From Chrysoperla carnea (lineage: Eukaryota; Arthropoda; Insecta; Neuroptera; Chrysopidae), in contig NC_058342.1 of the NCBI RefSeq assembly GCF_905475395.1, positions 2,056,501-2,120,500 on the forward strand: 64,000 nt of DNA, written 5' to 3'. Every line of letters starts with the position of its first letter. The first letter of the stretch is position 1. Under the pieces are notes generated by a model that worked only from the letters and a program-made list of their open reading frames with translations, was not told where the DNA came from and ran no database searches. The position numbers and the translations under genes are program-made. Shown here piece after piece: positions 1 to 64,000 of the stretch.

Positions 1-1070
1 AATTTATGTGTTAGCACATAGCACTCAACACTATAAAAATGAAAGTTTTACTCCCAGAACAACGAATAAATTGAACCAAATTTTTTAGAGATATAGAACT
101 ACCATGGACTATCCTTTGAGTCGAATAATTGTACCAGAAGTATTCGAATCCACTTAAAATTCTGACATCACAAAATAACGGAACATTCCCCTTTAAAGTA
201 TTCACTCACTTAAATTCTATTGTATATGTAATATTTTTTAGAAAAACACCTTTAATTTACTTTTTAAAATTTTTGAAATAATAAACTGAATGAATTTAAA
301 ATTTTAACTAATGCACTTAAAAAAATATAAGTCCAATATATACGAGGGTCGAACAACTAATGACATGATTTTTGATATGCTTAATTTACCAAGACTTTAA
401 GTTCAGGGGGAAATTCTTTGGTTAATTTGATGTAGGATGTGATTCTTCTTGCATTTGAAAGAAATACTTCATCAGCACTAACAGGTGTTAGAGACGCTTG
501 TTGTGCTATATGTGCGTTGCAGAACCTTCCGAATAGTTTGATTGATTTTATATATTTATCTAAACTAGTCGACTATTCATATTAATCAAGCCAATATTTA
601 TCGATTTGCTCTATTGGAAGTGGTTTCTCTACTAGAGAATAGGGATGCGCAAATAAACGAGATTTATGCCAAGCGCCCTACGAATTGGACTATTCGAGCT
701 CTAGACACAGAGTGCAATTTTTTCAACTCGAATTTTTATTTTTACTTAATTTATTTACTTCTTTCTATCATTGTTTACTTTTTGTAATATTGTCAATTGC
801 CGTATATTATTTGTTACGAATTTAAATAGCTATTTAAATATTTTAACTTATTTATTAATAAAAATTATTTTTTTTCGTATATTAACTGTGTTGATATTCT
901 CTGTTTCAACTTTTGTAATTCATTAATTTTGTCCCTCGTCTGTATGTTAAGTCAAAGTCAGTTGGTGATGCTGCCGTCGGCCGCGCATGTACCATTTCTA
1001 TATAGCGTTTCATGTTAGCTGTTTTATAGCGTTTCAATTTGGCTGCACCTTGTTATCGACATCATTACAC
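1..1070. other. Non-coding AT-rich stretch
   Basis: I recognise no gene here. The longest open frames are short, of low complexity and resemble no family I know. The sequence is AT-rich with a slightly GC-richer patch near 960-1060. It is probably old repeat or intergenic DNA. Confidence 0.5.
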
Positions 1071-1300
1071 TTTTAATCATGTATACGATATTTATTTACA
1101 TTAAAGTCTCTCGATTAGAATTGACGATTTTAATATTGAAAAGGAATTTTTATTATAATTTATTTTTTTTTTCTATTATCCTTTATTAAGATTACTAGAC
1201 AAGAAATTTGTCAATATTTAGTTACGCTGTATGTATCATGTTAAAATCAATTATAATCGAGAGACTTTGATGTAAATAAATATCGTATAAATGATTAAAA
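1071..1300. repeat. Foldback (inverted) repeat, about 60-bp arms
   Basis: The left arm (1071-1133) and right arm (1241-1300) are reverse complements apart from a few mismatches and a 3-nt indel. Both carry a core with TACGATATTTATTTACAT and the AGTCTCTCGATT stretch. The spacer is about 107 nt and AT-rich, with no ORF. This is the layout of a small foldback element or MITE remnant. No clear target duplication was seen. Confidence 0.75.
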
Positions 1301-1901
1301 CTAAACAACACAAAAAATAATAAATTTGTTTAAACTTTGGAAACGTGTATCAAAAGAGAAAGAAGAAAAATGTACATTGCATTTTTATAAAATAAATTTT
1401 AATTATTTCTAAATTAAAGTCTTGGCTTTTGAGTTAAATTTTCAGAGTCGAAAAAGGGACAGTTTGTATAAAAATTTGTAGTTGTTTTGAATCCACTACT
1501 CAATCAATCTTATAAATTCACTTGCCTAGACAATGCTGCATAACCAGCAAATAGCCTGAGCTGAATTTAATTTTTTTTTTAAAAGGCGGATTTCTAAAAA
1601 ATCCAAGAAATTTTAAACACAATAAGATAAGTGAAGGAAAAAGAGAAGCGAAGGACATAACGCAGTGGAAGTTGCCCAATGACGCGGACGGAAAACTGCC
1701 AGTAACGATGACTTCAATATGTAATAATTTTTTTAATTTGCCTGTTGAAATTATTTTTTTATCTTTTGGCCAGGAATCACTTGATTATTTCGCTAGGAGT
1801 AATCGGAAAATAACTTCAACCATATGCGTCTACTGTTCAAGATAATCGATAACGCTCAGTGGAAAATGAGATAAAATATAACGTTCTTGAATTCCGTTAA
1901 A
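1301..1901. other. Non-coding stretch
   Basis: There is no recognisable gene between the foldback repeat and the minisatellite. Base composition becomes less AT-rich from about 1620, just before the tandem array. Confidence 0.4.
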
Positions 1902-2535
1902 GAGGCTTAGGTGAAATAAGACCTCAAAGGGTCCTGGAGAAGGATCCATCGGGGACTAAAGTGAACATAAAACCTCCAAAGGTTCCGGTTAAGGATCGAA
2001 CGAGGGCTTATGTGCACATAAGACCTCTTAAGGTTCTGGTTAAGGAACTACTGAGGGCTTAGGTGAATATAAGACCTCTAAAGATCCAGGGTAAATATCT
2101 ACCGAGGGCTTCGGTGAACAACTGGCTCTGAAAGACCTGGTTAAGGATCCACTGAGGGATTAGGTGAACGAAGACATCTAAAGATCCTGGTTAAGGATCT
2201 GTCGAGGGCTTAGGTGAACGTAAGACCTCTTAAGGACCTGGATAAGAATACACCGAGAAATAAGTAAACATAAGACTTCTAAGGATCCTGGCTAAGGATC
2301 CGCCGAGAGCTTAGGCGAACGTTAGACCTCTTAAGAATCTGGATAATAATCCACCGAGGAATAAGGTGAACATAAGACCTCTAAGAATCCTGGTTAAGGA
2401 TCTGTCGAGGGCTTAGGTCAATGTGGGAGCTCTTAAAGACCTGGTTAAGGACTCTCCCAGTGCTTATGTGAACGAAAGACCTTTACAGATCCTGGTAAAT
2501 GATCCGTCGGTGGTTAAAATGAAATAAGATCTCCA
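1902..2535. repeat. Minisatellite, about 12 units of 51 bp, partly dimeric
   Basis: A block of about 51 bp repeats roughly 12 times. A typical unit starts AGGGCTTAGGTGAACATAAG, continues with ACCTCTAAAG and GATCCTGGTTAAGGATC, and ends in a CCACCG/TGTCG-like motif. Units are diverged. In the middle of the array, alternating units resemble each other more than their neighbours: one type has CTTAAG...CTGGATAA, the other CTAAGGATCCTGG. That gives a local dimer of about 102 bp. The unit length is 17 codons, but every frame now contains stops. The array is clearly GC-richer than its surroundings. Confidence 0.9.
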
Positions 2536-3717
2536 ATTAACGAAAGGTTGTAGTATGTCTAGAGAACTGAATTGCTATGCAAGCTTTTAATTCGCTCAAA
2601 AAATCGAATTGCTTCTATTAAGAAATAATTATGTCGTAACATTGAGTACTGACAGTCTTTGTAGCATATTTTGGTATTGAGTTTTTTTAATTATCAAATC
2701 TGTAGTTAATGATCAATTAAATATAATTCTTTCTTTTTTTGTCAAATAAGTGTAGATTACAAATTACTGTAAGGTAATGCTTTCGTAGTCATATTCTAAT
2801 GATTTCAAGTGCAATTGTTCAATTCTTCTGTTACAGACTGATAAATAAAACGACGAAACCATGGTGATGTGACTAAGAATGATGATAATTTTATTGATGA
2901 CAACGAAGTAATAATTTAGGGTTAGAATTTAGAGACGTTCGTCTGCGCAATGTTTTTGGGAAGTTTTTTCGCCTGAAAAACGAGCTGGAATCTCCCTTAT
3001 GTGACATCTTGTAATAATAGTCACATGATAAATTGAACGATAAGTTGCGAAATGTCAAATAACGACAAGTAGGCTGGAAACGACTTTTACCATGGTTGAT
3101 ATAATAATATAGAACTGTTAGATTGGATTTGAATATAGAACTCATAGCTGTAATCTAAAATCTCATAATAAACGCCCATTATTTTAATGAAGTAGGGGAA
3201 AGGTGGCTCAGTTATTACAAAAAATGTTTAAATAAACATAATTTTTCATACCGTGGTCATAGAATTGTAGTGTTTCGGGAAAAATATCTTAACTAATTGG
3301 TTGCATAATTGGTACTGTAAAAAATTCTAAATAATGCACAAGAAAAATTTTAATTACAATTTTGTTCGCCAGGTGGGACTGTAACAATTGTAACGGTCCT
3401 AAAGTCAAATATTAAAAACGACGTTCGACTGTAACATTTCCAACAGCAGAAGTGACAATTGTAACACTTTCACTCTTTAAGGGCCAATTGTAATATTAAC
3501 TAGAGTGGTAGAAATGTTACACATCAACAGTGGTAGAAATGTTACATTGGAAGGAACAATTATTACAATATCCAACTCTTGACATACCAATAAATTGTGC
3601 TTTGGTTAATATACGTTTATTTTTAATTGATCGAAGCATTGTTTGAAGTTCATTTAGTGATGATTTACAAGAAATGTCGGTAACAGAATCAGGGGCAAAA
3701 TGATTTTAAATAAAAAT
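2536..3717. other. Non-coding stretch with GTAAC-rich segment
   Basis: No gene is recognisable. From about 3360 to 3580 there is a loose run of motifs such as AATTGTAAC and GAAATGTTAC, which may be a degraded short repeat or the decayed C-terminal end of the pogo-like gene that follows on the minus strand. The rest is AT-rich and featureless. Confidence 0.4.
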
Positions 3718-4825
3718 TTAATTTTTAAATGTGTATATCCCTGTGCATTGAAACAAATCCGTTATAGTAGCTACGGTTGCTGATACCAACACCGCAGTCT
3801 TTACCAACTTGGGAAAATCATAAATAGTTATACGTTGTCCAGAATGATTTCTCATCCAGAGATCTGCGTTAAATTTTGATTTAAATGGCTCAAAAACTGA
3901 TCTGTCCAACGATTGAAGCTTATATGACGTCTGTGGACGGAAGGATAGTATTGTGGTTTAGTTGTCCTTGCAAAAATTAGTAATAGGAAGTCTAATGTGA
4001 TAGCTATGATTGTCCAATATTACTAAATAACGATTATTTTGACTTGCTTCTGTATATTTACCGAAATGTTGCATGTATAACAGAAAATCTTGTTACTAAA
4101 TCCAGCCACTTTTGTTAGCAGATCCATTAGAACCATCAGGACCATGCGTTTTAATACATTGATGAAAATTTTGTCTGGGGTAAAAAAAAATGGCAGTATT
4201 TTACTTTACTTTATTTACCTCCGTCTCATCAATATTATATATGTTCTGCGATGCAAAATTCTAACGATCAAATAATGCACCTAGATTGGTATAAAATTTA
4301 TCAACAATGAGTTTATTAAAATTCATGGTGCAAGCCAGGCTCGTTGCTTCGGGTCTTCTTTCCGACAGAGTAGGATTTCTTCCCAGAAAAGCCTTATACC
4401 AATCCACACTTTCCATTTTATTCGTTCCATTTGTCACCAAAATTTAATTAGTTTTTCTTGGCAAAATCATATGCTTGCTAACGTAAATCTCTTGTTGTTA
4501 AATCAAAATTTAATTTCAAAGCAGTAGTACAACATTCGACCAGTTCCTTCTCTTGTTCACTGGTAAAAACCTTATTATGTGGATTATGTCCCGTACGTAG
4601 AGAACCAGTTTGTTCATACTGCTCAACATACCTTGTAAGCGTTACATGACACACACGAAGCTCTTTGGCAACGGGTCGAACCAACTCTTTTCCATGTAAT
4701 ATACGCTTGATTGCAATAACATACGTTGCAGTAACATACGTGTAGTTGTTTGAGCACCTCTTTTGTCCATTTGATGGAACCAAAAGAATAGAGAAGGATG
4801 GGTATTGTAAGCATTTTAGTAGCAC
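3718..4825 (-). pseudogene. Pogo/Tigger-like (Tc1-mariner superfamily) DDE transposase remnant
   Basis: This is a decayed cut-and-paste transposase read on the minus strand. The N-terminal part (4478-4790) reads like the CENP-B/psq-type helix-turn-helix of pogo transposases: RPVAKELRVCHVTLTRYVEQY followed by HNKVFTSEQEKELVE. After several frame breaks the catalytic landmarks appear in order: NIYNIDET (first Asp, near 4230), LVILDNHSYH (second Asp, near 4010) and LDRSVFEPFK (third acidic position, near 3895). All three motifs of the DDE core are therefore recognisable, but the frame is broken several times, so no protein can be made. I saw no terminal inverted repeats. Its N-terminal end directly abuts a LINE remnant in the same orientation. 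Confidence 0.85.
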
Positions 4826-4829
4826 GGGT

Positions 4830-5720
4830 CTTATGGATTCCGGACAATTCTTATTGCCAGATTTGTCAAAGACGGTGAGTGTACCTGCCGCGAAGAGTTT
4901 CTATGACAGTAGACACACTCGGAATGTGGTTTTCATCGATATCCAAATATGTGTAGAGCTCTTCTTCATAGAGATGTTTCACGATGCTTCCATCTGTGAG
5001 CTGCACGTCTGCATCGTAATCAGGGACACGACCCGCTTACAATGAATGACGGCACATTTATCAAGACCGAATCCCATGGCAATGACCGTTTACTGATGGG
5101 TGCCTTTTAGAGCTTTAGACATACTGCTCTCATAAAGTTTCAGGTCATCCAAATAGAATTGATGAGTTACCTGATGCTTCTTATCTGTCGGGGGACCACA
5201 GCGGTAACCAGGTTCTTCTCGCAAGCGCAAGGAAAGGGGCATAAATGAGATGCAGAATAGAAGCGGGCTAAAGTTGTCACCTTGATAGACAGCACGCTTA
5301 AACGTTATCAGTTTTGTTCAAACAGTATGTTTACCACTACTTATGGTAAACTTGGTCCTCCACAAAGGTAGTAGTTGTTCGATGCATCTGATAATATCGG
5401 GATGAATTTTCAAACATTTGTGTAGCACCAATATCAATTGGTGAGGGTTAGTGTCAAATGCATTCCAATAATCTACCCAGGCCATACTTAGGTCACGTTG
5501 ATATTGACGGGCGTCTTGATTGATACATCTGCCAAAAAGAAGATTATCTTTGCAACCTGATATACCTCGTTTGGAACCGCGTTGCTAGTATATCATCTGC
5601 CAAACCAGTTCTATGGTTGTGAGCATGCGTTCATTGAGAATGGAAGTGAAAGATTTTAACAGGGTTTTGAGACATAATCGGGCGATCATTGCTCGAAACT
5701 GAACGATCTCCCTTTTAGGG
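4830..5720 (-). pseudogene. Non-LTR retrotransposon reverse transcriptase fragment
   Basis: Minus-strand translation in shifting frames gives non-LTR RT landmarks: a GCKDNLLFGRCINQDARQYQ stretch, motif A as MAWVDYWNAFD, the BIQG-like region as VYQGDNFSPLLF, and the motif C region as FYLDDLKLY. DDLK in place of the common YADD is typical of an R2/R4-like or related group with restriction-like endonuclease (family knowledge). A following segment, GFGLDKCAV, also fits that group. Several frameshifts and stops are present. Neither the 5' end nor the endonuclease is visible. The fragment ends where the pogo remnant begins. Confidence 0.75.
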
Positions 5721-5733
5721 GATCAAACCTTTT

Positions 5734-5782
5734 CATAGGTAACTGAGGCATTTATGTCATAGTTAACTGAGGCATTTATGAA
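5734..5782. repeat. Short tandem duplication (about 24 bp x2)
   Basis: Two adjacent copies of a unit containing TAACTGAGGCATTTATG, differing by a single base or indel. No function is evident. Confidence 0.8.
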
Positions 5783-5929
5783 AAAGTGTAATTTTTGAAA
5801 AGTGTACGTTTAAATCATTGTGCGTTGATCAGCATTTCGTCAATGTAGGTCAGTAAATTTTATTTTGAAATATGCCGTATATAAGTATTATCGAAGATAA
5901 TAAATGAGAACTCTAGGATATATCGAAAT

Positions 5930-6219
5930 AAATTTTGATTTTTGCCCCAATTTCCTAAATCAGTTTTTTGTATTTTTAAAATACGTATTTTCGACTACCA
6001 AATAGTCATCATCAGTAAGAATTAGCTAGTGATTACTCTTATTATGAATGTTACTGTTTGTAATTTGCGTGCAGTCCGACACCAAATTAGCAAAGAGTAA
6101 CATTCATAATAAGAGTAATCACTAGCTAATTCTTACTGATGGTGACTATTTGGTAGTCGAAAATACGTATTTTAAAAATACAAAAAACTGATCTAGAAAA
6201 TTGGGGCAAAAATCGAAAT
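5930..6219. repeat. Foldback repeat with about 125-bp arms and about 40-nt loop
   Basis: The left arm (5930-6055) and right arm (6096-6219) are nearly perfect reverse complements. They include the motif ATACGTATTTTCGACTACCA and its complement. The 40-nt loop contains GTGCAGTCCGACACC. The right arm runs into the start of the Jockey-like element, so this may be a separate foldback element or an inverted duplication of that element's 5' end. Transcribed, it would form a long hairpin. Confidence 0.9.
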
Positions 6220-6470
6220 TTAATATGCCGTATGCTTATTCTTCAAATTTAAATGTAATACCACCGATAATCCACTCTCGAAACACGCCAAACTCATTAC
6301 TTGATGATCTTCTAGAAGTGGGCACCAGCCATAAAAAAACGCCACAATTTTTAAAATTAAAGAATAACGCTACAGCATATAGAAGTAACACAGAAAGCTT
6401 CGTTCGTGAAAATGCGAACGTATCAAGAAAATTGAGCTAAACGTCTCACGATTCTCAACCAATTAACACT

Positions 6471-7250
6471 ATGGCAGACTCCACCAACTCTTCAACTCAA
6501 CCTCCATTATGGCATAAAGATGATTCGTTACTGGCTCTAGAAAATCGAAAAGTAGCTCTGAAGTTAACGATCAACGAATTCGGCAAAAACAAGATGCTAA
6601 ATCGTCCAATTTCATAACAAAAAATTTATTTGAACAACTGTTATCGGAGTCTATAAACGATAACTCAAAGGATCATCCTCAAAAGCCCTAAATCCAACCG
6701 ATTTTTGTTACCAATGTTGTAGACTTTGTTTCCAGCAGGATCTCAATTCCAACGGTTTCCAAAATAAATACATGACTAAGGTTCTCAACAATCAAATTGA
6801 AATTATCCCCAATGATGTTAATACTTACAAAAACTTGACTGATGTCAAAATATTTAAGCCCAAAGCTTTACTGCCACAAAACATCAGATATCTTATACAA
6901 GAAAAGGGTAGTTTAAGAAGAATCTGGCAACAAACTAGATTTCCAAGAGATAAAAATAGTTTTAATAGATCGTCTCAAAACTTAAAACGTTTGCTGGAAA
7001 ATTTAAAACAAAATTATATTCAAGATTATCTTGAAAACTTATCTCCCACTGAAGCTTCGGATTATTCATTATGGAAAAGCTACAAAATGTTGCAAGCGAC
7101 CAAAGCAACATGTTCCACCAATACGCAAACCAGATGTATCCTGGGCAAGAAGTTTTAAAGAAAAGGCTGATTTATTTGCACTTGAAGGAAGTTTTTTTGC
7201 AATTCACAAGACGCACAAGACAAAGAAATCTTACAATATTTAAGCGCCCC
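6471..7250 (+). pseudogene. Jockey ORF1-to-ORF2 deletion fusion
   Basis: The stretch IFVTNVVDF followed by YMTKVLNNQIEIIPNDV and TYKNLTDV resembles the C-terminal RNA-binding region of Jockey ORF1 (PRE_C2HC-like). In the same open frame (6772-7158) it passes within a few codons, near 6845, into LLPQNIRYLIQEKGSLRRIW and YLENLSPTEASDYSLWK, which is the linker between endonuclease and RT in Jockey ORF2. An internal deletion has therefore joined ORF1 to ORF2 in frame, removing the zinc knuckles and the whole endonuclease. The frame is lost soon after 7158 at KQHVPPIRKPD (continued in another frame). Confidence 0.75.
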
Positions 7251-7479
7251 TCTCCAGTTATCTCCACCCATCGAATCTTTCTCTTTAAATGAAATATACG
7301 GAAATATATATAAATGAAATAAAAGTACGGAAATTAAAACACTAAATCGTAAAAAAACGCCAGGATTTGATCTTATAATAACAAAGATTTTAAACGAGCT
7401 TCCAAAAAATGGAGTGATTAATTAATAATTACCATTCAGTATATTTTCAATGCTATCTTAAGACTGGACTATGGAAGTC

Positions 7480-8560
7480 TTTGGAAGATATTGCAAATTA
7501 TACTAATTCCTAAACCTGGTAAACCGGTCAACGAAGTTAGATCATACCGATCTTTCAGTTTATTGCCAACATTGTCTAAGCTGTTCGAAAAATTATTTTT
7601 AAGTAAACTAAAAGTAATATTGAAAGAGTCGCAAATGATTACCTACCATCAATTTGGGTTCCGTGAGAATCATTCCACCATAGAACAAGTGCACCGTATA
7701 GGAGATACGATAACGAAAAGTTTTCAAGGAAAAAAATATTGTACAGCATTCCTTGACGTCCGCAAAACCTTTGATAAAGTATGGCATCCAGGCCTGCCGA
7801 ACAAATTACAACATCAAATTTCTGTTCTTATTTCTGTGCTGTAAAATCATACTTAGAAGACAGATACTTCCAAGTCAAAATTCAAGAAGAACTTTCCGAT
7901 CTGTTTTCTATCCAATCTGGTGTACCTGAGGTCAGTATTCTGGGCCCAACTCTTTATTTAATTTATACCGCGGACCTACCGGTCGATGACACAAACGTAA
8001 CAGCTACATTTGCAGATGATACTGCGATTTCATCGCTTGATGTAGATCCAAATTCAGCTTCTCAAAAAACTGCAGACAAGTATCGATAAAATACAACATT
8101 GGTTGTATTTTATCAACATTGGTTGAATAAGTGGCGTATTCAACTTTACGAGATGAAATCCGTTCATGTAACGTTCACTTTGAGAAAAGAAAGTTTCCAG
8201 CTGTTATAATGAACGGTGTCAGTTTTCCACAGTCAAATGAAGTCAAATATCTGGGTATACACCTTGATAGAATACATACTTGGCATAAACACATCTGGTT
8301 AGAAAAAAAACAGCTAATATTGAAATTTTCTAATTGATATTGGCTCTTGGGTCAAAATTCTAAGCTATCATTGAACAATAAAGTGTTAGTGCATAAAAGA
8401 ATACTTAAACCTGTGTGGAACTAGTAATATCATTAATAGTAATATCGAAATCCTGCAAAGATTTCAATAAAAATTGTTGTGAACAATTAGTGATTCCCCG
8501 TGCTATATGTGTAATGACGATATTCATTGTGAACGTACTAAACAGACAAAATGTGCTAGA
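7480..8560 (+). pseudogene. Jockey-like reverse transcriptase, frameshifted
   Basis: The RT begins with LIPKPGKPVNEVRSYR and LLPTLSKLFEKLFLSKL, then HQFGFRENHSTIEQVHR and motif A as FLDVRKTFDKVW (7491-7844). A frameshift near 7830 leads to the next open piece (7781-8089) with IQSGVPEVSILGPTLY and the catalytic box as FADD (in ATFADDTAIS). Further frames hold NEVKYLGIHLDR (8131-8337) and a thumb-like CNDDIH near 8510. This is the full order of a Jockey RT with at least three frame breaks. No product is expected. Confidence 0.9.
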
Positions 8561-8780
8561 TTTAAAATTAAGCTCTATTTAACATTATCATTAGATTAAG
8601 GTAATTTATATACTTAGTTTAAGCATATTAAGGTGACCACCAGTGGGTAGATTACCGTTAGTTAACCTTTTAGTCAGTAGATCTATTTATAGTTCTTTTA
8701 AGAACTGATAATAGAAAATAGGAATTTACAAAAATAAAAAATAAAAAATAATAGTAATAAGAGACACTATGAAACTAATA

Positions 8781-9080
8781 ATGGATTCTAGTGAAAGCGA
8801 GGAAGAATTGAATGAAATTCAAAATCCTATAGAACTTTTGATTAAAAATATAGTAATGAATCGAATAAACGTATTGTAAAACCCACTTATTTGGTGGAAG
8901 GTAAATAGTAATAAATACGAAATTCTTTCTACTGTAGTCACGCAATATTTGTAAACTCCACCCACAAGTGTGAGCAGCGAGTATTTAGTGGAGCTAGGCT
9001 ACACACCCCATCGAAACAAGCTTCTTGGGGAAAATGCTTCAAAAATTTTGTTTTTAAAATTTAATATTCCCCTACTCTAA
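8781..9080 (+). pseudogene. hAT transposase C-terminal fragment (dimerisation domain)
   Basis: One frame reads through two in-frame TAA stops (8877 and 8952). It starts with MDSSESEEELNEIQNPIEL, then NPLIWWKVNSNKYEILSTVV, TPPTSVSSEYL and NKLLGENASKILFLKFNIPL. This is the hAT family C-terminal dimerisation domain, whose conserved WWK, PPTSVxSE and LxxENA signatures are all visible. Only about 100 codons remain, and no catalytic core or terminal inverted repeat was seen. It sits between the Jockey tail and the LINE A 3' end. Confidence 0.9.
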
Positions 9081-9539
9081 TTTAATTACTAATAAATACG
9101 AAAAAATTAATACTTAAATAATTAAAATAATAAATAAATATAAATTAAATATTTTTTAATGAATGAATGAATTAAAAAAAATATTAATGACAGCAATTTT
9201 AATAATCCAAATTCCAGTGATCAACTGTGATAATTGTTTTTTTTGTGTGATTATAATTCATGTTAAAAATTAATTGTTTTTATATAATAGTAATAAAAAT
9301 AATGTATATTCTTTATTGATATACAAAAAGCAATCGTTATAAAATTATAGTCTGTGTCGTAAAATAGCACAAAATTCTATAGTATAAAATTACATAAAAA
9401 TTGAAAAAAAAAAACATTAAATAAAATAACATTAAATTTTGTATAATTTAATTATTAAAAGTCAGAATGGCTCTAATTTTTATATTTTAATGGGCGTAAA
9501 ACACCAAACTTGGTCATCAACTCGTCACTAGCATTTTTC

Positions 9540-10160
9540 AGTCGACTGAATGAAAAGCTTTTAAATCAATAAAACAACAGTAAAGTTTTCGACTTTTCAT
9601 TCCTAGACATTGTCCATAGTTTCATATGATGTCCTAAATCCTGATTGGAATTCGGATATGATATTGTTTTCAATGATCCAGTTTTGTATTCGAACTGATA
9701 ACATTTTAGTATAAATTTTCCCAATATTTGGTAGTAGAGTTAAACCTCTGTAGTTGTTTACATTTTTCTTACCCCCTCCTCCTTGTATATATTTCACATG
9801 ATTCCTGTTGACCAGTGTTCAGGGAAATATTTTAGTTCACTCATTTTGTTGAAGATATCTTCCAGTAAATTAATATTTGATTGGTCACCAAATATGTATT
9901 TGTAAAATTCATTTGGTATTCCGTCTATGCCACTTTGCCTCTTCCTTAAATGCACAGTCTAGTTTTTCTATTCTTCTCAGCATAAGCTTGATATCCTCTG
10001 AATCCGGACATATTATTTAATTTTTGTACAATGATTCGCATTGTTCCAACCATTCTTGTGTGGTGACCAGGTTATTTTCTTTTGAAGGTTTGGTTTCTCC
10101 TTTTATGTAAGGCCAAAGACATTTACTGTTGAATTTCATAGAATTTATTGGCGCATTGAT
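9540..10160 (-). pseudogene. LINE A copy 1 RT N-terminal fragment and linker
   Basis: The minus frame 9603-9797 reads NNYRGLTLLPNIGKIYTKML, then ENNIISEFQSGFRTSYETMD, the RT fingers of a non-LTR element. Upstream (9830-10150) the linker and the SGIDGIPNEFYK-like region are present with frame changes. Downstream, after a short YCCFID motif A remnant, coding sequence stops abruptly. The palm with the YADD box is absent. The same segment in the same arrangement occurs at 35060-35740. Confidence 0.85.
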
Positions 10161-10214
10161 TTGGGCTTTCTACGCTTCTAGCTTTTACAAATTTATTGTT
10201 TATCAACACCTATT

Positions 10215-10219
10215 ATTAC
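10215..10219 (+). repeat. BEL/Pao target site duplication, left copy (ATTAC)
   Basis: ATTAC directly precedes the 5' LTR and recurs directly after the 3' LTR at 17743-17747. Five base pairs is the usual duplication length for this class. Confidence 0.95.
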
Positions 10220-10650
10220 TGTTGGGTCACTCTGTAGCATAATCATTGAGATGGGCAAAATCATGTCACTACTGCCATCTCAATGAATTATGTCAATATT
10301 TATAAGTTTGCAAAAGCAAGGTTCAACGCTATGATACCCCCGCTTCAGCCTTGTTTTTGCAAATTTTGTTATTCAAAAAAAGTTATATAAGTTGTTTAAT
10401 TTTAAGTTTAAAAACTATGTTCTTTTTTAGAGTCTTTTTTTGGTTTTGAGTTGTTAGTAATAAAAAGTTGTTAGAAATAAAAGCTGTATAAAGTTTTATA
10501 AAGTTGTTAACCAGAGTTATCAGATGAGTTAAGAATATAATATAAGTTTTCAAAATTCTTAACATTGTGTTTGCTTTAATTTTTATTTCAACGGTCCTTC
10601 GAGAAGTTATGAACTCACAAGTGCGGTGTATAAGTTTGGACCATCGCACA
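10220..10650 (+). repeat. BEL/Pao 5' LTR (431 bp)
   Basis: It begins TGTTGGGTCACTCTGTAGC and ends GACCATCGCACA. Compared with the 3' LTR I count three substitutions and no indels. A TATA-like TTATATAAG lies near 10383, and AATAAA motifs occur near 10459 and 10476, consistent with LTR promoter and polyadenylation functions. Confidence 0.97.
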
Positions 10651-10654
10651 AATT

Positions 10655-10674
10655 TGGTCCGCTACGAGCCGGAT
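10655..10674 (+). promoter_or_regulatory. Putative primer-binding site
   Basis: Four bases after the 5' LTR comes TGGTCCGCTACGAGCCGGAT. The initial TGG matches the complement of a tRNA CCA end. The reverse complement resembles the 3' end of a tRNA-Tyr (the CCGGCTCG portion) but with two extra bases inside, so the priming tRNA is not certain. Confidence 0.5.
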
Positions 10675-11239
10675 ATCTAGCGAACTAAAAAATTTATTAA
10701 AAAATTACATCCATAAATTGATCCTGCAAGCGATCTAAAGGCGTAAGAATAAAGTACAGTATAAATATAGAACGTTCGTGCTTTATTATTAAAAAACGTT
10801 TAAATATCATATGTGAATGGTGTAAATTTCATATGGGATTCGTGCAAATATGGTACAGGATTGTGGAAATTAATAATTTCGAAAGCGGTAAAAAATGGCG
10901 TCCAAAAATGGTTCCATGTGCTTGTCCTTGCCGGAAGTGCGAATTGTGTCAGCATCTTTGTGCGCATGTCAGTGAAAGTTCCTGGATGCGCAGCTACGGT
11001 GGGTAATTTGGTATTTTATGCGCACTCAACATTGGATCAGCCTGGCATTTATGTTGAAATTAAGTACAACAATTAAAAAGGTCAGATCCATTCAGTTTGA
11101 TAGTTTTAGTGTGTTACCTTCAGTGAGTTACCCACTTAAGTGAATTAGATAAATGACATTTTTCAATTAAAGGTTTTTTAATTTAAATAAAATAAAAATT
11201 AATTTTGATGTACACAAGCTAATAACATTATACAATAAA

Positions 11240-11517
11240 CAAATTTATTGCGTACCTTTTCTTTGTTGACATTATGATTTTATTCGATGTCAACAAATCA
11301 TAATTAATAGTTTATATTTGTATTAATTGAAGGTTCTTTGAAGCGCTTAAATTTTTGTGAATTTTTGTTTGATTCATACAAATTTATTGCGTACCTTTTC
11401 TTTGTTGATATTATGATTTTATTCGATATCAACAAATCATAATTAATTGTTTATATTTGTATTGATTGAAGGTTTTTTGAAGCACTTTAATTTTGTGAAT
11501 TTTTTTTTGATTTATAT
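11240..11517 (+). repeat. Two-copy tandem duplication, 139-bp period, in BEL/Pao leader
   Basis: The segment starting CAAATTTATTGCGTACC occurs at 11240 and again at 11379, and the copies match over nearly their whole length with a few substitutions. Each copy carries one copy of the hairpin annotated at 11264-11615. Confidence 0.93.
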
Positions 11518-11615
11518 AAATAAATGAAAATAGTTATTTTCTTTTATCTTGGGTACATCAAATGGCATATTAGCCGATTCTTATTGTTGATATTATCATT
11601 GTTAAGATATCTACA
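11264..11615 (+). promoter_or_regulatory. Repeated leader hairpins with compensatory change
   Basis: Hairpin 1 (11264-11295) pairs TGTTGACAT with ATGTCAACA. Hairpin 2 (11403-11434) pairs TGTTGATAT with ATATCAACA: the C of the left arm became T and its partner G became A, keeping the 9-bp stem perfect. A third, weaker version at 11585-11615 pairs TGTTGATAT with ATATCTACA with one mismatch. The double change suggests selection for an RNA stem, perhaps packaging or dimerisation, but the number of observations is small. Confidence 0.6.
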
Positions 11616-12035
11616 AATTACAATTATTCATTTGCTATAAGTTGTAGAATTGTTTGATTATTTCAACAAAATTAATTTCATTATTTGATTAGTTATTTCA
11701 ATAATAGTAAACAAATAATATTTCAATACTTAGCTCAAAAGATACTAAATTATTTATTTACTTTTGATATTATTTTGATAAAATAGCCAGTTTAGCTACT
11801 GTTGTTTGTAATTGTTTTTAAGAAAATAATTTATTTCTATTAATTAAAATTATTAGTCAATTACAACTTAACACAAGCATTTGTTTGTTTATATTTATAT
11901 AATACTACAATTATTCACAATTATTTTTGAAACTTTGTTTGCATAACATTGTTATATCAATTTAATTTTATTTGAAACAATTGGACACTTGCCTTTTTTA
12001 TTCTTTCATATTTTTAATTTTATTAATAATTAATC

Positions 12036-13886
12036 ATGACGGAAGAAGAAATAAAGGGTTGGGTAAACAAACGAAAATTTCTAAAAGGTCGAATCACAAA
12101 CTTAGAAAAATCTGTGGAAAATATTGATGCAATAAACAGCATTTCAGATTTAGAATTAGTTTTGGATAGACTCAATGATTTCTTTAAAAAGTTTGAAGAT
12201 ATTGAAATAAATTTGGAATCTGTTGATGAGGCTAAATACAAGGCCGAAAATTTGTCCATTGAAACTAGGTATTATGACTTGTCGAAGAAAATACGTAGAG
12301 CCATGGAAAAATTAAAGGATAGGCGACGTACTGCTGGCCTCAATGACAGCTTTAGTAGGTCAGATAATCAAGCCTTATCATTACCCAAAATAAATTTGCC
12401 AACGTTTTCTGGAGAATACACCGGGTGGTTAAATTTTAAGGATCTATTCACAAACTTGATTCATAATAATTCGGAACTGCCAAACATTAGAAAATTTTAT
12501 TATTTGAAAGGTGCTGTTAAGAGTGATGCAGCTAAACTAATAGCAAGCATCGAATGTTCGGATGCTAATTATTCAAAAGCTTGGGATACTATGGTTAAGC
12601 GATTTGATAACAAGGTGCTTATCGCGAATAGTCATTTAAAAGGCATATTCGATTTGCAAAAGGTGAATAAAACGTCAGGCATTGGATTGCGTGCTTTTGT
12701 AAATGATTTTACACAGCATTACAATGCGTTAAAGTCTCTGGAGTTGTCTAGCCTTTTTGACGTATTTTTGGTGTATTTGTTGTCCCAAAAACTTGACTTT
12801 GAATCTCATCGTGAACTTGAATTGAAAAGAAAACATGATGAATTTCCTACTATTGATTCATTTATCGAATTTTTGAACCAACGTTGTCAAGCATGGGAAA
12901 TATTATCACAGGATTATTCACCAAAATTACATAATGCATCTAAACATGAAAAGAAAAGTATTTCTTGTACTACCATAGAACCTCAAAGCAACTCGAATTT
13001 AAACCGTTGCCCATATTGCTCACGACCACATTCTTTGGTGAAATGCTACAAATATTTAAAGCTTGACGTGAAGCGTCGGCGACAATTTGTTAAAAGCAAA
13101 CAATTATGTTTCAACTGTTTGAACAGCAATCACCAAACGGAAAAATGTCCCCAAAGTGTCTGTAAACGTTGTCTTCAAAATCATCATTGGTCACTGCATG
13201 GTGTACCGAATCAACTTAATGAGCGAAAAGAATCTCAGGGTCAAGTAGATACTTCTTCGGATGTATTGTCTACAAATACGATCAGTCGTCCTGAACCGCA
13301 AGAAGGTATTGCATCATGCTCTTCGCTTTCGTTTATTAGCAAAGTTAATAACTATCAGCAACATACAATATTGCTTTCTACTGCAATAGTAAACGTTGTT
13401 GCCGATAATGGTAGCAAATTAGCATGTCGCGCTTTACTCGATAGCGCGAGTGAGCGTAATTTTGTGTCTGCTATAGTTTTGAAAAAATTGGATATTCCAG
13501 TAAGGCATACAAATTGGTTGGTTATGGGTGTAGGAGGTAGTAATACTCCTGTTAATTCTGTTGTTTCTTTGAACATAGAATCTAGAACCACCAACTTTCA
13601 ATTTAAAGCAGAATTTGGTGTTTTGGAAAATATTACGGATAATTTGCCGAAACGTAGCTTCAAAAAGCAGCTTATTAAGTGGCCATCTTTTATTAATTTG
13701 GCCGATCCAAACTTTAATTTGCCTGGGCCTATAGATATGTTAATCGGTACCAGCTTATTTTACAAACTTTTGAAAAAAGGTAAAATTGATTTGGGCCAAA
13801 ATAGCCCTACTTTACAAAATACTAGCCTTGGTTGGATTCTAGGCGGTAATATAAATCTACAGAAAGAATTCAATTCTGTAAATTAA
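12036..13886 (+). CDS. gag-pro: BEL/Pao Gag-protease portion of the polyprotein
   Basis: This 616-codon frame starts MTEEEIKGWVNKRKFLKGRI after a long AT-rich leader with no earlier in-frame start in good context. The N-terminal half is the alpha-helical BEL Gag (DUF1759-like), with LPKINLPTFSGEYTGWLNF and a charged helical region. Zinc-binding motifs follow: CPYCSRPHSLVKC from residue 325, the classical CX2CX4HX4C knuckle CFNCLNSNHQTEKC at residues 358-371, and CKRCLQNHHWSLH. The aspartic protease motif is ALLDSASERNF, with catalytic Asp469; DSAS instead of DSGS occurs in this family. The frame ends in TAA (13884-13886) after NSVN, yet the sequence continues in the same frame into RT, so the stop interrupts what is normally one polyprotein. 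Gag packages the RNA; the protease matures the polyprotein. Confidence 0.95.
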   Translation: MTEEEIKGWVNKRKFLKGRITNLEKSVENIDAINSISDLELVLDRLNDFFKKFEDIEINLESVDEAKYKAENLSIETRYYDLSKKIRRAMEKLKDRRRTAGLNDSFSRSDNQALSLPKINLPTFSGEYTGWLNFKDLFTNLIHNNSELPNIRKFYYLKGAVKSDAAKLIASIECSDANYSKAWDTMVKRFDNKVLIANSHLKGIFDLQKVNKTSGIGLRAFVNDFTQHYNALKSLELSSLFDVFLVYLLSQKLDFESHRELELKRKHDEFPTIDSFIEFLNQRCQAWEILSQDYSPKLHNASKHEKKSISCTTIEPQSNSNLNRCPYCSRPHSLVKCYKYLKLDVKRRRQFVKSKQLCFNCLNSNHQTEKCPQSVCKRCLQNHHWSLHGVPNQLNERKESQGQVDTSSDVLSTNTISRPEPQEGIASCSSLSFISKVNNYQQHTILLSTAIVNVVADNGSKLACRALLDSASERNFVSAIVLKKLDIPVRHTNWLVMGVGGSNTPVNSVVSLNIESRTTNFQFKAEFGVLENITDNLPKRSFKKQLIKWPSFINLADPNFNLPGPIDMLIGTSLFYKLLKKGKIDLGQNSPTLQNTSLGWILGGNINLQKEFNSVN

Positions 13887-15764
13887 AACACTTTCACTTC
13901 TTTGGTGACTACTACAAATAATATAAATGAAATAATGACCGGTTTTTGGAAGCTGGAAGAATATTCCTCAAAGCCAATACGTTCGGCTGAGGAAAAACTT
14001 TGTGAAAAATTATTTCTTGAATCTGTATCTCGTGATTCAGATGGTAGATACGAAGTAGATTTACCTATTTTTATGGATAGAATTAACACTTTGGGTGATT
14101 CTTATAATTTTGCCTATCGTCGCTTCTTGTCATTAGAGAGAAAGTTCGCCAAAAACCCTGAGTTTTTCGAAAAATATAAAACTTTTATAAATGAATTTTT
14201 GTCTCTTGGGCATGGAACGGAAATTAAGCGTTTTCCGAAACATTTATCTGACAAACATGAATACTACATGCCGCATCATGCTGTCTTGAAAGATAGCAGC
14301 TCAACCACGAAACTGCGTGTAGTTTTCAACGCGTCTGCTCCTTCATCAACAGGTGTAAGCCTAAATGATATCATGTTAGTTGGACCCGTGGTTCAGTCTG
14401 ACTTACTAACCGTTCTTATACGATTTCGTTGTTTTATCGTTGCGATTATATCAGACATAGCTATGATGTATAGGCAAATAAAGGTAAAAGATAATTTTCA
14501 GAGCTTTCAACGTATATTATGGCGAGATTCCCCGGAAGAAAATATCCGATGTTTACAACTGAGTAGAGTTACATACGGCACTGCGTCTGCCAGTTTCTTA
14601 GCAACAAGATGCCTCTTAAAATTAGTTGAAGATGAAGGAAGTTCTTTCCGTCTGGCATCTCGGGCTATTGAGCTAAATTCATATGTTGATGACATTTTAA
14701 CGGGTGCTGAGGACTTCGATAAAGCCTTTCGGTTACAAGACGAACTGATTTCGTTATTAGAAAAAGGACAATTCAAGCTCCATAAGTGGTACTCGAATTA
14801 TGAAAATGTGCTTGACAGAATTCCGGAAAAGAACCGTGAAAAGTGTTCATTCCAATTTTCTGATGGATGTTCGTCAATCAAGACTCTCGGATTGGTTTGG
14901 AACCCTGGTATTGACGCGTTTCAAATATTGGTACCGGATGATTTAATGGAATCAAAGGTCACAAAGCGTGAAATCTTATCAAGTATAGCCAAACTATTCG
15001 ATCCTCTCGGATTAATGGCTCCAGCTTGTGTATCCGCCAAAATTATAATGCAAATGATTTGGCGTTCAAAAGTGGAATGGGACGATAAAGTTCCAAATGA
15101 TATTCTTGAATTGTGGATCCCTCTTAAGGGTAAATTGTTCGAACTACGGAAACTCACTATTCCTCGTTTAAGTTTGATTTCACATGCAGTCAGGTTTGAA
15201 CTACATGGTTTTAGTGATAGCTCTACCAAAGCTTACGGTTGCGCTATTTACTTGAAATCTGTGGACAGTAACGGGTACTCTCTCGTGAGAATGATTTGTG
15301 CAAAGTCTCGCGTAGCTCCGATTAAACCTATTTCACTGCCACGACTTGAGCTAAGCGCGTGCGTACTTTCAGCTCGATTCATGAAAACTGTTCGTCAAGC
15401 ATTAACTGTTAAAATAGAGCATGCATACTTTTGGACTGATTCTATGATTGCTTTGGCATGGATTCGTTCAGAAGCTTCTCGTTGGAATGTGTTCGTAGCC
15501 AACAGAGTCTCTGAAATCCAAGAGTTATGTCCAGGGGATCATTGGAATCACGTTATTTCATCCGAAAATCCTGCTGATGTTGTTTCTAGGGGCATAGATC
15601 CTAGTTTGTTAGGTGCCCACGAACTTTGGTGGAATGGACCTACGTGGTTGGCATTAGATAAAAAATTTTGGCCCACTGGTGGAAATATAAATGATATTCC
15701 GGACCCGCCAGAGGCGAAACCAAAAGCATGCTCATCTCACCATCAGTCAATGCAAAGACAATGA
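13887..15764 (+). CDS. pol: BEL/Pao reverse transcriptase-RNase H portion
   Basis: The same frame as gag continues directly after the TAA; the first ATG is at 13902, giving 620 codons. The order is FWKLEEYSS, FLSLGHGTEIKRFP, the RT fingers with YYMPHHAVLKDSS and KLRVVFNASAPSS, motif A as IISDIAMMYRQIKV, the PYG-type region as RVTYGTASASFLATRCL and the catalytic box YVDD (residues 261-264 from 13902). The Peptidase_A17-like segment LGLVWNPGIDAFQI and LFDPLGLMAPACV follows. RNase H has HGFSDSSTKAYGCAIYL, LPRLELSACVL, AYFWTDSMIALAWI and NPADVVSRG, so its acidic residues appear present. The frame ends at 15764, but similarity continues one frame over from about 15735, showing a single-base frameshift just before the integrase. 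Confidence 0.95.
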   Translation, partial: NTFTSLVTTTNNINEIMTGFWKLEEYSSKPIRSAEEKLCEKLFLESVSRDSDGRYEVDLPIFMDRINTLGDSYNFAYRRFLSLERKFAKNPEFFEKYKTFINEFLSLGHGTEIKRFPKHLSDKHEYYMPHHAVLKDSSSTTKLRVVFNASAPSSTGVSLNDIMLVGPVVQSDLLTVLIRFRCFIVAIISDIAMMYRQIKVKDNFQSFQRILWRDSPEENIRCLQLSRVTYGTASASFLATRCLLKLVEDEGSSFRLASRAIELNSYVDDILTGAEDFDKAFRLQDELISLLEKGQFKLHKWYSNYENVLDRIPEKNREKCSFQFSDGCSSIKTLGLVWNPGIDAFQILVPDDLMESKVTKREILSSIAKLFDPLGLMAPACVSAKIIMQMIWRSKVEWDDKVPNDILELWIPLKGKLFELRKLTIPRLSLISHAVRFELHGFSDSSTKAYGCAIYLKSVDSNGYSLVRMICAKSRVAPIKPISLPRLELSACVLSARFMKTVRQALTVKIEHAYFWTDSMIALAWIRSEASRWNVFVANRVSEIQELCPGDHWNHVISSENPADVVSRGIDPSLLGAHELWWNGPTWLALDKKFWPTGGNINDIPDPPEAKPKACSSHHQSMQRQ

Positions 15765-17283
15765 CTTTTTGATGTGGTTTGAAACATTCTCTTGTTTCTA
15801 TCGTCTACAAAGAAGTTTTGCGTACGTTTTACGTTTTTGTTTTAATGCAAAACTCGTCAATAAAGGTTGTAGGCGATCTGAATTTCTTAAAGTTTCGGAA
15901 TTAACCGAATCTTTTAACGGTATTTTTAGAATCGTTCAACAAGAATATTTCTCAAATGAAATAATGTTGTTAAATAAAGTAAAAGACGATCCTAATTATG
16001 TACCTAATTTAAAATCAAGTAAATTAAAATTTTTAAATCCCTTTATTGATAAAGAGGGTATTTTAAGGGTAGGTGGTAGATTAAACTACTGCTCCATTAT
16101 TAACACAAGCCAAAAGTTTCCTATGATTATTCCGCCTAATAGTCACATTACTAAGCTGTTAATAGTCTGGGAGCATGAAAAATTGTTGCATGCAGGTGCT
16201 CAATTGACATTGGCGTCACTTCGAAATAGAGTGTGGTTAATAAATGGGCGTAGTGTAGTGCGGCAAGTCATACATAAATGTGTTCGATGCTTTCGATTCG
16301 CAGCATCTTCCTCTACTCAAATTATGGCTGATCTTCCTTCAGTACGTGTATCTCCGGTACGACCGTTTTTACATGTAGGACTCGATTATGGAGGACCTAT
16401 AGCGGTCAAGCAGAGTCGCGTTAGGAAACCGTTAATAACGAAAGGTTACATATGTTTGTTTGTGTGCATGGTAACTAAGGCGTTACATTTAGAGCTAGTT
16501 TCTGATATGTCTACTAAAACTTTTTTAAATGCTTTGAAGAGATTCATTGCATGAAGAGGTAGATGTCAAAAAATATTTAGTGACAATGGGACAAATTTTC
16601 GTGGAGCAAATAACGAGCTCAATGAATTATATAGATTGTCTAATGAAAAGGCAAGTGTCTCAACCATTCATGAAACTATGTTAAAGGAGGGAGTGGACTG
16701 GAACTTTATACCACCCTTCTCCCCAAACTGGGGGGGTTTATGGGAATCGGGCATTAGGATGGTCAAATTTCACTTAAAACGGCTAGTTGGTAAAACTAAT
16801 CTTACCTACGAAGAATTAAATACAATCCTGTGTGAAATTGAAGGTATTATAAATTCCAGACCACTCTGTCCACTGTCAAGTGATCCTAGCAATTTTGATT
16901 GTTTAACCCCAGGACACTTTTTAATAAATGATTCCTTCATCTCCTTACCAGAAAATGATGTTTCTGATACCCCAATCGATAAATTAACGTTTTGGAATCA
17001 GATCATCCATATAAAGCAAACATTCTGGAAGAGATGGGGTAGTGAATACCTAAATACTCTACAACAGAGGTCCAAGTGGCTCCAGAAGACCCCAAATATA
17101 AAAGAGGACACTTTGGTATTAATTAAGGACGATAATGCTCCTCCATCACACTGGCCTTTAGCTAAAGTAATGGAGGTTATAAAAAGTCGTGACGGGCTTG
17201 TTCGCTCCATACGGCTTAAAACTAAAGACGGCAATTCATATGTTCGTCCAATTACAAAGGTGTGTCCTCTTCCTGTTGATTGA
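15691..17283 (+). CDS. int: BEL/Pao integrase, interrupted by one TGA
   Basis: The frame continues the polyprotein after the frameshift; genuine similarity starts near 15740 (FLMWFETFSCFYRLQR, AYVLRFCFNAK). The HHCC zinc-binding domain is visible as KLLHAGAQLTLASL with HKCVRCF. The DDE core has Asp in GLDYGGPI (16384), Asp in IFSDNGTNF (16582) and Glu in WGGLWESG (16744), all intact. A stop codon TGA at 16552-16554 lies in an otherwise continuous frame; a C-to-T change in a CGA codon would explain it. The C-terminal domain ends with VLIKDDNAPPSHWPLAKV and SYVRPITKVCPLP. The product would insert the cDNA into host DNA. The frame stops at 17283, just before the polypurine tract. Confidence 0.94.
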
Positions 17284-17301
17284 AATGTTAAACATTTCAA
17301 T

Positions 17302-17311
17302 GGGGGGAGTA
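17302..17311 (+). promoter_or_regulatory. Polypurine tract of BEL/Pao element
   Basis: GGGGGGAGTA directly precedes the 3' LTR, in the position expected for the plus-strand primer. Confidence 0.9.
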
Positions 17312-17742
17312 TGTTGGGTCACTCTGTAGCATAATCATTGAGATGGGCAAAATCATGTCACTACTGCCATCTCAATGAATTATGTCAATATTTATAAGTT
17401 TGCAAAAGCAAGGTTCAACGCTATGATACCCCCGCTTCAGCCTTGTTTTTGCAAATTTTGTTATTCAAAAAAAGTTATATAAGTTGTTTAATTTTAAGTT
17501 TAAAAACTATGTTCTTTTTTAGAGTCTTTTTTTGGTTTTGAGTTGTGAGTAATAAAAAGTTGTTAGAAATAAAAGCTGTATAAAGTTTTATAAAGTTGTT
17601 AACAAGAGTTATCAGATGAGTTAAGAATATAATATAAGTTTTCAAAATTCTTAAGATTGTGTTTGCTTTAATTTTTATTTCAACGGTCCTTCGAGAAGTT
17701 ATGAACTCACAAGTGCGGTGTATAAGTTTGGACCATCGCACA
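17312..17742 (+). repeat. BEL/Pao 3' LTR (431 bp)
   Basis: It has the same length and ends as the 5' LTR. The three differences are T/G in the TTGTKAGTAA region, C/A in GTTAACMAGAG and C/G in CTTAASATTG. That is 0.7 percent divergence. Confidence 0.97.
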
Positions 17743-17747
17743 ATTAC
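17743..17747 (+). repeat. BEL/Pao target site duplication, right copy (ATTAC)
   Basis: Matches ATTAC at 10215-10219. The flanks rejoin into LINE A: the sequence after this site continues the minus-strand endonuclease region whose other side lies before 10215. Confidence 0.95.
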
Positions 17748-17990
17748 ACTTCTAGCCTTAAAACTTATTTAACCCACAAAACGTTATCCAAATCGCTGAA
17801 AAAGTCTGTAAAATTACCTTCTAAACTATCGTTATAAAATATTGCAATTCCTCCAGGATTTCTACCTCGATTGAATAACCTTTCTCCACTTTTACAATAC
17901 TATTAAGTCCTTCAATTTCTATCGGTTTTTTTTTTGATGACTAAGTTTCAACCAAACTTAAACTTATTAACTACATAGGGGTAATTTCTT
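17748..17990 (-). pseudogene. LINE A copy 1 endonuclease fragment
   Basis: On the minus strand a short piece reads RGRNPGGIAIFYND and FSDLDNVLWV, typical of the APE-like endonuclease of non-LTR elements. Part of the domain is missing and the frame is broken. The matching segment in copy 2 begins near 33840. Confidence 0.7.
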
Positions 17991-17994
17991 TTAT

Positions 17995-18571
17995 TGCCTA
18001 ACTTTTTCTACTAATACCGTAGAAAAATTTTGAAATACTTTGTCTTTCTCTGCTTTTCTTGTATTCTCTGGTTTATTGCTTTTCTTCTTTGAATTTAATT
18101 TTTCTTTCAGTTTGGATCTTTCTCTTCCTAGTTCCATTTTTATTTCTCTTGGTAAATCGTTATTAATAAAAATTTTTGTTCCTTTCTGCCTCCAGCGCTT
18201 TTTACAGATATCTTGCTTCGTCTTAAAACTTGTAAACTTTACTTTGATAGGAGCTTTTGGATCATTCTCAATTGAAAAACTTCATCAATGTCTGTTGTAT
18301 TAATATTTATATTAAATTGGTCTTGGAAAAGAGTAATAACTTCTTCCAGTGTTGTTTCATTTTTATTCTGCTTGTCGTGGCCAATAATGACTATTTTTAT
18401 TCATTTCCACTTGCATTTTAACAACTGTTCTATTTTGTTCCGCCAGCAAATTTTGTAATTCCTCTTTTTTTTCTGTTATACATTTATTTCGTTTAGTTCC
18501 GACGTTTTCTTGTTTTCAAATTTTTTTATTTTTTAGATTAGAACATCTATTTTACCTTCTAAGTTACTCAT
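17995..18571 (-). pseudogene. LINE A copy 1 ORF1 remnant
   Basis: The minus strand starts at an ATG (18571) with MSNLEGKIDVLI and continues, through several frame changes, with a lysine- and glutamate-rich probable coiled coil, LLAEQNRT-like and TTLEEVITLFQDQFNI, and then the RRM-like core that copy 2 preserves better. The C-terminal part is basic. Function would be RNA binding and chaperone activity in a LINE ribonucleoprotein. It is not expressible as it stands. Confidence 0.75.
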
Positions 18572-18714
18572 TTTAATCATCTTATTTAAACCAAAAGTTG
18601 TTTAATCAGTCTTATAGTTGTTTAATTGTAAGAACTTTTATGTCGTGTATTAAGTATTTTATGGCTTACATTATTTTACATTAGCAAAAATAAGAAAAAA
18701 AGATTGTTTCGGGT

Positions 18715-18795
18715 TGTACCTAGCTTCGAACACTAGTATTAGTTTAATTTATGGTCAGATTGATTAACGCCTTTACCAATTGCGCCACGGACTTG
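18715..18795 (-). promoter_or_regulatory. tRNA-like module (A and B boxes) upstream of LINE A copy 1 ORF1
   Basis: On the minus strand an A-box TGGCGCAATTGG (18776-18787) is followed 55 nt later by a B-box-like TGTTCGAAGCT (18722-18732). The surrounding CCGTGGCGCAATTGGTAAAG reads like the 5' half of a tRNA. The ORF1 start is about 150 nt downstream and the element's 5' end about 460 nt upstream. It is not a functional tRNA gene, since the anticodon arm and acceptor stem are degenerate. It is shared with LINE A copy 2. Confidence 0.7.
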
Positions 18796-19430
18796 ATAAA
18801 TGAACACTATATTTTATATTATTTAAAACAGTTATATATTATTTTATAATAATTTTGTTTTTGCTGTTAAATTTTTGTTATTTTCTTCTTAAAAAACACT
18901 TTAAAGAATATAGTTTAGTACTATTTTCAAAAAATATGTTCCTTAATTAAAACACAATTATTTATAATTAAATGTGATTACAGTGCTTGAAATAGGTAAA
19001 CTTCAGCCCCTTTTTTAAAATAATTTAGCTTTTTGTTAAGTTTTTAAATTTAAATGTAACCTCATGTATTACATTGTTAATTTATTCGGAGAAATACACT
19101 ATATAAACTGTTTTCAGGAATAGTATTCACTATTACAGAACTCAAAAATTGTTTTCAGTAAAATTTTCACAAAAAAAGTATTAAAATCTATATCAAACAC
19201 AAAATTTAAGCCTTTTTAACAGAGCAATAAATTACACGTCTATACTGTCACACGTCTTTCAATTGAATTATTTTAATATTATATACAAATATACAAATAA
19301 AAAATTTAAATCTTGTTAGTTGTTTTTTCAATACATATCCGTACATAATTCAATTTTTGTTCTTGTCGAAAACATTCGCATAGTTTCTTGCGAATGCGAT
19401 TGCGAATGTTCAAAAATATGCGAATATTCG

Positions 19431-19530
19431 TTTCATCACTAGTCCCTAGTCTCACTGGGTAAAGTGGCTTGTTTTCTGCATAAAATGCAGTTTCATTTTG
19501 CTTAGCCTCATGACTAACTTGCATGAGTAA
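19431..19530. repeat. Dispersed repeat, third copy of the 42.5/44.5-kb inverted repeat sequence
   Basis: This shares TTTTCTGCATAAAATGCAG, GTCCCTAGT and TTTTGCT blocks with 44520-44620 in the same orientation, and in inverted form with 42523-42602. Divergence is considerable. It may be one end of a DNA transposon, or a piece of the transposase-like gene at 44.6 kb. Confidence 0.7.
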
Positions 19531-20610
19531 AATCATCACAGCATTCACATAGTATTTTTTCAAAATACTGAAATTTTTTGTGAAGATGTTGAACTTTTTC
19601 GAATAATTTACAAATAAAATAGGATACAAGCAATTTTCAGATGTAAATGCGGCAGTATGAGAAGACCGTGGAGGAACAATATGAAAATATGTAAGATAAA
19701 TAAAAATATGAAAATATGTGAGGTAAATAATAATTCAACAGGTGTTAAAATTTTTGGTGTTGTTAAAATCAATAAAATTTTGGGGGTTTTACCCACCTTA
19801 AAAATTGATAACTTGTTACGGATTTCAAAGATCGTGAAGCGATGCTACTAAGTGTTACGAATATTAGATGTGGTAATTTAAAAAAAATAAGTTAATGAAT
19901 TTCTTTAATTACGATACTTGATTACGATACCAAATTCCTCCGCAACCTCAGAACACTGAGATTGATATTTAGCTAAAAAAAATTTTTTAAATTAGTGTTC
20001 TTAAAGGGAAACATCCCGGTTTGTTCGAAGCCGGAATAGATAAATTCGCGTGTTAGGCCCAAAGATAACGCCGAAGGCGATTACTCCCCAGAAAGTCTTT
20101 AAAAAAGACAGAAAAAGTCTACGTTTAAAATAAAAAAAAGAATTAGTTTATTTTATCAAATCAAAGAATATAAATGTCTGACATAACTTAAAACAGAAAA
20201 TATTAATTTACAAGGCATCAGCCATTTTGTGACTTAGGTACATAAAATTTTACATAGTTGAGTATAAAAAATAAAGTTATGAAAATATCATATGATAATA
20301 ACTTTAGAAAAAAAAATCTTATATATAAAAATAAATGTTCCCGTATGCTGTTTGTGCTCACAGTTAATTCAGTTCCTTAAAATTACATTTTATAAGAAAC
20401 TGTGCTCACAGACAAATTCCAGTCGTCACAAAAAACATACTAAGAAATTTTACATTCTTCACAACTGTGCGTATTTAATAAAACGACATTTAACAAAAAT
20501 ATTTGTTTAGATTGTCGTATTGAATAAGAATTAAACAAAAAAATTATAAAAATTTAAGTAATATAATTACTGCCACACACTAAAATGTGTATTGAAAAAA
20601 ATGTGAATCC

Positions 20611-20648
20611 ATGCTGGAATAAATAATTTAAATTAATTATTCCAACAT
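20611..20648. repeat. Small palindrome (19-bp arms)
   Basis: ATGCTGGAATAAATAATTT is followed directly by its near-perfect reverse complement, with two mismatches. No function is assigned. Confidence 0.7.
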
Positions 20649-21182
20649 GCTTCTTCTGTGACGGTTAGAAATTCAAGAGGACGATTTATATTGAAATTAC
20701 ACTCAGCTTAGTTAGGGTACCGACTGGTGACGATTTTTAGAACTACCAGTTGAAAAAAATAAATAAAGTACAGTCACAGACAGAGTAAACTTTTCAATCG
20801 AATATGTACCGTCACAATCACAGATTTAAAAATGTATGATATTTACATTATTGTTTGCATAATTCATTTCTAATTTATTAATTTTAATTAATTTGCCAAC
20901 AATTTGTAACAAACTCGTGGCAGTTAAGTCACATACCACGTTTCTCAAAAAAGAGTCTTCGGAATATTTTGTTATAGCCATGTTTTAGTGTATCATGTCA
21001 GCATTTTTATAATATAGTAAATCCAGAAAAGTTGTCAGGGTTGTCAGCAGAGTTTGAATCCAGGTGATCTAGTTATCTCCTGCTATAGCGGTAACTCGCT
21101 GAAGTTATCATGTAGATGTTGGAGTCATATTACTTGTGAGATTAAATTTGCTTACACATCAAATGCTATCATTTAATTTAAA

Positions 21183-21525
21183 ACCGGCTCAGTGGTCGAA
21201 CGGTCTGAGGCGTTCGTCTTTGACCGTTTGGCTACTGACTGGGAGGTTGCGAGTGCGAGTCTAGACAGCGGGAGTGTGAACAATTATAATTAATAGGGGT
21301 TGCAGAATTGATCACATTGTCGGCGCTTGGATAAGAACGAAGTAACCGAATCCACACACATCAGAATATAATTGTATGTAGTTTAAGATGTAAGTTTAAG
21401 ATGTATGTAGTTTAATAAATACAGATTAACAAATACTGATGTGGGTGGCCTCTGTTATAAGGTTTTATATGTTAGAGAAACTGAGGTTAAACTCCATTAT
21501 TATTATTATTATTATTATTTTATTA
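21183..21525 (+). mobile_element. tRNA-related SINE with (ATT)n tail
   Basis: The head has an A-box TGGTCGAACGGT (21193-21204) in a Leu/Ser-tRNA-like context and a B-box-like AGTGCGAGTCT (21252-21262), 59 nt apart. A body of about 230 nt follows, and the element ends in a run of ATT repeats (21496-21525). Head, body and simple-repeat tail in about 340 bp is the layout of a SINE. No second copy is present in the window, and no clear target duplication was found. Confidence 0.7.
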
Positions 21526-21854
21526 AAAAATAAAAAAAAGTATGATACAACAACATAGATTTAAAATTATTATAAGCAAATTCTTTGTATGTCATTTTAT
21601 AAAAAAGGATCAAGATTATTGAACAACTACGGTGAAAAGTCCAGCTAACGCAAGTAGGGCTGCGCTTGCACGTCTTTCTCTAGTAAGATGCGATTTTTTA
21701 AATATAAGAAATAAAATTATAAATGTCATTATTATGAGTAGAAATATTTGGAAAGTGAACTTGAAATTTAATTACCAAGTTCATATTATGATTGAAAAAT
21801 TTGTTAATATTATATTTTGGGAAATTTTGTTGCTCAGTTGATAAAATGTGCTCA
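21526..21854. other. Non-coding stretch between SINE and LINE B
   Basis: AT-rich. A 69-codon open frame at 21632-21841 shows no recognisable family. Confidence 0.4.
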
Positions 21855-22194
21855 CTAAAGAATTCATATAGTCCAATATGACTCCAAAAAGATATTAATT
21901 AATTTAAAATAATAATACTAATAATAATAATTATAAATTTATTTGTCTAAAGATTTTACAACCTTTAACAAGGAATTCCTATACATTAAACAACAAAATA
22001 AAACACAAAAATGTATGTAAAAAAAAAAACAAGAAAAAATCATACTCAAAAGAACAGAAAAAAAAAATTCTAAAAATAATCAAAATTATTAGGAAAAAAA
22101 AAATTTGGCAATAAAAATAAACAATCATATTAATTCATAATGTAAAAAAAAAAAATATATAATTTCCAAACCCAGAATGACAAATTTCTTCACT

Positions 22195-25100
22195 CATTCA
22201 AAAGAAAAGACCTTGTCATGAGAATTGCTTGTAGAAACAAACGTATAACAAACGTTCCAAGTCCCAAGTCGTAGAATTGAGTTTCTTGAAAAAACCGTCA
22301 CGCTCAAGTTGTAAACAGGACAAACAAACAACAGATGATGTAAGTTTCATGAACATTTAAATTGCAAAGAGTGCATGTGGCAGTCAAATCTATAACATAA
22401 CTGATTTTTCTGAAAACAACACGCAAAATTTGTTTGTTCGAGGTACGGAGTTGTGCAAATACTGGAATAAAAGACAGAGGACAGTTAAATGTTAAGTAGT
22501 TCTGATATCCATCTGTGGATATAAGACCCCTAAATAACGGGTTATATGTTGACAAAGCCACCCTTTCCACTGTCTTGTTTCGCGTAGTACCTTTGAAATT
22601 TTTCAAGAGTGGCTCTTATTTTAGCTTGCGAAATGAAATCGCTATTTAGAATGTCTACTGAGTCAATTAATTCGAGTAGGTTCTTTAATTGATAGACCCA
22701 AGTTAACTTAATCGGGACAGTTTCGGAAGTATTGGTTGAGTTTAGAAGCCTTTTATAGCATAACTTTGGATATCGCTCGTTGTCATGCGCAAAATTTTTT
22801 TTAACCAAAAAAGAGCTGATTTAATTGCTTTAAGGGCAGAGGTGAAATACCTGTTTCAAGACGCACTATATGGTTTGATGTATTCCTTGGCAGCTGGAGA
22901 AGTTGCTTAAAAAACCCCATTTGGACGGATTCAATTAAGGATAGATACCGAAGACTCCATACTGGGGCACAATAGAGTAGAGTATTTAATACACATGACT
23001 GGTAGAGCTGTATTCGAGAGTCCCTTGGAATTGGAAAAAGTAGTCATTACGGAAGAGATAGCTGCTTTTCCTCTTTGCACCGAAGTCTCTAGCGCCTGAT
23101 GGAACAAGGAAGAACTTGTGAAGGGTATTCTCAAGAAAATGGATGTGTTAACAACTTTGAAGGAAATTTTTTCAAATTTAAGCACTTCACTCTTTGGATT
23201 TCTGCCACCGTTTTTAAATATCATGATTTTTGATTTATTGTGATTACCAAGCTGTTATTTTTAGCATAAGAGGAAAGCAAAGAAATTTTCTTGAACAGAT
23301 CCGAATAACTATCAGCCAGAATTACGAGATCATCAGCGTACAGAAGCAAAACAATATCGTTGAGACCATCGATATTTAGTCCACATACTCCATTGCAACG
23401 AAAAAAGTCTTCGATGTCATTAATGAATGCCGAGAAAAGCCACGGGCTCAACGATTCACCTTGCAGTACGCCTTCTTTTACGGGAAATTCCTTACTGAAC
23501 TCACCATCTACTTTAACATGGAAATGCGCACTTTCATACAGATTCTTTAATATTCGTATAATCTTCCCACTGATTCCAAAAGAAGAAAATTTATCAAAGA
23601 GTTTAGATTGATTCAGAGAATCAAAGGCCCTATTGAAGTCAACGAATAAAGCGTAAACTCGTCTGCCTGGAAGTCGAAGCTGTAGTTGAATTACGGAGGC
23701 AAGAACAAATATATTGTCCATGCAGCCGCGATTACGTCTAAAACCTCATTGTGCTTCGATAAAAAGATTATTTAAATATGACCAGGCGTTTTAATCTCCG
23801 GAGAAGTATATTGGTGAAAAGCTTGGCAGAAGTATTGCAGAGAGCAATGCCACGATAATTTTCATGGTTATTTACGTCACCTTTTTTATGTAACATCTGG
23901 ATAATGATTTTGCATCAGCGCTTTGGTAGTTCTTCTAATTTAAGTATTTTATTGAAAAGAGTATTCAGGTACAACAACCAACTGTCAGGGAGATTTTTTA
24001 AAAGCTCATATGAAATCCCATCAATACCAGAAGCTTAAAAATTTTTACTATCGTTCAAGGATGAAGTCAATTCATAGAACGAAATATCAACATCAAGAAA
24101 TGGATCTGTGACATCAATATAGCATTTGTCGGAAGGAATCACGTTTCTACTATATATGCCAGAATAAAAATCTTCCCAAGGCTCGATTGGAAGAGAGAAT
24201 TTTTTTTGGACGACGACGAAGAGAATTAATAGTATCCCAGAACGTTTTGCTATCCTTAACGTTAGATATTTTATCTACAATTAGCTGATGATAGGTCTTT
24301 TCTTTATTTTTAATTAAATTGGTATACTGTTTTTTCACAGTGACATATTCAAGCGTAATATTTGGTTCAAATTTAAGCTTTTTGCACTGTTTAAGAGTGT
24401 TTTTTAAATTGCGCCTAGTCAATTTGCACTCATTGTCAAACCAAGGATTGCGATGATAGATGCGTTCTCGGGTAAATGAAGTGTGAGTGCGACACATTCT
24501 CAGTTGATGCCTTACTTCCCAGATCGCTTTTACTAAATTTTCGTACGTGAAATCGCAATCGGAAACAGTCCAGTTTGTGGTAATTCGGGGGATTAACATC
24601 ATGATGTGACAATAACTACCCGCTTTGTTTGAATCCCAATTGATATGTGAAGAGAGAGTAGGCGATTTTTTCATAATAATTTTGTCTGCTTCAAGCTGTA
24701 CGGTAAGTTTTAGCTTAATAGGGAAGTGGTCGGATGAAAAAACAGTATTAGTGACGTAGAAATCATCGATAAATTATAAACCATTGAAATTAAACCATAA
24801 CAAGTCGTTAATACTCTTTCCATTTGTAGTGAAATAGGTCAATTGAGCCGGTCGATCATTAGCAGTCCTACCATTTATAAGAATAAAGTTATGTTTTTCG
24901 AAAAAACTTACAATTTTTCGACCTTTACAATTTGAAATCGGGTCTAAAGTAGTGCGGCTAGGTAATAACTGTGTACTGAAACAGATTTCAGGACAGACAT
25001 AATTAAGCGTACCTACTCTCGAATTGAAATCACCACCAACAAAAACGGCATCACCAGGATGATTTATTATTATATTTGAAAGAAACATTTCAAACAGTTC

Positions 25101-25410
25101 CAAAACATAATGCATATCCACATCAGGCTTAACACAAATTATAAACTCACAAGACACTAATGTAATTTTTACTATAATTCACCATATTGATCTCTCTAAC
25201 GCAATAAATTTGAAGGATTTATTAATCAAAATAGTACAATTATAATAGTTACGAATAGAAGAAGGCAGGCTGAAATTATTTTGTTGAATCCAAGTTTCAC
25301 TAACACACCATGCATCAACACAACTATACTATGACTTTTTATTACTTACACAAACATCAATCACACTGGCAAATCCTTTCGCGTTCCAGAATCTCATTAG
25401 TAGCGGACGT
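22195..25410 (-). pseudogene. LINE B ORF2: endonuclease-reverse transcriptase, frameshifted
   Basis: It starts near the ATG at 25410 with MRFWNAKGFA, then CVSETWIQQNN (endonuclease metal-binding region), GGDFNSRVG (25010-25040), INDLLWFNFNGL and SSDHFPIKLK (near 24740), which are landmarks of an APE-type endonuclease. The linker (24150-24674) has HRNPWFDNECK and KTFWDTINSLRR. The RT has ASGIDGISYELLK, NYRGIALCNTSAKLF, motif A as ALFVDFNRAFDSLN, the stretch GVLQGESLSPWLFSAFIND and an intact catalytic LLLYADDLVI (near 23340). The C-terminal region continues to about 22195 with a CTLCNLN-like motif. At least four frame breaks are visible (near 25340, 24770, 24010 and 23740). An intact copy would nick the target DNA and reverse-transcribe its own RNA. 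Confidence 0.9.
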
Positions 25411-25411
25411 T

Positions 25412-26316
25412 TTATACTGATGATTTCCTTTCTTTGGGGCGAACGTTTTTTAAGGGTTTTGTAATAGCTTGTGCGTTGGAAGTGTTCGTTCCAATTTGAA
25501 TGTTTTGACACAATGAAGCAGGCACCAAAATATTTCTTTGTGAATGCCAAAGATTTTGTATTGTTGCTTGATGGCGTGTCGCTTTTTTCTTTCGCTTCTT
25601 AGTTTCATGGCCAGTAGAATTGGAGCTAGAAGAATCACTATCCCGAGACTGAATAATAGGAGCTAGTCTATCGGTTTTAGTATGCGCTTTATTGGAGGTA
25701 AATGATGCACTTGCGATAGGTAAGTCTGTAGTAGAATGATCCTGTTCGATAGTAGATGACGTACTGGGAGGTAGATCACCCAAGTTAACAATTCGGTTGT
25801 GTTTCACAATAGCATTTATTCCTTGACTTCGCAGGTTATTCACGTCCGCTTGCATTTTTTCTCGCTGGTCTCTAATGTGTTTTGGAAAATCTTTTTTAAT
25901 ATAAATACTGGTGGATTTTAAAAGTGAACGGTTTTTGACTATCTCCGATTTAATTCGAAATGACAGAAATTGTACTAAAACTGGGCGAACTTTGTTGTTA
26001 CTTCTTTGACCTAGTCTTTTCACGGAATCAATATCATGAATAGTAAAATTTACTTTTATTACGTTGATGACAATATTCAAAATGATTTTTTCAAGCTCGT
26101 AGGAATCACGTTCATTATCCTGACTGCCAAAAAATATTAAATTTTTTTCCTCAGTTCGCGATCGATAAATGCCATTTGTTTTTCAAAATCGTTTAAGCGG
26201 CCGATTATATCATTTTGTACAGAAACCATCTTATGAAATTTAAAGTCGATTTTCTCATTAATACTTTTAAATTCACTTTTTAGATCCAAGTACATATTCT
26301 TGAATGCATCTGCCAT
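25412..26316 (-). pseudogene. LINE B ORF1: coiled-coil plus RRM-like RNA-binding protein
   Basis: The ORF begins at the ATG at 26316 with MADAFKNMYLDLKSEFKSIN, a heptad-rich segment likely to form a coiled coil, then LNDFEKQMAFIDREL. The frame is lost in an A7 run near 26146: one base is missing relative to RKKNLIFFG. It then continues with the RRM-like core IHDIDSVKRLGQ, VRPVLVQFLSFRIKSEIV and STSIYIKKDFPKHIRDQREK. The tail is serine- and lysine-rich (SRDSDSSSSN, TKKRKKKATRH), suggesting disorder and nucleic-acid binding. Two-ORF LINEs of the Jockey/CR1/L1-like type carry such ORF1 proteins. Confidence 0.85.
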
Positions 26317-26700
26317 TGTAAAAATAATTGTCAGTGGATTTGTGTTCAGAAAAAGAATCCCACAAATTATGCTTTAGCATACACACACTAAATTTGCTCA
26401 ATACAAATTGTTATTTAAATTTTTTGTTGATTATATGTTACACAATCTTTGATTAATATTAAGATAAGAAAAAATATTTTTTTTTAAATTTAAACTCTTT
26501 TTAATAAACACAGCGGGAAAAATATACACTTTAATTAGTATTAGGTGAACGACAAAATTTTTCACTATCACTGCATATAACTTTTACAATATTTCGAAGT
26601 AAATTACTCGTATACCTAAATCACTAAAAAATTATTGAATAAGATTGATTATTGAATAAGAGGAGTACGACTTGTTCACTTCAAGTATAATGTAGGAATC

Positions 26701-26874
26701 AATTAATTTAAAATATATTATTATTATATTGAAAAAAAATTATAATAGGTTTAGTGATAAATAAGCGAAAACTAGACGACTACCGACTAAGATAATTAGT
26801 AACTTTGACCATTTTTGTCATTGCATAGTGGTGGGTGGTAACCTTAATTAAAATTGGCGATGGCGTTCCAAAAT
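26701..26874. other. Junction between LINE B 5' end and errantivirus-like 3' end
   Basis: AT-rich non-coding junction. If the env-bearing element had a 3' LTR it should start here, downstream of env on the minus strand, but no LTR pair partner is visible in the window. It is probably truncated. Confidence 0.35.
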
Positions 26875-28479
26875 CTACCTGTCGCAGGAAAAAACGTTAT
26901 TATGAACTCTGCAGGAGTTTATTATTAAAGCAAATGAGAGAAGCTTAACCGTCCAGGATGGTTGAGCGGGTGGTGCCGTTGGTTGTAAGTGGATTACTCC
27001 GACTTGTTGCGTTTTATTTTGTTTGTATTTGGTATATATTTTATATACTTTAATACAAAACACAACTAGCGTAATAATAATTGCTGTAACGCTTACGTGG
27101 TACATATGATGTGTCTTCAGGAGTTTGAGTTCTCTGGTGTTTTCTAGATGTTGCATGTGCAGTAAGTCGAAGTTGATGTCCTCGGATATAATTCTTATGT
27201 TTACTGAATTGTATAGTTTTTCTTCAGTTCCGATGTTATTTGTTGATATGGATAAGGTTCCATAGACAATTTGGTTAATAGTTAATTGACACTGGTGTAA
27301 TATGATGTGCAATTTTGCAGAAAAGTTGGTAATGTTTTTTCCACAATTATTAGTGATGTCGATTGCTTTGTTGGTGTAAACGATGATATGGTTATCTTCA
27401 ATTTCTTCTATACAGTTATCATCCATGGTTCTATGTAGTGTGCATTTGGCTGGTTTGTTTTCCAATATTTTGATTTCGTATTGGTTGGTTGAAAGGGTTT
27501 GTAATGTTTTTGGAGGACAAATGTCGATTTGTTCTATTCTGCTGCATGGTTTACTTAGGAATAAGTAATTGGATGGGTTGTAGAGGATGTAGTTGGATTC
27601 TGTTTTGATTATTTGGTGATTTTCAGATGGAGGTCGTATTTTTATGGTGTTAAAAGTAGTATTTGATAGTTGGGGAATTAAAATCGTGATTATTATGTCA
27701 GTTTCATTTTAATACGCTTTTAATAGTAGTAATTCATACAAATAGCGTCATTTTTAATTGTTAATGGTTTGCTTAACGATTTCCGTACTGTATTTAATTC
27801 TGATTTATTTAGAATGTGTTTCGATATTATTCCTAGTTCAGCCAATTGTATTGAGGTTATTATGTCATCTAAATGATCTGATAAAAATTGTAATTGAGAT
27901 TGAAGGAAAAAATAAAATTGGGATTGAAATAATTGTTGTTCAATGTGGGGTTGGGTTTGAATTGCCAATACTATAGTTTGAAGTTTTGCTTGTTCGCTAT
28001 TAATGAAGTTCGTTATGTTGTTAAAACGTTCGATCATTTGGGTGTTTAGTTTGTGTTAATTATCCAAATTGTCTTTGAGTAGTATTTCGTTATCTTGAAA
28101 TTTCTTGATTTGTTTATTAATCTCTAAAGCATCGTTATGATCCATATTGCCTGATATTTGTTTTATAATTGTTCCCAGTTTGTCAATTAGCCCTCGTTTT
28201 TGTCTATGCAGGGGTTTTAGGATATTAATTTTGTCTTCTAATCTAAGCAGTTGAAATCTTAAGTTTTTATGATTATAAAACTTTGTAACGTTAAGTTTGG
28301 TATTAAGGATAGTTGTTTTTATGCTGTTGGGGGATATTTCTTGGTTAGTTACGTTAATGATATGGATAAGATTGTTGTAATGGGATGTTAGCCTAGTCGG
28401 TCCCAAGTTTAGTGCTAGCATACCTTTGGTATGAGTTAGGTCATGGTATTCGATTCGTTGAGAGTAGGTCAGCTGATAC
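26875..28479 (-). pseudogene. env: Errantivirus-type envelope glycoprotein, frameshifted
   Basis: The first recognisable part (28056-28421) carries a furin-type site RQKR directly followed by GLIDKLG, residues 73-76 of that frame. This is the boundary between the two subunits and the start of the fusion peptide in insect errantivirus Env, which is related to baculovirus F proteins. An in-frame stop (28056-28058) separates it from the helical segment at 27720-28037, and a frameshift near 27715 separates that from the C-terminal part (26875-27465 and upstream). The C-terminal part has a membrane anchor (VSVTAIIITLVVFCIKVY) and a basic, proline-rich tail. The breaks prevent expression. I give no repaired version. 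Confidence 0.85.
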
Positions 28480-28492
28480 CTAGAAAATAAAA
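28480..28492 (-). promoter_or_regulatory. Putative env splice acceptor
   Basis: On the minus strand a T-rich run TTTTATTTTCTAG precedes GTATCAGC, from which the env frame opens. Errantivirus Env is made from a spliced subgenomic RNA, so an acceptor at this place fits. Confidence 0.55.
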
Positions 28493-28576
28493 TTTTTTTC
28501 TTAATTTGATTTTTGATTTATGGTATTGCATTTTCTTATCAGTAACGAAAGTGAGTCCATTATCCTAAGCCGGTTG

Positions 28577-28802
28577 CTACCTGTCGAATGCAGGTTGTAG
28601 TTTGGTTTTACGTTGTACATTTTTCATATAGATTTTTCCGTTAGCTAGTGTAGGGGGTTCTTGTCTATTTTCGTTTTGTTTGGTTAGTCGTTCTTTGTAT
28701 AGTCGGAAACTATTCCTGAGAATACTTCCCGTGTTTTGTTGTATCTTGATTTTTGTTGATGATGTAGATGATTGAACTTTTAATGGTGAAATAAATGAAA
28801 CA
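28577..28802 (-). pseudogene. Errantivirus-like integrase C-terminus
   Basis: A minus-strand frame ends with PPTLANGKIYMKNVQRKTKL, which resembles the C-terminal end of gypsy-type integrase, just upstream of the env acceptor. It is separated from the integrase core (29709 onward) by an 882-bp insert. Confidence 0.6.
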
Positions 28803-29708
28803 CTTGATTTTTTGGGGTTATGAAATGAATGTTTATTCCCCAAGAGAAGAAAAGTTGTACCAGTGATAACTGGGCAAAAAAACTCCTCGATAATATGTTT
28901 TTGATACAGAAATTATATAAATGAATTATAGAATGAGTACATATGATGAATTGAACAACAATTGACAAATTGATAAAGTATAATCACTTGGTATTTCACA
29001 AGCTTATGATAATAAATTATTTGTATATAATCAAAAGATAGGTACTTGGTATCACAAGCTTTATGGGGTGAGCTCGACCGCCGAATTAAATAGTGATCAC
29101 TTAAATGAAAATGCTAGTGTGGAAACTAGTTAAAAGTGATTCACGTTCTAGGAACTAGCAATCACTTTTATAGCACATGTAATTCACGTTTTCGAAACTA
29201 GGAATTACTTTCACTGATTATTAATTATCTTGATAATTATTCGATAATGAATATAACAATTTTGCACAATTTTGTTGAATACTATTTGATATTTTTGATG
29301 AAGAATGGTCAAAAGACGCTTAATCGGTCTAGAGACGCTAATTATAATGGCGGTTGTTTTGTTAAAAACAAACCAATCTATATATTAATGGTTGCTATGG
29401 CGCATTAATACATCATTTTGATAATCATATGACATGAAATTAATGATTGTATGATAAATAATTCCTCACAATATTATTATTCAGCTTACAAATAATAGTT
29501 ATAATATTTATTAACAATGTTTAGAATAAATTTACAAAATTCAACAATAAATTAGTAATATAATAGGAACTACTTTTTTGTGCATTCGCATTTATAAGAA
29601 TTTATGAATTGATTATTAATTTAAATGAGAGATGTCACCATGGGTCTTAACAAATTATTAATTTAAATCAGAGATGTCGCCATGGGTCTTAACATTCTTG
29701 ATTTTTTG
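28803..29708. mobile_element. Unclassified 882-bp insertion flanked by a 12-bp direct repeat
   Basis: CTTGATTTTTTG occurs at 28803-28814 and again at 29697-29708 and brackets sequence that interrupts the integrase region. The insert holds no ORF. It has internal repeats: an ACTTGGTAT...CACAAGCTT block twice near 28990-29065, a GATTCACGTTC-like block near 29140-29200, and a roughly 43-bp tandem repeat with GTCACCATGGGTCTTAAC near 29610-29695. It may be a short retroposon or solo LTR; the 12-bp repeat could be a target duplication or chance. Confidence 0.5.
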
Positions 29709-30510
29709 TGTTTTGTTTGGAAATGATTTCGTTGATGATTTTCATTTCGAGTCTGGTGTTATTGTAATTGTTTATTGCGTTTGAAGAGGGCTTTAGTGAA
29801 GTGTTATCCCTAATTCCGTGTATCCCCTCAAATGGTATTAATTTGGTTTAATAGTGTATCGACTTATTATAAGTTATCATGGTCAAATCTAATAGTTCGT
29901 CTAGTGGTAATGATTTGTTTGTACCCTTAAGAAGGCGTAGAGATTCTAATATCGTGCTGTGAAGGCGTTCTACAGGAGAATTGCACGTTGAGCTACGTGC
30001 AGCTGTGTATGGTTTTTGATATCATAAAGCTTAAGAAGTTCCCTAACGTTTAAGTTTGAAAATTCTAATCCGTTATCATGAACGACTTTTCTAGGGATTC
30101 CGTGTTGTGCGATATATCGCCTAAATATTTTTAAAACTTCATTCGCGTTTTTAAATGGTATTATTGTATTGACTTCTAGCGGTTCTTGTTTAAAGTGTAA
30201 TGGATATCGTTCGTACTTATGAGTGAGGCAAGAGTCGCAAGGGTTTATATTTTGATTTCATGTTATCGAAATAGTATGTCCGTTTTAAGTGGGTGATAGT
30301 TTCATTGATTCTTCGATGGATCGATAAGTCGTGATAGCTCTGAATAATTTTAATCAGTTCGTCTATGTCGGTGAGAAGCTTCATACATTCTGTTAATTTA
30401 TACTTTTGAAAGAAGTTTTTGTAAGCGTTTTGAATTAAATTGAATGTATCACCGTCAGTCATTATTGCGTTAAGTTTATTAGGAGAAAATCTGGTTTCTT
30501 TAACCAAGTC
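29709..30510 (-). pseudogene. Errantivirus-like integrase core and zinc-binding domain
   Basis: On the minus strand the HHCC region reads IHRRINETITHLKRTYYFDN, with HKYERYPLHFKQEPLEVNT after the cysteines. The core retains IAQHGIPRKVVHDNGLEFSN (second Asp) and a degraded region around the Glu (SPVERLHSTIL, broken by frameshifts). The stretch containing the first catalytic Asp is missing between LEVNT and IPFKNANEV. The copy is inactive. Confidence 0.8.
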
Positions 30511-31240
30511 GATTACGTCTTGTTCTTTGATTTCTTCTAATTCTATTGTGGTTCGTTTTCGGATTTTGAATAGTACTTTAGTTGAGGTGTTATTTCTAAG
30601 TCCTGAGTCTATTATGAATTGGATATTAAATTTACTTAAAGCTTGCTCTGATATTCTAATTACATCTGAAATATTTTCATCTGCGGAATGCTCAATGGAA
30701 GTTTCAGAGTTTTGTGAGGTACTTGCTAAATTGTTAAGAGTGATCCCTGATAGTGCGTCAGCGTTTGTGTTTGCTTTCCCAGGTTTGAAGTCGATGTTAA
30801 AGTTATAGTCTTACAATTTAATTTTCCATCTGACAAGTTTAGAAGTGGGTTCTTTTAGGGAAAAAACCCATTTTAACGGCTTGTGGTCCATAAGTATGTT
30901 GATTTTTGTCCGTATAAGGGGCTGTATTGTTTAGAAGCCCATACTATGTCTAGTAGCTCTTTTTCAATGGTACGTTAATTTTGCTCCCATTTTGTTAATG
31001 TCCGTGAAGCATAACATTTGGGTCGATAGTTACCTAGGGGCCCTTGTGACATTATGGCTCGGTATGAACGGTTTCATGAAGTCCGGGTATTGTTGTATTG
31101 GTTCTCCAGTAAGTAGTGTTTTACAATATTCAAAGCATTTAATATAATCGGCGTCGCTTTTATTAATTTTTGCGTCCTTTTGCAAAACTCTTGTCATAGG
31201 TCTGGTTTTTTTGCGAAGTCTCTAATTAATTTTCTATAGT
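30511..31240 (-). pseudogene. Errantivirus-like RNase H domain
   Basis: Minus-strand pieces in two frames read AIMSQGPLGNYRPKCYASRT, IEKELLDIVWASKQYSPLYG, then SLKEPTSKLVRWKIKL and FNIDFKPGKANTNADALSG. These are the RNase H domain and following connection of gypsy-group pol. Several stops and frame changes are present. Confidence 0.8.
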
Positions 31241-31485
31241 AACCTAAAAGTCCTAGAAACGATTTTATTTCGGTAGTGGTTTAAAGTAATTTGTTGATAA
31301 TTTCTATTTTTTTTCGGGTTAGGTCTGATTCCGTCAGTGGTCACAATGTGTCCGAGAAACTCTATTTCTTTGTGTAAAAATTCGCCCTTGTCAAGCTGTG
31401 TTTTAAAATTGAACTGCCTGAGCTTGTTAAATACTTTATTTAGCGTTTGTATGTGTTCCTGAAGTGTTGTAGTGTTTGATTTCAA
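31234..31485 (-). pseudogene. Errantivirus-like RT C-terminal remnant
   Basis: The frame contains EHIQTLNKVFNKLRQFNFKT and FLHKEIEFLGHIVTTDGIRP, the end of the RT palm and the thumb. Everything before it, including the catalytic YxDD box, is missing: the sequence joins directly to the protease frame at about 31485. The homologous segment of the second gypsy-group element is at 52530-52786. Confidence 0.85.
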
Positions 31486-31745
31486 ATGAATCTATCAAAA
31501 AGGTGGCGGAATTTGAATACCAAAAATTCGAGAGGGTGTACATTGTTTAACTGTTCTAAATATTTAATTAATATTTTATGAGAAATGGTGTGAGTTTGGA
31601 GTGCTGTTTTGACTTCGATTCTGGTGGGGATTAATTGGAAATTATTTGAATGTTTCGGGTCAATGAAGTTATTGTCGGCCCCGGTATCGATGAAAAATTT
31701 CAAATTAAATATTTTTATGTATGGTAGGGAACCATTAATTTTGTG
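31482..31745 (-). pseudogene. Gypsy-group aspartic protease
   Basis: The minus-strand frame begins near MKFFIDTGADNNFI, the DTGA active-site motif, and continues with a beta-rich protease-like sequence before breaking off at the RT deletion. Confidence 0.8.
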
Positions 31746-31756
31746 ATAGTTTAATT

Positions 31757-32400
31757 CTAATAGTCCGGAGGTTTCAAGGCTTGTTCTTGAAAATTTTCGT
31801 TTTCAACTTCGTTAGAGTCAATTAATTGCACGTGTTGGTCTTGTTGTACTGAATCGTAAAAATTATAGTCGTAATCTTGGTAATCGTAGTCCTGTGGAGT
31901 TTCGTCGAATTGCTGTTGGCTATCGTCAACGTTAAACAATTCTTTGAATGTGAAGTTAGGAGGACCGGTTTGTTTGAATGAGTTCTTTGGTCTGTTTAAT
32001 GTTTGTCGAGAGTTTCCTGATGTATCCATATGTGTAGGTCTTGGAAATGTTGCTTGTTGTTGGGGTTGGGATTGGAGTTTCGGTCTAGGATATTGTGGTT
32101 GCGTTTGAGCGAATGTCGGCCTATTGTATTGAATAGGTCGGTAGTGATTTTGACTTTGGAAGGGATTCAATTAATTGGTGGTTGTTGGTGTAGTTGTGGA
32201 CTGGATTGATACATATGTTGATTTTGGGTTATCTAGGGACTAACTGGTGCATGGGTTGATGCATGGGTTGATAATTAATTTTTTGTTTGTGAATAGGTTG
32301 TCTTAAGTTATTTGCTAACCGATTTCTTTCGCGTGAACTGTTTTGTATACTGATTTCATTTAAACAAACATCGTACGCTTCTTTAATATTAATTGGGAAT
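31757..32400 (-). pseudogene. gag: Gypsy-group gag C-terminal part
   Basis: The open frame (31757-32170) is rich in Q, P, N and Y, and has PTHMDTSGNSRQTLNRPK and an acidic YQDYDYNFYD tail. It lacks a CCHC knuckle, as in some gypsy lineages. The second gypsy element has the related PTLMDISSGNSRQILHRSN at 51208 onward, so the two are relatives. The N-terminal part upstream is broken, and the rest was lost at the junction with LINE A copy 2. Confidence 0.75.
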
Positions 32401-32669
32401 ATTTGATGGGAAGTGAAGTTGACATGGTACAGTATAGACGTGTAATTTATTGCTCTGTAAAAAAAGGCTTGAATTTTGAGATTAATAAAAATTTTAATAC
32501 TGTTCCTTGTGGAAATTTAACTGAAAACGGGTTTTGAGTTCTGAAATAGTGAATAATACTCCAGAAAACAGTTTATATAATGTATTTTTCCGAATAAATT
32601 AACAATTTAATATACGAGTTTATGCTTAACTGGTGATGACGTGAAAATTTGTATGGAACTTACATTTTA

Positions 32670-32759
32670 CCTTTTTTAAATTAATTTAGCTTTTTGTTTA
32701 GTTTTTAAATTTCTTTAAATTTAAAAACTAAACAAAAAGCTAAATTAATTTAAAAAAGG
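32670..32759 (+). repeat. Perfect 43-bp hairpin in LINE A copy 2 leader
   Basis: Arms 32670-32712 and 32717-32759 are exact reverse complements separated by 4 nt. LINE A copy 1 has only the right arm, so copy 2 acquired the left arm by inverted duplication (snap-back). Confidence 0.95.
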
Positions 32760-32979
32760 GGCAGAAGTTTACCTATGTCAAACACTTTAATCATAATTAA
32801 TTGTAAATAATTGTGTTTTAATTAAGGAATAGTTTTTTTTAAAACAGTACTAAAGTATATTCTTGAAAATTTTTTTAAAAACAAAATAACAAAAATTTAA
32901 CAGCACAGAAAAAACATAATTATTATAAAATCATATAAAGCTGTTTGAATACTATTAAAAATTGTGTACGTTTAACAAC

Positions 32980-33060
32980 CATTACGTGGCGCAATTGGTA
33001 AAGGCATACGTCAATCTGATGAACATTAATTTTGCATTCAAGCTTTCGAAGCTAGGTACC
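32980..33060 (+). promoter_or_regulatory. tRNA-like module upstream of LINE A copy 2 ORF1
   Basis: The A-box TGGCGCAATTGG (32987-32998) is identical to copy 1. The B-box-like CTTTCGAAGCT is at 33043-33053, 56 nt downstream. Between the boxes the copies differ freely, but box positions and spacing are kept. ORF1 starts 144 nt after the B box. Confidence 0.7.
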
Positions 33061-33196
33061 TCTTATAAAATTTTTATTTCTCCTTGTTTAAAATAATAAA
33101 AAACCATAAAATATTTAATACACAACATAATAGTTCTGATAATTAAACAACTATAAGAATAATTAAACAACTTTTCGTTTAAATAAAATAATTAAA

Positions 33197-33815
33197 ATGA
33201 GTAGTTAAGAAGGTAAATTAGACGTTCTAATCAGAAAAATGGAAACATTCGAAAACAAAATAATGTCGCAGCTAAAAGAAATAAAAGATGAAAATAAATA
33301 TATAAGAGAAAAGAAGAAGTAGGAATTAGAAAATTTGCTGGCGGAACAAAATAGAACAATTGTTAAAATGTCATTATTGACCATGATAAGCAGAATAAAA
33401 AAGAAACGACACTGGAAGAAGAAGTTATTACTCTTTCCCAAGACCAATTGAATGTAAATATTAACATAACAGATATTGATGTAGTTTTTCGATTAGAAAA
33501 AGATCCAAAAGCTCCTATCAAAGTAAAGTTTACAAGTTTTAAGACGAAGCAAGATTTATGTAAAAATCGCAGGATGCTGAAAAAAACAAAAATTTTTATT
33601 AACAACGATCTACCACGAGAAATAAGAATGGAACTAGGAAAAGAAAGATCCAAACTGAAACAGTAATTAAATGTAAAGAAGAAAAGAAATAAACCAGATC
33701 ATCAATCTTCTGAAGAAGAAGATAGTCAAACTTGCAGAATTCAACCTAAATACAAGAAAAGCAGAGAAGGACAAAGTATTTCAAAATTTTTTCTACGCTA
33801 TTAGTAGAAAAAATT
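33197..33815 (+). pseudogene. LINE A copy 2 ORF1 (coiled coil and RRM-like)
   Basis: From the ATG at 33197 an early TAA (33206) interrupts the frame; then KLDVLIRKMETFENKIMSQL, a probable coiled coil, continues through several breaks. The best-preserved part, 33448-33666, reads INITDIDVVFRLEKDPKAPI, VKFTSFKTKQDLCKNRR and FINNDLPREIRMELGKERSK, the RRM-like RNA-binding core typical of LINE ORF1 proteins. A basic tail follows to about 33815. Confidence 0.8.
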
Positions 33816-33834
33816 AAGCAATAAAACAAATTAT

Positions 33835-34023
33835 CTCTATGTAGTTAATAAGTATAAATTAGTTTTTTGGAATATAGAAGGACTTTTCTCTAAATTAAAC
33901 AATTACGATATTATAGTATATATCAGTTATTTTAAAAATTTGATGTTTTAGGTTTAATTGAAACTTGGTCATCAAAGGATAAACCGTAGGAAATTAAAGG
34001 ATTTAACAGTATTGTAAATGTGG
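33835..34023 (+). pseudogene. LINE A copy 2 endonuclease N-terminal fragment
   Basis: This reads LVFWNIEGLFSKLNNYDIIV and, in another frame, FDVLGLIETWSSKDKP, the start of an APE-type endonuclease (the N-containing first strand and the ET motif). It is cut at about 34023 by the next insertion. Confidence 0.85.
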
Positions 34024-34970
34024 TGTTCCGTAATTTATGTTAGTTAGTGTACATAAATTACGAACACAATATATTATATAAATTAATGGATCTATTTCTT
34101 ATGCGGAGATTGATCAGACCGCGGAGTAATTCCTAACGTACTTGTTTGAATATTGATAGGAGTCCTCTTTTCTACTTCGGATCTCGTACTGAACTGATTA
34201 AAAATAAAATAGTAACAATAATGGAACTTAGATTCTATATAACTTTTAATTTATTTGCACGTGGTGTATTCTAAAAAGTATTTGACCAAGCTGAGGTATT
34301 TTTATAAAAACAAAATGATCTGGTATGTTTTTGATTTAATATAATTTTTGGGTTTGGGGTTTACAGTTTTTAAAGGTTTTAACTTTACTTTATTATGCAT
34401 CCTTTTTCTTAACATTTAATATAAATTTATTTAATTTTTCTAGATTAAAGTTGATTTAGAATTTGTAAATTGTTATTCAGTAAAACACTTAATGTGTTGA
34501 ATTTGTATACTTTATAAACACTTTGTAACTGATTATGGTTTACATAAAACACTTTTGAAATTTATATTTATCTTATGATATTATATTTAACTCTTTCCTT
34601 TCTTGGGTATTTTGGTTTGTAGATGTGAGATTTAAATCCACACGGTAATATTTCGGAAAGTAAAGTATGAAGCCTTTGCTTTTTGGCACTAAACATTCCT
34701 TCCAGTTACGACCAATTATTCTCTGGACCTGTCGGTTTTGAATATCAGGGTGGCTTTAAAAAGAACAATTATCCCCAAAAACTGTATGGGTGGGCCTAGC
34801 ACATTTCTTAACTCTGAATCCTTAGAGGATTATTCCCTTAATTAATGAATATTCAATTCATTAATTATTTATTCCCGTAAATAATGAAAACTATATTCCT
34901 TATTTACTTCATCCTCCTTTCTATAACCCCCATCAAGGGTAAACGAAACAAAAAAAAATTTTAAGCGATT
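34024..34970. mobile_element. Unclassified insertion in LINE A copy 2, with terminal hairpin
   Basis: Sequence absent from copy 1 begins TGTTCCGTAATTTATG and is immediately followed, after 11 nt, by CATAAATTACGAACAC, a 16-bp inverted repeat. About 950 bp without ORF follow, with a TATA-like TATATAAATT near 34077. LINE A resumes at TTACAGA/AGCGATTT near 34970. It could be a solo LTR or non-autonomous DNA element. The exact right boundary is uncertain. Confidence 0.5.
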
Positions 34971-35059
34971 ACAGAAATATTAAGCGATTTGAATAAAGTT
35001 TTGTGGGATAAAAATGAGTTATAAGGGCAGAAGTGTAATAACAATTTAAAAAAAAAAAA

Positions 35060-35740
35060 ATAAATGCAAGAAATTCTATGAAATACAACAGTAAATGTCT
35101 TTGGTCTTACAAAAAAGGAGATATCAAACCTTCAAAAGGGCATAGCCTAGTCATCACACAAAAATGGTTGGAACAATACGAATTAGTGTACAAAAATCAA
35201 ATAATATGTCCGGATTCAGAAGATATCAAGTGTACGCCGAGAAGAATAGAAAAACTAGACTGGCATTTAAAGAAGAAGAATTACGTGAAACTATTGAAAA
35301 TTTAGAGATATCTTCAAAAAAATGAGTGAACTAAAATATTTCCCTGAACTGTGGTCAACAGGAATATGCAATATATATAGACAGATAAGAAAAATGTAAA
35401 CAACTACCGAGGTTTAACTCTACTACCAAATATTGGGAAAATTTATACTAAAATGGAGTTCGAATACAAAACCGGATCATTGCAAACAATATTATATCCG
35501 AATTCTAATCACGGTTTAGGGCATCATATGAAACTATGCACAACATAGTCATAATAGATGCCCTTATGAAAAAATGTTTAGCAATGAAAAGGCGAAAACT
35601 TTACTGTTGTTTTATTGACTCAAAAAAAAGCTCTCGATTCAGTCGACCGGAACATGCTATGGGAGTAGTGACGACTTCAAATTTCACATTATCGAAGAGA
35701 ATAAGTTTGTTGTTTTACACACATTAAAACATGAAAATGT
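35060..35740 (+). pseudogene. LINE A copy 2 linker and RT N-terminal fragment
   Basis: This matches 9540-10160 (minus) segment by segment: KCLWSYKKGDIKPSKGHSL, QKWLEQYELVYKNQ, NNYRGLTLLPNIGKIYTK, SRFRASYETM-like and the motif A remnant LYCCFIDSKK. The palm and thumb are absent. The sequence passes straight into the 3' UTR with GAGCCATTCTGACTTTTAAT. Confidence 0.85.
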
Positions 35741-35907
35741 ATACATGAGCCATTCTGACTTTTAATTATTAAATTATAAAGAATTTATGTTATTTTATTT
35801 AATTTGTTTTTTAAATTTTTACGTAAATATATATTTTATAATTTTGTACCATTCTGTAACACAAGCTGTAATTTTGTAGTAATTGATTTGCTTTTTGTAT
35901 ATCAATG

Positions 35908-35960
<53 letters not shown>

Positions 35961-35961
35961 A

Positions 35962-36026
<65 letters not shown>

Positions 36027-36027
36027 A

Positions 36028-36110
<83 letters not shown>
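35908..36110. repeat. (TA)n microsatellite, about 200 bp
   Basis: A nearly pure TA dinucleotide tract with interspersed AAATATG variants. A block containing ATAAATATATA...AAATATGTATA occurs twice, about 65 bp apart, so the tract has grown partly by larger duplications. Long tyrosine/isoleucine open frames across it are artefacts of the repeat. It lies exactly between the 3' ends of two LINEs in opposite orientation. Confidence 0.98.
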
Positions 36111-36116
<6 letters not shown>

Positions 36117-38140
36117 TCATATAGTCCAATATGATTCCAAAAATATTTTAGTAAATTTAAATACATTTAAACACACAATAATTTTATGATATTACATTAT
36201 TATTTTATAAGATCTTTATTGATATACCGAAGGTAATCAAATATTACATACATATTCTTCAATTAATGTATTCTAAATTCTAATACTCGTATAAAACTTA
36301 AACACAAAAAAACATTAAATAAATAAAACTGAAAATTCATGTTAAAAAAATAAATGCTTCAAATTAGCAAACAGAAAAAAAAGGATATCAAATTTATAAC
36401 AACAAATTTTTAAATTCCTTCAGGAGTTAAAGTCTTTTTCTCCCTCCAATCATCACTTTGTCTATAATTTAGTTAAAAAAAAGTTCAATTGAATATTTAA
36501 AGAGTTGATATTCCAATCCCAATGATATTCCAAATTATGGTAAACCAGGCTATGGCTGGATGATTTAGCTCTGTCTATATCTTTTAAATATAAACGATTC
36601 TCGTATTCACTAATGTTATTTATGTTTTGCAAAGATAAATCGGCCTCCAACTAAATTTGTTCCATACTAATGGTGTACAGGATGTTTTTTAACTGCAATA
36701 CCCAATTATATTTATTTTCTGTTATATAGGCGTCATTTTTGGCAAGATAAAAGAGACGGTCTAAGCAAATTTTCGGTAGGCTACAATTATTTAATTTTTG
36801 AACGCTTCTCCAGAACAGAAGAGTAGCGTGGAGAACTTTGACAGCGATATGCCGTTGGCCAGTTTCGAATCGTATGATGCATAATTAGGTGTATTCCGGG
36901 AAAAATGAAGTAGCATTTTGAAGAAGCTCGTTTGCACAACTTCGGTTTCATCGAGATAGCGTAAACTCCACACTGGCACACAGTATAAAAGAGATTTCGT
37001 TATAATACTATTAAAAAGCTGAGATCTTGCTGGCCATGACACGCACTTTGAGGTAGCCTAAGTTGACATTACTGCACTTGTCGCAATTCTAGCCTTCCGA
37101 ACGAAATTTGCGCAAGTTTCGTAAAATACCGAGGAAGTGGAAAATTTAACCCAAGATAATCAAATTTGCCAACAACACCAATTTTATCCGTACCACATTG
37201 AAATATTTCATTTTTGCTAATTTTTCCACCCCTACGAAAAACCACAATTTTTGACTTAGAGCAGTTAATGGTCACTTTATTAATTTCTGCATACTCATTC
37301 ATGGTCTGTAGCTTCCTGTTTAAGCCATAACAACTGTGCCCATATATTACTAAGTAGTCTGCATACAGCAACAGAAACAAATTATTGTAATCGTCTATTT
37401 CGAGGCCTTGAAGACCGTGGCAACGAAAAAATGCCTCAATATCGTTAATGAACATTGCAAATAACCACGGGCTCAGAGGTTCTCCTTATAGTTCACCCTC
37501 TTTTCGACGAAACTCTTGTGTAAAATCACCGTTGACTCTTATCCTTCTCAAATCGCTTTGAGAATTCGGATAATTATTGAGCCGACGCCATAATTATACA
37601 ACTTATGCCACAACCGTTGACAGTTGACTGTATCGAATGCTCGCTTAAGATCAATGAATTCAGCATATACCTTTTTTTCGGATGCTGTAAATGTAATTGA
37701 ACTACTTAATTCAGTATTAAAATGTTATCAGTACATCCGCCCCCTTTTTTAAACTCTGAATAATTTTCAATTAGAAAAACAGCTTCCTCAACTCACAGTG
37801 TCAATTGTTCAAGTAGGATGTTTGTAAATAGTTTTAAGGTGTTATTGCATAGCGCAATAACCCAGCATTTCTCTAGATTGTTTGGGTATCCCTTTTTATG
37901 AAGCATGATAAGTACAATTTGTGACCATTCCTTGGGTATGTCTCCTGTGCTCAACATTTTTTTGAACCAGCAGTTCAGGTACAGAATCTAATTTAGGGGA
38001 AACTTATTTAGAAACTCGTAAGTCAAGCTATCTGTGTCTTTATTTTCTTTCGCCTTATTGATGCTTACATATAGTTCATCAAGTGAAATATCACTACACT
38101 GGGTGTCTTGCGTCCGAGAAGTAGATGAAGTTGTTTTTGG
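36111..38140 (-). mobile_element. LINE B copy 2: 5'-truncated, RT active site mutated
   Basis: On the minus strand a linker/RT N-terminal part (near 38140-37500) is followed by the palm (37069-37455), the thumb and C-terminal domain (36460-37042), and a 3' UTR ending in GGAATCATATTGGACTATAT, as in LINE B copy 1. The 3' UTR also has GGTATATCAATAAAGAT, similar to LINE A. The endonuclease is missing. The copy is frameshifted several times. Confidence 0.85.
36460..38140 (-). pseudogene. LINE B copy 2 reverse transcriptase, YADD changed to YADY
   Basis: Landmarks on the minus strand: DIPKEWSQIVLIMLHKKG, CWVIALCNNTLKLFTNILLE, LKRAFDTVNCQRLW-like motif A, GEPLSPWLFAMFINDIEAFF, and the catalytic box as LLLYADYLVI. 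The second catalytic Asp is Tyr (TAC codon at 37354-37356). The C-terminal part has LFNSIITKSLLYCVPVWSLR, typical of LINE thumbs. The copy is dead through both frameshifts and the active-site change. Confidence 0.85.
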
Positions 38141-38149
38141 CTAATGTTT

Positions 38150-38925
38150 TTTTGTCTGTCGTGTATCTCCGACATTCAAAACTTGGTCCAAGGAAACCGA
38201 GGCTTCCTTTAATATACTCCCCCACTCCCTCACTTATGCCTTAGCATTCAAAAATTAAATGATAAACCGATTCACACCCTCTACATAAAGCACACACTCT
38301 CTCACCATTCATTTTATTTTTGTTTTCCCATATATACCTTCCCATTCTAAAATTTGGAAGTACTCTTCTTGCATCCCCGTCTGCAACTAGCAGATAAGGT
38401 GCTCCGTTTCCAAAGTGTTCTCTTCTTGAAATCTTGTTGAAATCTCCAAATAGGGTAATAGTGCTATCCGTTCAAACATCCTTTCTTTATAATTTCAAGA
38501 CACATTTTAACTAATTTTTTTAATGTGCATAGTTCAAATCGTCTATGTTCTCATTTATTCCTATTTCATTCCTTTTTTCACGCACTTTATCTTTCATACC
38601 CAACTCAAAGCAATCTTTTTAGATCATCTTTGTGCTGCCATGGATACTACTGTAACAATTTAAGCATTGCTGTCTCAAAAATTCACCCAATTTCACTAGC
38701 GTTGCTTAATAAGGAGTAGAAGCCACTATTCCCAGTATGTGTTTATACATGGCATAAACAAGACTATTTAATTTTAGATCTACTTTTTCTAATCCCCATA
38801 TCTGGGCACCCGATGATAACTCCGGAAAAAGCAGCGCCTTGACTATTCGCAAACAGAAACCTACTGGCAAATTACGGTGCTTGTTCACACACATTCTATT
38901 AGTCAGTCATGGTTGGTACCTTGCT
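38150..38925 (-). pseudogene. C-terminal RT fragment of another LINE (LINE C)
   Basis: On the minus strand, NLPVGFCLRIVKALLFPELS and GAQIWGLEKVDLKLNSLVY (38706-38894) form a LINE thumb. Further downstream come a zinc-knuckle-like RVCALCRGCESVYHLIFEC (about 38240-38300) and GEYIKGSLGFLGPSFECRRY. The motifs differ from LINE A and B, so it is a third family. The 5' side is missing, and it abuts the LINE B copy 2 RT at about 38145. Confidence 0.8.
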
Positions 38926-39282
38926 GTCATTGAGTAGAGGCGTGCTTTATATACTCTGATATTTTAAGTAAAGTATAAGTTTGTTTGTATTTTATAATTT
39001 ATACTATTTTAAGTGTCAAATATTTTTAAATATTGCGGAGATGAATGTTCAACAAAAATTCTTATCGATAAGAAGAAATAAGTGAATTAATGGTTCTTAT
39101 AATATAAACAGAAAAAATTGTGATAATTTAACCAAAGTGTTTAATGACTTTCTTAAAATAAATATTTAATTTTGTTGTGATTCACGTTTATCGAAAGCAA
39201 CGAATCAAAGGTTGTAAAGAATAAATTAAAAACAAATAAGTGGTGAGTTTTATCATTATAGAAGTACGTACTTATGTAATAA
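38926..39282 (+). other. Non-coding, possible LINE D leader
   Basis: AT-rich without ORFs. By analogy with LINE A, this would be the leader upstream of the tRNA-like module, but the 5' end of LINE D cannot be fixed. Confidence 0.35.
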
Positions 39283-39356
39283 TAGCTCGGTGGCACAGTG
39301 GGAAAGGTCGTGGAATACATAAATAAATATATCGCAAGTTCGAGTCCGGCTTGAGT
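39283..39356 (+). promoter_or_regulatory. tRNA-like module upstream of LINE D ORF1
   Basis: The A-box TGGCACAGTGGG is at 39291-39302 and the B-box AGTTCGAGTCC at 39337-39347, ten of eleven positions matching the eukaryotic B-box consensus. Spacing is 46 nt. It is the best-preserved of the modules in this window. No proper acceptor stem is formed. ORF1-like sequence starts about 270 nt downstream. Confidence 0.72.
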
Positions 39357-39615
39357 CTTACTTTTTCCATTTTAATTATTTTTAACTTCATCGAATGTAT
39401 AACATCTTGTTATTAAATCAGATACTGTTGTGTAATTCGTCCGAAGTTCACAATAAATATAAATGCGTGATTGAACTAAATTAGTTTTTGGATTCTATAG
39501 CATTAAGCTTTGCTTGATTACAACAAATCAATACTTCTTTAAAATAGTAAATAAAAAATCAATACTTTAAAATAGTAGTTATAAGTTAATTTTAAAATAG
39601 TTACGAAATTTCGAA

Positions 39616-40300
39616 TGCTGACTATTGCGGATTTGAAAAATAAATTCAATAGGATGTGTAAAATATTAGCGAAAAATTGGAAAAAAAAATCGAAGTATTG
39701 AAATTAGTATAAACTGATTTAACAGAAAACGTAAAATTATTGGAGCAAAAAGTTGAAAATTTAGAATTAACTAAAAAAAATTTAATACGGCCTGAATGAT
39801 TTAAGCCATGATATCAATGTTATGGAGGAACAAATAATAACATTCTTTAACAATACGCCGAAAGTTAATTGTGCAATGAAGGACATGGATTTTATTCGGA
39901 AAGTCAGATCAAGATATAGCCCTAAATGCCTTGTTAATGTTGGTTTTGTGTCATTGCAAATAAAAAGCAGATACTGGTAATTCAAAAACAATTGTAGGAT
40001 ACGTCCATTTATATATCTGGAGATCTTTCGCCAGCAGCCCGTCAGAAAAGAAAGAGCTAATACCTTATATGGTAAACTTCGTAAAGAAGAAAAGAAAGCG
40101 GTTATCAAACAAGATAAGCTAATTGTAAACGGTCAAAATATAGATATGGATACTCTTAAAATGCATTATAATTATATAAAAAAAACGACCACTCGCTGAA
40201 GAACAATGCAACGAAGAACACCTTATGAATACTCAAGTAAATAAAAAAAGAAGCCCAGCTATTATTAGATAATCAACTTTGGATCACTTCATACGGCCCC
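39616..40300 (+). pseudogene. LINE D ORF1 remnant (coiled coil, RRM-like core)
   Basis: The sequence begins MLTIADLKNKFNRMCKI, then a charged segment with VKLLEQKVENLELTKKN, GLNDLSHDINVMEEQIITFF, MKDMDFIRKVRSRYSPKC, IFRQQPVRKERANTLYGKLR and KKAVIKQDKLIVNGQNIDMD. This is the order of a coiled coil followed by the RRM-like and C-terminal domains of LINE ORF1. Stops and frameshifts occur about every 100-200 nt. Confidence 0.8.
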
Positions 40301-40399
40301 GATTAAACTCTGTAGGAAGTAATAATCAGGCAAAACCTCAAAACAGCTTACCGTTACAACCTACGAAATAGCAATTCAATCTTATGAAACTTTTACAAA

Positions 40400-41285
40400 C
40401 TGGGAATCGAAACAGTATGATTGAAGATTGTGAACTAAGAGACAAAGTAAAATTTATATCAACAGCTAGATATAAGAGGAATATCACTGATATGACTTGC
40501 TTGCTGTAAAGGTAAAACTCTCCAAAATAGGCTTGAAAAATCGAACCCGGAGTTTCCACTAATAATAATCATGAGTCCGATTTCTTTTCCCTATTCGAAA
40601 ACTGTCCTATTATTAGTGCGCAGTGGGTTGCGTGTTGAACTGAAAGAATAGTAAATCAAAAGCATGGAGGTCACTCAGCCGATCTTCGTCGTAGTTAGGA
40701 GGATGCTAATCATCCCTAATGAAATTTACCTTAGGTATTAATAAATTTCAGGTGATGGCGTACGTCCGCGACGAGTTGAAACCAGTTCTAGACCGAATTA
40801 AGACGTAGTTCCAAAGGTGTTGTTATGGATAATGTGCTGACCCCAGATGGAGGTATAATGACCCAGATGTTGTTTGATAATGGCTTCCAACTCCACGTGT
40901 TCAGTATTCCGTAAAACATGTGGTTGGTGATGGAGTTGATACCAGTACATGATTACGATGATGTGTTCTAGTGGTGAGTACTCCATTGACGTTTTGTTCC
41001 TTCAATACTAGCTAATTGACTACTTGAGATGTTAATTGAGTCAAATCTGGTACGAGACTAAGTAATGTTCTTTGAGTCGAAGGTGTTTGCAGACTAATTT
41101 ATGTTTTTATTCTCTCAGGGGCCTCAGAGCCGTTGCTGTTCCCCCACGACGACATATGCGTGTGCAAGATGTCATGCGCTCGGCACAAAATTCTGCGTTC
41201 ATCTAACATCTTTGTTTAATTAGTATTATTGGAAATGATGTCAAAAATGCACAAATATGTGCATATTTTTGCGGCGCCATATTTT
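40400..41285. other. Unclassified sequence between LINE D ORF1 and endonuclease
   Basis: It is less AT-rich than its neighbours, with short open frames of no known family. The N-terminal endonuclease coding expected here is not recognisable. An AG-terminated pyrimidine tract (TTTTTATTCTCTCAG, about 41104-41118) resembles a splice acceptor. It may be an inserted element or host-derived segment. Confidence 0.35.
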
Positions 41286-41289
41286 TAGT

Positions 41290-41780
41290 ACAGGGCCGTT
41301 CATCAAACATGAGACATCGTCTCAAAAGAAAAATCATTCGGAAGAGCACGTGGAGGGTTGATATTGCTAGTAAATAAGTTAATCAATTCTGAACTTATAG
41401 ATTCTTCGAATCTATGGATTGCAGTGAAAATGAATTTTACATTTCCTAATTATATTGTATGCTTCGTATATGTTAAGCCTAGCTATGATGTGGATGTGGT
41501 GGTGGATTCACTAAATGATCTTTTGAGTTCAATAGGCATAAAATATTTTTTGACGGTACACTTTTAAACAAAAATAGAAAATCTCAAGATACAATCAATC
41601 GAAGAGGTATAAAACAAACCAAATTTTTGGATAGCTCAAATTATTATGTAAGAAATGGTAGAAGTAGATCGGATCTAGAAGGGCAGTTTATGCGGAAATG
41701 ATCTGGCTTTGGTTGAAGTTCTAGATTTTTCAATTACAGATACTGTTTTAACGTCTGATCATTTACCTTGTACACGCGAA
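41290..41780 (+). pseudogene. LINE D endonuclease fragment
   Basis: Frames read GRARGGLILLVNK-like and SSNLWIAVKMNFTFPNYIVC, FVYVKPSYDVDVVVDSLNDL, then NYYVRNGRSRSD and LTSDHLPC. The last matches the SDH motif near the end of APE-type endonucleases. The catalytic middle is broken. Coding sequence stops near 41780 without RT. Confidence 0.8.
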
Positions 41781-42522
41781 AAAAATTGACCGATTTTTTA
41801 CGATACCACTATAGTAATTTTTCTTATATATTATTGTAACGCTGGACTATACTTTTTAGAAAATAATTTTACATTAACTATCGTAAATTTAATTCTTCAA
41901 ATAAAGCTACAATAAAAAATAAAAAGTCCGATACCATAGAGCAAATTATACAAGCTGCCTTAACAAAAATTACAATACACTATCGTAAAATTGCAGCTAA
42001 TGTAGTATTTCTTTACATATTAAAGTATAATATATAATTCCACACAGTAAAATTTATTTTTTAAGAAAGTAAAGTTAAGAATTAATAAAAGTAAAATTTA
42101 TCATTTAGTATATTATTACTTTGAAATAATTAAATCCAGTAGGTTAATATAATATTGAAATAAAACCACGAGGTTAAAATAGAACCAATTATACATTTTA
42201 TTTAAATTATTTTACATGATTTTTTTTGGAATATAAAATTTGTTATTCTGTAACTTAATTTTACATGATATCACATTAAGTAATTAATAATTCAGATTTA
42301 TCAAAGTTCTCATTATTTAATTTTTTTGTAGCAACTAAAATAATACAATTTTGCTGACAGTGGCAACAAAATTGTACAGGTTTGAAAAGTATTATGATTG
42401 TATCATTTTTAGTATAAGATGCATGTCTTTTAGTCATTTCAAAATATTCAAATATAAAATAACCAGATAACATACTCAAGGGAATATAGTCTTAGGTCTT
42501 ACGGCGATATTTTCATCGGAAG
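41781..42522. other. Non-coding AT-rich stretch
   Basis: Nothing recognisable. Several short open frames are of low complexity. Confidence 0.45.
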
Positions 42523-43099
42523 CTGCATTTTATACAGAAAGCAAAGCGGACCAATATGAACGATTTCATCCGAGGAAAGGAAAATTTCATCCACTGGATT
42601 TCAAGATTTTTTTATTCTATAGTTCCGAAAAATGACTGTTTTGGCCCTACAATATTTATTACCATCATATCGTATTAATTATGGCAATCGCAAATCGATA
42701 TCGACCAATATTATTGTTGTGATTTGCAGTTTCCATTTTTTCATTGTTATTTTTTCAGGATACTAATTTTTATATTATTAATTATTTTCTTTCAAAATAA
42801 TTTTGTTTTATGATTTCGGAATATTTATATTTATTAAAAACATTATACATTCAAAAAACTCGGAAAAGTTTGGAAAATTTGTGGGAAAATGTAAACAACT
42901 ACATTATTCTACTGATTGTGTATGATATTCAGTAATAACCTCTTAATATATTCTATTTCTTTGTAAATCAAGTTTACTGTCGTATACTTTAATAATTGAT
43001 TGATTGAAAATGAAAAAAGGCATTCATTATTGGGGTAAGATTTTGCATTTTATCGAATTTCCCACAAACTTTCATTGATCTTATTTGGAAAAACATTCG

Positions 43100-43639
43100 A
43101 AATGAAATGTCGGCTTGTCAGACTACCATCAACTAGAGATGCTGCCACTCATACAGGACCTACTTCCAAGTTTAGGCGTGGATGAGAAGCTAAGAAAGCC
43201 ATCAAAATTTTTCTTCTCAATTTGGACGAAAGTTTACCCAATAAGACAGGAATTTTGCACAAACATTCTCATAACAACATATAATTGCACGAGCATTTAT
43301 TGACTTATACATTTATATACCGGGGTCGTGACCACAACGATGGACGCTACACTAGAACAGCTGCTTCATATAATAAGTTGCAAGTGTACGAGGGATTGTG
43401 GAACTGCAGGCTGCAGGCTGATGTGCTCTGCCGAGTGCAAGCAACGCGTGGGCAAAGCATGCATAAACTTCCCTCAGCCTGACACCAACAAAGCTGATAC
43501 GAATAATGAGAATGTGGACAACACTAATCTCCCATTTTCTCCTTCACCAAAAGTGCATCTGGAAGACAAGCTCGTGGACTTCGACGACGAGGAGGAGAAT
43601 CCGACAGCCCCTCAGCGAGCACAGATTTTCGTAACATGA
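43100..43639 (+). pseudogene. CXC-like cysteine-rich ORF fragment
   Basis: The frame 43328-43639 reads LEQLLHIISCKCTRDCGTAG, then CRLMCSAECKQRVGKACINF, followed by an acidic tail (LVDFDDEEENPTAP). The cysteine spacing resembles the CXC (tesmin/TSO1-like) repeat that ends several uncharacterised, probably transposon-derived arthropod proteins. Upstream, 43115-43250 (LPLIQDLLPSLGVDEKLRKP) may belong to the same decayed gene in another frame. Some expected cysteines are missing, and there is no start-to-domain continuity. The function is unknown. Confidence 0.45.
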
Positions 43640-44477
43640 TGTGTTACCTCTACGTGACTTTTAATTTTTTACCTAATCCTAATTATTTATAATTATATAC
43701 TGAATGTAAATCTTTTCTGCTAAATTTTCAAAACCTTTCCGACATCTTTTAATAGTTTTTAAAATAATTAAAAAATTTCAAAATCACAAACCAATATTAT
43801 TTTATTTGTTCAGACCCCTATAAAGGATTAAACCCAAGTCATTTTTCTGCTACTTTTTTACATTTCGAGAAACTTTGTCTACTTTTTTCGGATGTATCTC
43901 GGTTATTATTAAGTCTAGAAAATCGTCTAAAATACCAAAGTTTAGCAAATTCAATGTTCTACAACTTTATAATGAACTATTGAACAAAAAAAATGGGCTT
44001 AAGAGATATAGCGAGATATAAGCGAAAAGCAGAAAGAAGTTCGCAAATTTTGGGGTTTTTGGACCCTCCCTTCACGTTAGCTCAGGTTTCTCGAGGTCGA
44101 ATACTTAGGACCGACATGCTAGAGCACCCTCAAATAGCCTGTAAAAATTTCATTCCACAAACACCTTTTGTAATGCGTATAGTTGTAAAGCAATTTGTTT
44201 TATTTTGTAGCTCATATTATCTGGTTTTATTTAAATAAATAAATATGAGACCATATCATAGGATATTTAGTTGTTATTTTCACTAGAATGAAAAAATTAA
44301 TTGAAAAATTACACACTTGTCTTAATTGTCGGCCGCCATCTTTAATTTTTTAAATGGTATGTTTTTCATTTGATTGGGGGTGTAAATAAGAATTGATTTA
44401 CACCCCAATCACTTTAATCGGTGCAACCTTTTCGATTCTATAAACTTTAAATTATTGGAAAAAGTTCGCCATCTTTG
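43640..44477. other. Non-coding part of the inverted-repeat segment
   Basis: No family is recognisable. The 81-codon open frame at 43993-44238 shows no similarity I can name. Confidence 0.4.
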
Positions 44478-44599
44478 ATTCCAGTGGATGAAATTTTCGT
44501 TTCCTCGGATGAAATCATTCACGTTGGTCCCTAGTATCACTGGCAAAATGGCTTGCTTTCTGCATAAAATGCAGTTTTATTTTGCTAAGCCCTGTGGCT

Positions 44600-45480
44600 A
44601 ATTTCAAGTTTCTGGTAAATATAGTTAAATGCTAAATTCCGTTTGGTCCTAGTTTTTTAAACAGAATCTAAAATTTTGTTTCAATTGGTGTCAGACAGCA
44701 AACGTGTGGCTTATATTTTTACGATTAAGAGAAGCTCGAGAAGCTTGTTTTCCTTCCTGATGCTTACCTTCTTACTGAATTGTTGAAACATTACCAAAAG
44801 GCCCAATAAACTTCATAATTCGAGGATAGTGAATGCAAGTATGATTTTTGAATTTAAAGAGATACGGAAATAACTGATTACGAAGGCATAAAATTATTGA
44901 GTTTCAACATCTTATATTGCTGGGTTCTCTTCAGTTATTTTAGAGCTATCTGTCATCTGTTATTATTCTTAAAGATCTAAAAAGCTGCCAAACTTCATTG
45001 TCTGAAGGAATCAGATGTCCAATCATTAAGACATAAACAAATTATTAACTAGAGTTAACATTTCTTCTACAGTCATAATGATATATTTATTTTTTAAATG
45101 AGATTGAGAAATTTCTACGGGTATATCTTTGATATTTGGGTCATAAGAAAATGCTTTTATAATAATAATCAATTGAATTACTGAAAAAATTGTTTGTGTA
45201 ATAAAATAATCGAAAATATAAGCCATGTCATATCTATGAATCCCTTCTAATAAATCATGACATACATCAACGTATAAATTATTTTAAACATGGAATTCGG
45301 ACAGTTTATAAAAAACACACTCTTCATTTATTCCTGTTAAACTTAAATTTTTCATTTTTATAGGTTCATTGTAATTACCTATATTTCTCCAAGTACAATC
45401 GTTCTCATTAAAAGTGTTGTTAATATCTTTAAAATGTGTCAAACAAAATTTACAAAAAAAAAATTACAAGAAAAGTTCTC
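44600..45480 (-). pseudogene. Transposase-like remnant with VDVCHDLLEG motif
   Basis: On the minus strand, in shifting frames, a CKFCLTHFKDINNTFNEND stretch is followed by GINEECVFYKLSEFHV, NNLYVDVCHDLLEGIHRYD, KDIPVEISQSHLKNKYIIMT, GHLIPSDNEVWQLFRSLRII, HYPRIMKFIGPFGNVSTI and GKHQEGKQASR. This set of motifs (D-x-x-H-D-L-L-E-G, later H-Y-P...G-P) is familiar from a group of uncharacterised transposon-derived arthropod proteins. I cannot name the superfamily with confidence. Frame breaks are frequent. Confidence 0.65.
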
Positions 45481-45649
45481 TTGAAAAAAATCAAAAAAAA
45501 GTAACTACCGAATTTGACGCAAACTACCCCCGTACTGCTCGTTTAGCTGGAATTATACCTAATAAAGCCACCTTGATCATATCCTATTTGTTCAATCAAA
45601 TCATATACCCAAAGTAGCTTAATTGTCTTTTTCTTACGGGTTTGCTCAG

Positions 45650-46640
45650 TTCTGGTGAAAGTCCAATAATTTCAATCACTTTACTATTTGATGCACATGT
45701 GTTCTATGAAATTTTTAGAATCCTTCTATCACATTCCAAGTTCATTTATTGTTTTCATTATATTTGCTGACAAGGTTCAAGTTTCACAAGCATAAAGAAA
45801 AACTAACCAAACGTAACATTTTAAAAACAGCACACGTACACTTTTGTTTATCCATTAAAAGCTTTTAAAGTTTAAAGAATGCACTCTTTCCTTGCCCTAT
45901 CCTTGATTTTATTTCATCACTAGTCTTGTTAAACACCAACACACTCTATTTTAATATTTTCTGTCACTTTTTTCTGTCTAAATACCATTACTTTAGTTTT
46001 CTTTTCATTCATTTTCAGATTCCACTCTTCACTAGCATTAACTACTTTATCCACTAAAATTTGGAGATCAATTTTGTGCCATTAACACTGTATCATCAAC
46101 ATAACGTATTTTTTTTAGCATGTGTTCATGAATTTTCACTCCGATATCACAGTCCTTTAATGCCTTATCCATAATCACTTCACTATAAATATTATATAAA
46201 ATAGGTGATAATATACATCCTTGCCTAATACCTTTCCCTATTTTTATCCAATTTGTACTCCCTCCCTTTGCAACTACAGCCGCTTTCTGATGTTATATAG
46301 TTGCATGATTATGTTTGTTATATTGTTCTCGATTTCACAATCCCGAAGCATTTTAAATAGTTTATCTTGGTTGATGCTATCCAACGCCTTTTCATAGTCT
46401 ATACACATAGATGCCTTTTTGCATTCGAACATTCTTTCCACAACCGTTCCTAACATAAAAATTGCTTCTCTCGTTCTCATTAGTTTTCTGAAGCCGAACT
46501 AATTATTGCTTAGTTGATTTTATATTTTCGCTTGTATTCTATTAAGAAGGATTTTCAAGAATATTTTCGATGTATGAATGACTAGGCTTACGGTACAAAA
46601 TTCTTCACATTTGCGTGAATTATTTTTTTAAAGGTATAAA
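45650..46640 (-). pseudogene. LINE E reverse transcriptase, YVDD box present
   Basis: The minus strand reads KIFLKILLNRIQAKI, FGFRKLMRTREAIFMLGTVV, motif A as SMCIDYEKALDSINQDKLF (46274-46480), then GSTNWIKIGKGIRQGCILSP, DKALKDCDIGVKIHEHMLKK, IRYVDDTVLMAQN (near 46100) and EEWNLKMNEKKTKVMVF. This is a nearly complete RT palm, interrupted by several single-base frameshifts. It ends with the thumb at about 45650. Confidence 0.88.
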
Positions 46641-46649
46641 TAGGGATTT

Positions 46650-47400
46650 ACAGAAATCGTCAGGTATATTTTCACTTTCATATATAACATTGACCATGTT
46701 TAAAACGCTATTCAAAATATTTTCATTTACAGTTTGAACCATTTCACATGATATCCTATCATATCCCAATGCTTTATCTTCTCCTTTAGATTTGATTGGC
46801 CATACCAGTTCTTCTTACAATATTTTTTTGGCTCATTCTGCTCCTCCGCTACTGGTTGTTTGCTGCTTTTCTGAGATTCTTCTATGTCATCACCTTTAAA
46901 TTTCTCCATGATATTTTTTCCCAAATTTTTATTCTTCATGTTTTTCATGGGCTAATTCATTTTTTCGTTCAGCAGACACTACAAGGCCTTTCTGTTATCC
47001 AAGCTATAGTTTTTTTTTTTTTTTTCTTGATACACGTTCTGGTCGTTCTTTGTTGCTTTGAGTTGTTCTATTAATTCATATTTCTTACAAACTCATTCTT
47101 CTTTTGCGTATTTTATTCTACGTTCGATTTGTTTTTCAATTTCATGGTATTTAATCGGGTTTGTCTCTTTATGTATTTTTCTTTCTGCCATCATTTCGAG
47201 TATTTATTTTTTCATCCAAGTTTTTTTTTTGCTTACTTGTTTAGCTTGAATTGCAGTGCGTGTTGCTATTTTTAAGCTATCCTCAATATTGATCCAAATT
47301 TCGTTAATGGACTTTTCATTGCCTCCTTGAATGTGATTTTTTTCATATTTTTCGTTAAATATTTCATTATTTGAGTTTTTATAACTTTTCTTTATGTTTA
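46650..47400 (-). pseudogene. LINE E linker between endonuclease and RT
   Basis: The minus strand holds a basic, lysine-rich coding remnant (KNMKNKNLGKNIMEKFKGDD and neighbours), located where the endonuclease-RT linker belongs. The poly-T runs visible on the plus strand (46980-47030, 47218-47230) are lysine codons and A runs of this region. Confidence 0.55.
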
Positions 47401-47409
47401 ATTCTGATG

Positions 47410-47985
47410 CGATGAATATCTTGTAGACCAGATATTTAAATAAAAATTTATTTATTTAATTAAATTTACAATTTAATTTACAATTGTACAAAACGTTAAG
47501 TAACAACAATTAAAAATAAATATTTTAATGAAACAAATTATCTAACAATCCGAACGTATGTCAAACGATTGTAATAATAAGTATTATTGAAAAAAAGTTA
47601 TCCGAACCCGAACATACGTCAAAAAGTTTGGATACTAAGTATATTTGTACATTAGATAGTTTACTTTATATATGCTTTTAAAATACTGCTTAGTACTTAA
47701 GGGAAGCGTTTTAAGAGATCCTTTTTGTATATGATCTTTTGTACATCACTTTAGACCGTCCAGATGTTTTAACATTATTATTATTATATTTCTCTTAATA
47801 TTTAAAGGTCAGTTTTCTGAGAAACTATTTGAGTATAGCAATATTTAAAATAAACTTTCTAAAATCACTATTCTAATTTATGTTAACTAATAAACAAAAT
47901 TCGTAATATGCACATGTTGCATTATAATATGGTTTTAAGTATATATAAAAAAAATATAAGTATGTGAGAATATATAATTTGTGCG
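47410..47985. other. AT-rich insertion in LINE E
   Basis: The LINE E coding similarity stops at about 47400 and resumes at 47990 (SDHNLLVAHK). The 0.58 kb between is very AT-rich, with repeated ACATACGTCAAA/ACGTATGTCAAA words near 47550-47620, and has no ORF. It is probably a small inserted element. Confidence 0.5.
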
Positions 47986-47989
47986 CAAC

Positions 47990-48660
47990 CAACAAGTTAT
48001 GATCCGAGTTGATATCAGCACCAGGGTATGTTTTTACATTTAGGATATTGTTTTTGTATCTGATATTTATTAATATGAAATTTATTTGGTTTCAAACAAT
48101 ATAATTTTCTGAATCAGCTGGTGATTTCCATGTATCCAGACGTCTTTAGGGATGTTTAAACCAGGTATTAGAAACTATTAAATTGTACTTTGTGCAAAAG
48201 TCTACCAGCATATCCCCCCTCTCGTTTTTTTTCCTATTCCAAACTGTCCAATTATATTTGAAACTCGCCCACTTCTTATTTTGGCGTTGAAATCCCCTTA
48301 AATTATGAACATTTCTTGGCTACCAACCATTTTTATTGCATTTTCAGTTATGTATGGAATTCTTTACATTCCTGTTCAGCATTCCTTGCTGTTGATGCAT
48401 ACATCTGTATTAAAATTTTACTATTGCATTTTGTACTTAAGTTCATTATCATAATCATTTCCGATATTGGAATACAGGCTGTTACTAAATTGTCCTTTTC
48501 TTGTCTGATAGCAAAACCTACACCGTTGGTGCGATGAACCGCCTGAATAGTACACACTATAACCATTCTTTAATATTTTACCGCTACCGGTCCATCTCAC
48601 CTCACTAAGTCCCACTATGTCTATTTTGTAAGCTTTCAGCTTTTCTGTTAAATTTTCAAC
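47990..48660 (-). pseudogene. LINE E APE-type endonuclease
   Basis: The minus strand reads GLSEVRWTGSGKILKNGYSV (the E of the metal site), then NGVGFAIRQEKDNLVTACIP, FRGFQRQNKKWASFKYN (the expected GDxN position is changed to RGFQR), NERGDMLVDFCTKYNLIVSN, NTWFKHP with RRLDTWKSP, and YPGADINSDHNLLVAHK with the SDH motif. The order and spacing are complete for an APE endonuclease. Several frameshifts are present. Confidence 0.85.
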
Positions 48661-49560
48661 TCTTGTTTAGGCTTCTCACATTCCAGGTAGCTATGCTTAG
48701 AATATCCTTTTCATTACTTTTGGATATATTTTTATTGTCTACAACGTTGTCCTTTTTCATTTCGGTAGTCTTCCCGGGCCGCGTACGATGGTGGATTTCC
48801 GTTGCCTTCCATCGGTCGTTACTTCAGAGCTTCTGGCTTTCGTTTATTGGCTTAGTTTTCTTGATTTCCAAAGCCGATTTGCTATAAAAAAATTTGTAAT
48901 TTTATTTTGTATTCTTTGGTCTGTTATATCATTTCCTTGGCGTCTTATAGTTTTTTAAAATTGTTGATTTTCTCCCCTTTTTTGTAATTCGTCACCTTCC
49001 TCTTCACTTCTTTGTCTTTTATTTTGTGTTGAATCCTTTGTGGTATTTAATACTCTCTTTAGAATTTCTAGCTCATCTTTGTTGTAGTATTTTCCTTCGT
49101 AAAAAAGTTTATTTCCCCTCATACTTGCTTTTTTCCCATTTACTCTAAGTTGCTGCTATTTCCTCTCTCACTTCCTTGGGCAAGTTTTCTTTAATAATTA
49201 TTTTTGAATTTTTTTAGAAGCCATTTTTATATCAAAACTTTTTTTTTCAATATCGAAGTTGTAAATCCCCCTAACACTGGCCTTGCTCGGCTCCCTCTTT
49301 CTCCTGTGGTAAAAATTAATGTCTGTGTTGTTACCAATAAGGTCTTTTCCTATTACCCATATAAGGTCTTGTATAGTTTCTTGCAATTGAAGATTGCCCA
49401 TTTCTTTTTCATTTCTCATCTCATTTTCTCATTTCATTTTTTTTATAAGTTTTTTTTGTATTTAACTTTTTTAACTTTTGTTCGTTTATAAACAAATGTT
49501 TTTGCCTCTTGGTATTTGTTTATTCTTGTTTTTTTTTGCTTATATGTTGGTAAGTATTTT
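48661..49560 (-). pseudogene. LINE E N-terminal region
   Basis: Minus-strand open pieces such as 49198-49419 (NLQLQETIQDLIWVIGKDL) and a lysine-rich continuation lie where ORF1 or the ORF2 N-terminus should be. The similarity is weak. A GC-richer stretch near 49570-49620 marks the probable 5' boundary. Confidence 0.4.
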
Positions 49561-49934
49561 GTTTTAGGTTTTAGGGCCGCATCGATAACTTGGATTACTA
49601 GCAGCCCGCACATGCGATCTTTTTTGCTAATCCATTTGCAAACACCGGTAAGTATGTCAGTGTAAATAAATAAAATTTAACGAAAGTATTTACATCACAA
49701 AAACAGTAAATAGTACGCAAATTAAAACTAAATATTGATTAAACCAGTATAAAGTTCTCAAATTAAAAATAAATACCAAATATTTAAATATTAAAATATA
49801 CTATTTTCTATATAGACTATACCTAAAACTAAATCTTCCTACACTACAGTACTTGTTTTGTAACTCATTACACATGATATACATCTTGCAGTGTGGAGAA
49901 CACACTGCCAAATCGAATGTAAATTAAAATATTA
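49561..49934. other. Junction region, nothing recognised
   Basis: AT-rich DNA between LINE E and the second gypsy-group element. No LTR is visible. Confidence 0.35.
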
Positions 49935-50336
49935 TCACAGACGTATCACAATAAAAATTATATGCAATAATACTTTTAAAAAAATTATCACATATTTATC
50001 ACAACAACAACAATCAACAAAAAGATATAATTTTTTCGCTACTGGCCTAGGTCTAAGTCTAGGCTTGGCGGCCTTTACATATTCGTCATCTTTTTGTAGG
50101 TGCTCCTTCATGTTCGTCGAGAACTTGTCGATATTAATCAACAGCGTGCTGTCTGAGAGTCTATCGATTTCGTCTCTCGTCCTAGCATACTTTCCCCTGG
50201 TAAGTCCTGACTCGAGGATGTTACCGAAAGTGCTCATTAAGTCCAGAAATCCTATCCCAAATTGCAGAGTAACCTCTATCCCAAATCGTAGAGTAAGATT
50301 AAGTAAAGATCTGCACATTATTAGTGAAGATGGCAT
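49935..50336 (-). CDS. Orphan ORF on the minus strand, unknown
   Basis: This is a 133-codon frame on the strand opposite to the gypsy-group gag. Its middle, from MSTFGNILESGLTRGKYART through DEIDRLSDSTLLINIDKFST to KDDEYVKAAKPRLRPR, is polar and amphipathic and looks like real protein, whereas the plus-strand reading of the same bases does not. The underlying DNA (about 50030-50290) is noticeably GC-richer than its surroundings. Two 25-bp near-repeats (TATCCCAAATTGCAGAGTAA type) lie at 50252-50300, where it meets the gag-like sequence. I do not recognise a family. It may be a captured exon or a viral fragment. Confidence 0.35.
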   Translation of the reverse strand: MPSSLIMCRSLLNLTLRFGIEVTLQFGIGFLDLMSTFGNILESGLTRGKYARTRDEIDRLSDSTLLINIDKFSTNMKEHLQKDDEYVKAAKPRLRPRPVAKKLYLFVDCCCCDKYVIIFLKVLLHIIFIVIRL

Positions 50337-51460
50337 AGATAATACAATAGTTCACCCCGAACTTGAAAATATTGCTTTAAAATTACGAAATATATCCTTA
50401 CCTTATACCAGTTTTAACGAAGGCATCCTTCATACATTTTTGGAAATGGCTGAAGTTATTACAGCACCGCTAAACCGTGAATCTCAAATTAAAATTAATA
50501 TTTTAAAACAAAAATTACGTGGACAAGCAAGAGCAGCACTTATAGCTGCTGGCAACCCAAATACATGGCCCGAAATAGAAGAAATTTTATTAATGAATTT
50601 TGTTGACAATCGAACTATAGATTCTATTAACGTGAAATTAAATTATCTAGTACAAGGCAATAAATCATTAAAATAATACTATACCGAAACAATCGATTTA
50701 CAAACGGTATTACTTAATACTTTCGATAATAATCAAGGAGTCAAGGAGATGTAACTAAAGGACAATAAATTGTTCATACAAATAATGTACCTAGTTCTTT
50801 CATATCTGAACTCAATCCTTAGGATATATAGTTAGAGCTAATACACATAAAAATTTAAAAGAAGCGTGTGCTATTTGCCAAAATGAAATTGCTATGCAAC
50901 ACGCAAGCAAGGAAAGAAACAAATTTAGACAAAATGTAAAACCAAGTATACAAAAACCTATTTCACCGAATTATTCATAAACAAGTAAACATTTGCAACA
51001 ATATAATAGACCACCAATTCAAAATAATTTCAATAATTTAAGACCTAACTATAATAATAATCATTCTTCCCCTATGTTTGTCCACAATTTCAATCAGCCA
51101 GATTTAATCCACCACAAAATCCCTTTAATTTGCCACAGCATTATATACCTTTACAAACGAATCGATCTGTTTGGAATGTAATGCAAAAATCAAACTATAA
51201 TAACTCTAATAATCGTCCAACTCTAATGGACATATCAAGTGGCAATAGTCGTCAAATATTACACAGAAGTAATAATTTGAATATCGAAGAAGAACAAGAA
51301 TATTTTGACCCAAACTCTTATTATTCAGAAAATTATCTTGCTGAAAAATATTATCAAGAAAATCACAACGAAAAATTCGCAACAGCCCAATACGTAAATG
51401 ACAAAAGCCAGAGTTACTATTACGAAGCATCCCCTATTCAGAATTTGAATGATTAAGAAG
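50300..51460 (+). pseudogene. gag: Gypsy-group gag
   Basis: The first part (to 50676) reads NTIVHPELENIALKLRNISL, FLEMAEVITAPLNRESQIKI and KLRGQARAALIAAGNPNTWP, a gypsy/errantivirus-type Gag capsid core. A TAA at 50674 and further breaks follow. The C-terminal part (50993-51456) is Q/N/Y-rich and has PTLMDISSGNSRQILHRSN, matching the related gag at about 32000. No CCHC knuckle was seen. Confidence 0.8.
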
Positions 51461-51479
51461 TGGCTCAGAAAATATCTGA

Positions 51480-51665
51480 ACGTATAGAAAAACCTGATGA
51501 TCAAAATTTTATGGCAAAAGCCTCCATACAGCTGGATACATAAAACTTAATAATCTAAACGCTAATACATTACCCGATATAAAAATCAATAACCTAAAAA
51601 TTTTAATTGATACTGGCGCTGATGGTCATTTTATTCTCCCTAAACATTGTCATCATTGTACAAAA
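51480..51665 (+). pseudogene. Gypsy-group protease fragment
   Basis: In one frame NNLKILIDTGADGHFILPKH shows the DTGA catalytic motif. The rest of the domain is broken, and 51665-52000 contains no recognisable coding sequence. Confidence 0.75.
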
Positions 51666-51999
51666 TATAAAACACTAAAATAACAAACGCTTTAAAGAAT
51701 TTTATAATCACAGAAAAAATAATCGTAGACTTTTACCCGGACTAAATAACAATAATTTGGAAAGTGGTAAAAATATAATTGAAATGATGGACTATAAAGA
51801 GGAACTGAAGCAAAAGGATATGGCTAGAATTATTAAAAAAATATTAAGCGTAAGGAAGGGGAAGTTAGAGTAACAATTTGTTTAATTTTTTTTTTATAAA
51901 TATAATGTATAATTAAATTAAAAGCTGTAAATTGATAAGTTTTAGAGTCAAATAAATAAATAATAATAATAATTTAAATTCCGAAGAAAAAAATAAATT

Positions 52000-52786
52000 A
52001 ATAAATCTCTGTTCAAAATATAGAGATATATTCTATAACCGAAACGTCGAAATGACTTTTACAGCTACAGTAAATAGACAAATTCAAGAAATGCTAGATT
52101 AAAATATTATTCGACATTCAAATTCTCCTTGGAGTGCCCCAGTATTTATAGTTCGCAAAAAAGCAGATCCGTTTGAAATTAGGAAATTTAGACTTATAAC
52201 TGACTATAGAAAACTTTATGAAAATACTATAGACGATGGGTATCCTATTCCAAATATTCATGATATCTCGGATAAGCTAAGAAAATTTCAGTATTTCACA
52301 ACCTTGGGCTTAGTGTCAGGATATCACCAAATTGAAGTGCATCCTAATGACATAGCGCAAACAGCTTTCAGTGTTGATAACGGACATTATGAATTTACAC
52401 GTATGACCTTTGGACTTAAGAATGCTCTAGCAACCTTCCAAAGAGTAATGGATAATTTGCTACGTGAATACATTGGACATAACGTTTTAGTATATATGCA
52501 TGACATTATTATCTATTCTGCATCTCTAGATGAACACATACAAGTTTTATCTAAAGTATTCGACAAACTTAGAAAACATTATTTTAAAACTGAATTGGAC
52601 AAATGTGAACTTCTACATAAAGAAATTGAGTTCTTAGGACACATAGTAACAACAGAAGGTATTAAACCAAATCCCAAAAAGATCGAAGCAATAGAAAAGT
52701 TTCCTTTACCCAAGACTGTCACCCAAATTAAATCATTTTTAAGATTGATAGGCTACTATCGAAAATTCATTAAAGATTTTGATTAG
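52000..52786 (+). pseudogene. Gypsy-group reverse transcriptase with mutated catalytic residues
   Basis: Fingers: VNRQIQEMLD, a TAA stop, then NIIRHSNSPWSAPVFIVRKK and RKFRLITDYRKLYENTIDDG. Motif A reads TLGLVSGYHQIEV, where LDLxSGYHQ is expected; GGC at 52307-52309 replaces the Asp codon. Motif C reads VYMHDIIIYS, where YxDD is expected; CAT at 52499-52501 gives His for the first Asp. The thumb region HKEIEFLGHIVTTEGIKPNP is intact. The frame ends at 52786 (YYRKFIKDFD). Confidence 0.92.
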
Positions 52787-53130
52787 GAGCCGTATTACTC
52801 CAAAAACACGATGACGGTATCCACCCAATCATGTACTGCTCCAGAAAATTAAATCCTGCAGAAATTCGTTACAATGCACATGAGTTAGAAATGCTAGCAG
52901 TGATCAATGCTCTCGATAAGTTTAAGGATTTCTTACTCGATCGTAAATTTACCCTTCAGACCGATTGCAGTTCTCTCCTTTGGTTATTCAACTCTCCGGC
53001 CAGATTCAATAAACTCTCGCGTTGGATCCTTAAAATTTCCAGATTTGATTTCACGCCCGAACATATTAAGGGCCAACACAATAATATGGCCGATTTTCTC
53101 TCCAAACTCTATGAATCACAGGATGTAAAC
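52787..53130 (+). pseudogene. Gypsy-group RNase H, N-terminally deleted
   Basis: After the RT frame, another frame resumes with LGAVLLQKHDDGIHPIMYCS, then KLNPAEIRYNAHELEMLAVI, FTLQTDCSSLLWLFN and HIKGQHNNMADFLSKL. The RT-RNase H connection and the first RNase H strand with its catalytic Asp are missing, so a deletion has joined KDFD to LGAVL. Confidence 0.88.
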
Positions 53131-54582
53131 TGTACTCATGTTCAACAGAGCGACGATGTTGCTGACGCTAAATTTGTAAAAATGAAAGCTAAACATAGTG
53201 ACGATCCCGGAAACGTTTCTATTATAAATAAAATCAAAATTTCTTTAGATCAACCTAATGGTGTAAAGCCTAGTGAACCTAATGAAAGTGAAAACTTACG
53301 AACAAATAACGTAAATTCAATTAATTCTCTCAACGTTTTGAGTAAATCCAATTTCGACTTTTTATCCATAAAAAACGAACAGCGAAACTCGCCCGAGTGC
53401 GAAATCATATATCGGAACATACGATCCCAGATGGATGTCTTTAATTTTTGCATAAAGGACGGTTTGCTTTTCAAATTCGTGGGTAAAAATAAACTGAGAA
53501 GAGTTGTATTACCAGACACTTTGCTGAATTATGTTTTGAAGTACTTCCACGACTCCAAGTACTCAACACATAATTCGGTAATAAAAACTTTTCGTGAAAT
53601 TAGTAAAATTTTTTACCATAAAAACCTTTATGCAAAGGTTAGAGACTACGTAAGATCTTGCGAAGTTTGTCAAACAATTAGACCGTACACACGGAATGAT
53701 AAAATCCAATTATCCAGTACAGTACCTGACGCAATTTTTAAAATCTTGTACGTTGACTTTATTGGTCCCATTATTCGATCTCCTGAGGGATTTAAATACA
53801 TATTTTCTGTTTTAGATGGTTTCAGCAAATACGCTTTCGCTTTCCCATGTCGAAGCCAAACTGCGGATGTTGCCATATCACTAATGCAGAAGATATTCCT
53901 GGAAAATGGATATTGTATTACCGTAGTATCAGACAATGGTCCAGCATTTTCATCGATTAAATGGAAAACATTTTTACTTAATAATGGTATTAGGGCAGCA
54001 TATTCTTCACCATACTCACCAGGAAGTAATGCCGCTGAAACTCTAAATAAAGCCATCAAATATAACTTAGGATGCGTGCTAAAGGAATATTCGCAACAAC
54101 ACAAAAATTGGAGCAAATTCCTTAGTTTTACGTTGTTCAATTACAATAATTCTTATAAAACAACTATAAAAACCACTCCTGCTGAAGCATATTTCGGTCG
54201 TAAATTAAATACACCATTCATTTTAATCAACGAACTGACCGATATATTAACAAGCGATAGAAAACCATCACAACAACAGATCGAAAACGCTTTAAAGATT
54301 ACACATCAAAAACGTGTTTCTAAAACATTAAACAGACTTTCAGTATCCAAGTACAAAGTTGGCCAATTAGTTATGGTTAAGAATCTTGTACCTAATACAA
54401 ATACCAATACCTCATAAAAATTTGCTGCGAAATATACTGGACCTTTCAAGATCATCAAATTTTCGTCTCCAACATCAGTTAGACTAAAAACTTCACGAAA
54501 TGTCAAAAACAAAACAACAATTGGAGCCTCCATCTACAATGAGTTGGTCGCATCCGTAGAACCTTCGGTTTCATCATACTAA
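52831..54582 (+). CDS. int: Gypsy-group RNase H (part) and integrase, one late stop
   Basis: A 528-codon open frame (52831-54417) includes the RNase H remainder and a complete integrase. The zinc-binding domain is HDSKYSTHNSVIKTF with CEVCQTI. The DDE core has ILYVDFIGPIIRSPEG, TVVSDNGPAFSSIKW and PGSNAAETLNKAIKYNLG. Further C-terminal comes FNYNNSYKTTIKTTPAEAYF. A TAA at 54415-54417 interrupts the frame; the same frame continues with KFAAKYTGPFKIIKF, the usual gypsy integrase C-terminal module, to 54582. With its DDE triad visible and a single late stop, this is the best-preserved gene of the element. Confidence 0.9.
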
Positions 54583-54960
54583 CTTTCATTCTAGTTTCAC
54601 TTTGCTATATTTTAGGTAATTTCCTCGTTATTGTAAGCTATTCGCTTTTTTTTTGCCCCCTCGATTGATAATCAATTTTTTTTAAATTATAATTGATAAT
54701 CAATTTTGAAATTGTACAAAAACTAGTAATTTTTCTTTTGTTAAGTTTGATAGTTCTAAAAACAACAAGAGGTCACTGTTATTTAAAAAAAAAATAAAAA
54801 AGGATACTTCCTACCTAAAGTTCTTTAAGAACGACTTCACTTCAGTTTCTACACTCAGTCAGTCGACACATTTACTTTCGTTACATACATTTTCGTTTTT
54901 GGTTTCCAATCAATTACTGGCTATGTTAGCACAATAATTTATTTTTTTGGTACGGCGAAT
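54583..54960 (+). repeat. Possible gypsy-group 3' LTR region
   Basis: Directly after pol, non-coding DNA contains a repeated ATTGATAATCAAT palindrome (54664-54706) and, near 54840-54880, CACTTCAGTTTCTACACTCA and GTCAGTCGACAC, which resemble an LTR transcription start. No partner LTR was found upstream of gag, so the boundaries are unproven. Confidence 0.4.
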
Positions 54961-57479
54961 TAACAGCATCGTCGATAATTAATACAATTACACAATGGTA
55001 CCATTTTAATTTACCACCTGGTAAACATGTTTTATAACATATTTTTCTTTAATATGGATATTGCCACGTTTTACATGTGGTTTTCAATAATAATTTAAAA
55101 ACTTTTTTTGGAAAGGTTGGTCATCCATAATGGTTCCGAATAATTTGGATATATGTAACTATATAAAGGAAAATGAAAATGTGAGTAACGAGTTATATTA
55201 TTTTAATATTCTTAAATTACTGTTACAACCTAATTTTATTGTTGTTTTTTGAATTAAAATTTGCGACGCAAAATATTGAATCTGGGTAATAACGTTTTAT
55301 ATTTATTTTTTCAATATTTTATTCTCAATTAAAAATTTGGTCCATGTTTATGGATACTTTATTTAAATTAGCGATAATTTCTAGTAGAAAATATGCGATA
55401 TATTTTTTTTATATAAATGATATGTTATTTCGTTCCACGAAATGAATCGCGTTTTCTCATGAAGATATATTGATTCCATATTTTATAGGCGCATTAATTG
55501 TTAAAGCAATTTATTTTGTATACAACGTCTATACTATAATTTAATTTCTAAAATAATATTTTTGATTTAATTTAAGTAACTTTATTTCGTAATTTTTAAA
55601 TACTTACTTAAATCTAATTATTTTGAATTATCCAATTTATATTTTTTGGTCACTTTCTTAGTATTTTAAATGGATCAATATTTGTGGGGTTAAGTTTTTT
55701 TAAAATGTCAAAATTCAAATACGATAAATACTCCTACTATTTATTAACATAATTTATAGTTTTAAATAAATAGATTTAAATATTTGTTATTTTTTTGCAA
55801 AGTATTTATGTTAAGGTTATTCGGTACTAAATAATATACCCGAAAATAAAAGTTTATAAAACTATATTGTATTTTGTCTCTAAGTTAAAATTTTTTTATT
55901 GTAAAATTTATACTGCTATTTTTGTTTATTTTGGTAAAATCAATTGTTGTATTACATTTAGATTTGTACTTTGTTTGTAGTAGTATACTTCCAAGGAAGA
56001 TCATATAAATACAATATATGTTCATATTTTCTGATATTTATTTTTTATTTCGCTGATTACAATTTTTGGAGGTAACAATGTGTTTTATTTTACGGAGCAC
56101 TAAACGGAAAAGGTTTGCGCCAGCACGCTAAACTATAATACTCTACTATATATATATTTAATCATTTATTTATCCATTTCCTTATTATTTATTTATTTAA
56201 ATTATCAATAATATAATCTAATATTTTTTTTTATTATCAATACTAAGTTGAAAAAATTTGTTCTGACTGTAAGACGTCGGATATCTAAGAGCTTGTGTAT
56301 CCCTATATTTTCTTCATCATTTCCGATATAAATACAAGCGTCTAATATGCCTGATTGCCTGTTTAGATAAAAGTAGTCAGCTTTTATAAAACGCATAGAT
56401 TATGTCAATGTTCGGTGAAATCAATAGACCTGAAAGTATTATTAATTTGGTTACTCGTAAAATTATACTTAAAATAAAAATTATACAAGATGAAATACCT
56501 TTATTTACAAAAAAGTACGAATCTAGTTTTTTCTTCCTCTTTAAATGTTTTGATTCAAAAACTTTAGAAACAAGTATTATAATTTGATATTTTTGCAAAA
56601 ATCTACTGTGACTAAGTAAAGTTTCAAACGTAATTCAAACGTAACAAAGAGCCAAAAATTTTCTCATATCAAAAGTAGTCGGCAATGGCATACATGCAGT
56701 CTCAAAGATTAGGTGATCCCGAATATTTATAAGCCATGGACTAATTGTTATTATTTTTTATTATTTACAAAAATCTCCTATTATCGGATATATGTATATC
56801 CAATGAAAATACTAAATTAAATTAAACTAACGCCTCCTTAAAACACGTGATGTACCAGCTTTACAGATACACCCTGTATAAGTTCAATGTAAAAGATCAG
56901 AATTGATTAGAAGATTTGGACATACGTTCGTCTTACCGAGTCCCTTCTCTTTTGATTATTTTTGAGCCAAGTTTATCAAAATAAAAAATAAATTGTATTC
57001 TAGTCTAAAAAAATGTATTTCGTTTTAATAACAAAAAGTTATATTTTTTTTAACTTTCTAAGTCTTAGGAGATTTAAATCACGCGTATGAATAACACACA
57101 TATCATATTATATATAAATTTATGGTCAATTCTTTGTGTATCAGATAGCCATTATCGTTATTTTGAAGTTGTATTAACATAGAGGGAGCATTATAAATTT
57201 TAAGAAAGAACAAATTTTACAATTAAATCTAAGTTTTTAGTTTGTTACTTTTGACAATAGTATTATTGTAAAATTTCATATTGAATTAAATGAAATATTT
57301 TTGTTGTGAATACTAAAAAATATATTTAAAACAGTGATTTTTCGTATGCTATATTTGAAAGTTTCCGAAAATATAAGTATATATAGTCCAGGATTACGAA
57401 AGTAGTATTGGAAATTTTCGTGGAATCATGTGGATTACGATAGTGGTATTGGAAATTTCGCCGAATTTTTTCTCCGTGT
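54961..57479. other. Long non-coding AT-rich stretch
   Basis: No gene is recognised in about 2.5 kb. Features seen: a two-copy tandem duplication with a 41-bp period near 57391-57475 (GGATTACGAAAGTAGTATTG and a variant), and a CAGATACACCCTGTATAAG motif near 56865, similar to words common in insect repeats. Short open frames look fortuitous. Confidence 0.45.
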
Positions 57480-57890
57480 ATGCTGACACCTAGTTCACTG
57501 TTTCTAGGAATAAAAGCAAGCGTAGATACAATAAGACTAAAAGCTTTAAATGTAATGAAAAAAAATCTCTCTATAATCAGAAATGCCAAAGAATCTCAAT
57601 GCCAGTTTTACCAGATTATGGTTACAAATATTACGAATGTATCCACAAAACTGGATATGTGTCGTGAAATAGTTTTTTCATACTTCAACTATCAGGGAAA
57701 TATTAACAAATAAAAATATGGTATGGTTTAACAATGAATGCCAACAAGTAAATGCAATTTAAAAAGTTAATTTCAATCTAACAAAAACCGCTAACTTCTC
57801 CTAAAGAAGTACAAAGCTATATCTAGAAAGTAAAAAAAATTACCATGACACTATAAAGGTAAAAAAAACAAGGATTTTTCCTAACTAATA
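57480..57890 (+). pseudogene. LINE linker-like remnant
   Basis: Pieces in changing frames read NMVWFNNECQQVNAI, KVNFNLTKTANFS and YLESKKNYHDTI. WFNNEC followed by a basic helical stretch is typical of the region between endonuclease and RT in non-LTR elements. It may belong to the LINE that follows or to a different one. Confidence 0.5.
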
Positions 57891-57929
57891 AAGATAAGAT
57901 TAATAAACGCTGATCGATAAAGAAAAGAC

Positions 57930-59000
57930 CAAATGGGCTGTCTCTGAGCTTGAACCATACAAATCGCCAGGATTAGATGGCATCATCCCAGCAGAAATTC
58001 AAGCGATCTCTAATAGAATGGCTCCATGGCTGAAAGTCATCTACAAGGCCTGCATAGACTTGACTAACATTCCCAAAAAATGGAGACAAGGTAACCATTG
58101 GTTTTGTTCATTGTCAAGGTCGTCTTTATACCATAAGGAGGGCGTGCTTTACAAATTACCCCCAAGTACTTTCGTCCCATAAGCCTCTCATCATTTCTAC
58201 TTACGACATTGGAGAAGCTCTTGGATGTACACATACGCAAAAGCTTGAAAACAGGAATTATATCCCATTCCCAACATGTATAGTGTCAAGTCTGGGCAAG
58301 TCGGTCGAGACACCTCTGCATTCACGTGTGGGTACAATAGAAAAATCATTAACCTATAAGGAATACATTTTGGTAGCCTTTCTAGACATTGAATGTGCCT
58401 TCAATAACACCAGGCCAGAAACTATAATCAGAGCACTTATGATCTGAATATCGAAGAACCTACCACTAAGTTCATTAATCTTTTGCTTAGAAGCAGAGAG
58501 GTAACCTCCGATTTGGGCGACTCGATCATACATCGATATGTAGGGAAGGTACACCGCAAGGTGGTGTACTTTCACCCCTTCTATGGAACATTGCGCTAAA
58601 TTAGCTTCTCCTTAAACTGGAAGGCTCGGGATGCAAGATAATTGCGTACGCAGACGATACCTTATGAGACATGATACAATCTGCCCTAAAAGTTCTAGCA
58701 CACTGGTGCTCCAACTCTCGCCTTGAGATGAACCCTGACAAAACAGAGTTGGTACTATTGACAAGGAAATACAAAATTCCCTCCTTTATCCTCGCAAAGG
58801 CAAGGGACGTTAACCTTGAATTATTGGAAAAAGCCAAATATCTAGGAATCATTCTAGACACAAAGTTGCTATGGGAACCCAACGTCCTGGAAGGGTCTCG
58901 AAAAGCAACTGTGGCACTATACACCTGGAAAAAGGCCATGAGGAATATTGGTGCTTAAGCCCGAAAATAACTCATTGGCTATATATTGCGGTTTTTAGGC
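57930..59000 (+). pseudogene. LINE G reverse transcriptase
   Basis: Landmarks: KWAVSELEPYKSPGLDGIIP, AWKVIYKACIDLTNIPKKWR-like, YFRPISLSSFLLTTLEKLLD, YILVAFLDIECAFNNTRPET (motif A), the region with GTPQGGVLSPLLW-like sequence near 58540-58580, IIAYADDTL (motif C, near 58645) and, in the frame 58671-58958, LAHWCSNSRLEMNPDKTELV and KAKYLGIILDTKLLWEPNVL. All RT blocks are present, but the frame changes repeatedly. Confidence 0.88.
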
Positions 59001-59329
59001 CCATACTATTCTATGCGGCGCTTGTAAGGTGGACAGAATTATAAAAGGGAATCCACCCAAAGGTACTAGGTAAAGTCCAACGGTTAGCATCCATGCTAAT
59101 CTCGGGATGCCTACGGACAACTCCATCTAAAGCACTTTGGAGAAAAATACGCAGCAGGTTCAGCTTTCAAGCTTAATCTGGTCTCACCCTGGACTGAGAC
59201 ATATTTTGGTCATGCATGGATATTACGAAAATACTCACTTCCAAGATCCGTTGACTAGGTTTTACCTTCTCCTTATATCGAGAACAGGTTCTCAGTATAG
59301 ATCCTCTCCTGACAGGATTGAGATGAGAA

Positions 59330-60190
59330 CCTGGTTAAACCAAAGGGCGTCCTTTTTTACACTGACGGATCTAAGTTAGAGAAGAGGATGGGTGGTGGGA
59401 TGTTCTCTGAAGATCTCGATCTGCGTCTATCATTTTCGATGCCGGATCACTGTAGCGTGTATCAAGCGGAAAAGGTGCCTATTCATGAGGTTTGTGAATG
59501 TATAAGACTGAACACCCTTAGGTGCAGGGACATAACAATCTTCACCAACAGCCAAGCAGCTCTAAAATCCTTCAGCTCAGTCTATCTAACGTCAAAGGTA
59601 GCACAGGACTGCCTTACGTCCTTAAATGAGCTGGCGGAACCAATGAATGTAAACTTGGTATGGGTACGGGCTCACAGGGACATTCCAGGAAATTGCGAAG
59701 CCGACGAGCTTGCCAGTAATAGCACAATGCTGCCGGACACAAGCATCAATAAATATCCGGGAGTTCCATTTGCGAACTGCAAGTTGCTCCTCAAAGAGGA
59801 TATCTTAAAAAGGGCCAATCTTAGATGGAGGGAGGAACGTACTTGTGGTACTACAAAACAGATATAGTCTGAGTACAATCGCAGGCGTTCTGAAGATCTC
59901 ATATCACTTCCAAAGGCCTCTGTTTGCAAAGTTGTTGCGGCTATTACAGCACACTGGTTGGGCGGCAGGCATGCTGAACGCCTGGGCCTGGCAGTGTATC
60001 ACGACTACTGCAGGAGCTGCACGGTGGTGAGGAAGAGGAGATAATGTCTCATCTTCTCTGTCACTGCCCAGCTCTTGTCATGAGGAGATGGACTTACTTA
60101 AGCCAGCTTCTCTTTGACGACCGCTTCGACCTGGAGTCCGTCGACGACAAAGATATCCTGCTGTTCTAAAAGCCCTGATAATGTACATAT
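59330..60190 (+). pseudogene. LINE G RNase H and C-terminal region
   Basis: FLHxDGSKLE-like sequence (in FFYTDGSKLE) starts the RNase H near 59350, a frameshift follows, then GGGMFSEDLDLRLSFSMPDH, TIFTNSQAALKSFSSVYLTS, VNLVWVRAHRDIPGNCEADE and LRWREERTCGTTKQI (59388-59867). The catalytic Asp of TDGS and later acidic positions are visible; Asp in SDSQAA is Asn here (TNSQAA). The terminal part has CHCPALVMRRWTYL-like zinc-knuckle sequence near 60060 and ends near 60190. Confidence 0.85.
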
Positions 60191-61690
60191 GCTTAATTAG
60201 GACACTCAACTATAAGAAAATTGTCACCAATCCAGGATATGGTAATACTTATGGGAAGAACAAAATGGACGGTTAATTTAGCAACTAAAACACGAAATCA
60301 TACAAAGCTATAGAAATAAAATTTGATCACGGGGGGAAAATAAAATCTTAGAATCCAAGTAAAATTTAAATTATAAATATTTCCATCCGCCCAGTACTTC
60401 GTCATATCTAGCGCTGAATACACCAATTGATAAAAAAAGTTATAAACAAGAACCATATCAGAATTGCACAGGAGGTATAGTCTATAAATAGGACCCATAA
60501 CTGAAATGAGGAATCTGTAATTTGCACAGATTCCTAATACTAAAATCCTTAAAGGATCAATAAATTTCAAAGTACATACAAAACACAACTCATGTAACAG
60601 CATCTCTGCTTGACAATCTCAGCAATTCCAAAATAAAATATATTTATTTTTACACTATTAATTAACGCGCTTGAATTGAAGAGTTTTGTTTTCCCTGAGT
60701 AAGAACAACTTTCAGTCCTGTATATAGACTGTACTTTCAAAATTTTATAAGGCGTATAGGCATGCATAAATATGAATATAAATAAGTATACGCATATGTA
60801 CGTTCTTGGACATACATGTTTTATGAATATCACCGTTACTCCTACTTATTCTTACTTTAAATTATTATTGTTATTGTTATTATTACTTAAAATTATTATT
60901 ATTATTGTTTTCCACACATTTTTGTTCTCAGACTTAGACTCGTACAGTTTTCTTCTGCTCTACGAGAAATATTTCAGTTTATTATCCCGATTATTACCGA
61001 GCTATCGTGGTCCATATTGTTATGATTATTACTGTGTGAATATTACAATTAATTAATAATTATTATTGTGTGAATATTACAATTGAAAAATATAGATAGG
61101 TAATAGATGAAAAACTAATAAAAATGTGGAATTGTTAAAAATGTAATGTAACCGCACATATCAATAAGAAAAACAAACACCCGATTAGTTAAAATGCATC
61201 TATTGAATCTATAGCAACTGCATCTGCTTCTACAGCTACAGCAGATGTACCACGGGATGTGATGGAAGTAAGTGCGGTGGAAATTATGATATTGACATCG
61301 GAAGATTTTTATTAAGCAAGAAAATGCATTGCTTGAAAGTGTAATGATTAATAAAGAAAATGAAACTGAAACAGTTGATACTTTAGTTACTAAACATATG
61401 TTACAAAATGAACAAATGGATGATATTTAAGGCAATACCTCGAACAGTATTGTCAATAGAGAAAATTGAAGGCAAATTAAACAAAAAATTTACCTTCGAA
61501 CAGAATATACTTATTATGAAAAAAGTGAGTACAAAACTGCAGTATCACAGTCATGGGGACCAAGAAAGCCGAAACATCTATGGAATTGAATCCAGCTTCC
61601 AAAATGATCTATGTGTTTATCAAATATAATCTAATAGACCATGATGTAAATATCGTATGCATGATTAAAAGTATACAAAAAACAATAAAT
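60191..61690. other. Non-coding stretch with simple repeats and a possible LINE ORF1 remnant
   Basis: An AT-rich region with a TTATTATTG-type simple repeat (60855-60915) and a short tandem duplication of ATTATT...GTGTGAATATTACAATT (about 61025-61085). From about 61190 to 61640 a glutamate- and lysine-rich, heavily interrupted coding remnant (AETSMELNPASKMIYVFI) could be part of ORF1 of the LINE that follows. No confident assignment. Confidence 0.4.
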
Positions 61691-61703
61691 AATTAATGTC
61701 TTT

Positions 61704-62370
61704 TTGTACAGAAAAGATTTTCGAATGAACTGGAATTCAAATTATTTTGGAAGGTCACAGCTTGTAATATATCGATTTATCGACATTGAGGTAAATACTT
61801 TTCTAGAAAATCTAGATATGATCTTAAGTAACATCAAGCCAAAGAAAAATAATTTAATCTTAATAGGTGACTTAAATATTGATTATCCAGTTAGTAGTCT
61901 ACCTAAAAAAAATGATCGATATATTCAAATCTTATGGTTGTGATAACATAATTGGGGGTGCAACCCGCATAAATAAATCTGTTCAGTGGTTGAAACAGTG
62001 TTCAGTGGTGAAAATCCTAAACCTTATGATATCAGATCATACGACTCAAGTGTTAACAATACTAGTATCCACAAATATTAATAAAAGTAATGAAATAAGG
62101 GAATTCAAACGACGATCCTACAACACTGAAAACCTGGAACATATGTGTCTTCTACTAAATAGAATAAATTGGCACAATAATATGAATATTAATACGGGGG
62201 ATATAATGTGGGGAAATTTTCAGTTAAAGTTTGAGCACTGCTTTAATACAAGTATTCCGTTAATAAATCGCACAGAAAATGCAGACAAGCAGGGGAAACC
62301 ATGGGTGACAAACAGTATAATAGAAATTTCAAAAAAAATTAAGAGAATTATTTAAAATGAAAAACAATAC
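61704..62370 (+). pseudogene. LINE H endonuclease C-terminal half and linker
   Basis: VIYRFIDIEVNTFLENLDMI, NNLILIGDLNIDYPVSS (GDLN is the catalytic motif) and, after a frameshift, NIIGGATRINKS and MISDHTTQVLTI (SDH motif) are landmarks of an APE-type endonuclease of the CR1/Jockey/RTE kind. The linker 62090-62355 has EIREFKRRSYNTENL and GKPWVTNSIIEISKKIKR. Confidence 0.85.
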
Positions 62371-62788
62371 TGTTGAATTGCAACAACTTTACAATGACAT
62401 GAAAAAAGAGCACAAAAATATTATTTGCAAAGCCAGAACAGAATGCTTGTTTGGCGTACTAAAAACATATAAATTGGATATTAAAAAGTGTATGGACAGG
62501 TATAAGCAAAGTTTTAAATAAAAAACCAAATACGAATAAAATTATATCAATGCTTGATCATAATAAACTCGAAGACGATCCTAAAATAATTGTAAATTTA
62601 TATGCTGAATACTTTCAAAAACTTCATCTGAAAAAATGTATCAAACTTTCAATAATTAAGTATCGGAAGAATGCACGGCTTCAATACTGAACATGTAAAA
62701 CTCAATGTACATATGGCCTACGGATGAGTATGAAATCCAAATAGCCTAATTTTCAAACAAGCATTCTATTGGACTTGATTCGCTTCGA

Positions 62789-63276
62789 ATGTCAGTAATT
62801 AAGTACGATGCACCAATTAGTTCAGTTGTCTGTGACATTATAAATAAGTGTAAAGAAGATTGCAGTTTTCTTGATGCACTTAAAATTCCAAAAACCGTAT
62901 CTATATGTAAAAAAGATGATAGGCACAATGTAGACTATAGACCTATATCCATATTAAAAGTTTTCTCGAAAATCATAGAAAAAATAATATTGAATAGACT
63001 TCAATCTTTCATCGATAAATACAACATACTTAGCTAATCACAACATGGTTTCGAACGAACCACTCAGCGCAATCAGCAATGTTTGATCTATATGTAAAAA
63101 TAACAAAAGATCTAAATAAAGGTCAATCTGTGTCAGGATTGTTTTTTGATCTAAGTGCAGCATTCGATACAGTGAATCATGAATTTCTTTTAAGAAAGTT
63201 GGAACGGATGATAATAAGAGTTAATACTACTAAGATATTACAATCTTACCTTAACAACAGATCATTTATAGTAGTG
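62789..63276 (+). pseudogene. LINE H RT N-terminal part
   Basis: The RT begins with ISSVVCDIINKCKEDCSFLD, VDYRPISILKVFSKIIEKI and LNRLQSFIDKYNILS followed by a TAG stop; then QHGFERTTQR and, in another frame, SVSGLFFDLSAAFDTVNHEF (motif A, 63079-63285) and LQSYLNNRSFIV. Palm motifs B and C are missing because of the truncation at 63276. Confidence 0.88.
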
Positions 63277-63379
63277 TGGTGGTAACAATTAACCCGACAC
63301 ATACATACAGTATATTCTTAAAAACAAATGTAATCCACACAATTCTAAAAAGAAATCAACAATATCGTTTTATAGTAAA

Positions 63380-63507
63380 ATATATGCAATAGAACATACG
63401 TGACCATTCTAGAATTTGCTAGACTGTACGGTAACAATTACATGTAAGATATATGCTATAGAACATACTTGACGGTTCTAGAATTTGCTAGACGATACAT
63501 TAATAAT
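63380..63507 (+). repeat. Two-copy tandem repeat, 69-bp period
   Basis: ATATATGCAATAGAACATAC at 63380 recurs as ATATATGCTATAGAACATAC at 63449. Both copies continue with GAATTTGCTAGAC. They lie directly upstream of a TATA box and could be promoter monomers. Confidence 0.9.
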
Positions 63508-63517
63508 GGATTGTAAT

Positions 63518-63546
63518 TATATAAACAGAGTGTGCGATACCGTCAG
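63518..63546 (+). promoter_or_regulatory. Putative pol II promoter: TATA box and initiator
   Basis: TATATAAA at 63518-63525 is followed by CGTCAGCAC, with the A of the TCAG initiator at 63545, 27 bases from the first T of the TATA. This spacing is as expected for an arthropod TATA/Inr core promoter. Confidence 0.55.
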
Positions 63547-63795
63547 CACAGAGTACAACAATTTCAAGGTCAAGATGGTAAGTTGAACGGTGTTTGAATC
63601 AAAAAATTTAATTTTAAATCATTTTAAATTATTGTTTATTAATAGTGAAAATCAAATTATTAGTGATAGTGAATTTAGTTTAGTGATTTAGTATCGCAAA
63701 ACAATTGGGAAACATTGAAGAAGAAAAGATAGAAACAAATAATCTTTGTTCTGATAATCCAACATAAGTATTTATATTGGAATAGTTTATATAGA

Positions 63796-63875
63796 GTCAC
63801 CGTGGCTCAATTGGTTAAAGTGTATGTACTTTGTGTTTAATTTATTAAGTCAGTGGTTCAAGTCTAGCTCCAGTT
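63796..63875 (+). promoter_or_regulatory. tRNA-like module upstream of the zinc-finger ORF
   Basis: The A-box TGGCTCAATTGG is at 63803-63814 and the B-box GGTTCAAGTCT at 63855-63865, 52 nt apart. The 5' half CCGTGGCTCAATTGGTTAAAG is very tRNA-like. The coding-like frame begins 31 nt after the B box. Confidence 0.72.
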
Positions 63876-63895
63876 ATCTTTCTGCTTTTGTAAAT

Positions 63896-64000
63896 ATGGC
63901 CATTGAATAAAAGTGCTGCAATTGTTAATTATTAATCTCTAATGAAGATTTAAGTAAAGAAAACAAAATTTATTGCTGTGACGGCTGTTCAAGCTATGTT
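63896..64000 (+). pseudogene. Start of a cysteine-rich (PHD/RING-like) ORF, truncated by window end
   Basis: From the ATG at 63896 one frame reads MAIE, stop, KCCNC, stop, LLISNEDLSKENKIYCCDGC and SSYV to the window end. The pattern of paired cysteines ending in CDGCSSYV resembles the N-terminal PHD/zinc finger found in ORF1 of several insect LINEs. Two TAA codons interrupt the frame, so this copy is probably dead. Confidence 0.5.

Follow-up and report, generated by a model that had tools for sequence, protein, structure and literature searches.

Box modules in the window

Four of the five ORF1-bearing leaders in the window, the whole stretch of 64,000 nt of Chrysoperla carnea DNA analysed here, carry a module consisting of an A box, a B box and a T run (Table 1). 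The type-2 Pol III promoter has the A-box consensus TRGYNNARNNGG and, some 30-60 nt 3' of it, the B-box consensus GGTTCGANTCC. The A-box pattern TGGCNCARTKGG was matched four times in the window against a mean of 0.04 in shuffled sequences, none of which gave four matches, and an A box followed 30-50 nt on by GTTCRA was found three times in the window and never in the shuffles. The fourth A box (32987) is followed by the degenerate B box CTTTCGAAGCT, not by GTTCRA. The A-to-B start spacings of the four modules are 55, 56, 46 and 52 nt. All four A boxes match the consensus; for the B boxes the agreement is 9/10 positions in F2, 8/10 in F3, in young F1 copies and in L113, and 6/10 in F1b, in whose leader a competing A/B-like pair scores as high as the module itself. 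We concluded that the boxes are real, since only 0.04 A boxes are expected by chance. The preliminary description, which had reported boxes at four sites, is borne out by these counts and spacings, except that the B box at 32987 is degenerate.

The modules had also been assigned to several different LINEs. More than one family is indeed involved, but there are only three (F1, F2 and F3), and the modules at 18.7k and 33.0k lie in diverged copies of one of them, F1a and F1b. The claim that a LINE-type ORF1 lies 3' of every module was confirmed, as one ORF1 type follows all four. The F1 ORF1 matches that of the 26k LINE by tblastn (E about 1e-10 to 1e-12), and a profile built only on F1 and the 26k LINE, with F2 and F3 left out and 50 shuffles each as control, detected the ORF1 domain in one of the two F2 frames and in F3 (14.0 bits, best of 50 shuffles 6.5), where it lies just beyond the window end in the locus L069; the second F2 frame scored no higher than the shuffles. 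None of the three ORF1 pieces compared with Pfam gave a match, and no relatives were found in the predicted-protein collection, the viral contigs or the phages searched.

Table 1. Positions of the elements and box modules in the window
Feature	Position	Strand	Basis or remark
F1a, second F1 copy, more diverged	18000..19262	-	sequence comparison
F1a A box TGGCGCAATTGG	18776..18787	-	pattern search
F1a B box TGTTCGAAGCT	18722..18732	-	sequence
F1a T7 run 3' of B box	18695..18701	-	sequence
Fifth ORF1-bearing LINE, negative case without module	22200..26800	-	ORF1 25415-26373, RT 23224-23745
F1b, an F1 copy (ORF1-only LINE relative) with 5' end, leader, module and ORF1	32413..33801	+	recent copy L043 is 87.5% identical over 1668 nt
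F1b A box TGGCGCAATTGG	32987..32998	+	pattern search
F1b degenerate B box CTTTCGAAGCT	33043..33053	+	9/11 identical to F1a
F1b T5 run 3' of B box	33071..33075	+	sequence
F1b ORF1 (broken)	33197..33801	+	tblastn with L026 ORF1, 83-85% identity
F2 A box TGGCACAGTGGG	39291..39302	+	pattern search
F2 B box AGTTCGAGTCC	39337..39347	+	pattern search
F2 T5 run 3' of B box	39362..39366	+	sequence
F2 ORF1 domain, in two frames	39786..40196	+	profile: frame 1 26.3 bits (best of 50 shuffles 2.8)
F3 A box TGGCTCAATTGG	63803..63814	+	pattern search
F3 B box GGTTCAAGTCT	63855..63865	+	pattern search
F3 T4 run 3' of B box	63886..63889	+	sequence
F3 ORF1, probable start, zinc-finger-like by eye	63937..64000	+	ORF1 domain at L069:1278-1517, RT-like frame at L069:2075

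F1, an ORF1-only relative of LINEs

Recent F1 copies are about 2.4 kb long; their ORF1 is intact and ORF2 is absent. Two of them, L043 and L026, are 98.2% identical over 1959 nt, and their ORF1 of 210 aa is 98.6% identical; no further stop-to-stop frame of at least 80 aa was present on the F1 strand in the 7.9 kb read. By its intact ORF1, absent ORF2 and several similar copies, F1 is a HAL1-like ORF1-only LINE derivative. F1b has the same 5' end as L021, L043 and F1a, and in L043 the A box lies about 528 nt downstream of it. The distance of about 450-550 nt between element start and module, which had been given for those elements whose 5' end could be fixed or inferred, holds for F1, the only one of the three families whose 5' end is fixed. 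Because some 530 nt separate the F1 5' end from the module downstream, a simple internal Pol III start cannot yield full-length F1 RNA, as the preliminary description had argued.

The F1 module region has 27 matches in the genome, counting the copies in the window; of the 17 copies read, 11 have both boxes intact. The module sits at the same position in the leader in copies down to about 69% identity. Among the damaged modules, both boxes are altered in L108, the A box is incomplete in L109 and L118, and the B box is missing from L110 and L111; L119 matches F1 over only 49 bp around the A box. A run of at least four Ts within 45 nt, a candidate terminator in this AT-rich genome, was found in 13 of 14 F1 copies, at a near-constant place in 12 of them. 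Young F1 copies have a T4 run only.

F2, F3 and the element without a module

F2 has five relatives (L120-L124). L120 has no B box, and L121-L124 carry an A box, with one mismatch to the consensus and 9/12 positions identical to F2, and the full B box GGTTCGAGTCC (10/10 defined positions), followed by T4 and T6 runs. These four are nearly identical to each other and so count as one line of descent. In F2 and L121, which are 67% alike, the 11-nt B core is identical despite A-to-B distances of 46 and 61 nt. MAFFT placed the F2 B box wrongly across the resulting 15-nt gap, which makes its value of 10/50 for the B segment against F2 misleading, and the box was anchored by its sequence instead. The homology of the F2 leader extends on both sides of the module, whose position is constant in copies down to about 67% identity. 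An endonuclease-like F2 frame at 41313 was read by eye and found no support by BLAST against the 26k endonuclease (E 1.3). F3 is known from a single copy; its RT-like frame is 28% identical to the RT of the 26k LINE (E 2e-7). The module was also looked for in the leader of the fifth LINE (22.2-26.4k, minus strand) and is absent there.

These comparisons bear on whether the boxes arose by chance or were brought in by separate SINE insertions into individual copies, an explanation that we regard as very improbable overall. Two abundant groups of repeats whose heads are of tRNA type are matched by as many as 63 of 100 A-box places on C1, and the single copy of F3 is compatible with such an insertion. 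However, the shared leader position among the F1 copies and among the F2 copies speaks against it, as does BLAST against the collected loci, which found no SINE tail beside the F2 or F3 module. The preliminary description had named copies elsewhere without the boxes, or boxes present as SINE insertions, as evidence against itself; for F1 and F2 the check showed that the module belongs to the elements. Chance and SINE insertion are thus refuted for these two families as far as the copies examined go, and the boxes are part of the elements.

Conservation of the boxes and their surroundings

Between F1a and F1b, 21/23 positions of the canonical boxes are identical, against 41/65 between and behind them (p 0.015). 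A count of 36/36 for 'extended boxes' is inflated, because these were drawn around identical runs, and the value of 21/23 is preferred. Six F1 representatives, all with complete modules, have 22/37 invariant columns in the boxes and 17/66 between and behind them (p 0.0013, a descriptive value since the rows are related). Copies in which the module is deleted or reduced to a fragment (L109, L110, L111, L118 and L119, five in all) were not part of this set, which biases it toward conservation. The F1 inter-box stretch diverges faster than the boxes.

The same set gives 48/107 invariant columns in the flanking leader, which does not differ significantly from the boxes (p 0.13), and the pairwise identity of the B segment among the representatives (0.73) is below that of the flanks (0.79 and 0.83; B against interior, p 0.11). 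The F1 boxes show no clear excess of conservation over the leader around them. These figures fit a fossil, in which an ancestral leader took up the head of a tRNA or SINE by a template switch and the module has since been kept by descent without function. Such an origin also accords with the conservation of the whole leader (470/541 positions identical between F1a and F1b outside the module), with the loss of a box in several F1 and F2 copies, and with the 96.6% likeness of the F3 module to a SINE-G copy over 29 nt. It is at odds with the faster divergence of the interior and trailing parts of the F1 module, with the F2 B core kept across a 15-nt change in spacing, and with the leaders of F1, F2 and F3, among which BLAST detected no significant similarity (best E about 0.03). 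On balance we consider the fossil unlikely, but a serious candidate.

tRNA-like fold and origin of the module

F1 and the tRNA-Asn genes of this genome share 16 nt, TCCGTGGCGCAATTGG, a match that is likewise compatible with a fossil; judged by it, the module is probably derived from a tRNA gene. No tRNA cloverleaf is recognised in the modules: ARAGORN reported no tRNA at them, and Rfam (E up to 10) gave no tRNA match in the window or in five small stretches. Relaxed ARAGORN thresholds gave 130 to 239 matches per window and were discarded. In 11 usable F1 rows, from which F1b was left out, 1-3 of 7 acceptor pairs and 1-3 of 5 T-stem pairs can form, against 7/7 and 5/5 in the tRNA-Asn control; the D stem, which overlaps the A box, pairs at 3-4 of 4 positions (best of seven offsets). 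RNAalifold found no consensus structure for F1 (-0.97; shuffled columns averaged -0.72). F2 has 6/7 acceptor pairs and L121-L124 have 5/7, so that five of the six F2 rows have 5-6. The acceptor and T stems have been lost in F1 and its D stem is mostly kept; F2 keeps more.

An RNA-level tRNA-like fold, serving RNase P/Z processing, translation of ORF1 or RNA packaging, appears improbable on these results. The A and B boxes double as D and T loop sequence, and the F1 D stem and the F2 acceptor would fit such a role, but the F1 acceptor and T stems and the RNAalifold, ARAGORN and Rfam results do not. The proposal of RNase P/Z processing or a tRNA-like fold is less well supported in F1, apart from its D stem, and because of its acceptor pairs F2 is less clearly excluded from an RNA role.

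A possible docking site for the tRNA-gene machinery

With the tRNA shape of F1, the family studied best, mostly lost, the tRNA-type boxes ahead of ORF1 may be a retained site where the tRNA-gene machinery docks. The explanation we favour, tentatively and with a short Pol III RNA and a fossil as close rivals, is a tRNA-type promoter working at the DNA level, bound by TFIIIC and keeping the leader open or insulated. In two, probably three, families of LINE type the leader would hold a type-2 Pol III promoter, whose B box begins 46-61 nt after the start of the A box and is followed, in most of the copies that were read, by a terminator-type T run. Its place would be between ORF1 and the start of the element itself, which is established for F1. 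In favour of this reading are the faster change between the F1 boxes, the F2 B core kept across different spacings and the loss of the F1 acceptor and T stems; the similar conservation of F1 boxes and flanks and the LINE with no module count against it. Selection would act on the DNA, i.e. on TFIIIC binding, and not on a tRNA-like RNA, and full-length RNA would come from Pol II at the 5' end of the element. TFIIIC at the boxes would hold off repressive chromatin from the leader, so that a new copy could be transcribed, and the boxes may in addition give rise to a short Pol III RNA, about 90-110 nt long, as a by-product.

That RNA might instead be the product that matters. The module would then be an active internal Pol III gene, starting just 5' of the A box and stopping at the T run, whose leader RNA of about 90-110 nt acts in trans, e.g. 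as a decoy or by feeding or evading small-RNA silencing. The near-constant distance of boxes and T run in 12 of 14 F1 copies and the full B box with T4 and T6 runs in L121-L124 are consistent with this, and the 49-bp match of L119, one fragment, could come from a copied short RNA. The poorly conserved interior (20 to 24 of 37 positions identical between F1a and other F1 copies) and the lack of an F1 structure in RNAalifold count against it, and we hold this reading to be doubtful. We also considered a self-made landing site for the targeting of tRNA genes.

Taken further, the TFIIIC reading leads to a broader and somewhat less probable proposition, that the LINE-type elements here are Pol II/Pol III hybrids. 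Unrelated leaders would independently have recruited or retained a tRNA-type promoter just before ORF1 as a standard part, under DNA-level selection for TFIIIC binding, and an ORF1-only parasite of LINEs would be among them. Non-LTR elements are described as Pol II-transcribed and SINEs as Pol III-transcribed (PMC10886601). A literature search by titles and abstract starts, covering few subscription journals, found no report of tRNA-type boxes in a LINE leader. If a tRNA-type promoter is kept in LINE leaders, the elements would have a means of remaining open within silenced chromatin. A LINE would then already contain the promoter half of a SINE, and a SINE could arise by one internal deletion.

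Comparison with known systems

TFIIIC is the factor behind the boundary function of tRNA genes and B2 SINEs, and the gypsy leader holds an insulator that works through another protein. To these the modules are alike in their proposed action, a bound site separating chromatin, and insulation by the modules is an analogy only. tRNA genes and B2 SINEs are described as boundary elements (PMC8136502). In Helenus elements, which are non-autonomous and of the LTR type, the LTR contains a tRNA-like sequence. They resemble the families here in that a retroelement other than a SINE houses a Pol III-type module, but differ in being non-autonomous LTR elements with another mode of replication and the module in the LTR (PMC10886601).

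tRNA-derived SINEs resemble the modules in their internal A and B boxes, tRNA-type spacing and decayed tRNA fold. They begin at the tRNA head and are noncoding, whereas F1 has a 5' end of its own, about 530 nt before the boxes, and encodes ORF1, and F2 has leader homology on both sides of its module; neither family is a SINE by these features. HAL1 is the mammalian half-L1, in which ORF1 is kept and ORF2 is absent. F1 is like it in having ORF1 without ORF2 and in the marks of LINE-type copying (5' truncation, 5' inversion and an A/T-rich tail). It is unlike HAL1 in that no analysis here identified it as L1, and in that it carries the box module.

The A-box sites and the ORF1 behind them

In the window, which spans C6:2056501-2120500 of the assembly and is AT-rich (G+C 31.7%), the A-box pattern occurs at four sites, against 0.04 expected from shuffled sequences. 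Genome-wide it was found at 651 places in 559 Mb (288 for the reversed-pattern control), a rate at which about 0.07 places are expected per 64 kb; the earlier assignment of A boxes to four LINE-type leaders is borne out. When both boxes were scanned jointly, allowing no mismatch in the A box and up to two in the B box, only 39291 and 63803 passed (0.15 expected per window); 18787 passed once three B-box mismatches were allowed, which gave seven pairs at six places with 0.6 expected.

An ORF1 lies downstream of all four A-box sites, as the preliminary description had proposed, and is of one type throughout. That of family F1 matches by tblastn the ORF1 of the 26k LINE, a fifth ORF1-bearing element of the window (E about 1e-10 to 1e-12). 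The ORF1s of families F2 (at 39.3 kb) and F3 (one copy, at 63.8 kb) were tested against a profile built from F1 and the 26k LINE alone, and scored 26.3 and 14.0 bits, respectively (best of 50 shuffles, 2.8 and 6.5); a second F2 ORF1 frame did not score above its own shuffles. The 26k LINE itself (22.2-26.4 kb, minus strand) has no module, the top A/B pair of its leader scoring 7/8 + 5/10, and a second pair in the leader of the F1 copy F1b equals the module there (8/8 + 6/10). The elements at 18000-19262 (minus, F1a) and 32413-33801 (plus, F1b) are copies of the single family F1, and BLAST among the F1, F2 and F3 leaders gave no significant similarity (best E about 0.03). The modules do occur in several different LINE-type elements, and the four sites represent three families.

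F1 is a young LINE derivative, which resembles HAL1 in carrying ORF1 only, and its 210-aa ORF1 is intact in recent copies. Two of these, L043 and L026, found elsewhere in the genome, share 98.2% identity across 1959 nt, and the 210-aa ORF1s that they encode are 98.6% identical. The L043 copy starts near TGACGTGTTACAGTATAG, is about 2.37 kb long and has a tail of ATCAATAAAGAATATATATA type; the 7.9 kb read there holds no other stop-to-stop frame of at least 80 aa on the same strand. Possible endonuclease/RT remnants were noticed in F1 by eye, with weak tblastn support (best E 0.059). Common results of LINE-driven copying are 5' truncation and 5' inversion; the 5' truncation of L026 falls 117 nt ahead of its A box, and L021 bears a 5' inversion.

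The module in genome copies

The F1 module region matches at least 27 places, the two window copies counted, of which 17 were read (F1a, F1b, L021, L026, L043 and L108-L119); among the other ten, seven are close copies, and in three the match starts downstream of the module. Of the 17, 11 retain an intact A core (TGGCGCAATTGG) together with an intact B core, TTCG(A/T)A. Point changes affect both cores in L108, the A box has deletions in L109 and L118, and the B box is lost in L110 and L111, the former also with one A-box change. The module region was read in each of the five other F2 places of the genome. L121-L124, four copies that hardly differ from one another, have the A box TGGCGCAGTTAG and the B box GGTTCGAGTCC, and L120 has lost its B box. 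We concluded that in F1 and F2 the module belongs to the elements, as had been suggested, with the qualification that several copies have a lost or changed box. At L119 (C1:86956320-86956470), a 49-bp F1 module piece around a changed A box is flanked by unrelated sequence; it may stem from a short RNA that was copied, or be a fragment.

F1a and F1b agree at 21/23 positions of the canonical boxes, at 41/65 of the sequence between and behind them (p 0.015) and at 470/541 of the remaining leader; another count, 36/36 versus 37/68, had the boxes drawn around identical runs. Among six F1 representatives, chosen as complete modules with deleted ones left out, invariant columns number 22/37 in the boxes, 17/66 between and behind them, and 48/107 in the flanks; the boxes differ from the interior (p 0.0013), with no significant difference for boxes versus flanks (p 0.13) or B segment versus interior (p 0.11). 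Pairwise identity averages 0.88 in the A segment, 0.73 in the B segment, 0.56 between the two and 0.71 behind them; in the flanks it is 0.79 and 0.83. From these counts, the F1 interior is fast-changing, conservation of the A box equals or exceeds that of the leader, and conservation of the B segment does not exceed it. F2 and L121, in the stretch compared, share 11-mers only in a 17-nt upstream block and in the B core, the latter although A-B spacing differs by 15 nt; their A boxes are identical at 9/12 positions.

The tRNA-like fold

A role in RNA processing or folding had also been suggested. In 11 usable F1 rows, only 1-3 of 7 acceptor pairs and 1-3 of 5 T-stem pairs are formed; the D stem has 3-4 of 4 as the best of seven offsets, and overlaps the A box. 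As a control, a tRNA-Asn gene from this genome gave 7/7, 5/5 and 4/4, respectively. RNAalifold scored nine F1 rows at -0.97 versus -0.72 for shuffled columns, and ARAGORN found no tRNA at six F1 or F2 module loci, the same test giving two tRNA-Asn genes in L011. F2 has acceptor 6/7, T stem 3/5 and D stem 2/4, its relatives L121-L124 have acceptor 5/7, and L120, without B box, has acceptor 1/7 and T stem 1/5; F3 has 3/7, 3/5 and 3/4. For F1, with acceptor and T stem mostly unpaired, a site kept as DNA fits best, while in F2, which keeps more pairs, a tRNA-like RNA role is less clearly excluded.

Related repeats and other elements

That the module is a fossil is an unlikely but close rival. By best BLAST match at a lenient threshold, 100 of the 651 A-box places, all on contig C1, were sorted into repeat groups G (43) and H (20), tRNA-Asn (4, of which one is a broken copy and another a weak match), F1 (3), weak matches to F1a or F3 (3) and no match (27). 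Group G is SINE-like, its matches starting near the tRNA head and spanning about 120-170 nt. Group H loci (L014, L015, L019, L020, L022, L028 and similar) have a tRNA-type head; since the similarity in some pairs begins as much as about 190 nt ahead of the A box, this group could be either a SINE or a different repeat that carries an internal module. TCCGTGGCGCAATTGG is common to F1 and tRNA-Asn genes, and the F3 module is 96.6% identical over 29 nt to the group-G-type place L104, the similarity ending there.

Other elements in the window
Element	Position	Strand	Remarks
LTR retrotransposon, recent, BEL/Pao-like by eye	10220-17611	+	300-bp direct terminal repeats 99% alike; long gag/pol-type frames
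LTR-element-like stretch	26878-32170	-	By eye; possible env-like frame 26878-27708
LTR-element-like stretch	49864-54414	+	By eye
Two tandem 69-bp units, 80% alike	63375-63512		Directly upstream of F3; may be F3 promoter repeats or another element
63-bp repeat, 84% alike	19458-19520, 44542-44604		Short internal palindrome by eye
Inverted repeat, 143 nt, 93% complementary	5929-6222		Arms 8 nt apart; foldback element or recent palindrome
tRNA-Ser (act), possibly false	5312-5398	+	Sole ARAGORN match in window at default setting

Possible function of the module

In L043 the A box lies about 528 nt downstream of the F1 5' end, within the 450-550 nt proposed earlier. Because F1 begins this far ahead of its A box, Pol III initiating at the module could not copy the whole of F1, and the view that a simple internal promoter would not yield full-length RNA holds. 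Of 14 F1 copies, 13 have a T run after the B box, in AT-rich sequence; that the module yields a short Pol III RNA is another close rival, which we regard as doubtful. Given the upstream 5' end and the T runs, in our opinion the A and B boxes of the leader would serve TFIIIC binding, with full-length element RNA made by Pol II. TFIIIC is involved in the boundary action of B2 SINEs. Insulation by the module would be an analogy to these, and is the main source of doubt in our proposal; B2 SINE copies act as boundaries, according to one published study (PMC8136502).
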